From: Methanomicrobia archaeon
GTDB taxonomy: Archaea; Methanobacteriota_B; Thermococci; Methanofastidiosales; NM3
Assembly (NCBI GenBank): GCA_030603445.1
Contig: JAUVXU010000003.1
Coordinates: 1-64,000, forward strand
Direction of reading: 5' to 3'
Length of the DNA: 64,000 bases
The position numbers were made by a program, and so were the translations under genes. Under the pieces are notes generated by a model, which saw only the letters and a list, made by a program, of their open reading frames with translations, ran no database searches and had not been told where the DNA came from. Shown in pieces: positions 1 to 64,000 of this stretch (position 1 is its first letter; each line of letters begins with the position of its first letter).

Positions 1-126
1 GCCGACTGCATAACCAGATATCAGTCCAGAAAAGTTTACAACCTTATTATAGTATGAGGGAATGCCTATTATGGAACAGATGATAAATGCGATAAGTAAT
101 CGCAACAAGACGTCTCCACCAATCAT
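1..126 (-). CDS. DUF92-family integral membrane protein, 5' part only
   Basis: Reading the minus strand from an ATG at 126 gives 42 uninterrupted codons to the window edge. The peptide starts MIGGDVLLRLLIAF, forms one hydrophobic segment, and continues into NFSGLISGYAVG. A first membrane helix followed by a Gly-rich SGxxxGxxVG stretch fits the N-terminus of DUF92 proteins, a membrane family related to phytol/CTP-dependent kinases. Only about one sixth of a normal DUF92 protein is visible, so the family call is tentative. It points away from the defence gene that begins at 481. Confidence 0.5.
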   Translation of the reverse strand, partial: MIGGDVLLRLLIAFIICSIIGIPSYYNKVVNFSGLISGYAVG

Positions 127-480
127 ATTATCGCTTTTAAAATTTAAATAGCGTAATATAAAGGTTTCCATTATTGGAATTTGTAACATGCATAATGTTA
201 TTGGATTTTTAAGATAATTCTAAAAACGAGTTTTTTTTGGTATAAAAGGTAGGCTATTTTTGCTTTTTGAAATGATTCGGGGAAAGGTTTATTTATTTTT
301 AAATTGGTTTTTTATTTGAGTTTAGTTAAATTTCGCTTTAAATTATAAATGAAATGTTAAGTGAACAAGAAGTTCGTGAAATAGTAGTTAGACGACATAT
401 TTTCAAATTTCTTTTTGAATAAGGAATGAGTGAAAAAATTTTCTCTGCTATCGCCCTGAAAGCGATTTATTTATAATTAT
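127..480. other. AT-rich intergenic region upstream of the STAND gene
   Basis: About 350 bp of very AT-rich sequence between two divergent genes, holding the promoters of both. A 22-codon open frame at 354-422 (MLSEQEVREIVVRR...) has no recognisable partner and may be chance or the remnant of a lost gene. The 7-mer GTTAGAC at about 390 with AGAAGTTCG just upstream resembles the right end of the attC-like repeats of the 16-37 kb island, but no left half is visible. No RNA gene recognised. Confidence 0.4.
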
Positions 481-3400
481 ATGGGGTTATCAATATACAT
501 GATTAAACCAGATTGGAATAAATTTAAAGCAAAATTTAGTGAAAACCCTCAAAATAATTTTGAGTGGCTTTGTTATTTGCTATTTTGTAAAGAATTTAAT
601 AAACCATATGGTATTTTTCGTTATAAAAATCAATCAAAAATTGAGACAAACCCTATTATTAAAAATAAAGAAGTAATAGGTTGGCAAGCTAAATTTTATG
701 ATACTGCATTATCAAGCCATAAAGATGAATTAATAAATACTATTGAAAAAGCAAAAAGAGACTATCCCAATATTACAAAATTGCTTTTTTATACCAACCA
801 AGAGTGGGGCCAAAACAAAGGACAGAAACCAAAAGGTTTAAAAGAAATTGAAGAAAGAGCAAAAGAACTAAGTGTTAATTTAGAGTGGAGAACTACCAGT
901 TTTTTTGAATGCGAATTTGTTTCTATTGAAAATGAAGATATTGCTAAACACTTTTTTACACTAAATAAAAGCATATTTGATTTAATTGAAGAGCAAAAAA
1001 AACATAATGAAAATATTTTAAATGAAATACAAACTTGTATTACCTTTAAAAATCAAAATATCGAAATTGATAGAAGTGACCTATGTGAGCAACTAAAAAA
1101 TAAATCCCACCAAATATTTATTTTGAGCGGTGTTGGTGGAGTTGGGAAAACAGCAATTATCAAAAATCTTTATGAGCAATTGCAAGAAATAATTCCTTTC
1201 TATATCTTCAAAGCAACTGAATTTGAGCTAAGAAATATCAATGATTTACTTAAAGACTCTAATTTTCAAAATTTCGTAGAGACCCACAAAGAGGAAAGTA
1301 ATAAAATCATTGTAATTGATTCTGCAGAAAAATTATTGGATTTAAAAAACACTAATCCTTTTAAAGAATTTTTATCATCCCTCATTGAGAATAGTTGGAA
1401 AATTATTTTCACAACAAGAGATAACTATTTAGAAGATTTAAACTATGAATTTTTTGAGATTTATAATATCGCCCCACTAAATATAAATATTCAGAATTTA
1501 GAGCTAAAGGAACTTAATTCTATCTCAGAAAAATATTGCTTTTCGCTACCAAAAGACGAAAAAGTGTTAGATTTAATAAAAAACCCATTCTATTTAAATG
1601 AATATTTAAAGTTTAATAGTGACGATGACGAACTAGACTATACTGGTTTTAAGAATAAATTATGGAATAAAAATATTAAAAAATCTAAACCTGCAAGAGA
1701 GCAGTGTTTTTTGCAAATAGCTTTTAAAAGAGCGAATGAAGGACAATTTTTTATTATTCCAAATTGTGAATCAAGCATTTTAGATGGTGAATTAACAAAT
1801 GATGGTATTTTGGGCTATGAAACAGCAGGTTATTTTATTACCCATGATATTTTTGAGGAGTGGGCATTAGAGAAAATTATTGAAAATGAATTTATTAAAA
1901 GGGAAAATAACCAGGAACTTTTTAAAGAAATAGGGCAATCACTCCCAATTCGCAGGAGTTTTAGAAATTGGTTATCAGAAAAACTTTTATTAGAGGATGA
2001 ACAAATTAAAAGATTTATTCAAGAGGTTCTTGAAGACCATGAAATCGAATCATTTTGGAAAGATGAAATATTGATTTCTGTTTTACTTTCGGATTATTCA
2101 GAAAGATTTTTTAATATTTTTGAAAAAGAGTTATTAACAAATAATCAAAAATTATTAAAGAAACTCATTTTTTTATTAAGAATTGCATGTAAAGAAATTG
2201 ATGAAGATTTCTTTAAACAATTAGGAATGAAAAACCTAAATTTATTTACCTTAAAGTACATCTTAACAAAACCCAAAGGACAAGGCTGGCAAAGTCTTAT
2301 CAAGTTTATTTTTAAAAATATAGACACAATAGGTATTGAAAATATAAATTTTGTTTTGCCAATATTACATGATTGGAATAGCAAATTTAAAGAAGGAGAA
2401 ACAACAAAACTTTCAAGTTTAATCGCATTGCAGTATTACCAATGGCATATTAAAGAGAATGCATATTTTTCACGTGATGATACCAAAGATCATCTTTTAC
2501 AAACTATTGTTTATGGGGCATTAGAAATTAAGGAAGAGTTAAAAATAATACTTGAAGAGATTGTAAAAAATAAATGGAAAAATCACAGAGTCCCATATTA
2601 CGACTTATCAAAAGTCATTTTGACAAAACTTGAAGGGACTACAGTTTCAAAAATACTTCCTAAAAATGTCTTACAGTTAGCTAATTTGTTTTGGTTGTAT
2701 ACTCCTAAGGAAAACATATTCTATTCTCATTCAAGAATGGGGGTGGAACAATATTTTGATATTGAAGATGATTACCATGATTATTTCCCTGCAAGTTCAT
2801 ACCAAACACCGATTTATTGGCTTCTTCAATCCTCGTTAAAAGAAACAGTAGATTTTATTTTGGAATTCACAAATAAGACAGTAGAGTCCTTTGCTAAATC
2901 TGATTTTGCAAAACATGAAGTTGAAGAAATAGAAGTTTATATAGATGAAAATCAAACTATTAAACAATACATATGCAATAGACTTTGGTGCACATACAGA
3001 GGCACGCAAGTTTCTCCACATGTTTTAGAGTCAATACATATGGCGCTAGAAAAATTTTTCCTTGAAAATGGAAAAAATGCCGATTCAAAAACGATAGAAG
3101 GCTGGCTTTTTTATCTCCTAAAAAACTCAAAATCTGCTTCTATTTCAGCAGTGGTAACAAGTATTGTTTTGGCATATCCTGAAAAAACATTTAATGTTGC
3201 TAAAATTCTTTTTCAGACAAAAGAGTTTTTCCTTTATGAAACGAATAGATTAGTTTTAGATCAAAGTCAAAAAAGTTCTCTTTTAATGTTAAAAAACAAT
3301 TTTGATATCAATAAAGGAAATGAAAGATTGAAAGCTTGTGATGCAAAACATAGAAAATGGACATTGGAAGATCTATTTTTAAAATATCAATGTTTTAGAA

Positions 3401-5187
3401 ACGAAGAAACAAGTGAGAAAGAAGCAGAAAACAGGCAAAAAGTATTATGGAAAATACTAGATAATTATTACAAAAAAGTACCTAATGAATCAGAGGAAAC
3501 TGAATCAGATAAAACATGGAGACTTTTTCTTGCGAGAATGGATAGAAGAAAAATGAATCCAATCACAGAAAAAACTGATGGCGGTATTGCAATCCATTGG
3601 AACCCTGAAATCGAACCAAAACTAAAAAAATATAGTGAAAAAATATTGCAAAAAATTTCTGCAAATATGAAATATAATTCACTAAAGTTATGGGCAAGCT
3701 ATAAAATGAGAAATGATGATCAATATAAACAGTATAAACAATATGAGAAAAATCCGAAACTTGTACTTAAAAAAGTAAAAGAGATTATTGATAATTTTAA
3801 AAAAACAACAGATGAAAGTTTCTATCTTTTTAATTATTCAATTCCAGCCGAAGTCTGTTCTGTTTTACTAAGAGATTACTTTGAGGAACTTTCAAAAGAA
3901 GAAAAGTCCTTTTGTAAGGATATTGTTTTAGAGGTGGCATCTTCATCTTTTAGAGCGGGCTACCAATATCATATATCTGATGGAACACAATCAACAACTT
4001 CTATCCTTCCAGCTTTATTAGATGAATTTCCAGCAGAAAAAGAAAATATAAAAATAGTTTTATTAATCAATCTATTCAATGAATATCCTATTGATATAGC
4101 GAACACATGCTTTAACACATTTTCGGTTATGGCAATTCATAAACTATGGGGGGACCATTTTAGTGATGCGCAATCATTACTGTTTGGATATTTGTTACTA
4201 AAACCAAAATATGAAATAATAAGAGAAGAGCTTCGTGTGGAAAATCATAAAAAAGGTATTCATGGGCTTCATGAGAATGAGATAATAGAAAAGTTTCTCG
4301 AAGAGAATAAAACAGATTTACAGAAAGTTGTAGAGAACAAAATATCTTTAGGCGATTTAAAAGATATTAAACAATTAGATTTATACATTTTAAAAACAGC
4401 TTTTCAGTTAATCCCATTAAAAACAGCTAATAAAGAACATGAAAAATTGGCCCAATCCATCATCTCTATTTTTGCAAAAGAGATACTATCTAACAAAAGA
4501 GGGGATAGAGTTGATTATACTATTAAGCATGCTTTTTTAGAAAAACTAGCATACTTTGTTTTGAGTTCTTCTGAACAGAATATTCCTAAATATTTAAAAC
4601 CATTTATTGATAATTTCAACAGCTCAGAAACTATAGCTGATTTATTTCAAGAATTCATTTTAGCAGAAAATAGATTGGATACTTATGATAATTTTTGGCA
4701 AGTTTGGAATTTATTTTATGAAAAAATAGTTGAATTGTGTAAAGATGGAGATAAACACTGGTATACAGAAAAAATAATAAAAAGTTACCTGTTTGCTCAA
4801 ACTCCGTGGGAAGAAACAATTACAGATTGGCATTCATTAAAAAAAACTGACAAAATATTTTTTAAAAAGATTGTAGCAAAAATCGGTCATTGTTCTTCTG
4901 TTTTGTATTCAATTTCAAAATTGTTAAATGATATAGGGAGCAATTTTTTAAATGACGGAATTGTTTGGGTATCTGAAATATTAGCTAAAAATAAAAATCT
5001 GAATTTAGATAAATTGGAGGCAAACACAATTTATTATTTAGAAAACCTTGTTAAAAAATATATTTATAAAAATCGTGAAAAAATAAGAAAAACGAAGAGA
5101 TTAAAACAAGAAGTTTTAGTAATATTAAATTTCTTAGTGGAGAAAGGATCTGTAGTCGGATACATGTTAAGAGAAAGCATTTTATAA
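481..5187 (+). CDS. Avs-like antiviral STAND NTPase with N-terminal PD-(D/E)XK nuclease
   Basis: A 1568-residue protein in three parts. Residues 1-165 look like a restriction-type nuclease of the Mrr/PD-(D/E)XK fold: an acidic residue at E55 and a Q69-A-K71 catalytic motif in a predicted strand. Residues about 200-400 form a STAND NTPase with P-loop GVGGVGKT (217-224) and Walker B KIIVIDSAE (about 276). The remaining ~1100 residues are helical and probably form the sensor. Avs (AVAST) proteins of this architecture and size sense conserved phage proteins (terminase or portal) and then cut DNA; the N-terminal nuclease is closest in concept to Avs4. The host role is inference. Start may be ATG 481 or ATG 499; neither has a clear ribosome site. 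Base composition is far more AT-rich than the 7-15 kb genes, suggesting transfer. Confidence 0.7.
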   Translation: MGLSIYMIKPDWNKFKAKFSENPQNNFEWLCYLLFCKEFNKPYGIFRYKNQSKIETNPIIKNKEVIGWQAKFYDTALSSHKDELINTIEKAKRDYPNITKLLFYTNQEWGQNKGQKPKGLKEIEERAKELSVNLEWRTTSFFECEFVSIENEDIAKHFFTLNKSIFDLIEEQKKHNENILNEIQTCITFKNQNIEIDRSDLCEQLKNKSHQIFILSGVGGVGKTAIIKNLYEQLQEIIPFYIFKATEFELRNINDLLKDSNFQNFVETHKEESNKIIVIDSAEKLLDLKNTNPFKEFLSSLIENSWKIIFTTRDNYLEDLNYEFFEIYNIAPLNINIQNLELKELNSISEKYCFSLPKDEKVLDLIKNPFYLNEYLKFNSDDDELDYTGFKNKLWNKNIKKSKPAREQCFLQIAFKRANEGQFFIIPNCESSILDGELTNDGILGYETAGYFITHDIFEEWALEKIIENEFIKRENNQELFKEIGQSLPIRRSFRNWLSEKLLLEDEQIKRFIQEVLEDHEIESFWKDEILISVLLSDYSERFFNIFEKELLTNNQKLLKKLIFLLRIACKEIDEDFFKQLGMKNLNLFTLKYILTKPKGQGWQSLIKFIFKNIDTIGIENINFVLPILHDWNSKFKEGETTKLSSLIALQYYQWHIKENAYFSRDDTKDHLLQTIVYGALEIKEELKIILEEIVKNKWKNHRVPYYDLSKVILTKLEGTTVSKILPKNVLQLANLFWLYTPKENIFYSHSRMGVEQYFDIEDDYHDYFPASSYQTPIYWLLQSSLKETVDFILEFTNKTVESFAKSDFAKHEVEEIEVYIDENQTIKQYICNRLWCTYRGTQVSPHVLESIHMALEKFFLENGKNADSKTIEGWLFYLLKNSKSASISAVVTSIVLAYPEKTFNVAKILFQTKEFFLYETNRLVLDQSQKSSLLMLKNNFDINKGNERLKACDAKHRKWTLEDLFLKYQCFRNEETSEKEAENRQKVLWKILDNYYKKVPNESEETESDKTWRLFLARMDRRKMNPITEKTDGGIAIHWNPEIEPKLKKYSEKILQKISANMKYNSLKLWASYKMRNDDQYKQYKQYEKNPKLVLKKVKEIIDNFKKTTDESFYLFNYSIPAEVCSVLLRDYFEELSKEEKSFCKDIVLEVASSSFRAGYQYHISDGTQSTTSILPALLDEFPAEKENIKIVLLINLFNEYPIDIANTCFNTFSVMAIHKLWGDHFSDAQSLLFGYLLLKPKYEIIREELRVENHKKGIHGLHENEIIEKFLEENKTDLQKVVENKISLGDLKDIKQLDLYILKTAFQLIPLKTANKEHEKLAQSIISIFAKEILSNKRGDRVDYTIKHAFLEKLAYFVLSSSEQNIPKYLKPFIDNFNSSETIADLFQEFILAENRLDTYDNFWQVWNLFYEKIVELCKDGDKHWYTEKIIKSYLFAQTPWEETITDWHSLKKTDKIFFKKIVAKIGHCSSVLYSISKLLNDIGSNFLNDGIVWVSEILAKNKNLNLDKLEANTIYYLENLVKKYIYKNREKIRKTKRLKQEVLVILNFLVEKGSVVGYMLRESIL

Positions 5188-5198
5188 CCTGACTTTGA

Positions 5199-5651
5199 CA
5201 ACCAGATAAAAAAGAAGTTCTTGATCTTGATTTTGTATCTAACAATGAACAACTCGAAGATTTACTAGAATTTTTAACACATTTTGGCGTTGGGGAAAGA
5301 TATGAAAATCTAGATATCGTCACAGAAAATAAATCGACTTCTCGAACACAATATGAAACAGTTAAAGAAAGTTGGGAAAAATACGAAAATGATATGGTAA
5401 TTTTAGATGAGAAATTAAATAAAATGATTCAAAATCCAAGTAAAATAGATGAAATATATTCAATTCTTAATAAGAGAAGAATTGGCATATTTGAACGTTT
5501 TGCAAGAGCTTTAGCTCGAAATTTTACTTTAGGAAATCTTGGTAAAGAAGCATTAAGATACTCATCATGCGTACATCCATTTCTAATGCTCAATGATGGA
5601 GATTTGGGTAACACTGATTACAAAAATATTTATGTAAAATATGGGATATAA
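5199..5651 (+). pseudogene. C-terminal fragment of an unrecognised protein, start missing
   Basis: One frame stays open from 5199 (just after two in-frame TGA codons at 5190 and 5196) to TAA at 5649. The coding-like peptide of about 150 residues is charged (KKEVLDLDFVSNN..., then ...RIGIFERFARALARNFTLG...). The first in-frame ATG is only at 5394, leaving 65 coding-like residues upstream without ATG, GTG or TTG. It is in a different frame from the preceding STAND gene, 11 bp after its stop. The simplest reading is a gene that lost its 5' end when the STAND gene or its flank was inserted. I do not recognise the family. Confidence 0.45.
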
Positions 5652-5770
5652 CTCTAGAGAATTACGATTAACTCCTATTTTTATTACTTAAGAAGCACTA
5701 AGTAGTATTATCCTCTTGCTTTAATACCATATTAATGATATCTACAATTGATAACATTATAACATGAATT

Positions 5771-6847
5771 TTATTCTTCCAACAAGGTATCCTTAATGAT
5801 CGATATTATTTTATCAACATGATTATGCCATATGTTAACTGATACATTTGGGAATTTATCAAGGGAATTTTTTGGGATATTGAAGTTCTCTAGTTCCGAT
5901 ATAGCACTGAAGAACATATTTCTTTTATGTATTGTCTTGTCGTTGTCAATAAGATTTCCAAAGTTTAGATGCAGTTTTCCATCGCTAAATACAGTATAAG
6001 GTGCCATCCTACCTAGTGAATCTATTTTTGGATTGAATGAGCCCCTGACAATGCCCGTGCCCCATGTGATTCTATCAGAGACTTCATAGGAATAATCATA
6101 AAGCTTTTTCACAGCCTCCAACTGACTTCCAGATAGATTCCTTTCTAATTCATCGAAATAGGCTTCCTTATTCCATTTTCTTCTATTTCCTGTGGATGGG
6201 GTGATGCTCTTCTTCTTGACCTCCGCCCCGAAGATTTTTGGAATCAATATTTCGAGGTCGTTGTAGTTGTAATACTCCATCTCTACGGCATAGATGTCGA
6301 ATTGGCTGTTTTGATTGAGGTAAATAATAAGGTCCTTGAGGCGTGCATGCAGTTGATCCATGAGGACGACGAACTTGTAGTTTCCTTCGGAGAGGTTATT
6401 TCGTAGGTTTTCATAAAGAATGTCCAACTCTTCTTTTGTAATCCCAAACGCCTCTATAATCTTCTGATTGACACCTATGCCAAAGGTCTTATTAATCTCT
6501 CTATCAATAAGAGCGAAGAAATCAGCATAGTTCGCATAAGTATTCCACAGAGACGCCCCGTAGTCCAGCACTTGTGCCACAACGAGGCGCTTGTCTGGAT
6601 TCTTGTACAGCTTTGTCTCGATGATGTATATGTCTCCGTCACCGTCAATTCCAAGAGCATCTATGGGTCCGCTCTCAGTCGGATATTCCCTAGCGACTAT
6701 CAGCAGCTTGACATCCTCCTTGATGTCGTATATGGGGATGCTTCCTGGATTGTCGTATATGTACTGTTGTAGATAGTCTTCTTTCTCAATTATCGTCTTG
6801 TCTATTTTCTTCGCATTTTTTCCGTTTTTTGAGATGATAATTGGCAT
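5771..6847 (-). CDS. PD-(D/E)XK nuclease-fold protein (DUF91/NucS-like N-terminal domain)
   Basis: 358 residues. The N-terminal 130 residues carry the nuclease core: GPIDALGIDGDGDIYIIETK gives the D-x(n)-(E)xK signature (catalytic Asp, then E-T-K), followed by the helix with QVLDYGASLW typical of DUF91-like proteins. The C-terminal half is basic and of unknown fold (contains a W-rich R-R-K-W segment near 235). Such proteins occur as stand-alone genes in many archaea and bacteria, probably acting in repair or defence. Start ATG at 6847. It has a long AT-rich leader shared with no other gene, and closes the AT-rich segment that begins at about 130. Confidence 0.6.
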   Translation of the reverse strand: MPIIISKNGKNAKKIDKTIIEKEDYLQQYIYDNPGSIPIYDIKEDVKLLIVAREYPTESGPIDALGIDGDGDIYIIETKLYKNPDKRLVVAQVLDYGASLWNTYANYADFFALIDREINKTFGIGVNQKIIEAFGITKEELDILYENLRNNLSEGNYKFVVLMDQLHARLKDLIIYLNQNSQFDIYAVEMEYYNYNDLEILIPKIFGAEVKKKSITPSTGNRRKWNKEAYFDELERNLSGSQLEAVKKLYDYSYEVSDRITWGTGIVRGSFNPKIDSLGRMAPYTVFSDGKLHLNFGNLIDNDKTIHKRNMFFSAISELENFNIPKNSLDKFPNVSVNIWHNHVDKIISIIKDTLLEE

Positions 6848-7058
6848 AATACACAGTCCAGATTATTAAATAAGTATTTTATGGAAAAAAACAATTAATA
6901 TTATTAATTTTAAATTGAATACGTATTATATTATTCTTAAAACGTACATATGTTACATTGAACAATTTATTCCTATCACAAACTATAGAGTTTCTTGATT
7001 AACTTACATAATGATAAATATTATAAAAAATAAATAAAAAAAAGGAAAATAAATTCCC

Positions 7059-10000
7059 TTACTCGTCCTTTATCGAATGTGATGGGATGCCGCCTTTCTC
7101 ATGTTCGCCGCCATCTGACTTTGAAACTTTCGCAGACGAAGTCGGGATTCCATTTTTCTCAGGTGCCTTTGGAACGACCTTAGGGCGCTGTGCTATTGAA
7201 CTAGGTGTAGAGCGCGGGCCAGCAGCAGGATGTTTGCCGGAGCTAGACTCAATTACGACTTCCTCTCCCTTTCGGTTCATAAAGACATAAAGCGCTACTG
7301 CAAAGAGAAGCACAAGCACAACGGCTATTAGGATCCATTTAACACGAGAGCTAGTATCAGGGGCGACTTCCTCATCCATTGCAGGAGTTACCGTGGTAGT
7401 GTCGCCTGCAACGACCTCATAGCTAGAGGACTTGTCGGCATACCCTTCCTTTTTTAGAGTTACCTGATATGTCCCTGCATCAAGGTCCTCGATTAACAAG
7501 ATGCCATCCTGATTCGTCACTCCGACCTTTGTGCCGTCAATATACACTTCAACAAGCTGCAGCGGATTACCTTCCGCATCAGAAACTGACAACTGCAAGC
7601 TTCCCGTTTCAGGGATTGGATCAGCTGCCTTTGTCATTGTTATTGTCTTAGATGAAGTTTCATCAGCAGTGACAACGGCAGTTACTGGACTATCAAGCGT
7701 ATAGCCGGTCGCGCTAACATCGATCGTATATGTCCCGCCCGGAAGAAGAGTGCCAACGATTCCCTGTGCCGCAAGCTGCGAGAAGACAACATTTCCGTCC
7801 AAATCTGCAATGCTCACATTCGCATCTGTTACCAGCTGCCCGTCACTAGTTTGAATCGTGATGTTTAAGGTCCCTTTTTGCTGTGTTAATGTAAGCATGC
7901 CCAGATTCTTGGTCTCGTTCGCATCGACAATAAAAGAGTCGGTTGTAAGGTCGTCATAATTATCTTTGGATATCCTCAGGTAATAGTTTCCTGGAAGCAG
8001 GAGATTAAATATAAATCCTATGGAGGATGTGTCTACTGCGCCCATTATGCTATTATCAGAGGTCCTAAGCAGTATGACCTTAGAACCAGTAACTATGTTT
8101 CCTCCCTCATCAACGACAACACCGTTTAGTGATGACGTTATCTGTATCGTGATTGAGTTGTTGTACGCAGTAAAAAGTGTCTGGGACAGATTTGTGACCT
8201 GAATCGGATTTCCAGTATCTATTGGATCGGCTATGGTATATGACCCTGTGTTAGGTACCTCAACGACAAGATTGGTCTTTGCAAGCTTCAAATTATTAGG
8301 AAGTATTGCAGAAGGGACCATTGGCAAGGTCACGGTCTTATGCACCGTTCCGTCCTTGTATATTATAACTGAATCCGGGGCGCTTGAGAACTTGTCATTA
8401 TATTTTATGGTTGCAACTATAAGGTCGTATCCTGTCTGGTAGAGCAGCGCGTTAACAGTAGTTGTCGAGGCCGTTACGGTATATGACTCTGAGAACGTGT
8501 TTCCCGATCCGTTATCCCATAGATTCTTTGTTATTGTAAATGTATATGTTCCAGCCTCGATAGAAAAATGCGCACTTCCGGATTCTGAGGTGCCGCTTGA
8601 GGCAATTGTCGACGGGCCGGATGTTATCTTTACTAGGGCCGCATTTATGGGCTCGCCTGTCGCACCGGAGCGAACGATAACATTGAACGATACAAGCGGC
8701 TCGGTAGCCTCTGCATTGATAGTTACAGACCACGTATCAGAGAACTGGGTCGGTGCAAGATTTGATGACACGCGCCAATAATATGTTGTATTGGATAAGG
8801 CCGCAGTTCCCGGAACTGTGTAAGACGTTGATGTCGCCGATGCTGTAACTGATGTGGTAAAAGCAGCTGAAGTGGAATACTCTATTGTGTATGATGTTGC
8901 ACCAGATACTGCCGTCCACGAAAATGCCGGTGTTGCGTCCGTAATCGTTGACCCATTTGCAGGGGATGACAATGTAGGTGGTGGGGGAATAGTAGTGTCA
9001 ACGACAAATGAGCGTGATGACGACCAACTTCCCTCATTATCTGCGGCATCAATTGCCTTCACGTGCCAGTAATAGGTCCCGTCAGGAAGATCTGTTCCTA
9101 TCGTATGAGTGGTTATTGTAAGATCTCCAGTAAGAGGATAGGAGTATATGACATTTGTAAAGCCGGAATCGTCTGCTATATCTATCTTGTATTTATAAGC
9201 GGTGCTAACAGCCTCCCACAGAAACGTCGGTGATGTGTCGCTTGTGGTAATGCCATCAGCTGGAGAGGTCAGTGTCGGTGCTCCTGGAGCAACAGTATCC
9301 ACGCTAAAGCTCCACACGCTTGAGTATATCCCAATTGAAGAGCCGCCAGAGTCTGTTGCAGACACTCGCCAGTAATATGTCCCATCACTAAATTCAATAC
9401 TGGGTGTTTTGGATGTGGTTGACCCACCAGTAACTGGGACTGTATATGCGATCGGCGCACTTAGCGGCATCTCAGTATCTATCTCCAGGAGATACCCATT
9501 TGCACCTGACACTTCCGTCCATGAAAACGTTGGCGGGAGTTCGCTTGACGGCACGCCGTTAAACGATGAGTTATCTGCCGGCCCAAGCAACGTTGGTGCA
9601 CTCAGATTTATCATAAATGATCGTGATGGTATTGACGGGGATGTCCATTCAAACACATTTCCTGCCACATCAAAGGCACGCACCCTCCAGTAGTATGTGG
9701 CGTTTGGCAGCTCATATGTCGGGGAAGACGACGTGCCTGCGATATTTGATATCGTCGTGGTCTCGCCTGGACTAAACGTGGCTGATGTGGAGTACTGAAG
9801 CTCATAGTAGTCCACGCCGGTTGCAACATTGCAACCCTGGGACGTGTCATCGCTTACGGCTCCCCACGAGAACATCGGCAATCTTGTAACAACATAACTG
9901 CCATCAATAGGAGAAGAAAGAGATACTCCTCCGGGTGGCTTTGTATCACATACTGCAGAGGTCATGTTAGAAGGGTCTGAGACAGAGGGAACTGCGTCTT

Positions 10001-10304
10001 TTGCCTTTACCCAAAAATACCATGTGCATCCACTGGCAATGCCATCCGAAACAGAAACAACTGTGGAGTTCGAGCTGACCTCCTTTATCTCAGCTGTAGG
10101 TATGGGGGAGGAGACAAGTGATGCATATACCAAATAAGAAGTAGCACCACTAACAGGATTCCAAGAAAGCGCTATATCGCCACCCGCTTGTGAGACTGCT
10201 GTTAGTCCTGTGGGTGCAGCCGGCACTGCCATGGCCTGGCCAACACCTATTAATGAGAACAACAACAATGCTGCTATTATAGAACGGATCAGGCGATTGT
10301 TCAT
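7059..10304 (-). CDS. Surface-anchored multidomain protein with fibronectin-III and PEGA/carboxypeptidase-regulatory-like domains
   Basis: 1081 residues. A signal peptide (MNNRLIRSIIAALLLFSLIG...QAMA) is followed by about five Ig-like/Fn3 repeats (residues ~27-535), each with an SWxxVSGA...Y core and a TYYWRVxAxD strand. Residues ~545-985 contain three or four beta-sandwich units of the PEGA/CarboxypepD_reg type (G-x-L-x-G-x-Y, e.g. LLPGNYYLRISKDNYDD). A single transmembrane helix lies at ~1000-1022 and a ~55-residue Lys/Pro/Ser-rich tail stays in the cytoplasm. It is probably an envelope protein with an adhesive or structural role; no enzyme domain is seen. The ATG directly follows the TAA of the small gene 10305-10445, so the two are probably cotranscribed. 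Confidence 0.7.
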   Translation of the reverse strand: MNNRLIRSIIAALLLFSLIGVGQAMAVPAAPTGLTAVSQAGGDIALSWNPVSGATSYLVYASLVSSPIPTAEIKEVSSNSTVVSVSDGIASGCTWYFWVKAKDAVPSVSDPSNMTSAVCDTKPPGGVSLSSPIDGSYVVTRLPMFSWGAVSDDTSQGCNVATGVDYYELQYSTSATFSPGETTTISNIAGTSSSPTYELPNATYYWRVRAFDVAGNVFEWTSPSIPSRSFMINLSAPTLLGPADNSSFNGVPSSELPPTFSWTEVSGANGYLLEIDTEMPLSAPIAYTVPVTGGSTTSKTPSIEFSDGTYYWRVSATDSGGSSIGIYSSVWSFSVDTVAPGAPTLTSPADGITTSDTSPTFLWEAVSTAYKYKIDIADDSGFTNVIYSYPLTGDLTITTHTIGTDLPDGTYYWHVKAIDAADNEGSWSSSRSFVVDTTIPPPPTLSSPANGSTITDATPAFSWTAVSGATSYTIEYSTSAAFTTSVTASATSTSYTVPGTAALSNTTYYWRVSSNLAPTQFSDTWSVTINAEATEPLVSFNVIVRSGATGEPINAALVKITSGPSTIASSGTSESGSAHFSIEAGTYTFTITKNLWDNGSGNTFSESYTVTASTTTVNALLYQTGYDLIVATIKYNDKFSSAPDSVIIYKDGTVHKTVTLPMVPSAILPNNLKLAKTNLVVEVPNTGSYTIADPIDTGNPIQVTNLSQTLFTAYNNSITIQITSSLNGVVVDEGGNIVTGSKVILLRTSDNSIMGAVDTSSIGFIFNLLLPGNYYLRISKDNYDDLTTDSFIVDANETKNLGMLTLTQQKGTLNITIQTSDGQLVTDANVSIADLDGNVVFSQLAAQGIVGTLLPGGTYTIDVSATGYTLDSPVTAVVTADETSSKTITMTKAADPIPETGSLQLSVSDAEGNPLQLVEVYIDGTKVGVTNQDGILLIEDLDAGTYQVTLKKEGYADKSSSYEVVAGDTTTVTPAMDEEVAPDTSSRVKWILIAVVLVLLFAVALYVFMNRKGEEVVIESSSGKHPAAGPRSTPSSIAQRPKVVPKAPEKNGIPTSSAKVSKSDGGEHEKGGIPSHSIKDE

Positions 10305-10445
10305 TTACTTCACCTTTTCGTGTTCCATCTCTTCAATCAATTTCTCAAGGAATTCCTGCCAGTTCCTGGCCCGAAGTTTTCCTTTGACCTCAATTGCTTT
10401 GAAGTATAACTCGTCAGGTATGTTTTTAAATGTAATATTTTTCAT
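10305..10445 (-). CDS. 46-residue ribbon-helix-helix-like protein
   Basis: A small gene of 46 codons plus stop, start ATG 10445, stop TAA 10307-10305. The peptide MKNITFKNIPDELYFKAIEV... has the alternating strand plus PDELY turn and helix typical of CopG/Arc-type ribbon-helix-helix DNA-binding proteins or antitoxins, then a second helix (NWQEFLEKLIEEMEHEK). It abuts the surface-protein gene with no spacer, suggesting cotranscription and possibly autoregulation of the pair. No toxin-like partner is present. The fold call rests on this short pattern only. Confidence 0.6.
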   Translation of the reverse strand: MKNITFKNIPDELYFKAIEVKGKLRARNWQEFLEKLIEEMEHEKVK

Positions 10446-10649
10446 CCAATAACACCTTTTCATAAAATGCTTCTTTTATTTATAAAGTTACTTTTCCTTT
10501 ATATAATTTTTTATTCGCATTGTAAGATAAGTGCGCATATCGTACTTTTTAGCTTTTTTAAATGCCCACGACCCAAAATCAAGTATAAAAAGTAAGTATA
10601 TGATAACAAAATACCCATTGTTAAAACAGTAAAAAGAAATAAAAATCTC

Positions 10650-12503
10650 TCAATGTTCCTTCTCCAGCTCTTCTTTTAACAAGGCACTTATCGTCTTTCC
10701 ATCGCATTTTCCCTTAAGCTTTGCCATGGCCATGCCCATTAGTGGCTTGAAGGCTTGTTTGCCGCGACCTTCTAACATCGCACTGTTCTCCTTAATAACA
10801 GAGCGTATTATCTTTCGGATATCGTCATCCGAGGCGCGCGATATTCCAATTGAGCTTATTGTCTCCCTAGCCCCTGTAGAGTGCTCTGCCATATGCCTAA
10901 GCACCTCTTCATAGCTTTCAAGAGGCAGAGGCTCATGCGCTTCCATAAAAGAATAAAGGAGAAAATCCCTGTCAACTGCTGCACTTTTCATATCGCGTGA
11001 AAGCATCACAAGCGTTTCCATAAGGCGAAGGAACTTCCCGAATGCCATGTTGTAGCGTTCCTGTGAGGCGACAAACGCATCCTCAACGCCCCACTCAAGT
11101 ATCTTGCGCGCGTTCTCAGGCGTTATGCCATAGTTAGAGTAGAGCCGCTTTATCTTCTCCTCTGGAAGCTGTGGAAGATTTTCCTGCAGCAGCTTAAGCT
11201 CGGCATCCGACACGACAACTGGATAGATATCAGTCTCAGGATACATCCTGCTCCTTCCGGGAAGCGGGCGCATATACTGGGAGTTGCCATCCGGCAGCGG
11301 GCGGCGGGTCTCATTCGGTATCCCTTCTGTTGCAAGATGGGCCCGGTGGATTACCTCCTTTAATGCAAGGCGGCAAATACTTTTTGACCCCGTCACAAGG
11401 ACAAACGCATCCCCATCGCCAACAGCCAATGCTTCTTTTACTAACCCCACTTCCTCAGGCGTTATGCCATATGAAGGAAGCTCATCACTATGAAATATTC
11501 CTCGTACATACTTTTTTGCATAATCTGCCATCTCGGTCCCGAGGCGCCTGCCTTTTTGCACCTCTGTTCCTAGAAAGCCGGAAAATCCCGTAAGGCGTAT
11601 GCCAAGTACAGGGCCATTAATTATCTTGCACGCCGTTCCTTCAAACACAGAAGATACGTCATGTGTATTTTCATTGATAGTAGCAACGCCGCGTCTTTTC
11701 AGCTCTTTTTGTATCTCTAATAAATTCACCTGGCGGACGCATTCATTAATGACGCACTCTTCGATCAAATTGAGTTCCTGCACGCCCTTTATCTCGACCC
11801 TTGCCCCGCCGATTATTGAGACATTCACATCCTGGCGTATGGTGCCAATCCCTCTTTTTAGCCTGCCTGTGGCCTTCATGACCTGGCCAAGGTAAAGCGC
11901 TATATCCCTTGCTTGACGTGGATGGTGCATCGAAGGGTCTGTTGCTATCTCCACAAGAGGTGTTCCAAGGCGATCTATATTCCATATCTTGGTCTTGCCG
12001 GAAGTCTCGATAAGCCTGGCCGCATCCTCTTCCAGGCATATTACAGGTATGAGGACATTTCCATACTCCGAGAACGCCTTGCCGTTAAGCGCAACGAGCG
12101 CCGTTCTTTGGAATCCCCCCACATTAGAGCCGTCTATTACCACCTTTCGCATAAAATGTATCTTGTCGACTATGTCCGCCTTTAGCATTGATGCTATCTG
12201 CAACAGTATTGTAACAGCCTCAGAATTTGGGTCATGGGGCGGCTCCTCATCCGCATACACCAGGCAGGAGTGCCCAATTGACGTCTTGTACAGGTTTTCC
12301 ATCCCTTTCTTAAACTCGTCTTTTGCGGCCGGGTCTATCTCCCCAAGCTCGCTCATTGTAGGGCGAAGGCGGCGCATGAATGAAAAGTCCTGATCGTCCA
12401 AAAGCTCTGTAGCGCAGCTGCAAAACAGCTTTTTTGTATCCAGTTGGGCATGAATCTCAAGACCGACCTTTAGCCCCAACTTATCATAGTCCACAACTAC
12501 CAC
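10650..12503 (-). CDS. gatE: Glutamyl-tRNA(Gln) amidotransferase subunit E
   Basis: 617 residues. GatE, with GatD, converts Glu-tRNA(Gln) to Gln-tRNA(Gln), the archaeal route to glutamine decoding. The N-terminal GatB-like kinase/amidotransferase core shows GLKVGLEIHAQLDTKKLFC, the strand LEEDAARLIETSGKTKIWN and RPLPGRSRMYPETDI. A C-terminal YqeY-like tail (KGKCDGKTISALLKEELEK) recognises tRNA. Start is GTG at 12503, or GTG at 12494, which sits five bases after GGTGG. It overlaps the end of gatD by 7 bp, so the subunits are translationally coupled. This pair is found only in archaea and so anchors the taxonomic call. Confidence 0.95.
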   Translation of the reverse strand: MVVVDYDKLGLKVGLEIHAQLDTKKLFCSCATELLDDQDFSFMRRLRPTMSELGEIDPAAKDEFKKGMENLYKTSIGHSCLVYADEEPPHDPNSEAVTILLQIASMLKADIVDKIHFMRKVVIDGSNVGGFQRTALVALNGKAFSEYGNVLIPVICLEEDAARLIETSGKTKIWNIDRLGTPLVEIATDPSMHHPRQARDIALYLGQVMKATGRLKRGIGTIRQDVNVSIIGGARVEIKGVQELNLIEECVINECVRQVNLLEIQKELKRRGVATINENTHDVSSVFEGTACKIINGPVLGIRLTGFSGFLGTEVQKGRRLGTEMADYAKKYVRGIFHSDELPSYGITPEEVGLVKEALAVGDGDAFVLVTGSKSICRLALKEVIHRAHLATEGIPNETRRPLPDGNSQYMRPLPGRSRMYPETDIYPVVVSDAELKLLQENLPQLPEEKIKRLYSNYGITPENARKILEWGVEDAFVASQERYNMAFGKFLRLMETLVMLSRDMKSAAVDRDFLLYSFMEAHEPLPLESYEEVLRHMAEHSTGARETISSIGISRASDDDIRKIIRSVIKENSAMLEGRGKQAFKPLMGMAMAKLKGKCDGKTISALLKEELEKEH

Positions 12504-13777
12504 CTGCCAATATCATATGTGTCGATACGAGACGTCGGCCTTATCTCCCCGGCAACATCTGCAAGCATTGCCTCTTTTATCTCGGAATAATCACTATGAT
12601 GTCCCAGCACCCAGCACATCTTGCACCAGGCCGTCTCGGGCAGCATGTCCTCTAATGGTATGACGCCAGCCTCCTTGAGCATCCTTCCGCCCCGATATAC
12701 GTTCATGTTGACCCTGCCGTTTATACACTGGCTTGTCATGCCAAACACCACTTCCTCCTCGATGCCGCGGCATATCTCATCATAAAGCGTCATAGGAACG
12801 TGGCCAAGCCCTGTTCCCTCCAAGATTATGCCCTTGTACCCCTTGTCCACATAAGCTGCCACAATGTCCCTAGCTCCAGGATACGTCTTTATAAGCGCGA
12901 CCTTCTCCTCTATTGCATCATCTAGGTATAGGTCCCCTTCTGCATTGTTCTTGTATGAAGAAATAAACTCGATGTTCTTAGCCCCCATGACCTTTGCAAT
13001 AGGGGGGCAATTCACTGAAACGAACGCATCACGGCGAGAAGTGTGCAGCTTTCGCACTCTAGTTCCCCTGTGTATTAGGCAGTGGTCGTCATTCAAACTA
13101 GAATGCATGCAGACAGCCACCTCCTTGCAGTCGGTGCGGGAGAAGTTAACAGAAGATACGAGGTTAAATGCCGCATCAGATGACGGCCTGTCCGAAGAGC
13201 GCTGTGCGCCCACCATGACGACCGGATTTTGCAGGCCTCTAAGCATAAAGGAAAGCATTGCGGAAGTAAAATGCAATGTATCCGTGCCATGTGTTACCAC
13301 AACACCCTTGCATCCCTCGTTGAACTGGTCAATAATGGATGCGCCGATATTTTTCCAGTCGCTGATGCGTATATCCTCGCTGGCTATTGAGAGTATCTCT
13401 TTTCCAGATATGTTGGCGATATCCCCTAGCTCAGGCACAAGCTGCAATAGCTCTGCAGGGGAAAATGCAGGATAGACCGCGCCGGTCATGTAATCTATCT
13501 TTGATGCGACGGTCCCGCCAGTGCCGATTATTGCAATATCCGGAAGGCCTTTTTTATGGAGAATATCGACCTTTGGCATTGTAGCAGAAAATGGTTTTCC
13601 CTTTCTGACGACCTTAACAGAAACAGCCTCAAGCTTAAAACCAACGTTGTAACCGTTTTCAAGCTTAATTGTGATAAACTTATCATCAAGCTCGTTTTCA
13701 AAAGGCATCAAAATACCCTCATACGTATTTTGGCCTTTTTTTACACGTATCAAATCTCCTACCTGCACATACCCCAC
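12497..13777 (-). CDS. gatD: Glutamyl-tRNA(Gln) amidotransferase subunit D (L-asparaginase-type glutaminase)
   Basis: 426 residues, normal for GatD. A small N-terminal barrel (residues 1-75) precedes an asparaginase-like domain with the catalytic threonine in IIGTGGTVASKIDY and the second motif VVTHGTDTLHFTSAML. GatD hydrolyses glutamine to supply ammonia to GatE. Start is GTG at 13777, or GTG at 13768 with GGTGG just upstream; an overlap between ribosome site and first codons is seen here as in gatE. Downstream gatE overlaps by 7 bp. Confidence 0.95.
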   Translation of the reverse strand: MGYVQVGDLIRVKKGQNTYEGILMPFENELDDKFITIKLENGYNVGFKLEAVSVKVVRKGKPFSATMPKVDILHKKGLPDIAIIGTGGTVASKIDYMTGAVYPAFSPAELLQLVPELGDIANISGKEILSIASEDIRISDWKNIGASIIDQFNEGCKGVVVTHGTDTLHFTSAMLSFMLRGLQNPVVMVGAQRSSDRPSSDAAFNLVSSVNFSRTDCKEVAVCMHSSLNDDHCLIHRGTRVRKLHTSRRDAFVSVNCPPIAKVMGAKNIEFISSYKNNAEGDLYLDDAIEEKVALIKTYPGARDIVAAYVDKGYKGIILEGTGLGHVPMTLYDEICRGIEEEVVFGMTSQCINGRVNMNVYRGGRMLKEAGVIPLEDMLPETAWCKMCWVLGHHSDYSEIKEAMLADVAGEIRPTSRIDTYDIGRW

Positions 13778-13928
13778 CTTTTCCGTTGAAATGAAACAAG
13801 CTTGACAAGCATTTCTACTGCAAGAAACAACAATTTGTTTCCTATAATCAATACATATCTACAAAAACAACGCATCTATAAATCTTTTGTCATAACTTTC
13901 CTGCAACAGAAGGCGAAAGTTCGATGTT

Positions 13929-14504
13929 TTACCTTTGGGCGCGTAGTATTACAAGCTCCTCAAAGAACAGATCTTTTGATGCAACTTCAGTTACCTTAAA
14001 TCCCTGGGACCCCAACTGGGAGATGGAATATTTAGGTTTACATAATGAAGACTGCAAAAGGTAAACGACACCACCTGGCGCCAGGTGCTTTGCCACGCCT
14101 TCGATAAATCTCGCAGATACTTCTCTTCCGTCTCTTCCCCCATCCCAGCAGGCGTCATATGCCTTCTTCTCTATATCTTCTGAGGGGAGATAAGGGGGAT
14201 TAAACAATATAACGTCGTAAGTCCCTTTAACGTTCTCAAACATGTCGCTTACATAAAAACTGGCAGTTGTAATGCCGTTTCTTCGTGCATTCTCACGTGA
14301 CAACGCGACAGCATCCCTGTTGATATCAACGCCTTCCACATCAGCGCCTAGAAGAGCCGCCCTAAGGGACACGTAACCTGTGCCGCATCCCATTTCAAGT
14401 ACGCGCTTTCCAGAAGCAATATCGATATTTTCTGCAAGAAGCACCGTATCCTCAGACACAGGGTATACACTGTCCTTTTCAATAATTGTTAATTCGTCCC
14501 CCAT
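13929..14504 (-). CDS. HemK2/Mtq2-type protein methyltransferase (putative release-factor glutamine methyltransferase)
   Basis: 191 residues, a single class I SAM-methyltransferase domain without an N-terminal extension. The SAM loop is VLEMGCGTGYVSLRAA (about residue 35) and the N-methyltransferase signature is LFNPPYLP (about 105), diagnostic of glutamine/adenine amide methylation. Archaeal members of this short form (HemK2, partner Trm112 in eukaryotes) methylate the GGQ motif of aRF1. Substrate is inferred from family. Start ATG 14504, 150 bp upstream of gatD in the same orientation; it may start its own transcript. Confidence 0.8.
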   Translation of the reverse strand: MGDELTIIEKDSVYPVSEDTVLLAENIDIASGKRVLEMGCGTGYVSLRAALLGADVEGVDINRDAVALSRENARRNGITTASFYVSDMFENVKGTYDVILFNPPYLPSEDIEKKAYDACWDGGRDGREVSARFIEGVAKHLAPGGVVYLLQSSLCKPKYSISQLGSQGFKVTEVASKDLFFEELVILRAQR

Positions 14505-14617
14505 ACGGCCACCGGTTATGATCTATATTTACTACTACACCTACCATTATATAAAAAATTAAAAAAAATGAAAAATACTAAAGAAATGATGGCAAGATTC
14601 CATGCCACAAAACTTGC

Positions 14618-14851
14618 TCACATATCTATAACAATAGCAGTAGTTGTGTCAATGACGCCATCTATCTTGTGCAGTTCCTGGATAACGGTCTTTGTTAGGT
14701 CTCCAAGGTCCTGTGATTTTATACGAATAACTGCATCGTACGGGCCAGTGACGGCATCTACCATGACGACACAATCTATTTTACTTAATTCTGCTACAAC
14801 ATCATGGACCTTGCCTATTGCGATTGTTACTAAAACGTATGCTTCTACCAT
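14618..14851 (-). CDS. Stand-alone Lrp/AsnC-type ligand-binding (RAM) domain protein
   Basis: 77 residues matching only the C-terminal RAM domain of Lrp/AsnC regulators: YVLVTIAIGKVHDVVAELSK, DAVTGPYDAVIRI, and the final GVIDTTTAIVID strand. There is no DNA-binding domain. Such proteins (SraA-like) form ring oligomers that bind amino acids or modulate full-length Lrp proteins. Start ATG 14851, downstream of an AT-rich TATA-like stretch (TTTAAATATTTTTAAATAG on its own strand). Function beyond ligand binding is not inferable from sequence. Confidence 0.8.
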   Translation of the reverse strand: MVEAYVLVTIAIGKVHDVVAELSKIDCVVMVDAVTGPYDAVIRIKSQDLGDLTKTVIQELHKIDGVIDTTTAIVIDM

Positions 14852-14898
14852 CCTGTCACCTTAAATGATAGTACTATTTAAAAATATTTAAATGTTTC

Positions 14899-15411
14899 TT
14901 AGAAAATGGTTGCAGAAATAACATCCATGCCGACAAGCAGGATAAGTACAACTACTGCAAATAGCTGAACTGTGTTATGCGAATGGTTGTTTGGATAGCG
15001 CAATTTTCTGCCGATAAGCGGCAAGTGCATATGCATCTTTTTCGAAAACGGGTAGAAAAACGGCACTCCTCCTGCAGTAAGGGAATCTGCAACAATATGG
15101 GATAAAATACCTAATGCTGCAAAAATAGCCCCTGAAAGATTGCAAAAGTAGTTTGCAGCCCCCATGTAAATATAAGGGGATATCACGGAAAATACCATAA
15201 CTCCAAAGAAAACGCTTACGACCATAAGAAGGGAATGGGTATACCTGTCACGATAGCTTTTTTGGATCAAATTGATGAATTTTGGAAGCAACGCAAATGC
15301 AACGGTCCACAAAACTGCATCAAAATAGGAAAATGGCAGCGACATGCCGTTAATTAAAATGCCAGCTGTGGCAAATAGTATTCCAAACGCAACATGGGTC
15401 TTCCATTCTAT
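14899..15411 (-). CDS. DUF457/YdjM-family membrane-bound hydrolase-like protein, probable non-ATG start
   Basis: The first ATG in frame is at 15345 and gives 148 residues with four membrane segments and the family's HIVADSLTAGGVPFFYPF block. The frame continues upstream to 15411 and encodes IEWKTHVAFGILFATAGILING; the conserved N-terminal TH of this family and its first helix lie there. That extension contains no ATG, GTG or TTG. An ATA at 15411-15409 follows GGTGA by four bases, so an ATA start, or a base error at that codon, is likely. The upstream rimI stop codon overlaps this leader, suggesting an operon. Related proteins are thought to be metal-dependent and to act at the membrane; the substrate is unknown. 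Confidence 0.65.
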   Translation of the reverse strand: MEWKTHVAFGILFATAGILINGMSLPFSYFDAVLWTVAFALLPKFINLIQKSYRDRYTHSLLMVVSVFFGVMVFSVISPYIYMGAANYFCNLSGAIFAALGILSHIVADSLTAGGVPFFYPFSKKMHMHLPLIGRKLRYPNNHSHNTVQLFAVVVLILLVGMDVISATIF

Positions 15412-15415
15412 TCAA

Positions 15416-15844
15416 TCACCCCAGATTCTTTACTAAAATGTATGCTCCTTCCCCGTCCTCATAATACGTAGGGATAAGCTCCTTTTTAGTAAAACCTAAT
15501 CGCTTATAAAACGTTATCGCCCTGGTATTGCTTTCACGCACCTCAAGCTTGACATAAGATATTTCTTTATTCTTGAAATTTTCAATTATCCCGTCCATCA
15601 ACGCTTTTCCGATGCCTAGGTTGCGATGGTTCTCTTTTACTGCAATAGAGATGATATGCCCTTCCTTATCGTCACTTATGCCAATAACATAGCCTGCTAT
15701 CTCGCCCACTTCGGCAACAAGAAACGTTTCCCTGAAATTTGCGTACAAGAAATTGATAAGCGACGGGGGGTATGGGTATTTGAAGCAGCTGTACTCTATC
15801 TTAAGTACTTCTAGGATATCCGGTGGTGCTATCTGTCGAATCAA
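15416..15844 (-). CDS. rimI: RimI-type protein N-terminal acetyltransferase
   Basis: 142 residues, one GNAT domain. Acetyl-CoA loop motif A is SIAVKENHRNLGIGKALMDG (R/Q-x-x-G-x-G/A form), followed by VKLEVRESNTRAITFYKRLGF, which is typical of RimI/archaeal Ard1 proteins that acetylate protein N-termini. Start ATG 15844. It precedes the DUF457 gene by four bases. Family assignment is firm; the exact protein targets are inference. Confidence 0.8.
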   Translation of the reverse strand: MIRQIAPPDILEVLKIEYSCFKYPYPPSLINFLYANFRETFLVAEVGEIAGYVIGISDDKEGHIISIAVKENHRNLGIGKALMDGIIENFKNKEISYVKLEVRESNTRAITFYKRLGFTKKELIPTYYEDGEGAYILVKNLG

Positions 15845-15902
15845 GACAACTACTCCATTCTAATTGAATTAACAACAATCACGGCCTGTGTTTTTAAACA
15901 TT

Positions 15903-16133
15903 TCATGGATTAGTGAATTTTTTGAAATCACTAACTTTAACAGTTTTTTCTTGTTGACGAACTTTCATCTTTTCAACGAATTCAGGACGAAGCCCAGGCT
16001 CTAAGAACTCTTGCCCGTATTCTAAAACAACTTTCTCAATAGCCTGAGACTTATCTTTAAGATCATAACGGGCCTTAACAATATTAAGAATTTGATTTAC
16101 TTCTTTGGAAATTTGGATCATAGCTTGAACCAT
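15903..16133 (-). CDS. DUF2683-family small protein (antitoxin-like)
   Basis: 76 residues beginning MVQAMIQISKEVNQILNIVK, with the family signature DKSQAIEKVVLEYG and LEPGLRPEFVEKM. DUF2683 proteins are archaeal, have an N-terminal helix-rich DNA-binding look, and often lie beside RelE-type toxins, where they act as antitoxins; no toxin gene follows here. A TATA-like TATATAGT/TATATA stretch sits just upstream of the ATG. It marks the left edge of the AT-rich accessory island. Confidence 0.7.
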   Translation of the reverse strand: MVQAMIQISKEVNQILNIVKARYDLKDKSQAIEKVVLEYGQEFLEPGLRPEFVEKMKVRQQEKTVKVSDFKKFTNP

Positions 16134-16393
16134 ATATAGTTCACCTATATATTAGATATACTTCAAGTATATAAATATTTTTATTTAAAACTTGAATTTG
16201 ACACTTGCACCTTTTTGATACCCTATTTCTCACTAGAAAAATCTCATTTTGCAGGAAATGCTATTTGACAGTTGGCGCTTTTGTGTACAAAATGTAGGGC
16301 TTTTACTTTCGGTTCTTTTTCTAAAAGAACATTTAGGGAATCTTACAAATAAGTCGTAAGATTTATGTAGTTGTTGTATTATTAATAATACAT

Positions 16394-16984
16394 ATGTATA
16401 AAAAAATAAGTATAACTGAAAATACCTTGCAAGTCCTCTCTCTATTTACTAATGATTTTAGTAGAGAATATTATATCAGAGAAGTTAAAAAATTGTTAAA
16501 AATAAGCCCAAGAACTGCCCAACTTATTCTTGAGGATTTAGAAGATAAAGGGATTATTGAATCAAAAACAAAAGGTAAAATTAAAACATATAAAATAAAA
16601 TTTAGTGAATTTACTAAAAAATATCTTGTTTTTGTGGAAAATTATAAGACAATCGCATTTTTAGAAAATAATCTTATGATAAAAGAAATTGTAGAGAAGA
16701 TAACCCCAAATATCAAAGGCATAGGAATTATTTTTGGAAGCTATGCTAAAGGAATAGAAAAGAAAGAATCGGATTTAGATATTTTTGTAGCAGGCAGTTA
16801 CAATAAAGAAGAAATAAAAAGAGTTTCAAAGAATTTAGGAATAGAAATAAGCGTAAAATGTTATCCGATGAAGACTTTTGAAAAGAACATAAATAAAGAT
16901 ATTCTGTTAAAAGAAATATTAAAAAATCATATAATTTTTGTTAATGTGGAGCAATTTATACAAAAGGCGCTGAAAAATGGATAA
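16394..16984 (+). CDS. Winged-helix MNT-type nucleotidyltransferase (antitoxin of an MNT-HEPN pair)
   Basis: 196 residues. Residues 1-75 form a winged helix (FSREYYIREVKKLLKISPRT). Residues ~90-150 form a minimal nucleotidyltransferase with IIFGSYAKGIEKKESDLDIF: G-S, then the S-D-x-D metal-binding pair. In characterised MNT-HEPN systems the MNT adds AMP residues to the HEPN toxin and so neutralises it. The next gene is a HEPN protein overlapping by 8 bp, which makes this a type VII toxin-antitoxin-like module. ATG at 16394 follows an AT-rich leader. Confidence 0.8.
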   Translation: MYKKISITENTLQVLSLFTNDFSREYYIREVKKLLKISPRTAQLILEDLEDKGIIESKTKGKIKTYKIKFSEFTKKYLVFVENYKTIAFLENNLMIKEIVEKITPNIKGIGIIFGSYAKGIEKKESDLDIFVAGSYNKEEIKRVSKNLGIEISVKCYPMKTFEKNINKDILLKEILKNHIIFVNVEQFIQKALKNG

Positions 16985-17459
16985 AATAAAATGGTGTGCT
17001 GGAAAAAAAGAAGGATTAAGCTTGATTGAACCAAATTCAGATCTTGCAGAAGCCTATGTTAAAAAAGCTGAAGAAGCTCTTGAGTCATTGCGAGTAAACA
17101 TTATAAAAGATTGGAAGATTTCGACTGCGTATTATACACTCTATTTTTCGCTTTATTCTATTTTAACAAAGATAGGAATAAAATGTGAGATTCATTCCTG
17201 CACAATAGAATTCGCCAAGAGGTTTCTTAGAGATTATTTTAATGAATGGGATTTAGAATTTACTGAAGATTCATTAAAAGCGAGAATTGATTCTCAGTAC
17301 TATATTGACAGAACTGTTCCTGATGAACAATACAATGAGATGATAATAAAAGCTCCTGAATTTTTAATTAAATGCAAATCCATTCTCATCAAATTAAATG
17401 AAAAGAAAATTAATGAGATAAGGGATAAATTTCAAGTTGCAATGAATAAGAAGAAATAA
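16977..17459 (+). CDS. HEPN-domain protein (putative toxin partner)
   Basis: 160 residues, all helical, with the HEPN core DLAEAYVKKAEEALESL, then DWKISTAYYTLYFSLYSILTK. The overlap with the upstream nucleotidyltransferase gene and the order MNT then HEPN match known antitoxin-toxin pairs; this family also occurs as minimal NTase complexes of unknown function. I do not see a clear R-x4-6-H ribonuclease motif, so toxic RNase activity is uncertain. Confidence 0.75.
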   Translation: MDKIKWCAGKKEGLSLIEPNSDLAEAYVKKAEEALESLRVNIIKDWKISTAYYTLYFSLYSILTKIGIKCEIHSCTIEFAKRFLRDYFNEWDLEFTEDSLKARIDSQYYIDRTVPDEQYNEMIIKAPEFLIKCKSILIKLNEKKINEIRDKFQVAMNKKK

Positions 17460-17862
17460 CTTAATGGAAACTAAAAAAATTATTGGCAAAAAAGGATTAA
17501 TAATGAGAAGTGTTAGCTGTATTCGCACCCGGGCGCTTCGCTTATCTTCTCCATGAGCCTTATTATTTTCACAATCTAGCCGTTCGAGTAGATGGGATTT
17601 GAAAGTGATGTGGCGTTTGTCATATACGCCTGCACTTGCCCCATCATTTCCTGCACGTCTGCTGGATGGCAATCCTGTTCAAGCGTGTCAAGCGTTCGGC
17701 CTGACTTTTAATTCTCTCGAATTCGGGGAAATTATTTTGTGTGCCTCTTGTATAATATGCACAATACCTGTGCGTTCCCTCCTCCGACATGCACAAAATC
17801 CTACTCTTTTTGTGCACTCTCCTGCAAGTGTGCACAGGGGCTGTGCGTTCCTCCCGAGAAAT
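17460..17862. other. Gene-free region with TGTGC/GCACA-rich stem-loops
   Basis: About 400 bp between convergent genes. The first half shows nothing recognisable and is less AT-rich than its surroundings. The right part (17735-17860) has about eight TGTGC or GCACA units. One pair forms a hairpin at 17790-17816 (TGCACAAAA, 9-nt loop, TTTTGTGCA), and TGTGCGTTCC occurs twice (about 17770 and 17842). The hairpin lies just downstream of the hydrolase gene on the minus strand and could be a terminator or mobile-element end. Confidence 0.4.
17790..17816 (-). terminator. Stem-loop downstream of the alpha/beta hydrolase gene
   Basis: TGCACAAAA and TTTTGTGCA are perfect reverse complements (9-bp stem, 9-nt loop). 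On the minus strand this lies about 50 bp after the hydrolase stop. Its role as a terminator is inference; there is no long U-run after it. Confidence 0.35.
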
Positions 17863-18645
17863 TCAATCTAATTCATTTTTTAGAATCTCATAAAATTCAT
17901 CTTTTGCCAATTTTTCATACCAGGGATGATGCCCACAATTCTTTAATAAAATAAATTTAAAATCCTTGATAGTTTTCGAGAGCGGAATTTTAACGCCCTC
18001 AAAAGAATGTGGGTCATAATCGCCATGAATAGCTATAACCGGACATTGAATTTTCTTTCCATAGTCCAATAATTTCTTGTTGCTCCTTAGCTTACTTGCT
18101 TCTTTCCATACTTTTTGATAAATGTTTAGTTGAAATTCAGGTGCATTATCCTCATGGGAAATTGGTTGATATGAATCAGCTTTTGAGATTAATTTCCCAA
18201 AATCTTTCATAAGAATTTCTTTATTTTTACTGTTCAGATCATTTAGTGATTCCATTAAAGAATTTAACTTTTCTTTGTCATCTTCACTTAGACGGTTAAT
18301 TCTAGTTTTCATAATATTTGTTGAGTATTTTTCTTCAAATGGGCCGCTTCCGACAAGAATAAGTTTCTTGACATATTCTGGATACTTAGCAGTAAAAATA
18401 AAAGCTAACCATGCACCCCAAGACCAGCCAATTAAACTGATAGGCTTTGTTGAATTATCACCCAATATGGTTTTTAGTTCTTCTATCTGGCCATTGACAC
18501 TGTTCTTAGTTTGAAGCGGTTCAAGGATTCCATAATTTGAAGACAATTCTTCTGCAACAGGAAGCATTTCTCCCTGTGCACCTGGGCCTCCATGAATAAC
18601 CACAACAGTATAGGGGGCATCGCCGTATTTCCTTGGATTTATCAT
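17863..18645 (-). CDS. Alpha/beta hydrolase (proline-iminopeptidase-like)
   Basis: 260 residues. Oxyanion motif VVIHGGPGAQGEM (about 17-27), nucleophile elbow GWSWGAW (about 75), acid in AIHGDYDPHSF (about 210) and catalytic His in LKNCGHHPWYEK (about 240) make a complete Ser-Asp-His triad. The HGGPG motif is shared by proline iminopeptidases and related esterases. No signal peptide, so cytoplasmic. It is four bases from the upstream peroxiredoxin gene, suggesting cotranscription; the substrate is unknown. Confidence 0.8.
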   Translation of the reverse strand: MINPRKYGDAPYTVVVIHGGPGAQGEMLPVAEELSSNYGILEPLQTKNSVNGQIEELKTILGDNSTKPISLIGWSWGAWLAFIFTAKYPEYVKKLILVGSGPFEEKYSTNIMKTRINRLSEDDKEKLNSLMESLNDLNSKNKEILMKDFGKLISKADSYQPISHEDNAPEFQLNIYQKVWKEASKLRSNKKLLDYGKKIQCPVIAIHGDYDPHSFEGVKIPLSKTIKDFKFILLKNCGHHPWYEKLAKDEFYEILKNELD

Positions 18646-18649
18646 TTTT

Positions 18650-19324
18650 TTATTTTCCTAATTTTTTATGACAGAGCCACCAATCAAAACACTCAAACTC
18701 GCCTGCACTTGCTCGTTCTAGTCTCTCTTTAGCAGTTTTAGTATCAGTTGCGGGCGGTATGATAACATGATCGCCGACTATCTCATTATTGGGCCAATTA
18801 GCAGGCATGGCGACTTTGTTCTTATCAGCTATCTGCATAGCTTCCACTATTCTTAATATTTCGTCTATGTTCCTGCCTAATTCCTGCGGATAATAGAGAA
18901 TTGTCCTTATATTTGATTTAACATCTACCACAAATACTGCCCTAACAGTATTTGTTCCCTTTCCAGGATGGATAAGGCCAAGTTTCTCAGCGACTAGTCC
19001 AGTATCGGCAATTATTGGAAATTGGATCTCAACATCCATATTTTCTTTTATCCATTCTTCCCATTTGATATGGGCAAATACTTGGTCAACGCTAAGGCCG
19101 ATCAATTCGCAATGCAAAGCCTTGAAATTGTCGTATCTTTTTTGAAAGGCCACAAATTCGGTAGTGCACACGGGCGTGAAATCTGCAGGATGGCTAAAAA
19201 GAACAAACCACTTCCCTGCAAAATGGTTGGGAAGTTCCATTTGTCCGTGGGTTGTCTGCACTTTCATATCCGGGAACTTATCTCCTAAAAGCGGCATGCT
19301 TTTATTTTCTGATATATCCTTCAT
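18650..19324 (-). CDS. Peroxiredoxin, archaeal Prx6-like with C-terminal resolving cysteines
   Basis: 224 residues. Peroxidatic Cys53 lies in [14 protein letters not shown]. The C-terminal arm [18 protein letters not shown] and Cys212/Cys218 (ECFDWWLC) match the archaeal thioredoxin-peroxidase form (as in Aeropyrum TPx), in which the C-terminal cysteines resolve the sulfenic acid. It reduces hydrogen peroxide and organic peroxides in the cytoplasm, useful to a strict anaerobe. Start ATG 19324. Cotranscribed with the hydrolase downstream. Confidence 0.9.
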
Positions 19325-19437
19325 AGTTTTCGCCTCTTATATCTAAATTATAATTCAATCTTCTTAAATTTTGCCATTTTGACATCCGAAGTCGATGATT
19401 TCATATATTGTTCCGCAGATTCGCGAAGCCCCGTTGC

Positions 19438-20265
19438 TTACTTCTTTTTCACTATTATCATCATGTGCCCACTTAAATCAACAACTACTGGATCAGTACA
19501 TATTTCATTGTGGATCTCCAACCAATTTTTCCAAGCCTTTGGATATTCTTTTGCAAATTTATTTGTTGCTTCAATATTAACATTTAAACCTTCAAGGCCA
19601 ACTTTTTCAATAATGCTAACATTCCTTTTAGCAAAGAGGGATTCAAGTTCTATGGAAGTAAAAAAATGACAATATCCATCCCCCCTCCACATATAATCTT
19701 CCCCTTCGTGCACAACGTTTTTGAAATGTTTCTTGTAAGAAACTTCTTGGGGCCAGCCAAGAGGGGTAGCTAAGAGTACACCATATTTGCTCATTACCGA
19801 AACAAAAATAAAAGCATTCTTCTTTGCTACTCTAATTAATTCCGATATGGCTTTTTGTCTTTCTGATTCTGGGCAAACGTGAGAAAGCGGGCCGCCTAAA
19901 CATAAGACCACATCAAAAGAATTATCATTAAATTTTGATAGGTCTGTAATTGATCCTTCAACAATATCTTTGATATTTGTTTGTACTTTCTCTTTCTTTA
20001 TCTTTTTCTTAGCAATTTCCAAATGTTCAGGGACCAGATCCAAAAGAACAACATCGTGCCCCATTTTTGCCAGTTCAATAGAATATCTTCCTGGTCCACT
20101 GCCTGCATCCAAGATCAATGCTTTTTTGGGAAGATACTTTTTAAGGAATTTTATGGTTGTATCAAATTCCAACTTATGAAAGGGATCTTGTGCTAATCTT
20201 TTCCATTCTTCAAGAGGATTTCTCGCATAATTCTTTTTTGTTAATTTAACCTCTTTGTTATTCAT
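19438..20265 (-). CDS. Class I SAM-dependent methyltransferase
   Basis: From ATG 20265 the protein has 275 residues (MNNKEVKLTKKNYARNPLEE). The SAM loop is LILDAGSGPGRYSIELAKMG (about residue 50), followed by VVLLDLVPEHLEIAKKK and the DVVLCLGGPLSHVCPE motif IV. The frame stays open upstream to 20352 but that part overlaps the attC-like repeat and is not protein-like, so the inner ATG is chosen. Substrate not inferable. Gene lies between the peroxiredoxin and a repeat, consistent with cargo of the island. Confidence 0.8.
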   Translation of the reverse strand: MNNKEVKLTKKNYARNPLEEWKRLAQDPFHKLEFDTTIKFLKKYLPKKALILDAGSGPGRYSIELAKMGHDVVLLDLVPEHLEIAKKKIKKEKVQTNIKDIVEGSITDLSKFNDNSFDVVLCLGGPLSHVCPESERQKAISELIRVAKKNAFIFVSVMSKYGVLLATPLGWPQEVSYKKHFKNVVHEGEDYMWRGDGYCHFFTSIELESLFAKRNVSIIEKVGLEGLNVNIEATNKFAKEYPKAWKNWLEIHNEICTDPVVVDLSGHMMIIVKKK

Positions 20266-20336
20266 ATGAATTATTAAAGAAATTAAGATATTAATAGTTA
20301 CTTCTTTTTGGCTGAGGGATGTAAGCCGACTTCTGC

Positions 20337-20442
20337 ATATAACGTATACCATTAAAAGAAGATACTAAGCAATTTGGATGGGGCAGAAAGTACAACCCCT
20401 GGAGTCGTCTGCAAAGGGCATCTCATCCTCCTTTTGTTATAT
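20337..20442. repeat. attC-like intergenic repeat (site 1)
   Basis: Begins with ATATAAC (20337-20343) and ends with GTTATAT (20436-20442), perfect reverse complements 106 bp apart. Inside lie AAAAGAAGATACTAAGC and AATTTGGATGGGG, the core shared with the other sites, and CTTTTG mirroring AAAAGAAG. This matches the R''-L''-L'-R' layout of integron attC sites, where only AAC/GTT are conserved in sequence. Function is inference from form. Confidence 0.6.
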
Positions 20443-20462
20443 GTGCACTAAATTATTGATCA

Positions 20463-22865
20463 CTAACCCTTATTTTTTCTATCCACAAACATCAACAACA
20501 CCGGCAATATAAAAACGGCAGCTATAAAACTATAAATGACCATAAGCGCAGTCAGAATACCAAACATGACAAACATCTTGAATGAGGCGAAAGCTAGAAC
20601 TGAAAAACCCAATGCCGTGGTTGCAGTAGCACCCATTAGTGCCGTCCCTGTAGACGAGAGTGTCTTTTCGATAGCTTCTTTTAGCCTCTTACCGTTGGCT
20701 CGCTCTTCTCTATACCTGTGCGTAATATGAATGGAATAATCAACACCGACACCGATTGTTAGAGCTGATATCATGATAGTTATCAGGTTAAAACTATAAC
20801 CTAGAGCAGACATTGTTCCTAGAATCCATATTGTGACCAGACAGACCGGGATCATAGTGACGATGCCGAATTTAAATGATCTGAAGACCAGCAATAAAAT
20901 GATGAAACAGACTACAAGGCATATCCCTATGGAAGAGAACATGGTGTTTATCATTGCTATCGAGATGATATGCACGATAAATTCCTCACCAGTGGGAACC
21001 GAATCTATTCCTTGGATCTGGTCAAGCGGTTTAATGTCGTTTTTCATCTCTTCCATTAATTTTTCGGTATCTGCCCCATATGTTTTTTGGAGATCAACAT
21101 ACAACACGGTCTTATCATAATCCCCTTCTGTCCTGTGAAGCACATGGCGGATATCGGTGGCAGTCGTGTTCCCGATCCCTTCTTCATACAGGTGATCATA
21201 TACGATGATAACGTCTTCTCTTGTATCCGGTAACAGATCATTGTTTTCGTCATTAACTTTAAGCTCCTCTCGAAGTGTAGGATCTTGCATGACCTCATTT
21301 AGATATGGAACAATGCAAGTTACCATTGGTGTGGCGTTGATGATGATCACGTATTCGTCATCCTTCATATTGTCAACTGTCCTTTCCATAGCTTGCAGAA
21401 CCTCTGGTTCGGTGATATTTCCTTCTACTAAGATTGCCGCTTTCTCCGTACCGCTCTGTGGAAAATATTCTTGCATCAGACCGATAGTATAAAAGGAGGA
21501 TGAATCCTCAGATATGAAGTCCGTAGGAGAGAAACTCGTTTCGACCTGGAGTGCACCTGCGACCGAGACTATCGTAATAAGAAATACGGTAACAAGGACA
21601 ATGGATGGTTTTGCTGTGATCTTTAAGATAAATGGTACGAATCTATGTTCTTTGTCCCCTTTTTTCATATTCACTTTGGTCATTTTTTTCTCTTTTTGGT
21701 CTCCTTTACTATCCAATAACAATCTCAATGCCGGAATGAATATTCCCATGATGACAAATGCAGAAAAGATGCCGATACCAAGCATCAGGCCGAAATCCCG
21801 AATGGCCGGGATCGGGGAGATGATATTTGAGAAGAATGCAGCGGCAGTGGTGGCAGTTGCCAGAAATATTGCAACACCAATGTGGATTATACTCTGATTA
21901 ATAGCATCTTTTGGAACTGCGCCCTTTTCCCGTTCTTCCTTGTATCTCAAAAGTGAATGTATCGCGTAAGCTATTCCTAATGCTAAGACCAGTATCGGTC
22001 CGAAGAATGAGAGCATTGTCATTTTCAGGCCCATCGCACCACCTATTCCAAACATCCAGATGAATGTTATTGGAATACCGATAAGCGATAACAAAACGTC
22101 GCCTATGCGTCGAAGGCTAAGATAAAGTATAATAATCACCAGGAGGATGCTGATCAGAAGGAGCTTCATAGCATCCATCATGCCATCTTCCATACCCACA
22201 TTAAAACCTGCTAGATGTGAGACCTCTGTATGTTCAAGTTCTGTACGGGAAACCGTATCCATAATTGCCAGCAGACCCACATCATCATCCGGCAACGTGT
22301 TTAGAAGTGTATTGTTTAGCTGCGTTACTATTATGGCTATGCTTGCCTCATGCCCGTTTTCTGATATATTCAGATCGTTGGAAACCATTGCCCTGAGTTC
22401 TGGGATCTGAAGTGTTTGGCCTATCACTTCATCAAGCTGCGATCTCGATGCATTTTCCAGAGTTGTCCCGAACTTGAAGTTAAGAGCTTGATCTATTATA
22501 TCTGCAATGCTCATGACATTGTTCTGGTCATTTATGAGATATTTTTGTACATCTTCGTTCGCCCTGATATTTCTCTCAATCTCAAGCATTTCAAGCAAGC
22601 ATTCCCTTGAGAGTATGTTCCCATTTTCTGCCTCCACTATGGTAAATATCCTCCTGGCCTGGTCTGGAAAATCACTATCGATCGTATCATTAGCCCTCAC
22701 AACTTCGTTATCGGGGGAAAAATCCCTCATTTCAGTTTCCATCGTGAGATTCATGAGCGGAAAGGTACTCAAAATCGTAATGAGGAGTATCAATGACACG
22801 ATGGTTTTCGGATGGTTTGTTAGTATGTCGGCAATCTTTTCTGTAGTTTTTATTTTTACGGCCAT
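20463..22865 (-). CDS. RND-superfamily exporter (MMPL/HAE3-type, predicted hydrophobic-substrate transporter)
   Basis: About 800 residues from ATG 22865 (MAVKIKTTEKIADIL). Twelve membrane segments in two similar halves: TM1 near residue 20, a large outside loop (~55-225), a TM bundle with the sterol-sensing-like segment GPILVLALGIAYAIHSL, then a second TM-loop-TM half with the equivalent ALTIGVGVDYSIHITHRY. No periplasmic-adaptor gene is present, as expected for archaeal HAE3 proteins, thought to move lipids or hopanoid/isoprenoid-like molecules. Upstream genes encode a small membrane protein and an HTH regulator, in the same direction, likely an operon. Confidence 0.85.
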   Translation of the reverse strand: MAVKIKTTEKIADILTNHPKTIVSLILLITILSTFPLMNLTMETEMRDFSPDNEVVRANDTIDSDFPDQARRIFTIVEAENGNILSRECLLEMLEIERNIRANEDVQKYLINDQNNVMSIADIIDQALNFKFGTTLENASRSQLDEVIGQTLQIPELRAMVSNDLNISENGHEASIAIIVTQLNNTLLNTLPDDDVGLLAIMDTVSRTELEHTEVSHLAGFNVGMEDGMMDAMKLLLISILLVIIILYLSLRRIGDVLLSLIGIPITFIWMFGIGGAMGLKMTMLSFFGPILVLALGIAYAIHSLLRYKEEREKGAVPKDAINQSIIHIGVAIFLATATTAAAFFSNIISPIPAIRDFGLMLGIGIFSAFVIMGIFIPALRLLLDSKGDQKEKKMTKVNMKKGDKEHRFVPFILKITAKPSIVLVTVFLITIVSVAGALQVETSFSPTDFISEDSSSFYTIGLMQEYFPQSGTEKAAILVEGNITEPEVLQAMERTVDNMKDDEYVIIINATPMVTCIVPYLNEVMQDPTLREELKVNDENNDLLPDTREDVIIVYDHLYEEGIGNTTATDIRHVLHRTEGDYDKTVLYVDLQKTYGADTEKLMEEMKNDIKPLDQIQGIDSVPTGEEFIVHIISIAMINTMFSSIGICLVVCFIILLLVFRSFKFGIVTMIPVCLVTIWILGTMSALGYSFNLITIMISALTIGVGVDYSIHITHRYREERANGKRLKEAIEKTLSSTGTALMGATATTALGFSVLAFASFKMFVMFGILTALMVIYSFIAAVFILPVLLMFVDRKNKG

Positions 22866-23028
22866 GACATGTCCTCGACACACATGATGACCATCGGTAT
22901 AAAAATAGCTTTTCCAAATTCATTCCTAAATCTATCCAAAATTAGAAGCTATCAAAAGGTCCAGTGACAAATGGATACAAATTCTTGAAAACTGGAAATT
23001 ACCTTGAAAATCTGGCCGTGATGCGAAA

Positions 23029-23331
23029 TCATTCCCAAATGTTCTTCAAAAATATAGAAAGGCCGATGCATTCAATTATATTGACCAAAAACATGACGGG
23101 GGGGCCGTCGTACATATGTAATTCGGGAAAAAATATGTGAAGAGAGGCAGTGATGATAATCACGATGCTTTTTAGCAAAAAAGCGGATGCAAAGAATATA
23201 AGGCCCATTGTGAACTTAGATTTTACATTCTTGTAGAGTCCCCGGAAAACGTAGAGCAATCCAAGTAATAGACAGAGGTTTATAACTTCCACCCCGAGCA
23301 TTATGTATATCATCCATTCTGCTATAATCAT
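23029..23331 (-). CDS. Small integral membrane protein of unknown function
   Basis: 100 residues with three predicted membrane helices (YIMLGVEVINLCLLLGLLYV, FTMGLIFFASAFLLKSIVII, and PPVMFLVNIIECIGLSIFL). No family recognised; similar small three-helix proteins lie beside archaeal HTH regulators. Between the RND exporter and the HTH gene in the same orientation, it is probably part of that operon, perhaps as a membrane-bound sensor partner. Confidence 0.6.
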   Translation of the reverse strand: MIIAEWMIYIMLGVEVINLCLLLGLLYVFRGLYKNVKSKFTMGLIFFASAFLLKSIVIIITASLHIFFPELHMYDGPPVMFLVNIIECIGLSIFLKNIWE

Positions 23332-23377
23332 GTTCTTCCCTCTTTCACCAATTATTATAAATCATATCGTTCAGCTA

Positions 23378-23692
23378 TTATTTTTTGCTGATTTGATCCC
23401 ATATCTCCTTGAAAATATCGTAATTTTTTTCCGTACTAATCGAAAGGAAATACATTGTGCCGTAGCTTTTCCCTCCAGACAATGAAATTATATTGTTATC
23501 TTCCAGGACTTTAAGATGATGTCTTACAGTCGTATAGTCCAATCCAAGTTTTTTAGTAAGTTGATTTGCATTATAGGGCCTATCGTGAAGCATCTTGATT
23601 ATTCTGGCACGATTCAAACCACCTTTCATTCCGCCAATTAAAAACCATAGGAGCCTTTGCATATGTATATCTAACCCATTCGATCCAGACAT
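23378..23692 (-). CDS. ArsR/HTH_20-type winged-helix regulator
   Basis: 104 residues. The winged helix is clear: RARIIKMLHDRPYNANQLTK, then LGLDYTTVRHHLKVLEDNNI (recognition helix) and a short wing with GGKSYG. The N-terminal IHMQRLLWFLIGGMKGG segment is typical of archaeal regulators paired with a small membrane protein. It is followed by the membrane protein and RND exporter, so it probably controls that operon. Ligand unknown. Confidence 0.75.
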   Translation of the reverse strand: MSGSNGLDIHMQRLLWFLIGGMKGGLNRARIIKMLHDRPYNANQLTKKLGLDYTTVRHHLKVLEDNNIISLSGGKSYGTMYFLSISTEKNYDIFKEIWDQISKK

Positions 23693-23832
23693 TCTATCAT
23701 TCTCTATGGTTTTTATTCTTAGCTTTCTGTTGTGTTTGATATCTTAATCTATGATTTTATATACTTTGTTCATATTCCCTCTTTATTCTACAAGTCATGC
23801 ACATCAATTACATGCCCTTTGTTGGTGATTTC

Positions 23833-23895
23833 ACATAACGTCAGGAATATATGAAGTTTTGTATAATGAAACAAAGCAAAATTTCGAGTTGTGAT
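23833..23895. repeat. attC-like intergenic repeat (site 2)
   Basis: Left 7-mer ACATAAC at 23833-23839, then ATATATGAAGTTTTG...AAACAAAGCAAAATTTCGAG, matching site 9 at 34991 over the whole core. No convincing right GTT-type 7-mer follows, so this copy may be decayed. Confidence 0.5.
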
Positions 23896-23930
23896 TCCAC
23901 CATATAAAAAAGATAGTTTCCGTCGGTAAC

Positions 23931-24485
23931 CTAATTTTCTAAAATAATCGCTCTGCTAAAAAGCACCTTTTCTTTTTTAGATCGTTTTAATCCCGCTTCC
24001 TTTGCAATATTTATTGTATCTTCAAAAGCATTTTTAGAAACATGGAACATAGGTTCTATAATAAACATTTTTCCATTTGTTTTTAACATAGACTTTATTT
24101 CTTTAAAAAAATTCATTTGATTAGGGACTTCATGAATCATATAAAAAGCTAGAACAAAATCAACTTTTTCTGAGATTCCAATTTTGTTCTTTTCGCATTG
24201 ATGTAATTTGATTCTTTTTTCAATTTCTGTTCCTATAATTTTATTTTCTACTTTTTTGAGCATGCCTTCTTGTAGATCTGCTGCAATGACTTTGCCTGTT
24301 TTACCAACCATTTTTGCCATTTCGATTGAAAAAAGTCCTGGACCACATCCGACATCTAATGCGATCATTCCTTCTTTAACATAATCTTTTAGAAGTTTTT
24401 TAGGGTTATGAACCCATTTTCTAAAAATATTATCAAGATTTCCTGCATTTTCAACTGGGCATATTCTTTCATTTTTTTCTTTCAT
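23931..24485 (-). CDS. Class I SAM-dependent methyltransferase (UbiE/arsM-like fold)
   Basis: 184 residues. SAM loop MIALDVGCGPGLFSIEMAKM (about residue 40), acidic strand KVIAADLQEGML, and motif IV KVDFVLAFYMIHEVPNQMNF. The C-terminus is short with a GLKRSKKEKVLFSRAIIL strand. Small-molecule methylation is likely; substrate not inferable. Its stop is about 35 bp from the end of site 2 and it is 19 bp downstream of the DUF1801 gene. Confidence 0.8.
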   Translation of the reverse strand: MKEKNERICPVENAGNLDNIFRKWVHNPKKLLKDYVKEGMIALDVGCGPGLFSIEMAKMVGKTGKVIAADLQEGMLKKVENKIIGTEIEKRIKLHQCEKNKIGISEKVDFVLAFYMIHEVPNQMNFFKEIKSMLKTNGKMFIIEPMFHVSKNAFEDTINIAKEAGLKRSKKEKVLFSRAIILEN

Positions 24486-24504
24486 ATTTTATCATCTCTT
24501 TTCA

Positions 24505-24861
24505 TTATGATAATTTAAAAGATTCTTTAATATAAAATTCTACTTTTTTGTTTTTAATGTCTTCAAACAGGAAAATTTTTATGTGTCTTCTCTGTTTTCC
24601 TGTTCCTTCTAAAATATTATCAGGATCAGGTATCATCGCCCCCAAGCTAAACTCAACGGAAATATGATTTTTTCTGATAAATATTCCACAAATTAATTTT
24701 GTATCAATTATAAAAACTAAACCGCCATATTTTATTTCTTCTTTTGCATCAGGTTTTATTTCTAAAACCATTTTTCTTAAAGAGATTAGTATCTCTCCTT
24801 TTTCTTCATCAATAAAAAGTGTGTCTTGAATAAAGTTATCAATTTTAGGATTTGCTTTCAT
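24505..24861 (-). CDS. DUF1801-domain protein
   Basis: 118 residues. The family signature is visible as DEEKGEILISLRKMVLEIKPDAKEEIKYGG, then LICGIFIRKNHISVEF and the closing GTGKQRRHIKIFLFEDI. DUF1801 (YdhG-like) proteins adopt a small alpha/beta fold found widely in cassettes and accessory DNA; molecular role unknown. It forms a two-gene unit with the methyltransferase after it. Confidence 0.75.
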   Translation of the reverse strand: MKANPKIDNFIQDTLFIDEEKGEILISLRKMVLEIKPDAKEEIKYGGLVFIIDTKLICGIFIRKNHISVEFSLGAMIPDPDNILEGTGKQRRHIKIFLFEDIKNKKVEFYIKESFKLS

Positions 24862-24921
24862 AGTTATAATAATTCATCTTAGCTATTTAAATATTCATTT
24901 TTAGGTGAGGGACAAAATTTT

Positions 24922-24991
24922 GCCTAACGTTTCGCGGATATGAGAAGTTGCAAACGAAGTAAGCAATTTGGGTGATCTCTGGGCGTTTCAT
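24922..24991. repeat. attC-like intergenic repeat (site 3)
   Basis: GCCTAAC at 24922-24928, the textbook attC R'' sequence (RYYYAAC), then GTTTCGCGGATATGAGAAGTTGC and AAACGAAGTAAGCAATTTGGG; right end GTTTCAT at 24985-24991. AGTTGC pairs with GCAATTT around the middle. It abuts the stop of the DUF5655 gene. Confidence 0.6.
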
Positions 24992-25338
24992 TAGCTCATC
25001 AATTTATATGATTCTTTAAGAAAGGCAACAAATTTTGTGTCAATGTCATCGGGTGTTTTTAATCTGAAATAATTGTGATATCTATTCTTTGACACTTGTT
25101 CGCATCTAATAATTCTCTCATCCTCGATAGGATGATCTAAAACCATATTGAAATCCAACCAATTCTTTTTTGGATGAACTCCGCCAAAATCAGATTTACT
25201 TGTTAGATGAATACAAGTCTTCTTCGGGTTAATTTCTACTTGACCAATGTTTTTCTCAATAGTTTCTACAATTTTCAAGTAAGTTTGATATACAATTGGA
25301 TTTCTTTCTGAAAATAATTTTTCTGTTAATGAGTTCAT
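24991..25338 (-). CDS. DUF5655-domain protein
   Basis: 115 residues, complete domain: LTEKLFSERNPIVYQTYLKI, VEINPKKTCIHLTSKSDFGG, NWLDFNMVLDHPIEDERI and the closing HYFRLKTPDDIDTKFVAFL. DUF5655 proteins are small cytoplasmic proteins of unknown function, related in outline to DUF1801 partners and common in mobile cassettes. Its stop codon coincides with the right end of site 3, as expected of a compact cassette. Confidence 0.75.
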   Translation of the reverse strand: MNSLTEKLFSERNPIVYQTYLKIVETIEKNIGQVEINPKKTCIHLTSKSDFGGVHPKKNWLDFNMVLDHPIEDERIIRCEQVSKNRYHNYFRLKTPDDIDTKFVAFLKESYKLMS

Positions 25339-25369
25339 TTTACCAATTTCTATTCCTATAACATCTTTT

Positions 25370-25948
25370 TCATTTTCTCAGTTTCAAACAATAGTTCTTT
25401 CGCTTTACAATTTCATCCAATATTGAATGAAAAATCTTAGATTTATCTTTAATTTCTAACCCGATAGAATCTTTCTTCGCTTTAGTTAATGCCTCTTTCA
25501 ATTCTTCAACTTCAAAAATAGTAACGGCTATACAATAGTAGTTTTTCGAGCGCCCTTCATTAAAATCTTGCAACATCTCCTTGAGTAATTTTTCTCTGAT
25601 TTTCTGCACCTTTTCAAACTCACTAGCTCCATGCTTCCAGATAAAAGAAATATTATCTTCAAGTTTTTGATAACATTTGAATGTATCATGCAGTTTCCCA
25701 AATTCCCTATGCTTTTTCCATTTCTCACAAATTTGATTTTCCTCACAATCCGAGCAAAACTCAATTCCTTTTTTCTTTACTGCACAAGTGATAAAAGGAC
25801 AGCCGGCACCCATTCTAAATTCACTCTTGCACCCTTCGCATTTGCTTTTAGCCTCTGTATGGTATCTAGGACAGAGTCTGCAAGAGAGCCCACAAATTCC
25901 GATTTCAGGGTATTTAATTTGCATGATTATTTCTTTTGACATATACAT
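25370..25948 (-). CDS. DUF3795 Cys-rich protein
   Basis: 192 residues. Two Cys clusters: GICGLSCRLCPRYHTEAKSK with CEGCKS (residues ~15-40), and CPFITCAVKKK...FCSDCEENQICEKW (~49-75), the DUF3795 pattern probably binding zinc or an iron-sulfur centre. The C-terminal half is Lys-rich helical. A paralogous DUF3795 gene lies at 31768-32181. Role unknown. Confidence 0.8.
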   Translation of the reverse strand: MYMSKEIIMQIKYPEIGICGLSCRLCPRYHTEAKSKCEGCKSEFRMGAGCPFITCAVKKKGIEFCSDCEENQICEKWKKHREFGKLHDTFKCYQKLEDNISFIWKHGASEFEKVQKIREKLLKEMLQDFNEGRSKNYYCIAVTIFEVEELKEALTKAKKDSIGLEIKDKSKIFHSILDEIVKRKNYCLKLRK

Positions 25949-25993
25949 TATATCCAGTAATATTTGTCACTTCAAAGAAGGAGTTCAGATTTT

Positions 25994-26073
25994 ATATAAT
26001 GTTTGGCAGATAAAAGAAGTTACCAAAGGCAATTTGGGCGAAGCAAAGCGGAGTCGTGCAGTCGCTGTTAGGC
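25994..26073. repeat. attC-like intergenic repeat (site 4)
   Basis: Left ATATAAT (25994-26000), right GTTAGGC (26067-26073), the latter a canonical attC R' (GTTRRRY). Core AAAAGAAGTTACC, AAAGGCAATTTGGGCGAAGC, followed by GGAGTCGTGCAGTCGCT. It lies between the DUF3795 and BtrH-like genes with no other content in the gap. Confidence 0.6.
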
Positions 26074-26157
26074 GGCGTAATTAGGTTAGAGTCTCTAAAA
26101 TATCCATTAAATTTATCAAATCCTCTGTTATATGATGACACGTATAATTCCTTTATT

Positions 26158-27141
26158 CTATTTTATATGGTATAACAGTTCCATTGCTTTTTTCTCTTTT
26201 TCTGATAAATCAACTAAAATTTCAGACGCTTGATTTATAAATTCAATATCTTTTGTTTTACCTGCTTTGTCAAATAGAGTTGAGACTTTTGCCCATTGAT
26301 TCGCAATATCGGAAAACATTTTGTATGCTTGATTTAATTGTTCTATTTGCAACAAATCATAACTTTCTTTTAAAAAGTCCCTGTAAAGATTTCGGAAAAG
26401 AGCTCCACCTGTTCCGGCTTTTTCCATTAACATTGCTGTTGTTGTAAAATCTCTTTCAATGTCTTTACTGCTTTTGAACCATTTTTTTATTTCAACACTT
26501 GTTTTTAATATGCCTTTGTATCCTATGTTCTTTATTGGTGGGTTTAGATAATCTTTTGCATTATTCTTTATTGCTGTAATAATAGATTTTTTTAGGTTGT
26601 AGCTTTTTTCTGTTTTCTGAATAGTATAAAATAGATTTCTTGAAGACATTGGGCCTTTTTCATTTCGAGCTAATTCAAGGTTTTTTAAAGATGTTTTTAC
26701 TTTTCCACCTTGTTGTTGAGTATCAATCAAATATGCAAATTCATTATCATATCCATACATTGCAACATAATGGCCTGCAAAATGAAATTTATTTGTAAAA
26801 TATTCTAAATGATAGCAATCTAATTTTAAACCAACTGCAACTCCTTGATCAATATTGTTTTTCACGCTTTCCCATGCTTTTTTTATTGAAGATGTTTCTT
26901 TTACTATTAATTTTAAATTCAAATTATTCGTAATATTCTGAGTAAGAACATCTGGTTTTATTCTTCCGCCAATAAATGGGAAATCCATTATTTTCATATT
27001 CCAAAAAATAAAACCTAAACCTTCCCCTAATCCAAAAAGCATTGGTTCAGAAAGTTTAATTCCAAGTTGATTCAATAAACTTCCAGTTGCTGTAGTTTCA
27101 CAATGTTGTCCATTAAACTGCCTGAAATTTTTAATTGTCAT
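26158..27141 (-). CDS. BtrH-like acyltransferase/peptidase-fold protein (BtrH N-terminal plus DUF4872)
   Basis: 327 residues. GQHCETTATGSLLNQLG places a candidate nucleophile at Cys14; FAGHYVAMYGYD (about 147) gives the His and YLIDTQQQGG the Asp of a papain-like triad. BtrH transfers an acyl chain from a carrier protein in butirosin synthesis; related archaeal and bacterial proteins are of unknown substrate. The C-terminal half (DUF4872 region) is helical with WAKVSTLFDKAGKTK. No carrier-protein gene is nearby. Start ATG 27141. Confidence 0.75.
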   Translation of the reverse strand: MTIKNFRQFNGQHCETTATGSLLNQLGIKLSEPMLFGLGEGLGFIFWNMKIMDFPFIGGRIKPDVLTQNITNNLNLKLIVKETSSIKKAWESVKNNIDQGVAVGLKLDCYHLEYFTNKFHFAGHYVAMYGYDNEFAYLIDTQQQGGKVKTSLKNLELARNEKGPMSSRNLFYTIQKTEKSYNLKKSIITAIKNNAKDYLNPPIKNIGYKGILKTSVEIKKWFKSSKDIERDFTTTAMLMEKAGTGGALFRNLYRDFLKESYDLLQIEQLNQAYKMFSDIANQWAKVSTLFDKAGKTKDIEFINQASEILVDLSEKEKKAMELLYHIK

Positions 27142-27172
27142 GATGTTTTCCTCTTTTTTTATGCGTGCTTTA

Positions 27173-27252
27173 ATATAACGTTTTAATAGTACAAGAAGTT
27201 GTCGAAGGCAATTTGGGGAAATATTTAGCTTCCCTCTTATCCGCTGTTGTGT
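27173..27252. repeat. attC-like intergenic repeat (site 5)
   Basis: ATATAAC (27173-27179), core ACAAGAAGTTGTCGAAGGC and AATTTGGGGAAA, right part CTCTTATCCGCT followed by GTTGTGT (27246-27252). The core GAAGTT..GGCAATTTGGG is nearly identical to site 4. Confidence 0.6.
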
Positions 27253-27350
27253 GAGTGCAGCAGCACCGAAGCGTAACTAAGTGAGCTCAGAAATCAATTG
27301 TTCAGATGAGTGAATGCGATACATTAATAATACAAATTAAAGGGCAAATC

Positions 27351-28199
27351 TTACATATCCTCCATTACAGGTTTATCTTCAATAAAATTAGAAGGCAATC
27401 CAATTTTCTTAAAATAATCAACCATTGACATGCATGCGAATTTTTCAGTAGAATAATGAGTTCCACCCAAAACATTTATTCTATGTTTTTCAGCAAATTC
27501 ATGTGCTTTTTTTGAATGATCGTTTTTTGCAGTAATTCCTGTAACTAAAACATTTACCTTGTTTTGTGCTATTTCTTCGATGGTCTCATCTAAGCCACCG
27601 CCTGCGACAACTGCAACAGTTCCATTTGATATTTCACTATCCCCATAATTATACAAACTAACCTTGTGGCCGACCATTTCTTGAAATTTTCTTCTTAAAT
27701 CTTGAACTGTTGCTAAATCAGTTTTTCCAAACACTCCGCACAAGGAGCCAAAGTAGAGGGCAAAAGGTTTTTCCGGTTTAATATCTAATGCTTTTGCTAA
27801 AGTGACGCTTGTTGAATATTTCCCATAATTATCCAGAGGTACATGAAGATTGTAAATAGATATTCTTCTATCTTTGAATTGTTGCAATAATTTTCTATCC
27901 ATCTGCTGAAAAACTTCTGGGGCTTTTCTAATATCCCATATCGAGGGATGATGAACAAAAAGCATCGCATCTTGAGTCCCGTCATCTAAAATTCTTTGCA
28001 TAACCTCTCTTGATGGAAAAACAGCAGTATATACTTTATTAATTTCTGTTGCAAAATCACAAACTAAACCCATTGATCTTTTCTTAAAGTTCTCACTAAG
28101 AAAATCAGCAACAGAGTCCATATACTCTGCCCATTCATCACTCATTTCTGGAGTGATAAAATCTTTTTCAAGTCGTTGATATAGTTGTGTTGCTTTCAT
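27351..28199 (-). CDS. Nif3-like dinuclear metal centre protein
   Basis: 282 residues. Metal-binding blocks are FVHHPSIWDI (about 88), NLHVPLDNYGKYSTSVTLAK (about 118) and GGTHYSTEKFACMSM (about 250), the order found in NIF3/DUF34 proteins. Family members are proposed to be metal-dependent hydrolases, including GTP cyclohydrolase I-like and cofactor-repair roles; the exact reaction here is unknown. It follows site 5 and seems to be a single-gene unit. Confidence 0.85.
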   Translation of the reverse strand: MKATQLYQRLEKDFITPEMSDEWAEYMDSVADFLSENFKKRSMGLVCDFATEINKVYTAVFPSREVMQRILDDGTQDAMLFVHHPSIWDIRKAPEVFQQMDRKLLQQFKDRRISIYNLHVPLDNYGKYSTSVTLAKALDIKPEKPFALYFGSLCGVFGKTDLATVQDLRRKFQEMVGHKVSLYNYGDSEISNGTVAVVAGGGLDETIEEIAQNKVNVLVTGITAKNDHSKKAHEFAEKHRINVLGGTHYSTEKFACMSMVDYFKKIGLPSNFIEDKPVMEDM

Positions 28200-28258
28200 A
28201 ATAAAATTAAATAAACTTAATATTTTATAAGATTTGCTTCATTTGAAGAAAATAAGGC

Positions 28259-28660
28259 TTATTTGTGGGGTGCACAACGTATTAACCATAAACCGGTTAA
28301 CAGGGCCATCAAGCTACCAAAACCATAGTAACCACAGATCCAATCAGCAACCATTGCCACACCGCTGACAAGAGCCACATATTGTGCAATTTTAATCTCT
28401 GTAATGCCTTTAGCATATCGCAGTCGCCAGCCCCAGACGACATTCAATCCAGCTGAAATAAGCACTATTAATCCACAAACTAGTCCTACGACTGGCGAAA
28501 CCGAGTGCCAAGAAGATACTGGTGCCAACTTTCCACCTGGTGAAAAGAAAAGTGTCAGGTCCTGTGCTCCTCCATAAAGCATCAATATCCCGCCCAGAAG
28601 GAACACAACCAACCATGCCCAATGATGAAATCCTTGTTTTTTATATATATTTTCCATCAT
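28259..28660 (-). CDS. Small membrane protein of unknown function
   Basis: 133 residues, four predicted helices: HHWAWLVVFLLGGILMLYGG, SVSPVVGLVCGLIVLISAGL, IAQYVALVSGVAMVADWICG and YGFGSLMALLTGLWLIRCAP. No recognised family. It is less AT-rich than neighbouring island genes. Its 3' end carries GCACAACGTATTAACC, which could be the left end of a decayed repeat. Confidence 0.6.
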   Translation of the reverse strand: MMENIYKKQGFHHWAWLVVFLLGGILMLYGGAQDLTLFFSPGGKLAPVSSWHSVSPVVGLVCGLIVLISAGLNVVWGWRLRYAKGITEIKIAQYVALVSGVAMVADWICGYYGFGSLMALLTGLWLIRCAPHK

Positions 28661-28688
28661 GATTAACTGTCCTTTGTCCTTTAAAAAT

Positions 28689-29135
28689 TTATAACTTCTT
28701 TTTCATTTCAATGGTGTCCCCAAAATCTTCTGAATGAAGCATTTTTATTTTCTTATATCCCCTGTGTTTGTAAAATTCAAAAGAAGTCAAGCTAGAAGAT
28801 AATTTGGCTGTTTTGTATCCGTTCTTTTTTGCTAAATCTTCAACTCTGTCCATTAGCTTTGAGCCAATGCCTTTGCCATGAATATTTGGATTAACAAAAA
28901 CGGTCGATATATTATCATCTTTTAAACTAGCAGTTCCGAGAATTTTTTCATTCTCCGCGGCAACAAAAACATTTCTTTCTTTTGAATACTGAATTAGTTT
29001 AGCAGGGGTGAAATGCTTATGCATAAATTCTATTACACTTTTTGGATAATCTTTACTATTGACCTCAGAAAGGCACTTTCTAGTTAAGTTAGAAACTTTT
29101 CTTGCATCTTCTTTTTTGAAGTTCCTAATACGCAT
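28689..29135 (-). CDS. GNAT-family N-acetyltransferase
   Basis: 148 residues, one GNAT domain: N-terminal MRIRNFKKEDARKVSNLTRK, acetyl-CoA loop STVFVNPNIHGKGIGSKLMD (about 85-105) and the closing ASLKDDN/SSLTSFEFYKHRGYKK strand-helix. Start ATG 29135. Substrate unknown. One of four GNAT genes in this window; GNATs are frequent cargo of integron cassettes. Confidence 0.8.
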   Translation of the reverse strand: MRIRNFKKEDARKVSNLTRKCLSEVNSKDYPKSVIEFMHKHFTPAKLIQYSKERNVFVAAENEKILGTASLKDDNISTVFVNPNIHGKGIGSKLMDRVEDLAKKNGYKTAKLSSSLTSFEFYKHRGYKKIKMLHSEDFGDTIEMKKKL

Positions 29136-29200
29136 AGTATTAATAAGAATTTAAGATGCTATAAATTTTCTGTTCTCAGACGCAAAAGTGAATACAATAT

Positions 29201-29290
29201 TTTGAATATACGAAGTTTAGCAGAAAATTCCGAAAAGTAAAATTTGAGCTCCAATCCATATTTCCTTATTGCCCGGATACGCAACATAGA
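29201..29290. repeat. Possible decayed attC-like repeat (site 6)
   Basis: TTTGAATATACGAAGTTTAGC and GTAAAATTTGAGCTCC repeat the central core of sites 2 and 9 in the gap upstream of RuBisCO, but neither outer 7-mer is clear (CCGGATACGCAACAT is a weak right part). Low confidence as a functional site. Confidence 0.35.
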
Positions 29291-29391
29291 ATATTTTAAA
29301 AAGAATCAAGTAAATACATTTACCATACATATTGAAAAAATTGGCAGAGAAATGTTGCAGATACTTTGTCAAAATTAAGGGATGAATAAAA

Positions 29392-30816
29392 ATGTTGGAA
29401 AAACATCAACTACTAATTAAAACACTTAATGAAAAACAAAAAGCCTATTTAAATTTAAATTTGCCGAATCCAAGAAATGGAGAATATCTTCTTACAGTTT
29501 TTCATCTTATCCCTGGAGAAAAATTAAATATCTTGCAAGCAGCAGCAGAAGTTGCGGCCGAATCTTCTACTGGAACAAATTTTAAGGTAGATACGGAAAC
29601 GCCCTTTTCTAGAGAAATGAACGCTCTTGTTTACCAACTTGATTTAAAAAGAGAATTAGTGTGGATAGCTTACCCCTGGAGACTTTTTGATAGGGGAGGA
29701 AATATTCAAAATATCTTTACATATATAGTGGGAAATGTTTTGGGAATGAAACAAGTCAATGCCCTAAAATTATTAGATGTGTGGTTCCCTCCTGCAATGC
29801 TTGAACAATATGATGGTCCGAGTTATACGATTGATGATATGAGAAAATATTTAGATGTATATGACAGACCTATTCTTGGAACCATTGTAAAGCCAAAAAT
29901 GGGGCTTACATCTTCTGAGTATGCAGAAGTGGCTTATGATTTTTGGGCAGGAGGCGGAGATTTTGTCAAAAATGATGAGCCGCAGGCAAACCAGGATTTT
30001 TGTCCATATGACAAGATGGTAAAATATGTAAAAGAAGCAATGGATAAAGCAGTTAAAGATACTGGAAAGAAAAAGGTCCATTCTTTCAATGTTTCTGCAG
30101 CTGATTTTGACACGATGGTTGAAAGATGTGAAATGATTATAAATGCTGGTTTTGAACCTGGAAGTTACGCATTTTTAATTGATGGAATTACTGCCGGGTG
30201 GATGGCAGTTCAAACTTTAAGAAGAAAATATCCAGATGTATTTATTCATTTTCATAGGGCGGCCCATGGGGCGTTTACAAGAGTAGAAAATCCATTGGGT
30301 TTTTCAGTTTTAGTTCTATCTAAATTTGCAAGGTTGGCAGGAGCATCAGGGATCCATACTGGAACGGCTGGCGTTGGAAAGATGTCTGGAAACCCGGAAG
30401 AAGATGTTGTAGCTGCACATAACATTCAATACTTTACAGCAAAAGGGCATTTCTTTGAACAGAGCTGGGGAAAGATTCCTGAAAAAGATGAAGATGCGAT
30501 AAAACTTGTTCATGAAGATCTTACACATCTTCTTATTTTAGAAGATGATAGCTGGAGAGGAATGAAAAAATGCTGCCCCATTATCTCGGGAGGGTTAAAT
30601 CCAGTTTTGTTAAAACCATTTATTGACATAATGAACAATACTAATTTTATAACTACAATGGGGGCGGGGGTTCATGCTCATCCGGGAGGAACAAAAGCAG
30701 GAGCTAAGGCATTGGTTCAGGCGTGCGAAGCTTATAAAAAAGGAATAGATATTGAAAAATATTCCAAGAAACACAGCGAGTTGGCAGATGCCATAAAATT
30801 CTTCTCAAAAAAATAA
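29392..30816 (+). CDS. rbcL: Ribulose-bisphosphate carboxylase large chain, form II/III type
   Basis: 474 residues. Active-site residues are complete: Lys167 in GTIVKPKMGL, carbamylated Lys193 with Asp195 and Glu196 in GGDFVKNDEPQANQ, loop-6 Lys330 in GTAGVGKMSGNP, and the phosphate loop IISGGLNP. KNDEP is the form II reading rather than the form III KDDEN; with HRAAHGAFTR this fits the archaeal II/III group. Such enzymes fix CO2 on ribulose-1,5-bisphosphate made from nucleosides by AMP phosphorylase and R15P isomerase; neither gene is in the window. It is the only plus-strand gene of the central island and is monocistronic. Confidence 0.9.
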   Translation: MLEKHQLLIKTLNEKQKAYLNLNLPNPRNGEYLLTVFHLIPGEKLNILQAAAEVAAESSTGTNFKVDTETPFSREMNALVYQLDLKRELVWIAYPWRLFDRGGNIQNIFTYIVGNVLGMKQVNALKLLDVWFPPAMLEQYDGPSYTIDDMRKYLDVYDRPILGTIVKPKMGLTSSEYAEVAYDFWAGGGDFVKNDEPQANQDFCPYDKMVKYVKEAMDKAVKDTGKKKVHSFNVSAADFDTMVERCEMIINAGFEPGSYAFLIDGITAGWMAVQTLRRKYPDVFIHFHRAAHGAFTRVENPLGFSVLVLSKFARLAGASGIHTGTAGVGKMSGNPEEDVVAAHNIQYFTAKGHFFEQSWGKIPEKDEDAIKLVHEDLTHLLILEDDSWRGMKKCCPIISGGLNPVLLKPFIDIMNNTNFITTMGAGVHAHPGGTKAGAKALVQACEAYKKGIDIEKYSKKHSELADAIKFFSKK

Positions 30817-30944
30817 ATTAAAGTAGAAATTGATGAGGATAGTGAAAGAAGTTAATGAGCTATAATCTTTGTTGAAAATCTTTTCAATTCCAAAAAGAGC
30901 ACTCAAAAGATAGAAAACTAAAAATTTGAGTTAATCATAATTCT

Positions 30945-31421
30945 CTATAATAATATTCTCATTTTAACAAATTGGTGTTTGTCCCCATTTGTTTCCTGCA
31001 TATACTCTTCAACTATCTCAAATCCTATCTTTTTGTATGTTTTTATTGCACGTTCATTAAACTTTGCTACTACTAACATTATATAATGCCCATCATATCC
31101 ATAATGCTTTATACCAAATTTTATACCAGACATTGCAAAATCGGACCCATACCCTTTTCCTGTATATTTGGGGTTAAGCCCAAAACCAACCCACATGACA
31201 TTATAGATAAAAGAAAAAGAATAAAAACCAATCAATTCTTTGGATTGATTTAAGACCGCAAATATATACTTCCATTGTTTTAAATCCAAGAAATCATTTA
31301 AATCTTCTTCATCAGCAGTCATATCATAAAAAGAATAAATACCTTCATATTTCCACTGATAAGCAATTTCATTGGCATATTTTTCATTCATTGGGACATA
31401 ATTATATTTCATAGAGATCAT
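30945..31421 (-). CDS. GNAT-family N-acetyltransferase (RimJ/RimL-like)
   Basis: 158 residues. YNYVPMNEKYANEIAYQWKY at the N-terminus, acetyl-CoA binding VGFGLNPKYTGKGYGSDFAM (about 85-105) and VAKFNERAIKTYKKIGFEIV match aminoglycoside/ribosomal GNATs. Start may be the first or the fourth residue Met. Substrate unknown. A divergent repeat of the second type follows its promoter region at 31450. Confidence 0.8.
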   Translation of the reverse strand: MISMKYNYVPMNEKYANEIAYQWKYEGIYSFYDMTADEEDLNDFLDLKQWKYIFAVLNQSKELIGFYSFSFIYNVMWVGFGLNPKYTGKGYGSDFAMSGIKFGIKHYGYDGHYIMLVVAKFNERAIKTYKKIGFEIVEEYMQETNGDKHQFVKMRILL

Positions 31422-31449
31422 TTTTAGAGATGTATTTTAGATAACTATT

Positions 31450-31505
31450 TTAAACGGATCTTCTGTTCGCTTAACATTCTTCTTAGGATTTAAAGCGAGA
31501 TTTGA
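31450..31505. repeat. Second island repeat type, copy 1
   Basis: TTTAAACGGATCTTCTGTTC, GCTTAACA, then TTTAAAGCGAGATTTGAT. The same order recurs at 35869-35925 with about 75% identity by eye. GTTCGCTTAA and TTAAAGCGA face each other as inverted repeats, so the element can form a hairpin. It may be a diverged attC-like site. Confidence 0.5.
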
Positions 31506-31660
31506 TTAAATCCAAATAAAAATATTTTGGAAATAAATAAATCTTTCCCCAAACCATTTTAAAAAAGTTAAATATATTTGATAATACTAATGCTGTAAAA
31601 ACCTCATTTTTATAACAATGTTCTTTTTAGATTTTGTATAAAATTATCTTTTTTTGCACC

Positions 31661-31752
31661 CTTAAGATTGTGATAAAAAAGAGAAGTTTTCACGAATTGA
31701 AGATTTGAGTGAGACACGAGCCGAGTGTCAAACCTTTTATCCATTGTTAGAC
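31661..31752. repeat. attC-like intergenic repeat (site 7)
   Basis: GATAAAAAAGAGAAGTTTTC at 31671 onward, GAAGATTTGAGTGAG, then CTTTTATC pairing with GATAAAA, and right end GTTAGAC (31746-31752). The left 7-mer is degenerate. The next left 7-mer, ATCTAAC at 32217, is complementary to GTTAGAC at six of seven positions, framing the DUF3795 gene between them. Confidence 0.55.
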
Positions 31753-31767
31753 GACGAGCCAAAAACA

Positions 31768-32181
31768 TTATACAATTACTTCTTTTCCACATCTACTACA
31801 TTTGTAATGATAAAAAATGACGATTCCTCCACAGGAAGGGCATGACCATCTTCGCTTCTGATACTCAAGATAGTTTACCATCCCTATTTGTTTCATCTTT
31901 TCAAAAATCTCCGGAATCTCATGTCTGTACCTAAATTTCGGGTCTCCAAGATGAGTATCAAGAAGTTTCTTCCTATATTTTTCACATGGAAAATTACTAC
32001 AATCAATGCAGAAATCTTTCTCTTCAATATTATAGCAACAATCCCTTATTTTGCATCCCCATTTGCTTGTTCTTTTTTGTTCTTTACTTTCTGAGGCACA
32101 TCCAAGACAAGTCTTATTAAAGGAAGGACATGCTCCACAAAAAACTCCACAAGGAGCCAATTCATTTGGTATTTGTTTCAT
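31768..32181 (-). CDS. DUF3795 Cys-rich protein with C-terminal zinc ribbon
   Basis: 137 residues. N-terminal DUF3795 pattern: APCGVFCGACPSFNKTCLGC, then GCKIRDCCYNIEEKDFCIDC. A C-terminal zinc ribbon WSCPSCGGIVIFYHYKCSRC ends the protein. Fourteen cysteines in 137 residues. Paralogue of 25370-25948 but diverged. It is a single-gene unit framed by complementary 7-mers (GTTAGAC 31746, ATCTAAC 32217), the clearest one-gene cassette candidate. Confidence 0.8.
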   Translation of the reverse strand: MKQIPNELAPCGVFCGACPSFNKTCLGCASESKEQKRTSKWGCKIRDCCYNIEEKDFCIDCSNFPCEKYRKKLLDTHLGDPKFRYRHEIPEIFEKMKQIGMVNYLEYQKRRWSCPSCGGIVIFYHYKCSRCGKEVIV

Positions 32182-32216
32182 ATTATTTCCTTCATTTGTT
32201 AGATATTTAGCATGCC

Positions 32217-32241
32217 ATCTAACGTTTTGTGGATATTCTTA
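32217..32241. repeat. Left half of an attC-like repeat (site 8a), interrupted
   Basis: ATCTAACGTTTTGTGGATAT matches the left arm of site 3 (GCCTAACGTTTCGCGGATAT) but stops where the duplicated fragment of core genes begins at 32242. The right part of the site is missing here. Confidence 0.5.
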
Positions 32242-32321
32242 ACGTCCTAAATTTCTTCATCGTTCTGCCTTTAAAAACTCTAAAAACTCCTGGGTATGCT
32301 TGTTGATAAGAGGCATCCTTT
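32242..32321 (-). repeat. Displaced 80-bp copy of a core-gene junction
   Basis: Nearly identical to 39465-39545 (about five differences by eye, one a single-base indel). The original spans the start codon of the HTH gene 39082-39483 and the last ~20 codons of the gene 39480-40616. The copy encodes no complete protein, so it is a scar of recombination or capture inside the island. Same orientation as the original. Confidence 0.8.
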
Positions 32322-32379
32322 AGTAAATTAATTATTAGTTCTTTTTATATTTTATTTCAGGCGTTCCAAAGCCGATTGC

Positions 32380-32452
32380 GTATAACACTAAGATTTAAAG
32401 AAGTTTACGAAACGAAGTGGAGCCGGCTATTCGCTGATACATGTGGTTGTGT
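32380..32452. repeat. attC-like intergenic repeat (site 8b)
   Basis: GTATAAC (32380-32386), core TTTAAAGAAGTTTACGAAAC, GAAGTGGAGCCGGC, right end GTTGTGT (32446-32452). It ends 9 bp before the stop of the methyltransferase gene. Confidence 0.5.
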
Positions 32453-32460
32453 CAAATATT

Positions 32461-33231
32461 TCAGGACACTTTATCAGCTCTTGTAACAATAAAAGCATTC
32501 GTGAATTCATCTAGTAATTCTTCGCCTTTATCCTCATAAAATCCGGAAATGCTAAAACCAGCCTCTATCTGGCCATTGATTTGGTCTGTAAGGCTATGCC
32601 CGAATTCGAATGGCGCCATATTTTCAGTATACTCTTTCTTTTTAGCATCTGATAAAGATTTTAAATCAGAATATGGGATAGCAGTTTCTATTACACATTT
32701 TCTTGTCTTCTCAGCTTTTTCCCAGTTTATCATATACATAATAGGATTATTAAATCCAGATAATAATCTGCCATTCTTTTTTAGGACCCTGTAAGCTTCC
32801 CTCCAAACAGGCAAAATATCATCAATAAAACAATTTGAAACTGGATGAATTATCAGATCAAAAGTATCATCTGAAAATATTGACAGATCTTGCATATTTC
32901 CTTTTACAGTTTTTATATTTAAATTGTATTTAACTGCAATTTTTTTATCTTGTTCAAGCTGTTTGTCGGAATTATCAAATACAGTTACATTTGCACCTGC
33001 AGCAGCCAAGATAGGACCTTGCTGTCCTCCCCCCGAAGCTAAGCACAAAACATTCTTATTAACTATATTTCCAATCCACTCTTCTGGAACGGTCTTAAAA
33101 GGCGTTAGGACAATTTTTATTATGCCTTTTTTAGCTTCCTGTATCTGTTCTTCTGAAATTGGGATGGTCCATTGATTTCCTTTTTTAACTTCATTGTTCC
33201 ATGCAATTCTATTATGTTCTAATAAATTCAT
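32461..33231 (-). CDS. Class I SAM-dependent methyltransferase
   Basis: 256 residues. NRIAWNNEVKKGNQWTIPIS is the N-terminal signature of a bacterial/archaeal methyltransferase group; the SAM loop is NVLCLASGGGQQGPILAAAG (about 80-100), followed by VTVFDNSDKQLEQDK and DTFDLIIHPVSNCFI. Substrate unknown. Framed by attC-like sites 8b and 9a (33261), so it is a one-gene cassette candidate. Confidence 0.8.
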   Translation of the reverse strand: MNLLEHNRIAWNNEVKKGNQWTIPISEEQIQEAKKGIIKIVLTPFKTVPEEWIGNIVNKNVLCLASGGGQQGPILAAAGANVTVFDNSDKQLEQDKKIAVKYNLNIKTVKGNMQDLSIFSDDTFDLIIHPVSNCFIDDILPVWREAYRVLKKNGRLLSGFNNPIMYMINWEKAEKTRKCVIETAIPYSDLKSLSDAKKKEYTENMAPFEFGHSLTDQINGQIEAGFSISGFYEDKGEELLDEFTNAFIVTRADKVS

Positions 33232-33260
33232 TTCTTATACTTCCTTTTTGGTATAATTAC

Positions 33261-33348
33261 ATATAACGCATGTCATTAAAAGAAGTTACGTAAGAAATTT
33301 GAATGGAGAAACCTGCAAGATTTCGTAGTCTTTTATCTGTCGTTATAT
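33261..33348. repeat. attC-like intergenic repeat (site 9a), perfect outer 7-mers
   Basis: ATATAAC (33261-33267) and GTTATAT (33342-33348) are exact reverse complements. Between them lie CATTAAAAGAAGTTACG, GAAATTTGAATGGAG and CTTTTATCTG, the last pairing with the AAAAG of the left arm. Site 1 at 20337 shares ATATAACG, ATTAAAAGAAG and the right 7-mer, about 13 kb away. Confidence 0.65.
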
Positions 33349-33508
33349 TCCCAAAAAAAGAAATTTCAGAGTAAATCTGGAACCCGTTTATTTGAATTTA
33401 AAGGAATTGTCGTATTCAATTCTATCTATTTTGGAATTTTGCAACCAGTTCTTTTTGTTTTTTGTTCGATTGTAAGATTTTTTGGATTTTAGACATATTT
33501 TTACCTAT

Positions 33509-34099
33509 TCAAATATGAATTATAAATTTACAGCTTTTTGCTCCAGTGATTACTGATTGCACAAGTTCTACTTCAACTGGTTTTTCGAGCGCTACTTCAA
33601 AAAACTGCTTTTCCCATTCAGCACCACACTGACAATATGTGTCTGTAGAAAAAGGTTCTTTAGTTTGTTTAACCTGTCCGCAAAAGCATTTATCATACTC
33701 CACGATAACTGTATTCTTGTTTTTTAATTTGAAGCTAACGCCTTTATAATTTTCATTTAATTTATCAAGAAATTCATTAATAGACTTTGATTCACTCATC
33801 AATTTCTTCACAGTCTTTCTATGTCCCTGCCCGCAGCATTTTTGACCGCAGGCCTTCATTATCTGGACTACTTTTTCCTTGTCCAATTCTTTTTCTAACT
33901 GTTCAATAGCTTCTTTCCACCACTCAGCTTGTTTGACGGGGTTAAATGAATTGTATTTGTCCGAACCCCGCATGATTTTCTCCAAAATCTCTTGATCAAC
34001 TTCTGCCATAAGGATTTTTGCAAATCGTCCTATTCTGCCCGTTACTGGGATCTTTGCGCCGGATTTATTTTTTGTAATCATGGTGTTTTCTCCATTCAT
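33509..34099 (-). CDS. Cys-rich protein with V4R-like C-terminus (DUF6144-like)
   Basis: 196 residues. Cys motifs ACGQKCCGQGH (about 88), YDKCFCGQVK (about 138) and DTYCQCGAEWEKQFFE (about 153), ending VELVQSVITGAKSCKFIIHI. The end resembles V4R-type small-molecule-binding domains and the whole resembles DUF6144; both calls are tentative. Metal or iron-sulfur binding is likely. It shares a unit with the DUF4332 gene upstream (19 bp apart). Confidence 0.5.
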   Translation of the reverse strand: MNGENTMITKNKSGAKIPVTGRIGRFAKILMAEVDQEILEKIMRGSDKYNSFNPVKQAEWWKEAIEQLEKELDKEKVVQIMKACGQKCCGQGHRKTVKKLMSESKSINEFLDKLNENYKGVSFKLKNKNTVIVEYDKCFCGQVKQTKEPFSTDTYCQCGAEWEKQFFEVALEKPVEVELVQSVITGAKSCKFIIHI

Positions 34100-34118
34100 A
34101 ATGTTAAATTAGCGTAAT

Positions 34119-34856
34119 TTAATATTGAATGACTTTTGGAACATCTTTAGAAACATTGACACATAACTGAATATCTTTCACGGTAAATTTCCCTTTTGTA
34201 TACTTCCTTTTATTATTAATTTCTGCAAGTTTCTTAAAAAGATTCTCTGCCTTTGATTTTGATATTTTTTCCGCTGTATCTGTTCCAGATTCTAAGAAAA
34301 TTCTAGCAAATATTGGTCCAATCCATTTTATTCTTGATATATCTGTTAATTTTACAAGTTCCATTAGTTCTTCGCTTGAAATATTTGCTTGTTTGGCTAA
34401 TTCAGATCTTTCCTTTTTTGTTTTAATTTTTCCAAATAAATGCTTCGTGTTTTTAAGGCCAAATTTTCCCAGTTTATCTATTACCTCATTTTTTATACCA
34501 GGAAATTTATTTAAGTTTACAGGTTTTGGCTGATAACTATTAACTTCCCTTATTAGAATTGTAAGATAATCCTCCGGCAAACCTGATTTTTTAGCAAATT
34601 CTTTTACATTTTTTGGTGTTTTCAAAACATTGACTATATCCTGAAGATTTTTAATCCCCTGTTTTTTTAGGCATTTGATTCTTTCTCCTATTTGCTCTTT
34701 TAAAATCATTCTACTCGGAATCATTTCTGATTGTTCAAGCACTTTCTGGTATTTTTCAATACTAAAATTTTCTAAATTGATATGATAGTTATCAGTCGTT
34801 TTGCTTGCATCCTTAACACTGATGTTTGGTGTAAGACTTTTCGTTGTTGCCCCCAT
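34119..34856 (-). CDS. DUF4332 helix-hairpin-helix protein
   Basis: 245 residues with repeated helix-hairpin-helix units: KCLKKQGIKNLQDIVNVLKT, VIDKLGKFGLKNTKHLFGKI and DISRIKWIGPIFARIFLESG, as in DUF4332 proteins. These units usually bind nucleic acid or serve as protein scaffolds; no catalytic domain is present. Together with the gene after it, it lies between complementary 7-mers GTTATAT (33342) and ATATAAC (34991). Confidence 0.7.
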   Translation of the reverse strand: MGATTKSLTPNISVKDASKTTDNYHINLENFSIEKYQKVLEQSEMIPSRMILKEQIGERIKCLKKQGIKNLQDIVNVLKTPKNVKEFAKKSGLPEDYLTILIREVNSYQPKPVNLNKFPGIKNEVIDKLGKFGLKNTKHLFGKIKTKKERSELAKQANISSEELMELVKLTDISRIKWIGPIFARIFLESGTDTAEKISKSKAENLFKKLAEINNKRKYTKGKFTVKDIQLCVNVSKDVPKVIQY

Positions 34857-34915
34857 AATTACTATATTAAAAATTAAAATTTATAAATATAATCATTTTT
34901 TGGAATTAAGTAGGA

Positions 34916-34942
34916 AAAAATACAATATTATCCCCCTCTTTT
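34916..34942. repeat. 27-bp direct repeat, copy 1
   Basis: Identical to 36015-36041. The shared core is ACAATATTATCCCCCTC. Both copies are followed within 50-60 bp by GAAAAATATTTTTT and then an attC-like site, so the repeat belongs to a larger conserved junction. Confidence 0.75.
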
Positions 34943-34990
34943 TAGAAAGCCTATCTAATGTATAAGAACGAAAAATATTTTTTGAATTAT

Positions 34991-35106
34991 ATATAACATT
35001 TGGGATATACGAAGTTTTGCGGAATGAAACGAAGCAAAATTTGGGTGAGGAGCGATAATGACGAAAGCGCAGCGTTCCTTTGAGTTCCGAACCCCACCCG
35101 TTTCAA
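34991..35106. repeat. attC-like intergenic repeat (site 9)
   Basis: ATATAAC (34991-34997), TTTGGGATATACGAAGTTTT, GAAACGAAGCAAAATTTGGG; GAAGTTTTGC and GCAAAATTT pair. GGGTGAGG at about 35043 pairs with CCCCACCC at 35092, giving a second stem; right end GTTTCAA (35100-35106). The best preserved copy of the core. Confidence 0.6.
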
Positions 35107-35159
35107 TCAATCATTATTCAGAAATTTTCTTTGATAAAATCACTGATCCATCTTCTTGA

Positions 35160-35777
35160 TTATTTTTTAGCCTCATTTTTCCATCGGGGTAGTTCTGGCA
35201 TCATTTCATCAATCATTTTTTCTGCATCCTCTCTTGTTTTACCCATAAATTTCATTGCCGCGTTTATGCTCCCCTCTCTTACCTGTTCCTTGCTTGCCAA
35301 TTCACCTGTTTGTTGATTCTGACAATGGATGCAATATCGGTTGTCGATTTTAGATGTTGTGCTTTCATCAATCGAAAGCGGCATTCCGCAACTTTCACAC
35401 TGAACCATTCTTGCATCTTCATCACATTCCCAAAGCCCAAAGGTATTATTTTCAGTGTCAATGCAAATCGCAGCATATCCTATACTTGGGACAGCTGTTT
35501 TTGGCATCACTATTTTGCCACCGAGTTTTTCAACTTTGGCAATATATACATCAATTGAGGGAACATCAATATAATTGACAATTGCATCTGACGGGTTTTC
35601 TCTTTTTCCAAGCCCGCCGCCAAGACCTTTTTTACCGTCTTCATCTACTGTTTCAATTCCGTAGTATTCCACAGGGCCTGGCATTTTTTCAATTTTCCAT
35701 CCAAATAGTTCAGTATAGAACTTCTTTGCTCGCTCTATATCATCTGCTGGCACCATAAAATGAGTTATTGCTGGCAT
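35160..35777 (-). CDS. VOC (glyoxalase-like) protein fused to a zinc-ribbon domain
   Basis: 205 residues. Residues 1-125 form a glyoxalase-type VOC domain: ITHFMVPADDIERAKKFYTE, LFGWKIEKMPGPVEYYG and NTFGLWECDEDA. Residues 128-205 carry MVQCESCGMPLS...NRYCIHCQNQ, a four-Cys zinc ribbon, then a helical tail EDAEKMIDEMMPELPRWK. This fusion recurs in archaea and bacteria; the substrate is unknown. A strong ribosome site GGAGGTGG stands 5 bases before ATG 35777. Confidence 0.8.
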   Translation of the reverse strand: MPAITHFMVPADDIERAKKFYTELFGWKIEKMPGPVEYYGIETVDEDGKKGLGGGLGKRENPSDAIVNYIDVPSIDVYIAKVEKLGGKIVMPKTAVPSIGYAAICIDTENNTFGLWECDEDARMVQCESCGMPLSIDESTTSKIDNRYCIHCQNQQTGELASKEQVREGSINAAMKFMGKTREDAEKMIDEMMPELPRWKNEAKK

Positions 35778-35856
35778 TTTTATCCACCTCCTTATCTTAT
35801 TTAAATTAAATTTGAATATATATAAAATTTTTTCTAAAAGCGGGGTTTGGAATTTT

Positions 35857-35925
35857 ATATAACTAATATTAAACGAACCTTTTGTTCGCTTAATACCTTG
35901 TCTCAGAGTTAAAGCGAAGTTTTAT
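35857..35925. repeat. Second island repeat type, copy 2
   Basis: ATATAAC (35857-35863), TTAAACGAACCTTTTGTTCG, CTTAATACC and TTAAAGCGAAGTTTTATAAA. Pairs with 31450-31505. CGAAC/GTTCG and GCTTAA/TTAAAGC form nested inverted repeats. The leading ATATAAC links it to the attC-like family. Confidence 0.5.
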
Positions 35926-36014
35926 AAAGTTGGATTGAAGCAGATTTGAAATTAAAATTTCTCTATAAAAAGGCATGGACGCTAAGCATAGATTTCATCT
36001 AATAATTTATTGTC

Positions 36015-36041
36015 AAAAATACAATATTATCCCCCTCTTTT
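36015..36041. repeat. 27-bp direct repeat, copy 2
   Basis: Exact match to 34916-34942, 1.1 kb away, in the same orientation and at the same distance from an attC-like site. Confidence 0.75.
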
Positions 36042-36098
36042 GTTTTAGAAAAAATCAATTTATTCCTTTTCATCTTAGAAAAATATTTTTTAGATTGA

Positions 36099-36192
36099 GC
36101 ATAATATCGAGATTTAGAGAAGTTTTCGACGAAGTTAAAAATTTGAATGGAAGAAACTGAAATTTTCTGGAACCCCTAAATCTTTGTTATGT
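36099..36192. repeat. attC-like intergenic repeat (site 10)
   Basis: GCATAAT (36099-36105) and GTTATGT (36186-36192) bound it; inside, AGATTTAG (36110-36117) and CTAAATCT (36176-36183) are exact reverse complements at matching distance, the R/L arm arrangement of attC. Core AGAAGTTTTCGACGAAG and AAATTTGAATGG as in site 9a. Confidence 0.6.
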
Positions 36193-36315
36193 CTGTTTTG
36201 AAGAAACTAAGAGTTAGTGCAACGGTTGACGAAACCAAAACCCACGGAGTTTTTATATTTAAGAATTATAATAAATTACGAACAAAGTGAGTGTAAAATT
36301 AAGAAAAAAAGCCCT

Positions 36316-37209
36316 CTAAAAAATTAATTTACTTTTTTGAGTATAAATCATGTAACTCTTCATTAAAGATATTACTATTAGAGTTGTTGATAATGAGGTA
36401 GTTTCCATAATTTTCCATCTTTGATTTTCTTTCTTATCAACACCGTGAGCTTTACCCATTGACCTAATACTTGAAAGGCCCGCTGTTAAATTATTTAGCT
36501 TTGTTGGAAATTTATTATTTTGATTAAACAATTGAGCTATCTGTGCTATTCCCTGGCACTTAGATAAGTTTAAACCACTATTAAGATCAATTCTTAAAAA
36601 ATCCTCTAATGCTCTGCCTAAATCATTGATTGATTCTTCTGGATCAGATTTTGTATGGATTATTGCAGTAATTAAATCTTTTAAGACATTTGGAGAAATT
36701 CGTTTATAATAATCTCCAAATTCTTCTTTTAAAAATTTTCCTGTTAAAACTTTATTCTGTACTGATTTTTCTAAACTTTCTAATGTTTTATTTTTATTTG
36801 TTTTGTCACTTATTCTTATTTTAAGTATCTTTATCCATCCATCCAAAATGTTTTCAATAGTCGCATGATTTTGCTCAATATCATAAAATTTTTTTAGAAG
36901 TTTAATGGAATCTTGTTTTGATTTTTTCTTTGACAAGAAATATACATATTCAATTAGAATTTTATCTTCAGCTAAAATTTTTTCGATTGTCCTTTTTGAA
37001 CTTTCTTCTGTACCATCAATTTGATTGAAGATACCTTCTGAAAGAATCAACTGTTGTTTATTTTTTGAAACTACTAATTTTTGTTTCAGAAAATCAAGAC
37101 CTCTTTGAATGTAGGAAGGGGTTTTATTTAAGTAGTTCAGAATATCTTGTTCAGTGCAATCTTTTCCTTTCCTCCTACATTCAAAAAAAATTAGAATATT
37201 TGATATTAT
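36316..37209 (-). CDS. Winged-helix protein with Abi C-terminal-like domain (abortive-infection candidate)
   Basis: The first usual start in frame is TTG at 37050 (244 residues), but the frame stays open to 37209 and encodes a coherent winged helix (CTEQDILNYLNKTPSYIQRG, LDFLKQKLVVSKNKQ). The start is probably a rare codon near 37190-37209; AGGAGG occurs inside that segment. The C-terminal 100 residues (ALEDFLRIDLN, then TAGLSSIRSMGKAHGVDK) match the outline of the abortive-infection C-terminal domain, with the conserved R...AHG motif. It follows the 37223 gene by about 15 bp, forming a likely two-gene defence unit. Function is inferred. Confidence 0.5.
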   Translation of the reverse strand: MISNILIFFECRRKGKDCTEQDILNYLNKTPSYIQRGLDFLKQKLVVSKNKQQLILSEGIFNQIDGTEESSKRTIEKILAEDKILIEYVYFLSKKKSKQDSIKLLKKFYDIEQNHATIENILDGWIKILKIRISDKTNKNKTLESLEKSVQNKVLTGKFLKEEFGDYYKRISPNVLKDLITAIIHTKSDPEESINDLGRALEDFLRIDLNSGLNLSKCQGIAQIAQLFNQNNKFPTKLNNLTAGLSSIRSMGKAHGVDKKENQRWKIMETTSLSTTLIVISLMKSYMIYTQKSKLIF

Positions 37210-37222
37210 TTAAATTGGCGGA

Positions 37223-37939
37223 TTAATCAGTTTCATCTTCTTCTCTCTTTAATAGTTTCCTCTTTATTATTCCTAAGGCAGCTTCTACTAAAGTAAGATG
37301 ATCTTCTTCAACAATTTCAATAGTTTGATTTATTGCAGGTCCACTTATATCAATAACATAATTTCCGCTATTGGATATTAAAGTTGATTTCGGCTGCATG
37401 GTTTGCTGTTGTATAATTTCTGTTGTTTGTTCTACATCCTCTTCATTATCCTCAGGCTTGTTTCCTTGGTTTAATTCATTAAAAGAATCATCTGGATTTA
37501 GCAATTTGACTAATTTTGCAGCTTCAATGAAGTAACCTTTAACTTTTGAAGCATCTTTTTTAACTACATCAAACTCCCTAATTAAAATTTTATCAAAAAT
37601 TTTTGTAACTAATTTTTTATCCTTATAAGTATCATAAACTTCTTTGAATAAAGGGATGTTAAAAAATGATTTTCTTAAGTTTTCAATTCTTTCGCTTTCA
37701 TCGTAACTGTTTTTGTAATCCTTATAAAGTTGCGTTAGTACAAGATTACCTTCAGAAAACTTAATTAAACCAAATTTATTGGCGGCACTTATCAAGTCAG
37801 TATATGCGCCACCTAATTTTCTCTTCATGTGGTCTGCACAAATTTCCTTATTGCATTTCCCACCTAACTCACTTACTGCTTTAGCTAGCTTTAAAGAATT
37901 CTTAAATGATGCTCGTGGGTAATCGATTAATTTTGGCAT
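37223..37939 (-). CDS. DUF5343-like protein
   Basis: 238 residues from ATG 37939 (MPKLIDYPRASFKNSLKLAK), which has GGAGAGTGAT just upstream; the frame extends to 37954. The N-terminal winged-helix-like part (LGGAYTDLISAANKFGLIKF) and the segment NLRKSFFNIPLFKEVYDTYK match the DUF5343 outline. The middle is acidic and low-complexity, and a C-terminal helix carries KRKLLKREEDE. DUF5343 proteins occur with defence genes. Paired with the Abi-like gene downstream; role unknown. Confidence 0.55.
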   Translation of the reverse strand: MPKLIDYPRASFKNSLKLAKAVSELGGKCNKEICADHMKRKLGGAYTDLISAANKFGLIKFSEGNLVLTQLYKDYKNSYDESERIENLRKSFFNIPLFKEVYDTYKDKKLVTKIFDKILIREFDVVKKDASKVKGYFIEAAKLVKLLNPDDSFNELNQGNKPEDNEEDVEQTTEIIQQQTMQPKSTLISNSGNYVIDISGPAINQTIEIVEEDHLTLVEAALGIIKRKLLKREEDETD

Positions 37940-38121
37940 ATTATCACTCTCCATTTTTTTATTAGTTATAATAGTTATTACCTATTAGTTTAAATAGTTT
38001 TCGCTTGTAAGGTATTATAGTTATTAAAGAATATTTTTTTCTCGTTTTTAAGATACAAAAAATTATTTTTTGAATATCCAAATCCTCTCTGATGAATATA
38101 CATCAATGCACGACCCCATGA

Positions 38122-38129
38122 TTTATATA
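38122..38129 (+). promoter_or_regulatory. TATA box for a leaderless transcript
   Basis: TTTATATA with AAGG following, centred about 27 bp upstream of the ATG at 38152, so transcription would start at or next to the start codon. Confidence 0.6.
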
Positions 38130-38151
38130 AAGGATATCAAAAATATGTTAC

Positions 38152-39081
38152 ATGGTTACAGTTAAAGGTAGTGAAACTCAACTGCAGCATGCGTTTAGAA
38201 ATGCCATGAAATCATCGCCCCATCGTGCTCCCGTTTTAGTCACTTACAACTTCTGCGCCCCCGAATCTATAGAAGAGAGGATCCGCTCTTTTCATGCAGA
38301 CCTGTCCAATGCCAAGAAAACGTATTTTCATATATTCATATCAAAAGACGATGGCAACTTCAATTTAAGATGCGCTATTGACCAAACATACCTCTCCGCG
38401 ATAAAAAGCTATATCTCAGGACACCCTCCCCCCTTTTACCAAGAGTATGAGAATAGCATCGACAAAGTGCTGCATGCAGTAGGAATAATTATGTCGGGAG
38501 GGGCCGTAAAAGAAGCAGACCCTCAAAGTATAACAATAACACCGCTAACAAAAATCGATGGCCACTTCAATGGCATGTACAACGACAAGGCGCTCTCAGG
38601 CCTCTTTAAAGTTGCTCCAGGCCTTTCTCCCCAGCGCATCGGTGCCATCATCACAGAACGAATGCAGTTTGCGTACAAGACGCTGCTCTCATTTATCACG
38701 CTTACAGGCGTTAAAAAAGCAGAAACGCTCTCACTGGCAATGGTCTACTCTGCCTTTGACATGGGCTTTAAGTTTGGTTTTCCGGTAGCCCCAGTAGAAC
38801 GCAACGTATGGAAGGAGACGTTCTCGATAGGCGGGGCGTTTGACAAGTGTGTGGATGACGTGTGCGAATACCTAACATTAGACGCATATATCACGACCCT
38901 CTTCCCATCAATAGGTTTCATAGGACAGGAACGCCTGCTCTCGGAGCACAAACACTACCTAAAAAATCTACGCACAGGAAAGTTGGGGGATAATATGCCA
39001 AAAGAGATCTTAGAAAATTTAAATATGGAACCAGAGGCAATAGATGCGAGAGTAAAGAAAATTGGGCTTATATATGACTAG
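38152..39081 (+). CDS. Conserved-looking protein of unknown function
   Basis: 309 residues, soluble, no signal peptide. Starts MVTVKGSETQLQHAFRNAMK; the middle contains GLFKVAPGLSPQRIGAIITE and ERMQFAYKTLLSFITLTGVK, the end FIGQERLLSEHKHYLKN. I do not recognise a family. Base composition returns to that of the core genes here, marking the right edge of the island. Its stop codon is directly adjacent to the stop of the convergent gene 39082-39483. Confidence 0.6.
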   Translation: MVTVKGSETQLQHAFRNAMKSSPHRAPVLVTYNFCAPESIEERIRSFHADLSNAKKTYFHIFISKDDGNFNLRCAIDQTYLSAIKSYISGHPPPFYQEYENSIDKVLHAVGIIMSGGAVKEADPQSITITPLTKIDGHFNGMYNDKALSGLFKVAPGLSPQRIGAIITERMQFAYKTLLSFITLTGVKKAETLSLAMVYSAFDMGFKFGFPVAPVERNVWKETFSIGGAFDKCVDDVCEYLTLDAYITTLFPSIGFIGQERLLSEHKHYLKNLRTGKLGDNMPKEILENLNMEPEAIDARVKKIGLIYD

Positions 39082-39483
39082 CTATTCCTCTTTTTCCCTG
39101 TTCTCGTCCTCTTTTAGAAGATAATATATTGTTCGTCTCGGAATTTCAAGCTCCTTGGATACGCGTGTTATCGAAACCCCTATCTTTTGCATCTTTCGTA
39201 TCTCTTTTACGTCCTGTTCAGAATAGACGCGTGGCCTTCCTGCACCGCCGCCAAGCGGGTTTAGCAAGACCCCTACTTTTTCCAACGCACGTTTCACGCG
39301 CGTTGAAGTAAGATTATAAAGTGACGGCGGGCAGTATATGCAAGACAAGTTAGGCCCATTTTCCAGTAGCTCTACGACAATGTCTATGGACGGACGAAGG
39401 GCAACATAAACTTCTTCTTCAATAAAACCCTCGCGTATCTGCCTTATAATTTCCTCTTTATTTGACGCCCTAAATTTCTTCAT
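39082..39483 (-). CDS. HTH protein, MerR/resolvase-like helix-turn-helix at the C-terminus
   Basis: 133 residues. The C-terminal segment RPRVYSEQDVKEIRKMQKIG, then VSITRVSKELEIPRRTIYYL, is a clear helix-turn-helix; the middle has two cysteines in NLSCIYCPPSLYN and helix LTSTRVKRALEKVG. It starts (ATG 39483) inside the stop of the upstream gene, a 4-bp overlap, so the two are coupled. The start region is the part duplicated at 32242-32321. Target unknown. Confidence 0.65.
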   Translation of the reverse strand: MKKFRASNKEEIIRQIREGFIEEEVYVALRPSIDIVVELLENGPNLSCIYCPPSLYNLTSTRVKRALEKVGVLLNPLGGGAGRPRVYSEQDVKEIRKMQKIGVSITRVSKELEIPRRTIYYLLKEDENREKEE

Positions 39484-39545
39484 CGTTCTGCCTTTAAAAA
39501 CTCTAAAAACTCCTGGGTGCGCTTGTTGATAAGAGGTATCCCTTC
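39465..39545 (-). repeat. Source copy of the 80-bp duplicated junction
   Basis: Holds the start codon of the HTH gene and the last codons of the gene upstream; the near-identical displaced copy is at 32242-32321. Being inside intact overlapping genes, this is the original. Confidence 0.8.
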
Positions 39546-40616
39546 AAGCAGGCCCAGTTTCCTGAATCTACCTATCACACTATCTACTTTCTCAAAGTCA
39601 ATGTTAAACATTTCGCTTGTTTCCTTCTCATTCTCGCTTATAAGGAAAAAAGCTGCTGCTCCCACAAGGGAGCTCTTTTCATGCATCTTTAGCTTTTCCA
39701 TCTTTTGTTCAAGCTCTTCTTTTTTATCTACGGCCTTCCCATACTTCCCGAATAGCTGCTTGTTGGGGCATGGGTCTATCCCTGGAAATATGGATGTGAA
39801 GCGTTCGCGTTCAAACCTTGACTTCTTTAAATAGTATTTCAACACATCTTTGATAAAAACGCCGTATGAGAGCCTGGCATAGCCGATGCCTAAGCACTTG
39901 CGTATATACTTGTCAACTATAAGCTCTTTATGCTTCCTATAATTGTGCTCTGTATCAGCAGGCGCCCTTGAATGTTTTTTTCCCATCATTAACGCTTCAT
40001 AGTCTTTTCCAGTAGGCATACCAGAAAAGCTCTTGAGAGAAGATGGCTCGCGTTTGAACTTAAATCCCCTTACCTTGCCTGTCTCCATCTGTTGGCGCTG
40101 CCCAAGCGCTCCTACTATCTTACGATACGCAAAGCGGTCCTTTTTGGGAAGATTTGAAAGCAGCAACATGTACTCCCCCCTGTAAGGAAGATGCTGCAGC
40201 ACAGAAAAGTTATACACGCCATCAGGATTTAAGCAGTACTCTAGCCCATCGCCAGTGATTGCTGCATATGCCTTGTCCCCTGTGATGCGTTTCTTGTCCT
40301 CACGGACTTCTATTGCATCTGCAAGGTGCGAAATGGCTATCTTGTGGGCGGCAATAGAATACTGTATCCTGTCAAAAGCTATCTTCTTTTTTGTAGCAGT
40401 CTGCCTGAAAAACGGGTCTTTCCACGAGTCACGCACGCCTTTTACGACATAATAAGGATTTTGGAAACCATAAAAATCCATCTCGCCCCTGAATTTTTTA
40501 AGGGTCGCATGATTGCTCTTTAGCGCATAGTAGCACTCCACGATGGAATCGGGAAGAGAAGAGAACTCGTATGATGTCCTGTCAAGGAATCCGTTCACCT
40601 CGCTGATAAGAGACAT
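39480..40616 (-). CDS. DUF530-like archaeal protein
   Basis: 378 residues, basic, no membrane segments. It begins MSLISEVNGFLDRTSYEFSS and contains DPFFRQTATKKKIAFDRIQY and a late winged-helix-like segment EMFNIDFEKVDSVIGRFRKL. It resembles DUF530 proteins of euryarchaea, which are of unknown function; that match is from memory and moderate. Linked by overlap to the HTH gene and 4 bp after GGGP synthase, which suggests a core-genome operon. Confidence 0.5.
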   Translation of the reverse strand: MSLISEVNGFLDRTSYEFSSLPDSIVECYYALKSNHATLKKFRGEMDFYGFQNPYYVVKGVRDSWKDPFFRQTATKKKIAFDRIQYSIAAHKIAISHLADAIEVREDKKRITGDKAYAAITGDGLEYCLNPDGVYNFSVLQHLPYRGEYMLLLSNLPKKDRFAYRKIVGALGQRQQMETGKVRGFKFKREPSSLKSFSGMPTGKDYEALMMGKKHSRAPADTEHNYRKHKELIVDKYIRKCLGIGYARLSYGVFIKDVLKYYLKKSRFERERFTSIFPGIDPCPNKQLFGKYGKAVDKKEELEQKMEKLKMHEKSSLVGAAAFFLISENEKETSEMFNIDFEKVDSVIGRFRKLGLLEGIPLINKRTQEFLEFLKAER

Positions 40617-40620
40617 TAGT

Positions 40621-41355
40621 TCATCCTTTTACTGCACGTATCACTGCTATTAGCTGTGATGTGTCTTTTTCTGTCAACGTCCCAGTGACTATTATATCGG
40701 CGCCTGCATCTGCTAGCTCCTTTGCCTTCTCAGGGGAACGAATCCCCCCTCCCACGATAAGAGGAACGTCAATAATTGACTTTGTCTTTTTCACTATTTC
40801 CAGAGGAACTGTTTCATCTGCCCCGGAACCTGCTTCCAGATATACCATGCGCATGCCTAGATACTGTCCAGCAAGTGCATAAGCTACTGTTATATCAGGT
40901 TTATTTCTTGGAAGTAGGTCAGCTTCTCCAATAAAACCAACGGTCATGCCCGGTTCAACAACAAGATACGCCATAGGAATTGGTTCTATTTTTGCCATCT
41001 TCACAGGCAAAGCACCCAGGGCCTGGGACTTTGTTATAAAATAAGGATTACGTGAATTTAATATCGACATGAAAAAAATGGCATCCGCATAAGGGGAAAC
41101 AGCAGAAGGCCCGCCTGGGAATAGTATTACCGGCAAGTCTGTTGTTGCCTTTATCGTCTTGACCAGCGCATCAAGGCCCGGGCCGGATGCATTAGTGGAA
41201 CCTCCTATCATTATACCATCGGTCCCTGCCTCCTGTGCCTGGTGCACAACTACGCTTGCCCTATCCAGACTTATTGAATCGGGATCAAGAAGCGTGAAGT
41301 GGAGTTTTGAACCTTTTAATTTTGAAAGAATATACGTTTCAACTTTGCCAATCAT
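40621..41355 (-). CDS. Geranylgeranylglyceryl phosphate synthase
   Basis: 244 residues. GGGP synthase joins sn-glycerol-1-phosphate to geranylgeranyl diphosphate, the first ether-bond step of archaeal lipids. TIM-barrel landmarks: LHFTLLDPDS, GIMIGGST, LPVILFPGGPSAVSPYADAI, YLEAGSGADE and the phosphate loops VGGGIRSPEKA and IIVTGTL. Length is normal. It lies downstream of L40e behind a hairpin terminator, so it probably has its own promoter in 41356-41425. Confidence 0.93.
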   Translation of the reverse strand: MIGKVETYILSKLKGSKLHFTLLDPDSISLDRASVVVHQAQEAGTDGIMIGGSTNASGPGLDALVKTIKATTDLPVILFPGGPSAVSPYADAIFFMSILNSRNPYFITKSQALGALPVKMAKIEPIPMAYLVVEPGMTVGFIGEADLLPRNKPDITVAYALAGQYLGMRMVYLEAGSGADETVPLEIVKKTKSIIDVPLIVGGGIRSPEKAKELADAGADIIVTGTLTEKDTSQLIAVIRAVKG

Positions 41356-41425
41356 ACAAGCACCTACAAAAATATAGAAATGCCAATATATAAAAATGTT
41401 TATTTAAAATAAGAGATTATAAACA

Positions 41426-41441
41426 AAAAGGGCTTACGCCC
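41426..41441 (-). terminator. Hairpin terminator overlapping the L40e stop codon
   Basis: On the minus strand GGGC, loop GTAA, GCCC, then TTTT. The loop contains the TAA stop, so the stem closes directly on the end of the coding region. Confidence 0.5.
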
Positions 41442-41577
41442 TCTTATCCTTGGCCTTGTAACGAAGTGATGCAGAACCACATTTCCTGCACTTAGTGGCT
41501 TTCCAGCCATTTCTCGCGTTACATTTCATGCAAATCTTCATTTTGAATAATCTCATCTCAGCAACAGGTGATCTCAT
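41434..41577 (-). CDS. rpl40e: 50S ribosomal protein L40e
   Basis: 47 residues, start ATG 41577, stop TAA. Peptide [20 protein letters not shown], then a second CxxC in [20 protein letters not shown], giving the C4 zinc ribbon (KICMKC...CRKC) and basic tail of archaeal/eukaryotic L40e. Part of the large ribosomal subunit near the factor-binding site. It follows tsr3 by 2 bp, an rRNA/ribosome-related operon. Confidence 0.93.
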
Positions 41578-41579
41578 CT

Positions 41580-42101
41580 TTAATCCTCTTCCATGTATTC
41601 TAATTGAATGGCAACGACCTCTTGGCTGTCGCGGGCCTTTGAATATCGCTCCAAGAGCTCTTCATTGAGCTTTATAAAGGTTATACCCCACCTGAACTTA
41701 TCCATCGTATTTAAAGCTTTTGTCTTCTCCCCAAGTATGTACAATGCAGCCGCAACTGCCTCTGCGGTGGAGAGTTTTGTAGGTTTTCCATAGTTCACAG
41801 GATTAGCAGCGACAAGATACGGCAATGCCCTGTCCTGTACATGAGGGGATATCTTCATGAACACCTCGTTTGCAACCTCCCATGAACAGTCAAGTGCCGA
41901 TATACCATGCTTAAGGTATATCACGTCCGCAGGTGAAAGTGCCTTTTCAGAGAAGGGGTTGAGAAAAATAGAATTTTTTGGGATATGTGCCACTTTGTCA
42001 ACTATCTTGGCCAGATCAAATTTTGCAAGCCTGTATGCTGTGCATTTTTTCGGGTCACACTGCTTCGAATGGTATATCACCACTTGTGTCACTGCTTCCA
42101 C
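41580..42101 (-). CDS. tsr3: 18S/16S rRNA aminocarboxypropyltransferase Tsr3 (DUF367)
   Basis: 173 residues. Motifs [29 protein letters not shown] and [20 protein letters not shown] with [14 protein letters not shown] are the DUF367/Tsr3 hallmarks. Tsr3 transfers the aminocarboxypropyl group of SAM to a hypermodified uridine of small-subunit rRNA; the fold is SPOUT-like. Overlaps the GNAT gene upstream by 13 bp. Ribosomal context agrees. Confidence 0.88.
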
Positions 42102-42649
42102 CCTTCCTTTGTTATAGCATGCACCGCCACATCACGGGGATTAACGCATCCTAGGTCTGTAAGACCGCATCTTTTGTACATTTTGATTGCCCGCGCATTC
42201 TTTATGTAAGGCAGCGTTATCATATCATCTGCCCCTGCTTTCGAGAAAATCACATCTATAAGCTGCATGAAAGCATCATGCCCAAGGCTCCTTCCCCAAT
42301 ACTGCTTGTTTAGCTTGATATCTGCAAGAGCACAAGTCCGATTCTCGTCCTTTACCCACGTTCCAAATGAAAATATATTCGGGAGCATTCCAAATGCCGT
42401 CTCGCCGATAGGTTTTCCATCCAAGGTCACGATATATTGCTCTGAAGCGCCCTTTGAGCGTGACTTAGCAAGCAGATATCCCTCATACCATTTTTTAATA
42501 TCAATTCCCTGGGAAGGGATGCCTGTGTAGCAGGCGACCTCGGAGTCTTTCCATAGTGCATCAAGAAATCCAAGATAACGCTCCTCGAAAGGTACCAGTT
42601 GCGTTAGATAACATATGTCATCCATACTCTTATTGCTCCTTAAAATCAA
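42089..42649 (-). CDS. GNAT-family acetyltransferase (RimJ/RimL-like)
   Basis: 186 residues. ALADIKLNKQYWGRSLGHDAFMQ carries the acetyl-CoA loop and LPYIKNARAIKMYKRCGLTD the terminal helix-strand. Start Met at 42649. Substrate unknown; sits 11 bp after gltX in the same operon. Confidence 0.78.
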   Translation of the reverse strand: MILRSNKSMDDICYLTQLVPFEERYLGFLDALWKDSEVACYTGIPSQGIDIKKWYEGYLLAKSRSKGASEQYIVTLDGKPIGETAFGMLPNIFSFGTWVKDENRTCALADIKLNKQYWGRSLGHDAFMQLIDVIFSKAGADDMITLPYIKNARAIKMYKRCGLTDLGCVNPRDVAVHAITKEGWKQ

Positions 42650-42660
42650 ATACTACTTAA

Positions 42661-44358
42661 TCAGCTGTGGGCAAACACCGCTTTAATTCCATCTTCCTTT
42701 GAGTCGATACGCACGAACCCATATCTCTCAAACTGCACGATCTCGCCAACAGGAAGAGAAGCTATGTCCTTTTCTCCAAGCCCGTTTGAGAAGCGTATGC
42801 TATCCTCCTGAAGCTCCTTGCCAACGTATAAAGGCGAAAGCACCATGACCTGCACGTTGATGCCGTCAAGAGGGACCCACTGGATCTTCTTGAGTTTGCG
42901 CAAATCCACCTCTTCCTCAAAAAGTGATGCCCCAATCGTCTTATCCGCATGCTCGATGCGTATATTGCAAAAGTCCTTTAGGCGTATGACGCTTCCCACA
43001 TCAAGTGATCTTGCGTCAGTGGCCGATATGTAAATCGAGGTGCCTACTTCAAGAGTGCGCTTTCCGAGATCTTTGGTCGGATGCATATTAATTGTCAGTG
43101 TCTTGGGATCTATTCCCTTTATGTCTACTCGAACAGGGTCTTCAACAAAGAAGAAGCGCTTTGTAACAGGGTCGATTAACTTCCTGTTCAAGGATTCTAA
43201 AAGCGACCAATCTATTTCTGGTTCGGCAGTAGAAAGCCCTATCTCCTTTGCAAGCTCATGGACAGTTTCCGGAATTATGCCTCTACGCCTAAGACCGCGA
43301 ATTGTTACAAGGCGCGGGTCGTCCCACCCCGTTACCATGTTATTCTCGATAAGGGGGCGTATGAGCCGCTTTGATGTTGGGGCTCCCCGTATGCCAAATC
43401 GTGAATACTGTTTTGTTATCGGGCAACGCAGGCCTAGAAGCGACCTGATATAATCATGCAGTTCTATACGAAGGGTAAACTCGTTGGAACGAAGCACATG
43501 GGTGACTCCAAGTATCGAGTCCTCTATTGCGCAGGCAAAGTCGTAGACAGGCCATACAGTATATTTATCCCCCTGCAAAGGATGTTCGTGTCTAATGACG
43601 CGAAAGAGCGTCGGGTCGCGCATTGCCGTGTTTTGCGACGCGTTGTCCCCTTTTATTCGTAGTACCATCTTCCCCTCATCAGCTGAGAAGAGATCATCCC
43701 AAAGCACCAGATTCTCTTCCTTGCTCCTGTTCCTGCAAGAGCAGGGCTGTCCTTTGAATCGCAGTTTTGATACGATCTCCTGTTCACAATCGCACATGTA
43801 TGCGCTGCCTGCATCTATAAGGTCCCTTGCATAAGTGTAGTAGATATCCATGTCATCAGACATGTTGTGTTCCTTGTCCCAAGAAAGGCCCATCCACTTC
43901 ATGTCCTGTTTGATAGCATTATAATACTCCAGCTTCTCCGCTCTTGGGTTTGTGTCATCGAAACGCAAGATGACCTTTCCATTGTACCTTTTCGCATAAT
44001 AATAGTTAAAGAAGAAAGAAAGACCATGGCCAATGTGAGGATATCCGTTAGGCTCAGGTGGCAGGCGCGTTACGACCTTTCCATCCTCGGCCCCAGGAAG
44101 GGGCGGCAGGCCTTTTTTTTCTTTTTTCTCAGCCGAAAAGAAACCTGGGTCAATTGCCATTACCTCTGCACGCTGGGCCTCTGCATCCATTGAATTCACG
44201 ACTGATATGACCTGTATGACCGCAGGGATTACCTCTTTTGCATGCTTGCGAAGGTCTGGATTTTCCCCAAGAAGCTTGCTGATAACTGCTTTTTTATCTG
44301 CAACGCCTCCGTGAACGGCCGCATTTTTTAGTGCTAACTTACGGATAATGTCCTCCAT
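42661..44358 (-). CDS. gltX: Glutamyl-tRNA synthetase, archaeal type
   Basis: 565 residues from ATG 44358 (MEDIIRKLALKN), chosen because GGGAGAGG stands 4-10 bases before it; a TTG and other Met codons lie upstream to 44394. Class I signature HIGH is PHIGHGLSFFFNYY, KMSKS equivalent is TSKRLIRPL, and the C-terminal anticodon-binding beta barrel follows (KGIDPKTLTINMHPTKD...). It charges tRNA-Glu and also tRNA-Gln, feeding GatDE at 10.6-13.8 kb; the window has no GlnRS. Confidence 0.93.
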   Translation of the reverse strand: MEDIIRKLALKNAAVHGGVADKKAVISKLLGENPDLRKHAKEVIPAVIQVISVVNSMDAEAQRAEVMAIDPGFFSAEKKEKKGLPPLPGAEDGKVVTRLPPEPNGYPHIGHGLSFFFNYYYAKRYNGKVILRFDDTNPRAEKLEYYNAIKQDMKWMGLSWDKEHNMSDDMDIYYTYARDLIDAGSAYMCDCEQEIVSKLRFKGQPCSCRNRSKEENLVLWDDLFSADEGKMVLRIKGDNASQNTAMRDPTLFRVIRHEHPLQGDKYTVWPVYDFACAIEDSILGVTHVLRSNEFTLRIELHDYIRSLLGLRCPITKQYSRFGIRGAPTSKRLIRPLIENNMVTGWDDPRLVTIRGLRRRGIIPETVHELAKEIGLSTAEPEIDWSLLESLNRKLIDPVTKRFFFVEDPVRVDIKGIDPKTLTINMHPTKDLGKRTLEVGTSIYISATDARSLDVGSVIRLKDFCNIRIEHADKTIGASLFEEEVDLRKLKKIQWVPLDGINVQVMVLSPLYVGKELQEDSIRFSNGLGEKDIASLPVGEIVQFERYGFVRIDSKEDGIKAVFAHS

Positions 44359-44390
44359 AGCCTCTCCCATGTGCAAGAATGAATGCAGCA

Positions 44391-45647
44391 TCAATAAAAA
44401 GGTATCTCATACTCTAAAAAGTATATGCGCGCTTTGCTATCATAGATGCGCTGCATATGCTCAATTGTTGCATCAGGGACTGATGACTCGACATAGATAT
44501 GGCTAATCCCATATGCTTCAGGGACCCTGTAATCCTTGCTGCCCATTAATATTATGCCGGTCTGAGATGAAAGCCGTTTTCCGTGATCGGGTGAATAGGG
44601 ATAGTATTCGTCAACTAGCACCGTGCTTCCATAATATGTCGCAAGGTGGCCGGCAGTTGACATCACAGGCATTAACGAATTTTCCCCAAGAAAGGAAACT
44701 CCTGCTACGTCCTGCTCAGAATAGATAGGGGAACGGTCCATTGAGTGCATGATGCCAATAGCCAAGAACAACACCAGCAACGTGAAGAACATAGGCGTGC
44801 TCTTCTGCGCCACCTTTAGCATGCCTGTTCCCGCAACAATGCATAGGATCACTGCCCCAAGTGCAGGTATTCGATACGTTGCTACCTCCTGGGGAAGCAA
44901 GATGCACAAAACAAGAAACAATGCAAGAAAGAAAAACAGGCCTTTACTATTTTTGTTATAGTGCATTGCAATTGATGCTAGCGGGACGTATATGCCAACG
45001 CACACAAAAAAGGGCAGAAGAAATGGCCTTCTGACATAATCAAGGGAGGGGCCCTGTATAAATGCAAAAACAATTACCATGAAAAGAAGCGCCGCCGTTA
45101 ATACCCTCATGCGGCGATTTGTAGAAAAGAGAAGCGCCGATGCGAAATAGAACAATGCACTAAAAACATGGGTAAGGCACAGCACAACCCCTAAAATAGC
45201 GAAAAGCCGCTCGTTATCCTTGATAAGCGCATAGTAAAAGAATGGTGCAACAAAAATTGCAAGAAGCTCCGGGAAGAAGTAGACTCTCATCAAAAGCGCC
45301 GGATTTAGGGCAATAAGAAAGCTTGCAAGAAATGCCTCCTTCTCATGCTCCCTTAAAAGAAAATATGCCGCAGGAACTGTTAATGTGGAGAGGAGGGGTG
45401 GAATCAAGATCGCCTTTGCCACAAGAGACCCAGGAACAAATCCCATAAGCAGGTGAAACAATGGAGGGTAAAGTGCAGTGCGACTGCCGGCATACATATG
45501 GTCCACTAGGAACAAACCCTGTATGAGGCGCATATGGTAGTAAGGGTCCGCACCCATGATAGCCCCTCCCTTAAGATACGGGGCCATCCTTAATATCAGC
45601 GCCAGGATTATAATAGATGAGAATGCCAGCTTCTTTAGCACCTTCAT
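44391..45647 (-). CDS. STT3/GT-C-like polytopic membrane protein
   Basis: 418 residues with about ten membrane helices. Just after TM1 the outside loop has MGADPYYHMRLIQG, like the catalytic DxD/YYHxR motif of oligosaccharyltransferase and other lipid-phosphate-dependent glycosyltransferases. The soluble tail is short. Its start overlaps the end of the similar gene 45644-47074 by 4 bp. It probably transfers a lipid-linked sugar outside the membrane; acceptor unknown. Confidence 0.6.
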   Translation of the reverse strand: MKVLKKLAFSSIIILALILRMAPYLKGGAIMGADPYYHMRLIQGLFLVDHMYAGSRTALYPPLFHLLMGFVPGSLVAKAILIPPLLSTLTVPAAYFLLREHEKEAFLASFLIALNPALLMRVYFFPELLAIFVAPFFYYALIKDNERLFAILGVVLCLTHVFSALFYFASALLFSTNRRMRVLTAALLFMVIVFAFIQGPSLDYVRRPFLLPFFVCVGIYVPLASIAMHYNKNSKGLFFFLALFLVLCILLPQEVATYRIPALGAVILCIVAGTGMLKVAQKSTPMFFTLLVLFLAIGIMHSMDRSPIYSEQDVAGVSFLGENSLMPVMSTAGHLATYYGSTVLVDEYYPYSPDHGKRLSSQTGIILMGSKDYRVPEAYGISHIYVESSVPDATIEHMQRIYDSKARIYFLEYEIPFY

Positions 45648-47074
45648 TCCTCCAAAACACAGTAGAAGTTTGATGTGGCACCAGAATATGTCTTATTAAA
45701 TAGATCACACTCATTAAGGAATGAATCGTCTTTGTAATCGTATAGCTCCTTTCTCCCAAAATACACGTATCTTATCAGGTATTTTTCAACTATTGCCGGG
45801 TCCCCCCTGTAGAAGCTGTTCGTATCTTTGGTACGCTCGTTGTAGTTAAAAGAGCCTGAATAGTAGGCGCCCTTTATCGGGACTTTATGGGAAATGGCAG
45901 CGCAGACCGGTGCGAAGAACCAACCAGTTATCACCTGCCCGTCCACAATGGTCTCCTCCCCAAGCCACGTGAACGCTTCGCCCTCATGCTCGTAGACTAG
46001 GGGGGATATTGAATGCATGTACATGTATGGGCCTGCAAGAGACACCAAAATCAGCCCGCATATCCCTATACCTACAGCAAGCCGATTTGACAATATCATC
46101 CTCTTTATAGCAATCCCTGCAAGTGCAGCAACAGGAAGCGCCATAAACTCTATGAACCTTGATGGCAGTATCCAAAACATCGATGTCGAGAGGGCAAACG
46201 TGACTAAAAACCAGGAAAACACCAACTGTTCGCTGCGTCTTCTTCTTGTAACAACCCATCCCAATCCTATGCATGCAAGGCCAAGCTGCAGTGCCCCTAA
46301 CTTGTTAGGATACGACTTAAGAGGTATAATTATGCTTTCTGGCAGGCGCGAATATATCCCGTGGCCAAGCAGGTGATGGATCCAGTATGAGGGTATGATC
46401 GCGGAAACTATGATAAACACCCCTAAAATCAACAATATGTTGCGTATGGAATCCTTGTCATGTCTTACATTAAGGATGAGGAAGAGAGTAAATAGCAATA
46501 CCACCGATGCGGTGACTATTAGGGTAAGCCCATGCGTGAGCACGACGGCTGCCCCAAATGCGCCTGCGACAAATGCCCATTTCCTATTATCTAGCGATTT
46601 AAAGAAAAAGATAAACACAAGCAACATGAATATGGTTGCCAAAGCCTGGGAAGAGGATATTACCCCCCTGTCAACAGACACTGGTATTGTAATTGCAAGA
46701 GCTGCTGAGATAATGGCGGTCTCCCTATCATATAATAGGGATATCAGCCAGTAGAAAACACCTATTGTTAAAGGATACATCACAAGCGGCAGATATCGTG
46801 CGATGGTCTGGGTCGATGCGCTAAAAAAAAGAGATAATCCTGCTAAGAACATATGAAATCCGGGAGAGTACAAATTGGGCCTTCCAGTCGGTCCAAAAGA
46901 ACCCCAGTCCCACCAAACAAGACCCTCCTTGAACAAGTCCCCCATCCTCACATGATACCAAACGTCCCATGAGAATGGCAGCTTAAAACGAAATACTGCT
47001 ATTGCCATAAGGGAAAGCGCAAGCACTAGAACTGCGGCTAGCGCAATATGCCATGCCTCTAAACGATAACGCAT
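45644..47074 (-). CDS. STT3/GT-C-like polytopic membrane protein
   Basis: 476 residues, about eleven helices. First outside loop: FSWDVWYHVRMGDLF, again the DxxYHxR pattern, then GRPNLYSPGFHMFLAGLSLF. The C-terminal ~120 residues are soluble (WLGEETIVDGQVITGWFFAP...KELYDYKDD). Same architecture as the following gene, so the pair looks like a diverged tandem duplication working on one glycan or lipid. 4-bp overlap indicates coupling. Confidence 0.6.
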   Translation of the reverse strand: MRYRLEAWHIALAAVLVLALSLMAIAVFRFKLPFSWDVWYHVRMGDLFKEGLVWWDWGSFGPTGRPNLYSPGFHMFLAGLSLFFSASTQTIARYLPLVMYPLTIGVFYWLISLLYDRETAIISAALAITIPVSVDRGVISSSQALATIFMLLVFIFFFKSLDNRKWAFVAGAFGAAVVLTHGLTLIVTASVVLLFTLFLILNVRHDKDSIRNILLILGVFIIVSAIIPSYWIHHLLGHGIYSRLPESIIIPLKSYPNKLGALQLGLACIGLGWVVTRRRRSEQLVFSWFLVTFALSTSMFWILPSRFIEFMALPVAALAGIAIKRMILSNRLAVGIGICGLILVSLAGPYMYMHSISPLVYEHEGEAFTWLGEETIVDGQVITGWFFAPVCAAISHKVPIKGAYYSGSFNYNERTKDTNSFYRGDPAIVEKYLIRYVYFGRKELYDYKDDSFLNECDLFNKTYSGATSNFYCVLEE

Positions 47075-47112
47075 ACGATATACTCACAAACAAGTAAATA
47101 ATAAATCTATTG

Positions 47113-47430
47113 TTACTTCCATTTGTCTGGAGGGAAACGTTCCTCCATTATCGCAAGCTCCTTTCCAAATGCGTCCTCAAGATCCACTCCAAAGTGTGCT
47201 GCTAGTTGTAACATGAGGGCAAACGACTGTGCAAACTCGCGAGCAACTTCAGGATTTGAGCGCTCATGTCCTGCCCCTTCCTTCTTGTAACCTTCCTCAA
47301 AGAGTATCTCCTCTCCTATCTCGGATATCTCCTCAATCAAATGCATGTAAACAAGTGATGCACTAAAATCATCCCAGTTGCGTGCCTTGCAAAAAGCCTC
47401 GATCTTCTCTTGAGCCAGTGATATTTTCAT
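47113..47430 (-). CDS. MazG-like nucleotide pyrophosphohydrolase
   Basis: 105 residues from ATG 47430 (MKISLAQEKIEAFCKARNWD). The MazG helix pair with metal-binding acidic motif is HLIEEISEIGEEIL, followed by NPEVAREFAQSFALMLQLAA and GVDLEDAFGKEL. Dimeric hydrolases of this type remove non-canonical NTPs. Start chosen at the inner ATG; the frame extends to 47445. Divergent from the XRE-CBS gene across about 100 bp. Confidence 0.8.
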   Translation of the reverse strand: MKISLAQEKIEAFCKARNWDDFSASLVYMHLIEEISEIGEEILFEEGYKKEGAGHERSNPEVAREFAQSFALMLQLAAHFGVDLEDAFGKELAIMEERFPPDKWK

Positions 47431-47514
47431 AGCTATTACCCACATCCAATAACAAGACTTTGTTTAAGAATATTTGCCATGATAAAAAACCGAACAAAAG
47501 AATTATATACATCA

Positions 47515-47526
47515 CTATCATGATAG
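47515..47526. promoter_or_regulatory. Perfect palindrome, probable operator of the XRE-CBS gene
   Basis: CTATCATGATAG is a perfect 12-bp palindrome just downstream of a TATA-like AATTATATAC and 6 bp before the ATG at 47533. A dimeric HTH protein binding here would block its own transcription; autoregulation is inference. Confidence 0.5.
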
Positions 47527-47532
47527 AGGAAG

Positions 47533-48081
47533 ATGAGAGAGTTAAGCGATATAAAGCTGATACGCAAAAGGCTCGGGATTACCCAAAAACAGCTTTCTAA
47601 AATAGCGGGAGTATCACAATCCGTAATAGCAAAGGTTGAGCGTGACCAGCTAAATCTGAGCTATGAGAAGGCAAAGCGCATATTTGACACACTTTTAGAG
47701 ATGGAGCAAACGGCGTCAAAAAAGATAGAAGACCTGATGACGACACATATTACATTTATTAAATATGACCGCCTCCTCATTGAAGCGTCAAAGGAGATGC
47801 ATGAGAAGGGATTTTCACAACTCCCTGTGATAGGGGAAAAAGGGACGATAGTGGGATCTGTCACTGATAAACTATTTACATCACTTATTTTAAAAGATGT
47901 GAAGGATTGGCAGAACAAGCGCATTTCAGAGTTGATGGGGGACCCGTTCCCGACAGTTGACAAGAACATCTCTGTTAGGGCAGTGGCACGCCTTTTGGAA
48001 GAGAGGGATGCTATCATCGTCAAGGACAAGGGAGAATATGTTGGCATAGTCACCCGAGACAATCTGTTAAAAGAGATATGA
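47533..48081 (+). CDS. XRE-family HTH regulator with two CBS domains
   Basis: 182 residues. Residues 1-60 are an XRE helix-turn-helix (LGITQKQLSKIAGVSQSVIA). Residues 70-182 hold a CBS pair (SKEMHEKGFSQLPVIGEKGT, and RAVARLLEERDAIIVKDKGE), probably binding an adenylate nucleotide. Such HTH-CBS proteins are euryarchaeal and of unknown target. The end overlaps hisS region: ATGA at 48078, and true hisS start is at 48093. Confidence 0.85.
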   Translation: MRELSDIKLIRKRLGITQKQLSKIAGVSQSVIAKVERDQLNLSYEKAKRIFDTLLEMEQTASKKIEDLMTTHITFIKYDRLLIEASKEMHEKGFSQLPVIGEKGTIVGSVTDKLFTSLILKDVKDWQNKRISELMGDPFPTVDKNISVRAVARLLEERDAIIVKDKGEYVGIVTRDNLLKEI

Positions 48082-48092
48082 TTGGTGAAACT

Positions 48093-49361
48093 ATGATAGA
48101 GAAACTAAGGGGCGTAAGGGACTTCTACCCTGAGAATCAGTACGGAAGAAGGGTAATATACGAAACGCTATACAACACGCTAAAGAGATTTGGTTTCAAA
48201 GAGGTATGCACACCCTCTATAGAAAGCCTAGAGATGATTACAAAGAAGTCTGGCGCTGGGATCGTGGACGAGATATATGCCTTCAAAGACAAGGGGGGGC
48301 GGGATATATGCTTGATCCCCGAACTTACCCCAAGCATCGCACGTATGGTCGTGCAGCGCCAAAAAGAACTTAGAAAACCAATTAAATGGTGCTCTTTTTC
48401 CAGGCATTGGCGTTATGAACGGCCGCAAAAGGGAAGACAGCGTGAGTTTTACCAGTTCAACGCGGACATTTTAGGAGTTCGATCCAGCCGTTCGGATTTT
48501 GAGATTATTGCTGCAGGCATCGAATGCATGCTTTTTCTGGGGCTTTCCAACTTCAAGTTCCACATATCAAACAGGAAAATATTAGAATCATTTTTTGATA
48601 GCCATGGCATCCCTGTAAAGGAGGCATTTACTATCGTTGATAAGCGCTCAAAGGTCTCTGAAGAGGAATTTAAGGAAATGATAAGGACGCTAGGGGCAGG
48701 AGAAGAGTGCTATTTGCAGCTAACGTCGCTCCTTGATATCTCTGGCACTGTAAGTGAATGCATCCCTCAGATATCAGATGCCCTAAAGGATACAAACACC
48801 CATGTTAAGGAAGCACTTGACAATCTTAAGGAAATGGGCGCATTTATAGATCATTACGGCTTTTCGAAGCACTGCATGATCGACCTTTCCATAGTGCGCG
48901 GCCTGGCATACTATACGGATATGGTATTTGAGGTATTTGACAAGAAGAAGTCCATGCGCTCACTGTTTGGGGGAGGAAGGTACGATGACCTTATAGAACT
49001 CTTCGATGGACAGAAAACACCTGCTGTAGGTTTTGCCATTGGAATTCCAATGCTTGAGCTCCTTATGAAGGAAGAGGGAAAATGGCCAGAACCAGACTTC
49101 GGACCAGATTATTTTATAATAATGCTTGGAAATGTCGAAAAAGAAGCTTTTGCACTAATCAAAAAACTAAGGGAATCATCCACAGTTGAGTATGCCCTTA
49201 CAGGAAAGAACATGAAAAATCAGATGAACGAGGCAAACAGCATCGGAGCAAAAAACGCCATTATAATAGGCGAGCGGGACCTTGAAAACAAAACTGTCAC
49301 TGTAAAGGATATGAAAACTGGGACACAAGAATCTGTGCAGCTAAATAAATTTTATGAATAA
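48093..49361 (+). CDS. hisS: Histidyl-tRNA synthetase
   Basis: 422 residues from ATG 48093 (MIEKLRGVRDFYPENQYGR), preceded by GGTGA at a 4-base spacing; an upstream ATG at 48078 overlaps the previous stop. Class II motif 2 is WCSFSRHWRYERPQKGRQRE, the histidine-A motif is IVRGLAYYTDMVFEV, and motif 3 is VGFAIGIPMLELLM. C-terminal anticodon domain is complete (EYALTGKNMKNQMNEANSIG). Coupled to the HTH-CBS gene. Confidence 0.93.
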   Translation: MIEKLRGVRDFYPENQYGRRVIYETLYNTLKRFGFKEVCTPSIESLEMITKKSGAGIVDEIYAFKDKGGRDICLIPELTPSIARMVVQRQKELRKPIKWCSFSRHWRYERPQKGRQREFYQFNADILGVRSSRSDFEIIAAGIECMLFLGLSNFKFHISNRKILESFFDSHGIPVKEAFTIVDKRSKVSEEEFKEMIRTLGAGEECYLQLTSLLDISGTVSECIPQISDALKDTNTHVKEALDNLKEMGAFIDHYGFSKHCMIDLSIVRGLAYYTDMVFEVFDKKKSMRSLFGGGRYDDLIELFDGQKTPAVGFAIGIPMLELLMKEEGKWPEPDFGPDYFIIMLGNVEKEAFALIKKLRESSTVEYALTGKNMKNQMNEANSIGAKNAIIIGERDLENKTVTVKDMKTGTQESVQLNKFYE

Positions 49362-49383
49362 ATAAAAAAAAGAAAGGAAGTTT

Positions 49384-50640
49384 TTAAAACCATCCTCTAA
49401 GTCGCATAGATTCAACTACGCGTGAAACTGCCAGAACGTATGCTGCAGTACGCATATCGATATTCTTTTCAGTTGATGTATTGTGTACTGCACAAAAAGA
49501 CTCTGTCATTATCTTGTCAAGACGTTCAAATACCTCTTGCTCAGGCCAGTACAGACCGGTCTGATTCTGCACCCACTCAAAGTATGATACTGTCACGCCG
49601 CCCGCATTGCACAAAAAGTCCGGAATGTCGAATATACCTTTCTTCATAAAGATCTCATCTGCATCAGGGGTCACCGGGCCATTGGCAAGTTCAGCAACTA
49701 TCTTTGCCTTTATCTTGTCAGCATTCTTGCCAGTGATCTGATTTTCAAGCGCTGCTGGCATCAAAACATCGCAATCTACCTCCAAAAGCTCTGCGTTTGA
49801 GATGTTCTTTGCTCCAGGGAAGTTTATTACCGAGCGTGTCTTTCTCTTATGCTCAAGTATTGCCTCTGGGTCCATGCCCTTAGGATTATATATCCCGCCT
49901 TTAGAGTCAGAGACTGCGATTATCTTTACGCCCATTCCCTTCATGATGTGTGCAGCATAATACCCTGCATTGCCATAACCTTGTATTGCAGCTGTGGACT
50001 TGGACAAATCCATGTCAAGCAATTTTTCTGCTTCGCGAATGCAAAACACTGCTCCTTGGGCAGTTGCATTGCCTCTTCCAAGCGAGCCGCCAATAGGAAT
50101 TGGTTTGCCTGTAATGATACCTGGAGCATTGTATCCTACAATCGTTGAGTACTCATCCATCATCCATGCCATTACCTGGGGCGTTGTGTATACATCAGGG
50201 GCAGGTATGTCTTTAAGCGGGCTTATTATCTGTGCTATAGCCCGGACGTATCCCCTTGATAAGCGTTCCAATTCAGAAACTGAAAGTTCTTTTGGATTGC
50301 ATATGACCCCGCCTTTTCCTCCGCCATAAGGAATGCCTACGACTGCACACTTCCATGTCATCCACATTGAAAGCGCCTTTACTGTATCAAGCGTCTCATC
50401 AGGATGGAAGCGTAATCCTCCTTTCGTCGGTCCGCGTGCATCATTGTGCTGCACCCTAAACCCTGTGAAGGTCTTAGTTGTGCCATCATCCATCTTGATT
50501 GGTATGCGTACTTTAAATTCCCTCATTGGTTCCTTTAATATCTCATGTACTTCTTCCTCAAGCCCAAGAACCTCTACAGATTTTTCCAACTGTTTTTGGG
50601 CTATCTTAAATGGATTTAATTCCTCAGACAAATATCTCAC
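49384..50640 (-). CDS. gdhA: Glutamate dehydrogenase
   Basis: 418 residues, hexameric type. Substrate-binding region with catalytic Lys in [20 protein letters not shown]; dimerisation/Asp region [20 protein letters not shown]; nucleotide fold [19 protein letters not shown] (GxGNxG). Reversible oxidative deamination of glutamate to 2-oxoglutarate and ammonia; the nucleotide-fold acidic residue after strand 2 ([11 protein letters not shown]) suggests NAD(P) use but does not settle it. Ends close to the convergent hisS gene. Confidence 0.93.
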
Positions 50641-51056
50641 TTCCTTATATTTAACGTGTTGACACTATTCATTTTTTATGTTTTTATATTTTATTATAAT
50701 CATGGGGCAATAATGGCAGCTGTTGTCATAACGGGCAAATAAACTACCTAACAATCGCCACAATTTCATATAATCTAGTGCCATTTATAACATTTTATAC
50801 TGCTTTTTAAGTTAATTTATATTAGTTTCCTACACTATTGCAATTATATGCAACATTTTTTTATTTATATCAAACTTATTGTTAAATTGTTGCATGAAAA
50901 AAAGATTATATTTACTTTTTAATTAGGCATGCATAGTTGGCCTGCCAAAAATATACCATGCATGCATATTAATACATACATAATAATACATAAATAATTG
51001 GGGCAAACAGCATATTTTTTTACCTAAAAAAACAGCATGATTGGGAGTTCGATAAC
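50641..51056. other. AT-rich intergenic region, gdhA promoter to tRNA
   Basis: About 415 bp. Near gdhA, on the minus strand, a TATA-like AAAATATAAAA and a GGAAGTG ribosome site are visible. Further right are ATGCATGCATA-type alternating repeats (about 50925-50975), whose role I cannot assign. No gene recognised. Confidence 0.4.
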
Positions 51057-51066
51057 TTTTTATATG
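51057..51066 (+). promoter_or_regulatory. TATA box of the tRNA-Leu gene
   Basis: TTTTTATATG about 37-46 bp upstream of the tRNA 5' end, a strong archaeal box A. Confidence 0.6.
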
Positions 51067-51102
51067 GGGAATTAAAAGCAACATTACGCCCCTGTATAAC
51101 CT

Positions 51103-51252
51103 GGCGGGGTTGCCGAGTTTGGTCAAAGGCGATGGACTCAAGATCAGGTTCCTTTAGAGGAAGACCTTATATGCCTTTGTAACCTGGGTAGTAGGATGTG
51201 ATGGGAAATCCATTCTTGTAGAGGTTCGAGGGTTCAAATCCCTTCCCCGCCA
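51103..51252 (+). tRNA. tRNA-Leu (CAA) with a 65-nt intron
   Basis: Acceptor GGCGGGG (51103-51109) pairs perfectly with CCCCGCC (51245-51251); discriminator A at 51252 and an encoded CCA follow. D arm GCC...GGC, anticodon stem ATGGA (51132-51136) with TCCAT (51209-51213), anticodon CAA at 51139-51141, long class II variable arm, and T arm GAGGG-TTCAAAT-CCCTT. Between the G after the anticodon (51142) and A at 51208 lies an intron, 51143-51207, at the canonical archaeal position 37/38. Confidence 0.93.
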
Positions 51253-51284
51253 CCATCATCCCCTAGTTTCTTAAAAAAAAGAAT

Positions 51285-51710
51285 CTACACATGTTTTTTT
51301 GAAAATCTATCCCAATATACGGCCATGTCCGGATCTGCAGGTCTTTCCATCTTTATATTATGTGGTTCAGGTTTTCCGTCTTCCCCAAGAGTTACGAACG
51401 TTAAGGCCGTTTCAAGGATGTTCTGCTTGCCATACTTTTTACAATACATCCTGCCTACGACCGTGATGCTCGTCCTTCCAGCATATGCAACAAAAGACTC
51501 TATATCTACAATAGCGCCATTTTCCACTGGTTTCTTGAACTGCAATCCCTGGATATTGACACATACCACGTTGTCTGACTTCTTGTTTTCCTTTGCTGCT
51601 GCAATAAAACATGCCTCTACCACCCATTTCGCAGTTTCGCCTGCAAAAAGAGTTCCATGATGATTTAGATTTGCCACGCGCACCAATCTTGATATTTTAG
51701 TTACACACAT
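51285..51710 (-). CDS. Acyl-CoA thioesterase, hotdog fold
   Basis: 141 residues. The YciA/ACOT motif NHHGTLFAGETAKWVVEACF contains the catalytic loop (N-H-x-G-T-L-F-x-G), followed by VDIESFVAYAGRTSITVVG and a closing TFVTLGEDGKPEPHN. Hydrolyses medium to long acyl-CoA; role in an archaeon with ether lipids is uncertain. Minus strand start at 51710 with an AT-rich promoter on the left. Confidence 0.85.
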   Translation of the reverse strand: MCVTKISRLVRVANLNHHGTLFAGETAKWVVEACFIAAAKENKKSDNVVCVNIQGLQFKKPVENGAIVDIESFVAYAGRTSITVVGRMYCKKYGKQNILETALTFVTLGEDGKPEPHNIKMERPADPDMAVYWDRFSKKHV

Positions 51711-51980
51711 ATTAATGCCTCCAAAATTGTTTCATAATATTTCCCTAACTATTTAAAAAACATATGTTTTAAATAACAGATACGAATAAAACTATTATTC
51801 ATCTTAGGGCATCTAATTTTAGGTATCATCTTCATTGACACTATAAAAAAACACTGCCATGAAACTAAATGGCCGAAAATTCGAATTTTTTTCCATACAT
51901 TATTTAAATTTGATAGTATATATAAATTATAATAAGATGAATAAACATCAGTTGTATCTGCTAATGTAGGATGGGAAAAA

Positions 51981-52763
51981 ATGGATTATGATGTGAATAA
52001 ATCCCTAAGCTATGTTTTCGAATATGGCAATATGTTTGAAACCTATAAAATAGAGTTTGTTCTTCATATGGGCAGGGACGACAAAATACCTCTGGACTTT
52101 TTCAATGCCTACCAAAACAAAGATGGAGGATTTGCATATAATTTAAAAAAAGGAAACCCATCCTCGGTTGCAACAACTCTTTCGATATTCCCCTGGTACA
52201 CAATATTAGATATAACATATAGCGGTTCTTATAAACGCTGCCTCAATTATATTTTAGATAATCAAAAAAACGGCGCGTGGGATGAAAATCCTGAAATTAG
52301 TGTGCTAAATCCGCCAGAACTCATAAAACCAGGTGCTCTTAATACAAAACTCTGGCTTAGTGCCCAAGCAGCAAACGATATATTATTCTATGATAAAAAC
52401 AAGCGCATAGCACAAAGTACACTAATGTTTTTACAACAATACATGCGCGAAGATGGAACATTTGAAGGATTCCCAATAACTAACTGGATTGTATTTTCCA
52501 TTTATTCGCAGATGGATATGACCGATGCCGCCCAGAAGCTAGTGCCATATATACGCACCAACATCGTCCATGACCCCAAGCATATCGTGTGGTGCCTAAA
52601 CTGCCTATGGAAAGCGCAAAGGGAAAACGTGCTTGCTGATGAGCTTCTTGACTTGCTTTTAAAAATGCAAGATCCAAATGGGTGCTGGAAGGACGAAGAT
52701 AATAAATGCTGTCCAAACATCACAGCAGAAGCAATAGCCACTTTGCATATGTGGGGAAGATAA
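51981..52763 (+). CDS. Prenyltransferase/squalene-cyclase-like alpha/alpha toroid protein
   Basis: 260 residues with repeated helical units, each with a Gly-rich turn: FFNAYQNKDGGFAYNLKKGN, YILDNQKNGAWDENPE, FLQQYMREDGTFEGFP and LLKMQDPNGCWKDEDN. This QxxDGxF/W pattern is that of the terpene-cyclase/prenyltransferase beta-subunit barrel. No catalytic DxDD is visible, so the role is unknown. A ribosome site GGATGGG stands a few bases before ATG 51981. Confidence 0.65.
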   Translation: MDYDVNKSLSYVFEYGNMFETYKIEFVLHMGRDDKIPLDFFNAYQNKDGGFAYNLKKGNPSSVATTLSIFPWYTILDITYSGSYKRCLNYILDNQKNGAWDENPEISVLNPPELIKPGALNTKLWLSAQAANDILFYDKNKRIAQSTLMFLQQYMREDGTFEGFPITNWIVFSIYSQMDMTDAAQKLVPYIRTNIVHDPKHIVWCLNCLWKAQRENVLADELLDLLLKMQDPNGCWKDEDNKCCPNITAEAIATLHMWGR

Positions 52764-53219
52764 AACGACAATTATGCAAGGATTGCACCAAAAGTTTTAA
52801 ATATCATTTTATGAATCCTATTCCGATAGCTATGAATATCATTTTTAGTATACAAACATTCACAAATGATATATTTAGCTTTAGCCACTTCTATTTTTGA
52901 TTAATTCTCCCTTGTGAGAGAAGTATGTTAACTTAACATGCAAAATCATAAGGGGCCGGACTACTTAAAAATCTCAAGTGGAAACTATTTAAAATATATG
53001 AGGGAACAACAATGAACTCCATAACATATAAAACAACTTCAGAACAAACAAAAAAGGGGGGCAGCCGTTACTGGCGCTGTTTTTTTATCCCCGTGCAAAA
53101 TTTCTAGAAAATCGTACTCTTCTAAAAGTATGGTAGTGCATAAGTATCACGCACATCTTCTAAAAAATACTGATTTTATTAACACAAGTTTTGTTAAGTG
53201 TACCCCGGGGGGCGCCTAG
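52764..53219. other. Intergenic region before the symporter operon
   Basis: About 455 bp without a gene. It contains a possible terminator near 53055-53091 (AGGGGGGCAGCC, GGCGCTGTTTTTTT) and a run of Gs (GTACCCCGGGGGGCG) right before the small subunit's ATG that could bind the ribosome. The long leader between could be regulatory. No RNA gene recognised. Confidence 0.4.
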
Positions 53220-53342
53220 ATGCTTGGAATAGCTGATCCACAAATATGGATAGGATACCTCCTTGCAGTAGGATTAACGTTGCTATGCATAATTTATGGT
53301 GCCATTAACTGGAACAAAGGAGATGAAAACGATGGCAGTTAA
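53220..53342 (+). CDS. Symporter small accessory protein
   Basis: 40 residues: MLGIADPQIWIGYLLAVGLT, LLCIIYGAINWNKGDENDGS. One transmembrane helix with a short charged tail, as in the small partner subunits described next to archaeal sodium:solute symporters. The last 11 bp overlap the start of the symporter gene at 53332. It probably stabilises or modulates the transporter. Base of assignment: size, helix and position. Confidence 0.85.
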   Translation: MLGIADPQIWIGYLLAVGLTLLCIIYGAINWNKGDENDGS

Positions 53343-54912
53343 CACTCTTGTGCTTTCCGTATCTACTGCCATTTATTTGGCCGTCGTAATAGTGCTGGCC
53401 TATGTAGGCTACAAGAAGACTAAAAAAGCGGATGACTACCTCATCGCAGGGAGAAGCATCTCGCCTATTATCCTCGCACTCTCATACGGTGCCACCTTCA
53501 TCAGCACATCTGCCATAATAGGTTTCGGCGGGCTTGCAGGATATATGGGCATGGGGCTTATCTGGCTGACCGTGCTAAATATAGGCATCGGCATCTTCAT
53601 TGCGTTCGTATTCTTTGGAAAGAAGACCAGGGAGATTGGGCATAAACTAGGCGCAGTCACTTTTCCGGATTTGATGGGAAAGATATACAAATCAGAGTTC
53701 CTAAGAAACGCCAGTGGCCTTATAATAATTGTTGGGATGCCGCTTTACACAGCAGCCATACTCATTGGAGGGGCGCGATTCATTGAAACAACGCTTTCTG
53801 TCCCGTACAATACAGCACTTATTGGATTTGCCATAGTCGTTGTTGCCTATGTCATCATCGGGGGCCTCATAGCTGTTATGTACACAGACGCTATGCAGGG
53901 AACGCTTATGGCAATAGGCATGAGTATTTTGCTTGTATTGACATACATAAAATTAGGAGGGGTTTCAGAAGCGCATAGCGCCCTTACGTCACTTTCTCAC
54001 TTAACGCCATCATCACTTGCATCTGCAGGCCAGGTCGGATGGACTTCGATGCCATCACTGGGTTCTCCATTGTGGTACACCCTCGTCACGACAATTATTC
54101 TTGGTGTAGGGATAGGCGTACTTGCACAACCACAGCTTATCGTGCGCTTCATGACTGTAAAGGACAACAGATCACTTAATCGTGCAGTGCTTGTTGGAGG
54201 CCCATTCATAATATTAATGACAGGGGTAGCATTTACCGTAGGCGCACTTACCAATGTATATTTCCAAAATACAACAGGACAAATCGCAATTGAGGCTGCA
54301 GGAGGCAACATAGATTCCATCATGCCAACATACATCAACGCCGCCATGCCAGATATCTTAATCGTCTTATTAATGCTAGTGCTTCTTTCTGCCGCTATGT
54401 CAACATTAAGCTCGCTACTACATACTATGGGAAGCACACTTGGCCATGACCTGTGGCATAAGGCAAACAACAAAGAAGCGTCATTGAGAACCAGCCAAAA
54501 AGGGACCCTGCTTATGATGATAGTCAGTGTGCTTCTGGCTTATATGCTGCCTATAAGCATCATTGCACGTGCAACTGCAATGTTCATGGGACTATGTGCC
54601 TCTGCATTTCTTCCTAGCTTCGTTATGGGGCTTTATTCAAAAAATCCTTCAAAAACGGCAGCAAAGACTAGCCTCATAACTGGGGCAGTTGTATGGTTTG
54701 CATGGACTGCATTTGTGCATATCAAGGAATCCGGGCCCCTTGGCATATCCCAGGCGCTCTTTGGGAAGGCAACGCTTCTAGATATGCCGTGGCCTGTAGT
54801 AGACCCGCTAATGCTGGCACTGCCACTATCAACAGCAGCTCTTGTCGTAGTGTGGCTTTTGGAACGAAAACGCATTGCTCCACAGACTAAGGAATCTATG
54901 GATGCCAATTAA
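53332..54912 (+). CDS. Sodium:solute symporter (SSS family)
   Basis: 526 residues from ATG 53332 (MAVNTLVLSVSTAIYL), preceded by GGAGATG. About thirteen helices with the SSS signatures GYKKTKKADDYLIAGRSISP and YGATFISTSAIIGFGGLAGY near the Na+ site, then GVLAQPQLIVRFMTVKDNRS. A solute is not predictable; related archaeal pairs carry acetate, proline or other carboxylates. Start chosen because the longer frame (to 53296) is covered by the accessory subunit. Ends in a hairpin terminator. Confidence 0.85.
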   Translation: MAVNTLVLSVSTAIYLAVVIVLAYVGYKKTKKADDYLIAGRSISPIILALSYGATFISTSAIIGFGGLAGYMGMGLIWLTVLNIGIGIFIAFVFFGKKTREIGHKLGAVTFPDLMGKIYKSEFLRNASGLIIIVGMPLYTAAILIGGARFIETTLSVPYNTALIGFAIVVVAYVIIGGLIAVMYTDAMQGTLMAIGMSILLVLTYIKLGGVSEAHSALTSLSHLTPSSLASAGQVGWTSMPSLGSPLWYTLVTTIILGVGIGVLAQPQLIVRFMTVKDNRSLNRAVLVGGPFIILMTGVAFTVGALTNVYFQNTTGQIAIEAAGGNIDSIMPTYINAAMPDILIVLLMLVLLSAAMSTLSSLLHTMGSTLGHDLWHKANNKEASLRTSQKGTLLMMIVSVLLAYMLPISIIARATAMFMGLCASAFLPSFVMGLYSKNPSKTAAKTSLITGAVVWFAWTAFVHIKESGPLGISQALFGKATLLDMPWPVVDPLMLALPLSTAALVVVWLLERKRIAPQTKESMDAN

Positions 54913-54927
54913 GGCATCCATTTTTTT
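54898..54927 (+). terminator. Intrinsic-type terminator overlapping the symporter stop codon
   Basis: ATGGATGCC and GGCATCCAT form a perfect 9-bp stem with loop AATTAA containing the stop codon TAA, followed by T6. The stem thus includes the last coding codons. Confidence 0.75.
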
Positions 54928-55118
54928 ATTATATTTCCAAAACTACTGCTGGTATTCTAATTTGTCCGGCAAAAAAAAATCATTGGGAAAAATAATTCTT
55001 AAAATAGCATTAATGCTAAATTAATGGAGTTTTACTATTATGCTGCCTTCTTAAATTATACCAAAAAGCTTAATAAACATGGCAAATCTATCTACCAACA
55101 TTCTATGAGGTGAAAATA

Positions 55119-55343
55119 GTGACAGTGTATGTAGACCACGATAAATGCTGCACATATGAGGCCAAATGCAGTTGCAATAGCTGTTCATGTACAAAGGTGA
55201 ACAACAGCTGCAAGATGTGTGTAGATGCATGCCCCACAGGTGCCATAAAAAACGACTGCGGCATAGTCATAGAACAAGATTTATGCAACGACTGCGGCGT
55301 ATGTATAGATGCATGCTCTAATGGCGCATTATATCAAAACTGA
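55119..55343 (+). CDS. Cys-rich ferredoxin-like iron-sulfur protein
   Basis: 74 residues from GTG 55119, which follows GAGGTGA by five bases (an alternative GTG is at 55110). The C-terminal half carries a classic CNDCGVCIDACS binding motif and CKMCVDACPTGAI. The N-terminal third has an extra cluster: DKCCTYEAKCSCNSCSC. Fifteen cysteines in total, more than a 2[4Fe-4S] ferredoxin needs; a third metal site is possible. Electron carrier role inferred. Separate promoter region to the left. Confidence 0.75.
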   Translation: MTVYVDHDKCCTYEAKCSCNSCSCTKVNNSCKMCVDACPTGAIKNDCGIVIEQDLCNDCGVCIDACSNGALYQN

Positions 55344-55372
55344 TATATTTGCAAGCCTTTTCTTTTCTCTGC

Positions 55373-56233
55373 TTAATTATTCCATATTACCAGCGCTCCA
55401 CCGCCGATAAGAAGCAGTGCACCCACTATCTGGACATACGTTATAGACTCCCCTAACAGCAATACTGCAAACAAGGCAGAAAAAACAGATCCTGCTGTGA
55501 AGAAAAGCGAAGCTATGTTTGGGCCTGCAAGTGAAATTCCTCTATAAAAGGCAACGACAAAACCAGTATATAGGACTGATGATAACAGCACTATACCCCA
55601 CTGAAAACCTGTTACAGCCAAAATTTCACGATGTATATGAGGGACTAAAAACACCAAAAGAAAAGAAGTTCCAAAAAAGAATCTGCCTACGGTCACCAAG
55701 TCTGCCGGCACTATTGCCATTGTCTTTTTTGCATATGCATTGGTAAAGCCAAGCCCGATAGCGGCCATTACTACAAAAATATCGCCCAACATTGGAAAGA
55801 TTATGTTTCCTCCCGTTGATATCAGAAAAGCGCCGCCAAGCATCATTGCCGCAACTGCAATAAATATGCGCCCAATGTCTTCTTTTAGTAATATATATGC
55901 AAAAGGAAATGTGAATAGGAATGTAAGGCGAATAAGAAAACCTGCATTTACTGCAGAAGTATTCTTTTGTCCTACGAAGAGGATTAGTATTACCAAACCT
56001 TCTGCTATGATGCCGACAATGGCGATGTCTTTATAGTTGCGTCTTGATAGGCATTGTAACGTAGCTCCATGACGCAGTGCCAGCGGCACTACAAGAACAA
56101 GACAAAACAAAGTGCGAAGAAATGAGAACACAAGGGGATGCAATCCATCGTTTAGCCCCTCCTTTACCACAATTATCCCAAGACCGTAAATTGCTGAAGC
56201 GAAAAGCAACAACGATACGGATTCCCTGTCCAT
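55373..56233 (-). CDS. EamA/DMT-family permease
   Basis: 286 residues from ATG 56233 (MDRESVSLLLFASAIYGLG). Ten membrane helices in two EamA halves, the second ending SLAGPNIASLFFTAGSVFSA, LFAVLLLGESITYVQIVGAL. Drug/metabolite transporter; substrate unknown. Its start is about 10 bp from the stop of the HAD gene, so it may be read with the MCR-activation cluster. Confidence 0.8.
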   Translation of the reverse strand: MDRESVSLLLFASAIYGLGIIVVKEGLNDGLHPLVFSFLRTLFCLVLVVPLALRHGATLQCLSRRNYKDIAIVGIIAEGLVILILFVGQKNTSAVNAGFLIRLTFLFTFPFAYILLKEDIGRIFIAVAAMMLGGAFLISTGGNIIFPMLGDIFVVMAAIGLGFTNAYAKKTMAIVPADLVTVGRFFFGTSFLLVFLVPHIHREILAVTGFQWGIVLLSSVLYTGFVVAFYRGISLAGPNIASLFFTAGSVFSALFAVLLLGESITYVQIVGALLLIGGGALVIWNN

Positions 56234-56242
56234 GCCGCACAC

Positions 56243-57028
56243 CTATATGATATCCATTATGTCTGTTATGGCATCAACGACAAAGCTTGCCTCCTTGAAG
56301 AGTGCAGGATTTTTCTCAAGCCCGTCTTGTAGGACTAGAATCGATGAGTCTGCTTCCTTAAATGCCGCGAGGTCGTTGGAATCATTGCCCACCATCACGA
56401 CAGTATCGTACTTTTCCTTAAGCTGCTTGATAGATGAGGCCTTCTTGCTCTCGGTCTGAAAATAAAACACATTTCTGCAAGGTACGTTTAGTGATGAGGC
56501 TATCTTTCTCATGCCGGCCCCAGTATCACCCGTAGCTAAAAATATGTCCCAACCTTTATCACAAAGGTATGTGAAAAGCCTTTCCACGCCTGGCATGAGA
56601 TGCCCGCCTGTGCTAAGTACGTAAGTAGGCTTTTCTTCTTTTATATCATAAATGATGCCGTTATTAGTGTATATGTCGTTGCCAAATCTTTCAAAAATAC
56701 GCTTTAGGGTCTTCTTAAAAGCAGCCATGGGCACTGTGTTGCACCTAACTAGTGCATCATCAACTGATAAGACCTCAAAATTGTTAGAATAAATGCATTT
56801 CAAACACAAGTTGTTCTCATTGCAAAAGGTTGCAAAATCCATATCATCCTTTGCAGGCAATATATCCTCTTTCACGCTCTTTTCAAGAATAAGGAGTGCA
56901 CCCATCTCCATGTTATCAACTATGCTAGTAGAAGAGATGCCTTCCAAAATATCACTTGATTTTAGGTCATAAGCCACTCTAAAGGTATCTACTATAGTTC
57001 CTGATTTATCAAAGACTATGGCTTTCAT
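56243..57028 (-). CDS. HAD-superfamily protein associated with the MCR-activation genes
   Basis: 261 residues. HAD motif I is AIVFDKSGTIVDT (DxSGT, like the P-type-ATPase DKTGT), motif II STGG near 165, and motif III/IV VVMVGNDSNDLAAFKEAD. It looks like the phosphorylation and hinge part of a P-type ATPase without membrane segments. Overlaps mcrC by 4 bp. Position beside mcrC and atwA suggests a role in MCR assembly or regulation; no direct evidence. Confidence 0.75.
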   Translation of the reverse strand: MKAIVFDKSGTIVDTFRVAYDLKSSDILEGISSTSIVDNMEMGALLILEKSVKEDILPAKDDMDFATFCNENNLCLKCIYSNNFEVLSVDDALVRCNTVPMAAFKKTLKRIFERFGNDIYTNNGIIYDIKEEKPTYVLSTGGHLMPGVERLFTYLCDKGWDIFLATGDTGAGMRKIASSLNVPCRNVFYFQTESKKASSIKQLKEKYDTVVMVGNDSNDLAAFKEADSSILVLQDGLEKNPALFKEASFVVDAITDIMDII

Positions 57029-57627
57029 TTATTATCAATCACATGTAATGTTTTCTTGACTTTAAATACGATCTCATCAAGCTTTTTCTGGTCCACGGTT
57101 ACCCCGCGAGTAACGCCTGATATGATGTCGTAGAGCTCCCCGCCAGTTCCGTTATTGTGTGGCCTAACTATGCGGGTCTTTATGCCGACCTTTGCAAAAT
57201 CCTCAAAGTCCACCGGTATCTGGCATACAACTATCGCAGGAATAGTTATGCGGCTTAATATGAACTTAGCCTTGTATATAAGATGGTTTTTCACATTTCC
57301 ATGATGTATGAGGGCCATTTTGAAACAATTGGACTTTTTGATCTCCTCATCCTCAAGTCCGAACCTTGCCCCCATCTTCCCGAACGGGCAGTCGGATGGA
57401 ACTCCTGTGCCGGCATTAAGTACGAGTACGGAGGTATCAATCCCTTCCTCTCTCAATGCGTAGGTAATCTCACACACAGGTTTTGTTATATGCCTCCTCC
57501 CGGGCGACATTGCCATTGCTAAAACATCGCCGCCGCATATAGCAATAGTACCACGTTGTGCCATGCCTCCGCCAAGGCCCATTCCCATTGCGGCCCTGCA
57601 GTTCACAATATGGTGTGTTCTTTCCAT
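57025..57627 (-). CDS. mcrC: Methyl-coenzyme M reductase operon protein C
   Basis: 200 residues from ATG 57627 (MERTHHIVNCRAAMGMGLGG). Family hallmarks: GMGLGGGMAQRGTI, AMSPGRRHITKPVCEITYAL and LVLNAGTGVPSDCPFGK. McrC is a component of the activation complex of MCR, together with component A2. The frame extends to 57660 but overlaps atwA; the inner ATG lies 1 bp after the atwA stop. Strong evidence that the organism is an MCR-bearing archaeon. Confidence 0.9.
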   Translation of the reverse strand: MERTHHIVNCRAAMGMGLGGGMAQRGTIAICGGDVLAMAMSPGRRHITKPVCEITYALREEGIDTSVLVLNAGTGVPSDCPFGKMGARFGLEDEEIKKSNCFKMALIHHGNVKNHLIYKAKFILSRITIPAIVVCQIPVDFEDFAKVGIKTRIVRPHNNGTGGELYDIISGVTRGVTVDQKKLDEIVFKVKKTLHVIDNK

Positions 57628-57628
57628 T

Positions 57629-59239
57629 TTATGCCAGCACCTTGGGATTTTTATCTGCACTTTCCTGCATACTCTTTACTATTTCATCTGCAGTGCCTGT
57701 GTTCACTACCTTTCCATCCTCCATCAAGGATACGCGATCACACACCTCAAGTGCAAAGTCCATATTGTGTGTTACAATTATAAATGTCTCTTCAAGATTT
57801 TTTCTGGCGTTTTTAATTGCCATAGCAACTTTCGTTCTTGTTATAGGGTCCATCGTTCCAGAAGGTTCATCAAGGATTATGACTTCAGGTTCTCGGATGA
57901 GTATCTGGGATAAAGCGATTCTATGGCGCTCCCCTACTGAGAGCTCGTTTGGGTACTTGTTGAGGATATTATTAGTCTTTTCACTATCAAATCCAATAGA
58001 GGTAAGCACTTGTATGGCCTTGATGCGTGCTAGTTCCTTTGGCAGTGTTATCCCGATGGAATCAGTAAGATTCTCAAACACCGTTCTTGATGGATACAGC
58101 GAGTATTCCTGGTGAAGCAGACCTACGTGGCGCTTTGCTCTTCCCCTCTCCAAGAATCCAGGTATTGTCATATCAATCCATTCGTCTCCGACCTTGACTG
58201 ATATTTCCCCTTCAGTAGGTTCTGTTACGCCGCCTATAAGGCGTGAAAGCGTGGTTTTCCCTGCTCCACTTGTTCCAAGAAGCCCATATATCTCATTTTC
58301 ATTTATTTCCAGATCTACGTCGTCAACTGCTTTTATAAGCCCACGCATGATAGAATAAAAATATTTTTTGACTCCTTTAATTATTATTTTCGGATTAGAA
58401 TTTCCTTCATATTTTTCTTCCTCAAAGGGAGGCATTTCCTCAAGGAACTGTGATATTAATTTATCAGGTTTTCCAAATCCCCTGACCTTTCCCCCATCCA
58501 TCCAAAGCACCTTATCAACGATCTCTTGGAAAGAGGATGGATTGTGTGAGGTTAGTATAAGGGGCATTCCTGTTCGTATGGCAACATCTTTTAGGATACG
58601 CAGCACTATTTTAGATGTTTTAGGGTCCAATGTCCCTGTGGGTTCGTCTGCCAGTAGTATTAATGGTTCCATTGCAAGCTGTCTTGCCAATACGATACGC
58701 TGTTTTTCCCCTCCAGAAAGGTCTTTTGCGATATGTATCATCCTATGCCCCATCTTTACCATTTTCAATAATTCGGTAACACGCAAGATACGCTTATCGT
58801 GAGGATAATTTATTTCGTTTAGCTCCCTTAAGACATTTTCATATACGGTAAGATCGCCATAAAGGGCAAATGTTCGCTGGAGCATTATTGAAATGTGGCT
58901 CTTAACTCTTTTTAATTCTGAGATTTCCAGGTCCCATAAATCAAAAGATTTCGCTGCAAAAGTTCCATCGCATTTTGGACAACTTTTTCCTGATTTTGCT
59001 GGAAAATCATAATTTTTGCATTTCTCACAATATCCAAAATTATATGCTATGCCCCCTTTATCGGGCCTATAGCCTTTTGATCCACGCAACATATGAATAA
59101 GGACCGACTTCCCAGAACCACTCTTGCCAATAATTCCAAGGATCTCACCGGGTTTCAGGTCAAAAGTAACATTTTCTACAACATTGGCGCCATCATATGA
59201 TTTTGAAATTCCATTTACCGAAAGTAAGCTTTGTTGCAA
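57629..59239 (-). CDS. atwA: Methyl-coenzyme M reductase activation component A2 (twin ABC ATPase)
   Basis: 536 residues, two ABC domains. First: Walker A GIIGKSGSGKSVLIH (about 34), a zinc-finger-like insert GYCEKCKNYDF...SCPKCDG (about 68-92), signature LSGGEKQRIVL, Walker B LLADEPTGTLDP. Second: GLLGTSGAGKTTLSR, signature LSVGERHRIAL, Walker B VIILDEPSGTMDP. A2 uses ATP to help reduce the Ni-F430 centre of MCR. Start is TTG 59239, with GGGGAG upstream. Same operon as mcrC. Confidence 0.92.
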   Translation of the reverse strand: MQQSLLSVNGISKSYDGANVVENVTFDLKPGEILGIIGKSGSGKSVLIHMLRGSKGYRPDKGGIAYNFGYCEKCKNYDFPAKSGKSCPKCDGTFAAKSFDLWDLEISELKRVKSHISIMLQRTFALYGDLTVYENVLRELNEINYPHDKRILRVTELLKMVKMGHRMIHIAKDLSGGEKQRIVLARQLAMEPLILLADEPTGTLDPKTSKIVLRILKDVAIRTGMPLILTSHNPSSFQEIVDKVLWMDGGKVRGFGKPDKLISQFLEEMPPFEEEKYEGNSNPKIIIKGVKKYFYSIMRGLIKAVDDVDLEINENEIYGLLGTSGAGKTTLSRLIGGVTEPTEGEISVKVGDEWIDMTIPGFLERGRAKRHVGLLHQEYSLYPSRTVFENLTDSIGITLPKELARIKAIQVLTSIGFDSEKTNNILNKYPNELSVGERHRIALSQILIREPEVIILDEPSGTMDPITRTKVAMAIKNARKNLEETFIIVTHNMDFALEVCDRVSLMEDGKVVNTGTADEIVKSMQESADKNPKVLA

Positions 59240-59339
59240 GTATCTCCCCCCTTGATTATTTGTTGCATGATAGAATCCCCTTGTTTCGAATGTGATATAT
59301 TATAATTTATAAAACTATTCCCAAAACCTTATAAATAAA

Positions 59340-59353
59340 TTAGGCTAACCTAA
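59340..59353. promoter_or_regulatory. DtxR-type operator at feoA
   Basis: TTAGGCTAACCTAA, an imperfect palindrome (TTAGG...CCTAA arms), 4 bp before the GTG of feoA and next to a TATA box TATAAATAAA. Position would block RNA polymerase when an Fe-bound DtxR protein binds. Confidence 0.75.
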
Positions 59354-59357
59354 CTTT

Positions 59358-59585
59358 GTGACAAAACGATTATCAGACATTGCAAAAGAACGTAGCGTAG
59401 AGATCAAAGGCATCGAAGGAGGCCTCGGGATCCGACAACGCCTGTGTGAACTTGGGCTCCATCCAGGAGAACGCGTTACTATAGAAAAAACAGGTATATT
59501 GGGTGGGCCATTCATGCTAAAGGTCGGCGACCACCATATAGCCATAGGGCGCGGGCTTGCAAGAAATATAATTGTAGAGGAATAA
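59358..59585 (+). CDS. feoA: Ferrous iron transport protein A
   Basis: 75 residues, start GTG 59358. SH3-like FeoA fold: KERSVEIKGIEGGLGIRQRL, CELGLHPGERVTIEKTGILG and the last strand IAIGRGLARNIIV. FeoA interacts with FeoB. It has a separate operator and precedes the feoA2-feoB-dtxR unit by 128 bp. Confidence 0.88.
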   Translation: MTKRLSDIAKERSVEIKGIEGGLGIRQRLCELGLHPGERVTIEKTGILGGPFMLKVGDHHIAIGRGLARNIIVEE

Positions 59586-59687
59586 AACGATTGTAAATGT
59601 CATAGATACTGGCCATATCTGTCTTCTAAACAGAAAAATATTAAATCCATCATACAAAATATTAATAATAAAGCATTCTTATATAAT

Positions 59688-59701
59688 TTAGGCAAACCTA
59701 A
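59688..59701. promoter_or_regulatory. DtxR-type operator at feoA2-feoB
   Basis: TTAGGCAAACCTAA, the same palindrome arms as at 59340, overlapping a TATA-like TATATAATT and 12 bp before the ATG of the small feoA gene. Ten of the 14 positions form the shared TTAGGC...ACCTAA arms. Confidence 0.75.
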
Positions 59702-59713
59702 AAAAGGGATACT

Positions 59714-59878
59714 ATGAAGCATCTTTACTTAACAGACATCAAAAAAGGCATATTTCCTGGTGTCACGATGCAAGTAGAGATGAATGAAAGAGAATCACTA
59801 ATGGTCAGGACAGGATGCTGCCATATTGCCATTAACAAATCGCTTGTGCATAGAATAATCATCGGGGAACGAACATGA
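59714..59878 (+). CDS. Minimal FeoA-like domain protein
   Basis: 54 residues: MKHLYLTDIKKGIFPGVTMQ, VEMNERESLMVRTGCCHIAI, NKSLVHRIIIGERT. A short beta-strand-rich FeoA-like fold with IAINKSLVHRIII equal to the last strands of FeoA. Two cysteines (GCCH) may bind iron. Stop overlaps feoB (ATGA at 59875). Too short for standard gene calls. Confidence 0.7.
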   Translation: MKHLYLTDIKKGIFPGVTMQVEMNERESLMVRTGCCHIAINKSLVHRIIIGERT

Positions 59879-61782
59879 TAATCACACTGGCAGGCCAACC
59901 TAACAGTGGCAAGAGCACCATATTCAATGATGTTGCGGGATACAAGACCATAACAGCAAATTTCCCAGGAAAGACCGTAGAGTATACAGAGAGCAAGATA
60001 AGAATTGGAAAAGAGATACACACACTAACAGACCTTCCCGGCACGTACTCACTAACCTCACTAGACCCTGCAGAACTAGAGACAAGGACCTATTTGCTCA
60101 AAGGGATATCTGGTATTACTGTAAATGTCATAGACGCTTCCCTCCTTGCACGCAGCATAGAGCTTACAATTCAGCTCTCTGAGCTTGATGTGCCGTACTT
60201 GGTATGCCTCAATATGATGGATGAAGCAAAAAAGAAAGGGGTCATAATTGATAAAGAGGCACTTTCAGAAGAGCTGGGTGTGTCTGTTGTTGAGACCGTT
60301 GCCAATAAGGGTATAGGCATAACAGATCTTCTCCAAACAGCTGTAAGGGATGGAAAAAAAACTAAAAAATCGGCTACAATAACTTATTCCAAACAAGTAG
60401 AAGATGCCATATCTGCCCTCATCCCTTCTATACGTTCTCTTGCCGCGCGCCATTCCCTGCCTGAACGATTAGTTGCAATAAAACTGCTTGAAAATGATGA
60501 GTATTTCGATTCACTAATCAACAGCGATTCCCTGCTAGAAGAAGTATATGCACTGCGTAAAAAACTAGAAGACAGTTATGGACATCCATCCGATATTGTG
60601 ATATCATCAGAGCGGCATGCAGAAGCGCTAAATATATTTGAGCGTGTTGCAGTAGTAACGCATGCAAAAAATACGACAACTGAAAAGATAGATAATTTCC
60701 TGATGCACCCATTTTATGGGTACGTGGCATTAGTAATTGTGCTAGTCGCATTGTTTAATATAGTGTTTAGGCTTGGAAGCATGATAGAGTCCCCTATTCT
60801 AGACTTCTTCTCTACGGGCGTTCAGCCTTTTATCCTGGAGTTTGTACCAGAAGGGTTTGCTACCACCATAGTTTCCGGAACAGTTGATGGAATTGCTGGA
60901 GGTATAGGTATAGTGCTTCCCTTTTTGGTCCCGTTCCTCATAGGCCTTTCCATTCTGGAGGATGTAGGTTACCTGCCGCGAATAGCATTTCTTCTTGACT
61001 CTTTCCTGCACAAGATAGGACTGCACGGAAAATCCATAATCCCCTTAATACTCGGATATGGTTGCAGCGTGCCGGCAATTATGGGGGCACGAATCTTAGA
61101 ATCAAGGCGCGACCGTTTCATTGTAATCACCCTTACGTCCATGATTCCATGCGCTGCTCGCATCACCGTGATACTGGCCCTAGTTGGAATCTACCTGGGT
61201 GCTAACTGGGCGCTTGGAGTATTTATCATAAACATAGTGGTACTTGCCATCGTAGGGTACATTCTCTCAAAATTGATGCCGGAGATGGCTGCTGGAATGA
61301 TGCTTGAGATACCAAAATACCATATGCCATCAGTTAAGTCTGTGCTTAATAAGACCTGGTTTAGGATAAAGGAATTTATCATAGTTGCCTGGCCGATAAT
61401 AATCCTTGGGTCAATAACATTATCATTTCTAAATTACTATAACATAGACTCCTACCTAAACACTGCCATATCCCCCTTAACACTGCTCTTAGGCCTGCCT
61501 ACAGTAATAGGGGTAACCCTGGTGTTTGGCGTATTACGAAAGGAGTTGGCCATGCTCATGCTTTTCCAGGCCCTGGGAACCGAGAACGTCATCTCAATAA
61601 TGAGCAAGACGCAGATCCTAACGTTTACCATGTTCATCGTTTTTTACATCCCTTGTGTAGCAACAATAGGCGTCATGTTAAAAGAGATTGGAAGGCGTGA
61701 CACATTTTTTGCTGTCCTAATCGGGACTGTTGTGGCAATTATCATGGCGATTTTGGTGCGCATAGGCGGGATGCTGTTATGA
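59875..61782 (+). CDS. feoB: Ferrous iron transporter FeoB
   Basis: 635 residues. N-terminal G domain: GQPNSGKSTIFND (G1), LTDLPGTYSLTSLDPAE (G3), CLNMMDEA (G4). Then a helical spacer and about eight to ten helices with the Gate motifs, e.g. YLPRIAFLLDSFLHKIGLHG, IIPLILGYGCSVPAIMGARI (Cys in the channel) and FVIVFYIPCVATIGVML. Moves Fe2+ inward across the membrane, vital for the Fe-S- and Ni-rich enzymes of methanogenesis. ATG overlaps the previous stop. Confidence 0.95.
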   Translation: MIITLAGQPNSGKSTIFNDVAGYKTITANFPGKTVEYTESKIRIGKEIHTLTDLPGTYSLTSLDPAELETRTYLLKGISGITVNVIDASLLARSIELTIQLSELDVPYLVCLNMMDEAKKKGVIIDKEALSEELGVSVVETVANKGIGITDLLQTAVRDGKKTKKSATITYSKQVEDAISALIPSIRSLAARHSLPERLVAIKLLENDEYFDSLINSDSLLEEVYALRKKLEDSYGHPSDIVISSERHAEALNIFERVAVVTHAKNTTTEKIDNFLMHPFYGYVALVIVLVALFNIVFRLGSMIESPILDFFSTGVQPFILEFVPEGFATTIVSGTVDGIAGGIGIVLPFLVPFLIGLSILEDVGYLPRIAFLLDSFLHKIGLHGKSIIPLILGYGCSVPAIMGARILESRRDRFIVITLTSMIPCAARITVILALVGIYLGANWALGVFIINIVVLAIVGYILSKLMPEMAAGMMLEIPKYHMPSVKSVLNKTWFRIKEFIIVAWPIIILGSITLSFLNYYNIDSYLNTAISPLTLLLGLPTVIGVTLVFGVLRKELAMLMLFQALGTENVISIMSKTQILTFTMFIVFYIPCVATIGVMLKEIGRRDTFFAVLIGTVVAIIMAILVRIGGMLL

Positions 61783-62198
61783 GCGAGACCATGGAAGAAT
61801 ACCTAAAGACCATATGGGTCCTAGAAGAAGAGAACATCAAGTCCATACGTATCAAAGATATCTCCACAGCGCTTGCTGTAAAACCGCCTAGCGTTGTGCA
61901 AATGCTAACGAAGTTAGAAGAAGTTGGCCTTATCCATTACATAAAACACAAAGAGGTATGCCTGACAAAAAAGGGCAAGGATGCTGGACAGGCCATTGTA
62001 CGCTACCATCGCCTTATGGAAGTGCTCTTCTCCGATGTTATTGAAGGCAGCAACGAAGACGTTGAGATCCTCTCATGCGGTGCAGAACACTTCGTTACGC
62101 CCGATATTGCCAAGAAGATATGCACATTCCTTAATCATCCGGATACGTGCCCCCACGGCAAGCCCATACCAAGGGGCGATTGTTGTAATGGTGATTAA
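61779..62198 (+). CDS. DtxR-family iron-dependent repressor
   Basis: 139 residues without the C-terminal SH3 domain. Winged helix: TMEEYLKTIWVLEEENIKSI, RIKDISTALAVKPPSVVQML. Metal-binding dimer part: CGAEHFVTPDIAKKICTFLN and DTCPHGKPIPRGDC. Expected to repress feo genes when Fe2+ is plentiful through the two TTAGG...CCTAA boxes upstream; autoregulation is implied because it ends the same operon. Overlaps feoB by 4 bp. Confidence 0.9.
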   Translation: MSETMEEYLKTIWVLEEENIKSIRIKDISTALAVKPPSVVQMLTKLEEVGLIHYIKHKEVCLTKKGKDAGQAIVRYHRLMEVLFSDVIEGSNEDVEILSCGAEHFVTPDIAKKICTFLNHPDTCPHGKPIPRGDCCNGD

Positions 62199-62264
62199 AA
62201 GGTCGTCCGTGCCAAAGACGAAACGTTTAAAAAGAAATATATATTAGATATCGCAGGTGGAATC

Positions 62265-63116
62265 ATGGGTTCTGACAATCTTAATTCGCCAGAAACTGGC
62301 AATAGTTCATTTTTTAAGAGAAATTCCAAGCTCATTGGAGCCATTTTCATTTTAGTAGTTTTAATTTCATCATTATATGTTATAAGCAATCGCGATGGAG
62401 GAATAGATGCCGATTTTGCAAGAAATAACGCGTTTCTTCCAGAACAAAATCTACAGCATTGGTACATATCCTACTTTGCAGGAACGGGCCTTTACAACTT
62501 TGAGATAAGTGAGAAGGTAAGTGAGACAGAAGACCAAAGGGAATACTCCATACTTGGTAATGACGACGTGCCATACACCTTAATACTTTATTGTGAAGAG
62601 GAAGAGGTTAACGGCCTTTTGGTAGACCAGTGGTACGCAGAGCTCAAAGGAGAGAACGTTTCTTCGCCTCCAGAGGAGATAGACCTATTTTTTGAGATAA
62701 TAAGCTATGTACAGACAGATCCCTTCACGGCTATCCCTGAAACCGTGTCATACCATTATCTTGATCATATATACTTGCTATTCGGGGCATGGGAGGAAGC
62801 AGGAATAGAGAATCAGCAGCTTGCATATGGCATGGCAGACATATCAAAGGCAGTTGGAAATCGCATAGGAGATATAGACAAGATATCAATAGCAGAGATA
62901 TCAGACCAGCACTTTATAGACATATATAAGAAGAAGATAGGTACACCAGCAAAACCCGTCATCTATGTAATGACCGAACCACACGGTGCAATGAAGAACA
63001 ATTTAGTCATGCCCTACGACGGTGTCATAATTGTAGAGATACCACAGTATCAGGACATTCGTTTGTTCTGCTTGCTTATAGGCGAGATAATAGCACCAAG
63101 TGGAGGAACTGCATGA
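62265..63116 (+). CDS. Membrane-anchored protein of unknown function
   Basis: 283 residues. A polar 20-residue head, then one transmembrane segment (KLIGAIFILVVLISSLYVIS), and a ~230-residue outside domain rich in acidic residues (YCEEEEVNGLLVDQWYAELK). No family recognised. AGGTGG ribosome site before ATG 62265, and TATA-like AAATATATATT upstream. Overlaps the next gene by 4 bp and so belongs to a three-gene set. Confidence 0.6.
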   Translation: MGSDNLNSPETGNSSFFKRNSKLIGAIFILVVLISSLYVISNRDGGIDADFARNNAFLPEQNLQHWYISYFAGTGLYNFEISEKVSETEDQREYSILGNDDVPYTLILYCEEEEVNGLLVDQWYAELKGENVSSPPEEIDLFFEIISYVQTDPFTAIPETVSYHYLDHIYLLFGAWEEAGIENQQLAYGMADISKAVGNRIGDIDKISIAEISDQHFIDIYKKKIGTPAKPVIYVMTEPHGAMKNNLVMPYDGVIIVEIPQYQDIRLFCLLIGEIIAPSGGTA

Positions 63117-63955
63117 GAAGGATTAACATCATAGATGCCGCCATAATTCTTATTGTACTTTTTTCCTTTTATTCTTTTATCACACATGAGCCTTCAGTAA
63201 ACGAACAGGTGGACGAGTATTATTATTCGGGATCGCAAATATACAAAGCGACAAATTACATGAACTACCTTGATTCCAAAGGTTTCCTGTATGACACGTA
63301 CGTCAAGGGATACTGGTGGTCAGACTACCTAGAGTTCGACGAGACGGGTTATGTCATAGATACTGGCCAAGGCTCGTTCATACTTTTGCGCTCCAATGGA
63401 GAGCTTGTCACAATAGGCGGGCGCATGAGCTATAAGGAACAAATTGGGGCAAACGAGATACGGCTAAAGATCAAGACAAAATCAACAGTGTCTTACAGGA
63501 TGTATGCGCAAAGTTTTCCTGGATTAGAGAACTATTTCGCAACTATAGAGGATACTGCTTCTTTTTTAGATATATTTGATATCGACGACATCGCTATCAC
63601 AAGCTCTATTACCTTCGATTATGGGGAATCCCCGACAGCGGTCTTTATCGCAGAAGTAAACGATGCCCTAAGAAAGGGGCTCTACTATGTCAAAGACACC
63701 TCAATAGCCGACACCCAAAATGGCCTTACCCTCTCTTTCTCACAGGCTAGTATAAAAGAGCTGGCAAAAATGGAAAATATCCTAAACGAGTACGGTATAA
63801 CGATAGGCAACGTGTTTTCGTCAGATATTATAACTATTGTGCGTACAGGAACAGAGATAGGGGAGCTTGACAAATATTGGATAAAACAGCATATTACGGA
63901 CAATCTTTCATCGATTATAGACGATGATGAGAATTCCATCCACATCAGGTTATGA
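63113..63955 (+). CDS. Membrane-anchored protein of unknown function
   Basis: 280 residues. An N-terminal membrane segment (NIIDAAIILIVLFSFYSFIT) precedes an outside domain with GSFILLRSNGELVTIGGRMS and late TIVRTGTEIGELDKYWIKQH. Similar size and topology to the preceding gene, but no clear sequence relationship. No family recognised. The ATG overlaps the previous stop, and its stop overlaps the following gene. Confidence 0.6.
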   Translation: MRRINIIDAAIILIVLFSFYSFITHEPSVNEQVDEYYYSGSQIYKATNYMNYLDSKGFLYDTYVKGYWWSDYLEFDETGYVIDTGQGSFILLRSNGELVTIGGRMSYKEQIGANEIRLKIKTKSTVSYRMYAQSFPGLENYFATIEDTASFLDIFDIDDIAITSSITFDYGESPTAVFIAEVNDALRKGLYYVKDTSIADTQNGLTLSFSQASIKELAKMENILNEYGITIGNVFSSDIITIVRTGTEIGELDKYWIKQHITDNLSSIIDDDENSIHIRL

Positions 63956-64000
63956 GCATGTTTGATAAACTGGTTGTCAAAACAGTCAACTGCACCTTGG
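63952..64000 (+). CDS. Start of a further gene, cut by the window edge
   Basis: ATG at 63952 overlaps the preceding TGA by 4 bp; second ATG at 63958. Sixteen codons are visible (MSMFDKLVVKTVNCTL). No function can be given. Confidence 0.6.
   Translation, partial: MSMFDKLVVKTVNCTL

What the first reader, a model, noticed from the sequence alone, without database searches (positions are those of the whole stretch)
20337..36192. Integron-like cassette array without visible integrase in an MCR-bearing archaeon
About ten divergent intergenic repeats (sites at 20337, 23833, 24922, 25994, 27173, 32380, 33261, 34991, 36099, plus partial ones at 29201, 31661, 32217) share a left 7-mer ending AAC, a core GAAGTT...AATTTG, and usually a right 7-mer beginning GTT. 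Inner arms pair at some sites. That is attC form. They separate one- or two-gene units of typical cassette cargo (GNATs, DUF3795, DUF1801, DUF5655, methyltransferases, VOC). Seen: the repeats and layout. Known: attC conserves AAC/GTT and folded form rather than sequence, and integrons have been reported from archaeal genomes. Inferred: this is such an array, CALIN-like because no tyrosine recombinase lies in the window.
Basis: partly seen in the sequence, partly recalled or inferred. Interest (0 to 1): 0.88.

Follow-up and report, generated by a model that had tools for sequence, protein, structure and literature searches.

The report
Archaeal gene-cassette array, unusual integron type
A methane-cycle archaeon carries a 22-kb island of swappable gene cassettes separated by folded recombination sites; the same sites recur across anaerobic archaea and bacteria next to an integrase that lacks the part thought essential for integrons, so they may be a second, overlooked kind of integron.

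Summary
The repeats are real. A covariance model built only from outside genomes gives eight hits with E<1 in the 64-kb window, all at claimed sites (five at E <= 1e-3). Arm complementarity and covariation are far above controls. The array fills a 22.3-kb island (15,845-38,151) that is absent, in otherwise perfect synteny, from two genomes of the same genus (174-bp empty site). Identical cassette starts follow different sites exactly at G|TT, the integron crossover point, and one window cassette start is shared with Aenigmatarchaeota, Altarchaeum and Dehalococcoidia.

The array is not canonical. The stem's 2-nt bulge lies on the arm opposite to known attC. A class-1 attC model does not see the sites. 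No IntI with the integron-specific domain lies in the genome or near strong family sites in 50 site-bearing genomes. Instead a Xer-like integrase clade lacking that domain heads such arrays in archaea and bacteria, followed by a conserved attI. Contig C8 of this genome keeps a broken copy with attI, one cassette and one site. Archaeal integrons are known (2022); I found this integrase/site pairing nowhere described. Function is untested.

The parts
15845..38151 (.). Island holding the array; absent from same-genus G001 and G002, where the flanking genes are 174 bp apart
   Evidence: tblastn synteny
20337..20442 (-). attC-like site; ATATAAC/GTTATAT perfect R boxes
   Evidence: R2 17.9 bits
23833..23888 (-). 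attC-like site, only the right half (L'/R') clear
   Evidence: core pattern match; leader TTATGTGAAATC shared with L132
24922..25009 (-). attC-like site
   Evidence: R2 25.7 bits, E 0.001
25994..26073 (-). attC-like site
   Evidence: R2 52.3 bits, E 2e-10
27173..27252 (-). attC-like site
   Evidence: R2 53.5 bits, E 1e-10
29192..29274 (-). degenerate attC-like site
   Evidence: R2 16.4 bits, E 0.22; D13 repeat
31660..31752 (-). attC-like site with degraded R'
   Evidence: R1 68.8 bits, in training; R2 17.8 bits; folds
32217..32238 (-). half site / G|TT junction next to a copied host fragment
   Evidence: sequence
32239..32321 (-). Copy (93% over 83 nt) of host sequence 39462-39544 inside the array, ending at a G|TT-like junction
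32380..32442 (-). attC-like site (degenerate R'' side) followed by cassette leader TTATACGCAATCGGCTTTGGAACG shared with other phyla
   Evidence: R1 18 bits
33261..33348 (-). attC-like site; perfect R boxes and L arm
   Evidence: R2 30.6 bits, E 6e-5; fold
34991..35042 (-). attC-like site, L'/R' half clear
   Evidence: core pattern; D2 repeat
36099..36192 (-). attC-like site; 8-bp L arm
   Evidence: R2 39.4 bits, E 4e-7; fold
20463..22883 (-). Cassette-region gene: large predicted membrane protein, MMPL/RND-like by inspection (806 aa)
   Evidence: ORF; name from sequence inspection
23378..23692 (-). Cassette gene: winged-helix regulator-like (by inspection)
   Evidence: ORF
23931..24485 (-). 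Cassette gene: class I methyltransferase
   Evidence: Pfam
24505..24861 (-). Cassette gene: DUF1801
   Evidence: Pfam 3.9e-15
24991..25338 (-). Cassette gene: DUF5655
   Evidence: Pfam 3.1e-13
25370..25948 (-). Cassette gene: DUF3795
   Evidence: Pfam
26158..27141 (-). Cassette gene: BtrH_N/DUF4872
   Evidence: Pfam
27351..28199 (-). Cassette gene: DUF34/NIF3
   Evidence: Pfam
28689..29135 (-). Cassette gene: GNAT
   Evidence: Pfam
29392..30816 (+). RuBisCO large subunit, opposite strand to the other genes between the outermost sites
   Evidence: Pfam 1e-91
30945..31421 (-). Cassette gene: GNAT
   Evidence: Pfam
31768..32181 (-). Cassette gene: DUF3795
   Evidence: Pfam
32461..33231 (-). Cassette gene: methyltransferase
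   Evidence: Pfam
33509..34099 (-). Cassette gene: DUF6144
   Evidence: Pfam
34119..34856 (-). Cassette gene: DUF4332
   Evidence: Pfam
35160..35777 (-). Cassette gene: VOC + zinc ribbon
   Evidence: Pfam
15416..15844 (-). Left flanking gene (GNAT-like by inspection), adjacent to the right flanking gene in congeners
38152..39081 (+). Right flanking gene of the empty site

Best explanation
The region is a cassette array of an integron-like system, now without its own integrase locus (CALIN-like). Each cassette is [TTRYRY leader - gene(s) - folded site], and cassettes were joined by site-specific recombination between G and TT of the R' box of imperfectly palindromic sites. The cognate enzyme is most likely not a canonical IntI. 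It is most likely a Xer-related tyrosine recombinase clade ('family I' here: SAM_4 plus catalytic domain, no I2 insert, an extra HARP-like N-terminal domain) that sits at the head of the same arrays elsewhere, co-oriented, with attI (...ATATGAAC[AG]AG|TT) 43-186 nt after its stop codon. This archaeon once had such a head (remnant on contig C8) and received or kept cassettes at C11 (the window), C24 and C41. Shown: sites, covariation, island versus empty site, G|TT boundaries, integrase linkage, absence of the I2 insert. Inferred: single-strand hairpin recombination, that family I catalyses it, and that the N-terminal domain helps recognise the folded site.
For: Independent model R2 hits only claimed sites in the window. 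Untrained hits in the own genome at C24 (three sites around two genes) and C41. Covariation on 124 outside sites: 82.8% of cells paired versus 30-44% when slid, score 0.348 versus 0.05-0.11. Model-free arm test: 40/81 perfect 8-mers versus 5.6 and 0.6 expected. Empty site in two congeners. Identical leaders after G|TT preceded by different sites, across phyla and domains. Family-I integrase followed by same-strand family sites in 9/13 loci with usable downstream sequence (5/9 on contigs not preselected for a site) versus 0/20 for other Xer-like loci. Intact archaeal example: Altarchaeum, integrase plus seven sites on 11.7 kb. I2 insert present in IntI1 and an Argoarchaeum IntI, absent in family I. 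Family I and IntI are separate groups in the tree. Conserved attI and C8 remnant, best match family I at 62% and 83% identity. True IntIs occur in 5/50 site-bearing genomes but no strong family site lies near them.
Against: No recombination has been tested. Several window sites are degenerate, so mobility now is doubtful. The alignment of 124 sites was fitted to a model whose structure came from this genome (the arm test avoids this). Some family-I genes are truncated or carry stops. Family-I homologues are not always next to arrays (4 of 13, including a Bacteroidota copy). One site-like hairpin (21.9 bits) lies 3 kb from a true IntI in Argoarchaeum. Site-bearing genomes without a family-I integrase exist, so a trans-acting IntI cannot be excluded.
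Confidence: 0.74

Rival explanations
1. Ordinary archaeal CALIN: the sites are divergent canonical attC, served in trans by canonical IntI (with the I2 domain) from other cells, and the I2-less recombinases nearby are incidental.
For: R boxes and G|TT boundary are those of attC. Archaeal attC are diverse, and eight of nine tested were recombined by IntI1 at rates comparable to a standard attC (PMC9668308). True IntIs exist in 5/50 of these genomes, including an archaeon.
Against: Bulge on the opposite arm. Class-1 model blind to the family and vice versa. Family I heads the arrays with a conserved attI, while none of the five true-IntI loci has a strong family site.
Confidence: 0.2
2. The repeats are not recombination sites but transcription terminators, structured RNA leaders or MITE-like repeats between genes.
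For: They are intergenic, can fold, and several are degenerate.
Against: No Rfam match at any site. Exact switch in sequence identity at G|TT between shared leaders and unrelated sites. Integrase plus attI at array heads. Gain of the block as an island.
Confidence: 0.03
3. Misbinned bacterial contig: the array is bacterial, not archaeal.
For: One relative's site-bearing contig (G020:C115) carries a bacterial-type recF and looks bacterial.
Against: The array lies inside a contig whose two flanks are collinear with same-genus genomes over about 9 kb (7059-15844) and 12 kb (38152-50640); sites also lie on C8, C24 and C41 of the same genome.
Confidence: 0.03

Closest known systems
Integrons in Archaea (Ghaly et al. 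2022, PMC9668308)
   Same: Cassette arrays with attC-like sites in archaeal genomes, mostly without an integrase (CALIN), acetyltransferase and methylation-related cargo, cross-domain sharing
   Different: Their IntIs have the integron-specific domain; here the linked integrase lacks it and the bulge is on the other arm. Aenigmatarchaeota, in their set, also hold the present site family, so part of it may already have been counted as CALIN
Class 1 and Vibrio integrons (IntI/attC; PMC2727003, PMC7790495)
   Same: RYYYAAC/GTTRRRY boxes, hairpin with L arms and unpaired spacers, crossover G|TT, attI next to the integrase, SAM_4 + Phage_integrase domains
   Different: I2 helix absent; extra N-terminal domain; bulge on L' instead of L''; integrase co-oriented with the cassettes; mutually invisible covariance models
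'Inverted' IntI of Spirochaetes (PMC8352920, PMC9668308)
   Same: Integrase in the reverse of the usual orientation relative to the array, as here
   Different: Those were identified by the additional domain; family I lacks it
Archaeal XerA / XerC / XerD
   Same: Domain plan without I2; PDB sequence matches 4a8e, 5hxy, 1a0p
   Different: The own XerA (C5) is on a separate branch; the 20 control Xer regions have no downstream same-strand sites

Membership tests
Canonical integron | Sites with RYYYAAC / GTTRRRY boxes and imperfect palindromic folding | tested here: met
Canonical integron | Cassette boundary (crossover) between G and TT of R' | tested here: met
   shared leaders after different sites; inferred from sequences, not from a reaction
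Canonical integron | Extrahelical bases on the R''-L'' arm (PMC2727003) | tested here: not met
   TT bulge on the L'-R' arm in 89 of 93 sites with both flanking pairs
Canonical integron | IntI with the additional (I2) domain at the head of the array | tested here: not met
   none over the cut-off in own genome or order; family-I integrases lack the insert; 0/5 true IntIs near a strong family site
Canonical integron | attI beside the integrase gene | tested here: met
   ATATGAAC[AG]AG|TT-type junction after the integrase stop in 9 loci, including the own C8 remnant with a variant
Canonical integron | Recombination of one folded strand by the integrase | not testable with these tools
   needs a conjugation or in vitro assay
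CALIN (cluster of attC without integrase) | At least two attC less than 4 kb apart, no integrase nearby | tested here: met
   R1/R2 sites in the window; no tyrosine recombinase match on contig C11. IntegronFinder's own attC model was not available
attC as detected by a class-1 attC model | Covariance-model hit above background | tested here: not met
   R3 (nine class-1 sites) finds untrained class-1 sites (19-33 bits) but no window site; R3 is narrower than published models

The most novel reading that the evidence does not exclude
A second integron lineage, shared by anaerobic archaea and bacteria, in which a Xer-like integrase without the I2 helix recombines folded attC-like hairpins whose bulge is on the opposite arm, using another recognition module (the HARP-like N-terminal domain). 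Either an independent invention of hairpin cassette capture or a relic of the state before I2 was acquired. Surveys that define integrases by the I2 domain would file all its arrays as CALIN.
Probability: 0.5. Interest if true: 0.9.

Novelty: new variant of a known kind. Interest (0 to 1): 0.78.

Why it matters
The I2 helix is held to be what lets integron integrases use single-stranded attC, and is reported as found in no other proteins (PMC7790495). Natural arrays headed by integrases without it would give a direct test of how cassette capture began. Integrase searches keyed to the I2 domain (PMC8352920) cannot see this enzyme, so many integrase-less arrays in uncultured archaea and bacteria may have a cognate enzyme after all. 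Shared cassette starts between this methanogen-like archaeon, Aenigmatarchaeota, Altarchaeum and Dehalococcoidia point to a common cross-domain cassette pool in anoxic habitats.

Tried and rejected
Rfam: only a tRNA in the window. First idea that genes might be antisense to the site polarity (from the bulge position) was dropped: integrase-attI-gene-site order and G|TT leaders put the site at the 3' end of each cassette; L106 alone has a site-like hairpin directly after the integrase. The own-genome Xer (C5) was considered as the cassette recombinase and rejected: XerA-type, no array beside it found by the model, separate branch. G013:C118, G013:C206 and IS91-associated Xer genes (L202/L203) are not array heads. 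Structure of the L106 integrase (its TAG read as Q, four-row alignment): mean pLDDT 57; only the N-terminal domain (residues 8-75, about 80-89) is well predicted. Second-look alignment: core-binding domain best on integron integrase 2a3v (Z 13.0, rmsd 1.5, 87 aligned), tied in Z with XerA 5hxy (Z 13.0, rmsd 8.3, 139 aligned); N-terminal domain only middling Z about 6 to eIF1-type folds. HARP is a sub-threshold Pfam match (18.6 bits, cut-off 25), so that domain name is a lead. Literature searches found no report of an I2-less integrase heading attC arrays, but most subscription papers and all preprints are outside the library.
Full report
1. The observation. I read the region on both strands. 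On the gene strand (minus) the repeats are R''(AYAYAAC) - L'' - loop with CAAATT - AACTTC - L' - GTTATAY. The best sites pair over both R and L boxes (33261, 36099; 20337 mainly over R; folds). A core pattern places nine of 17 minus-strand matches of the whole 1.62-Mb genome in about 12 kb of this window, with further site-like matches at C8, C24 and C41. Model R1, from five window sites and the C8 site, finds untrained sites at C24:51106-51195 (64.6 bits), C24:50516-50603 (40 bits) and C41:29999-30070 (32 bits). C24 turns out to be a small array: three sites (the third read by eye) around an HD-hydrolase-like gene and a VOC-like gene (gene names by inspection).

2. Outside sites. The 80 fetched come from anaerobic archaea and bacteria: Methanophagales, Argoarchaeum, Bathyarchaeota, Aenigmatarchaeota, Altarchaeum, Dehalococcoidia, Cloacimonadota, WOR-3, KSB1 and others. 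R1 aligned 124 sites in these loci. Pair counts: 82.8% of cells paired versus 30-44% when the partner is slid; covariation score 0.348 versus 0.05-0.11. Because that alignment leans on the model, I ran a model-free test on the pattern hits, which fix only one half of the site: 40 of 81 have a perfect complement of the L' 8-mer within 70 nt upstream, against 5.6 expected with another site's motif and 0.6 with a shuffled one; 52 of 58 with an arm have YAAC just outside it. Model R2, built from the 124 outside sites alone, gives eight hits with E<1 in the window, all at claimed sites.

3. Island. In two same-genus genomes the orthologues of window genes 15416 and 38152 are neighbours 174 bp apart, with collinear genes on both sides; in the window 22.3 kb with the array lies between them. 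The organism is placed by inference in the Methanofastidiosales (kinship table plus McrC- and AtwA-like ORFs); no name was given by a tool.

4. Recombination boundary. After the G of R', different sites are followed by the same cassette start while the sequence before G differs. The window cassette after site 32380 starts TTATACGCAATCGGCTTTGGAACGCCTGAAATAAAA; L069 (Aenigmatarchaeota) has TTATACGCAATCGGCTTCGGGACGCCTGAAATAAAA; L106 and L118 (Dehalococcoidia) and L133 (Altarchaeum) share its first part. This is the G|TT point of integrons.

5. Which integrase? The own genome has a XerA on C5 and a broken recombinase C-terminus on C8, the latter followed within 43 nt by GGATATAACTTG|TTATAT, one ORF and one strong site. 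No genome of the order has a TIGR02249 match over the cut-off. In site-bearing genomes a Xer-like clade heads arrays, co-oriented with them: Altarchaeum (intact integrase, seven sites), Aminicenantes, Dehalococcoidia, Methanophagales, Desulfobacteraceae, KSB1, Neomarinimicrobiota, Cloacimonadota, Argoarchaeum. Counting loci with usable downstream sequence, 9 of 13 have a same-strand family site downstream (5 of 9 on contigs not preselected for a site), versus 0 of 20 control Xer regions (the grouping is mine, by sequence type). These proteins lack the I2 insert seen in IntI1 and in an Argoarchaeum IntI, have the same SAM_4 domain as IntI1 plus an N-terminal extension with sub-threshold HARP similarity, and group apart from IntI (support for the whole clade is modest, 84/84). 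The C8 remnant is closest to this clade (62% and 83% identity to the Aminicenantes copy). A junction of the type ATATGAAC[AG]AG|TT lies 43-186 nt after the integrase stop in nine loci, two of them (Altarchaeum, C8) with variants. True IntIs over the cut-off occur in 5 of 50 site-bearing genomes, but none has a strong family site within the stretch searched (3-14 kb).

6. Site form. In 89 of 93 outside sites with both flanking pairs the stem carries a TT bulge on the L' arm. In canonical attC the extrahelical bases are on the R''-L'' arm and steer strand choice (PMC2727003), and the I2 helix docks them (PMC7790495). A model from nine class-1 attC found untrained class-1 sites but none of these, and R2 found no class-1 site. 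So enzyme and site both depart from the canonical pair in the same feature.

7. Judgement. That this is a cassette array of integron type: about 0.95. That the I2-less clade is its cognate integrase: about 0.75. How that clade handles folded sites, and on which strand, is unknown. Archaeal integrons as such are published (PMC9668308), so the novelty lies in the variant. I found no earlier description, within an open-access library only. Some of these arrays, for example in Aenigmatarchaeota, may already sit in published CALIN lists.

Noticed in passing
window 32239-32321 and 39462-39544: An 83-nt stretch of host sequence (end of one gene and start of the next) is copied at 93% identity into the array; the copy stops at GGACG|TTAA where the host reads GGGCG|TCAA, as if captured at a secondary G|TT-like site.
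   Followed up: partly
window 29392-30816: A RuBisCO large-subunit gene lies inside the array on the opposite strand to the other genes between the outermost sites.
   Followed up: no
window 34916-34942 and 36015-36041: An exact 27-nt repeat (AAAAATACAATATTATCCCCCTCTTTT) lies at a similar distance from sites 34991 and 36099, on the gene-start side of each.
   Followed up: no
L313 1500-3900 (IMGVR_UViG_3300028595_000036), L317 9575-10500: Viral contigs carry very dense arrays of the same sites (about nine in 2 kb in L313), some with coding-like sequence inside the loop of the hairpin.
   Followed up: partly
L063 (G020:C115): Short contig binned in an order-mate holds a family-I integrase C-terminus, attI, cassettes and sites, but also a bacterial-type recF: probably a misbinned bacterial integron of this type.
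   Followed up: partly
L309 7272-7336 and L106 6262-6323: A second, more symmetrical hairpin type (GATTGTATC...GATACAATC between AAC/GTT boxes) occurs near a true IntI in Argoarchaeum and right after the family-I integrase in L106.
   Followed up: no
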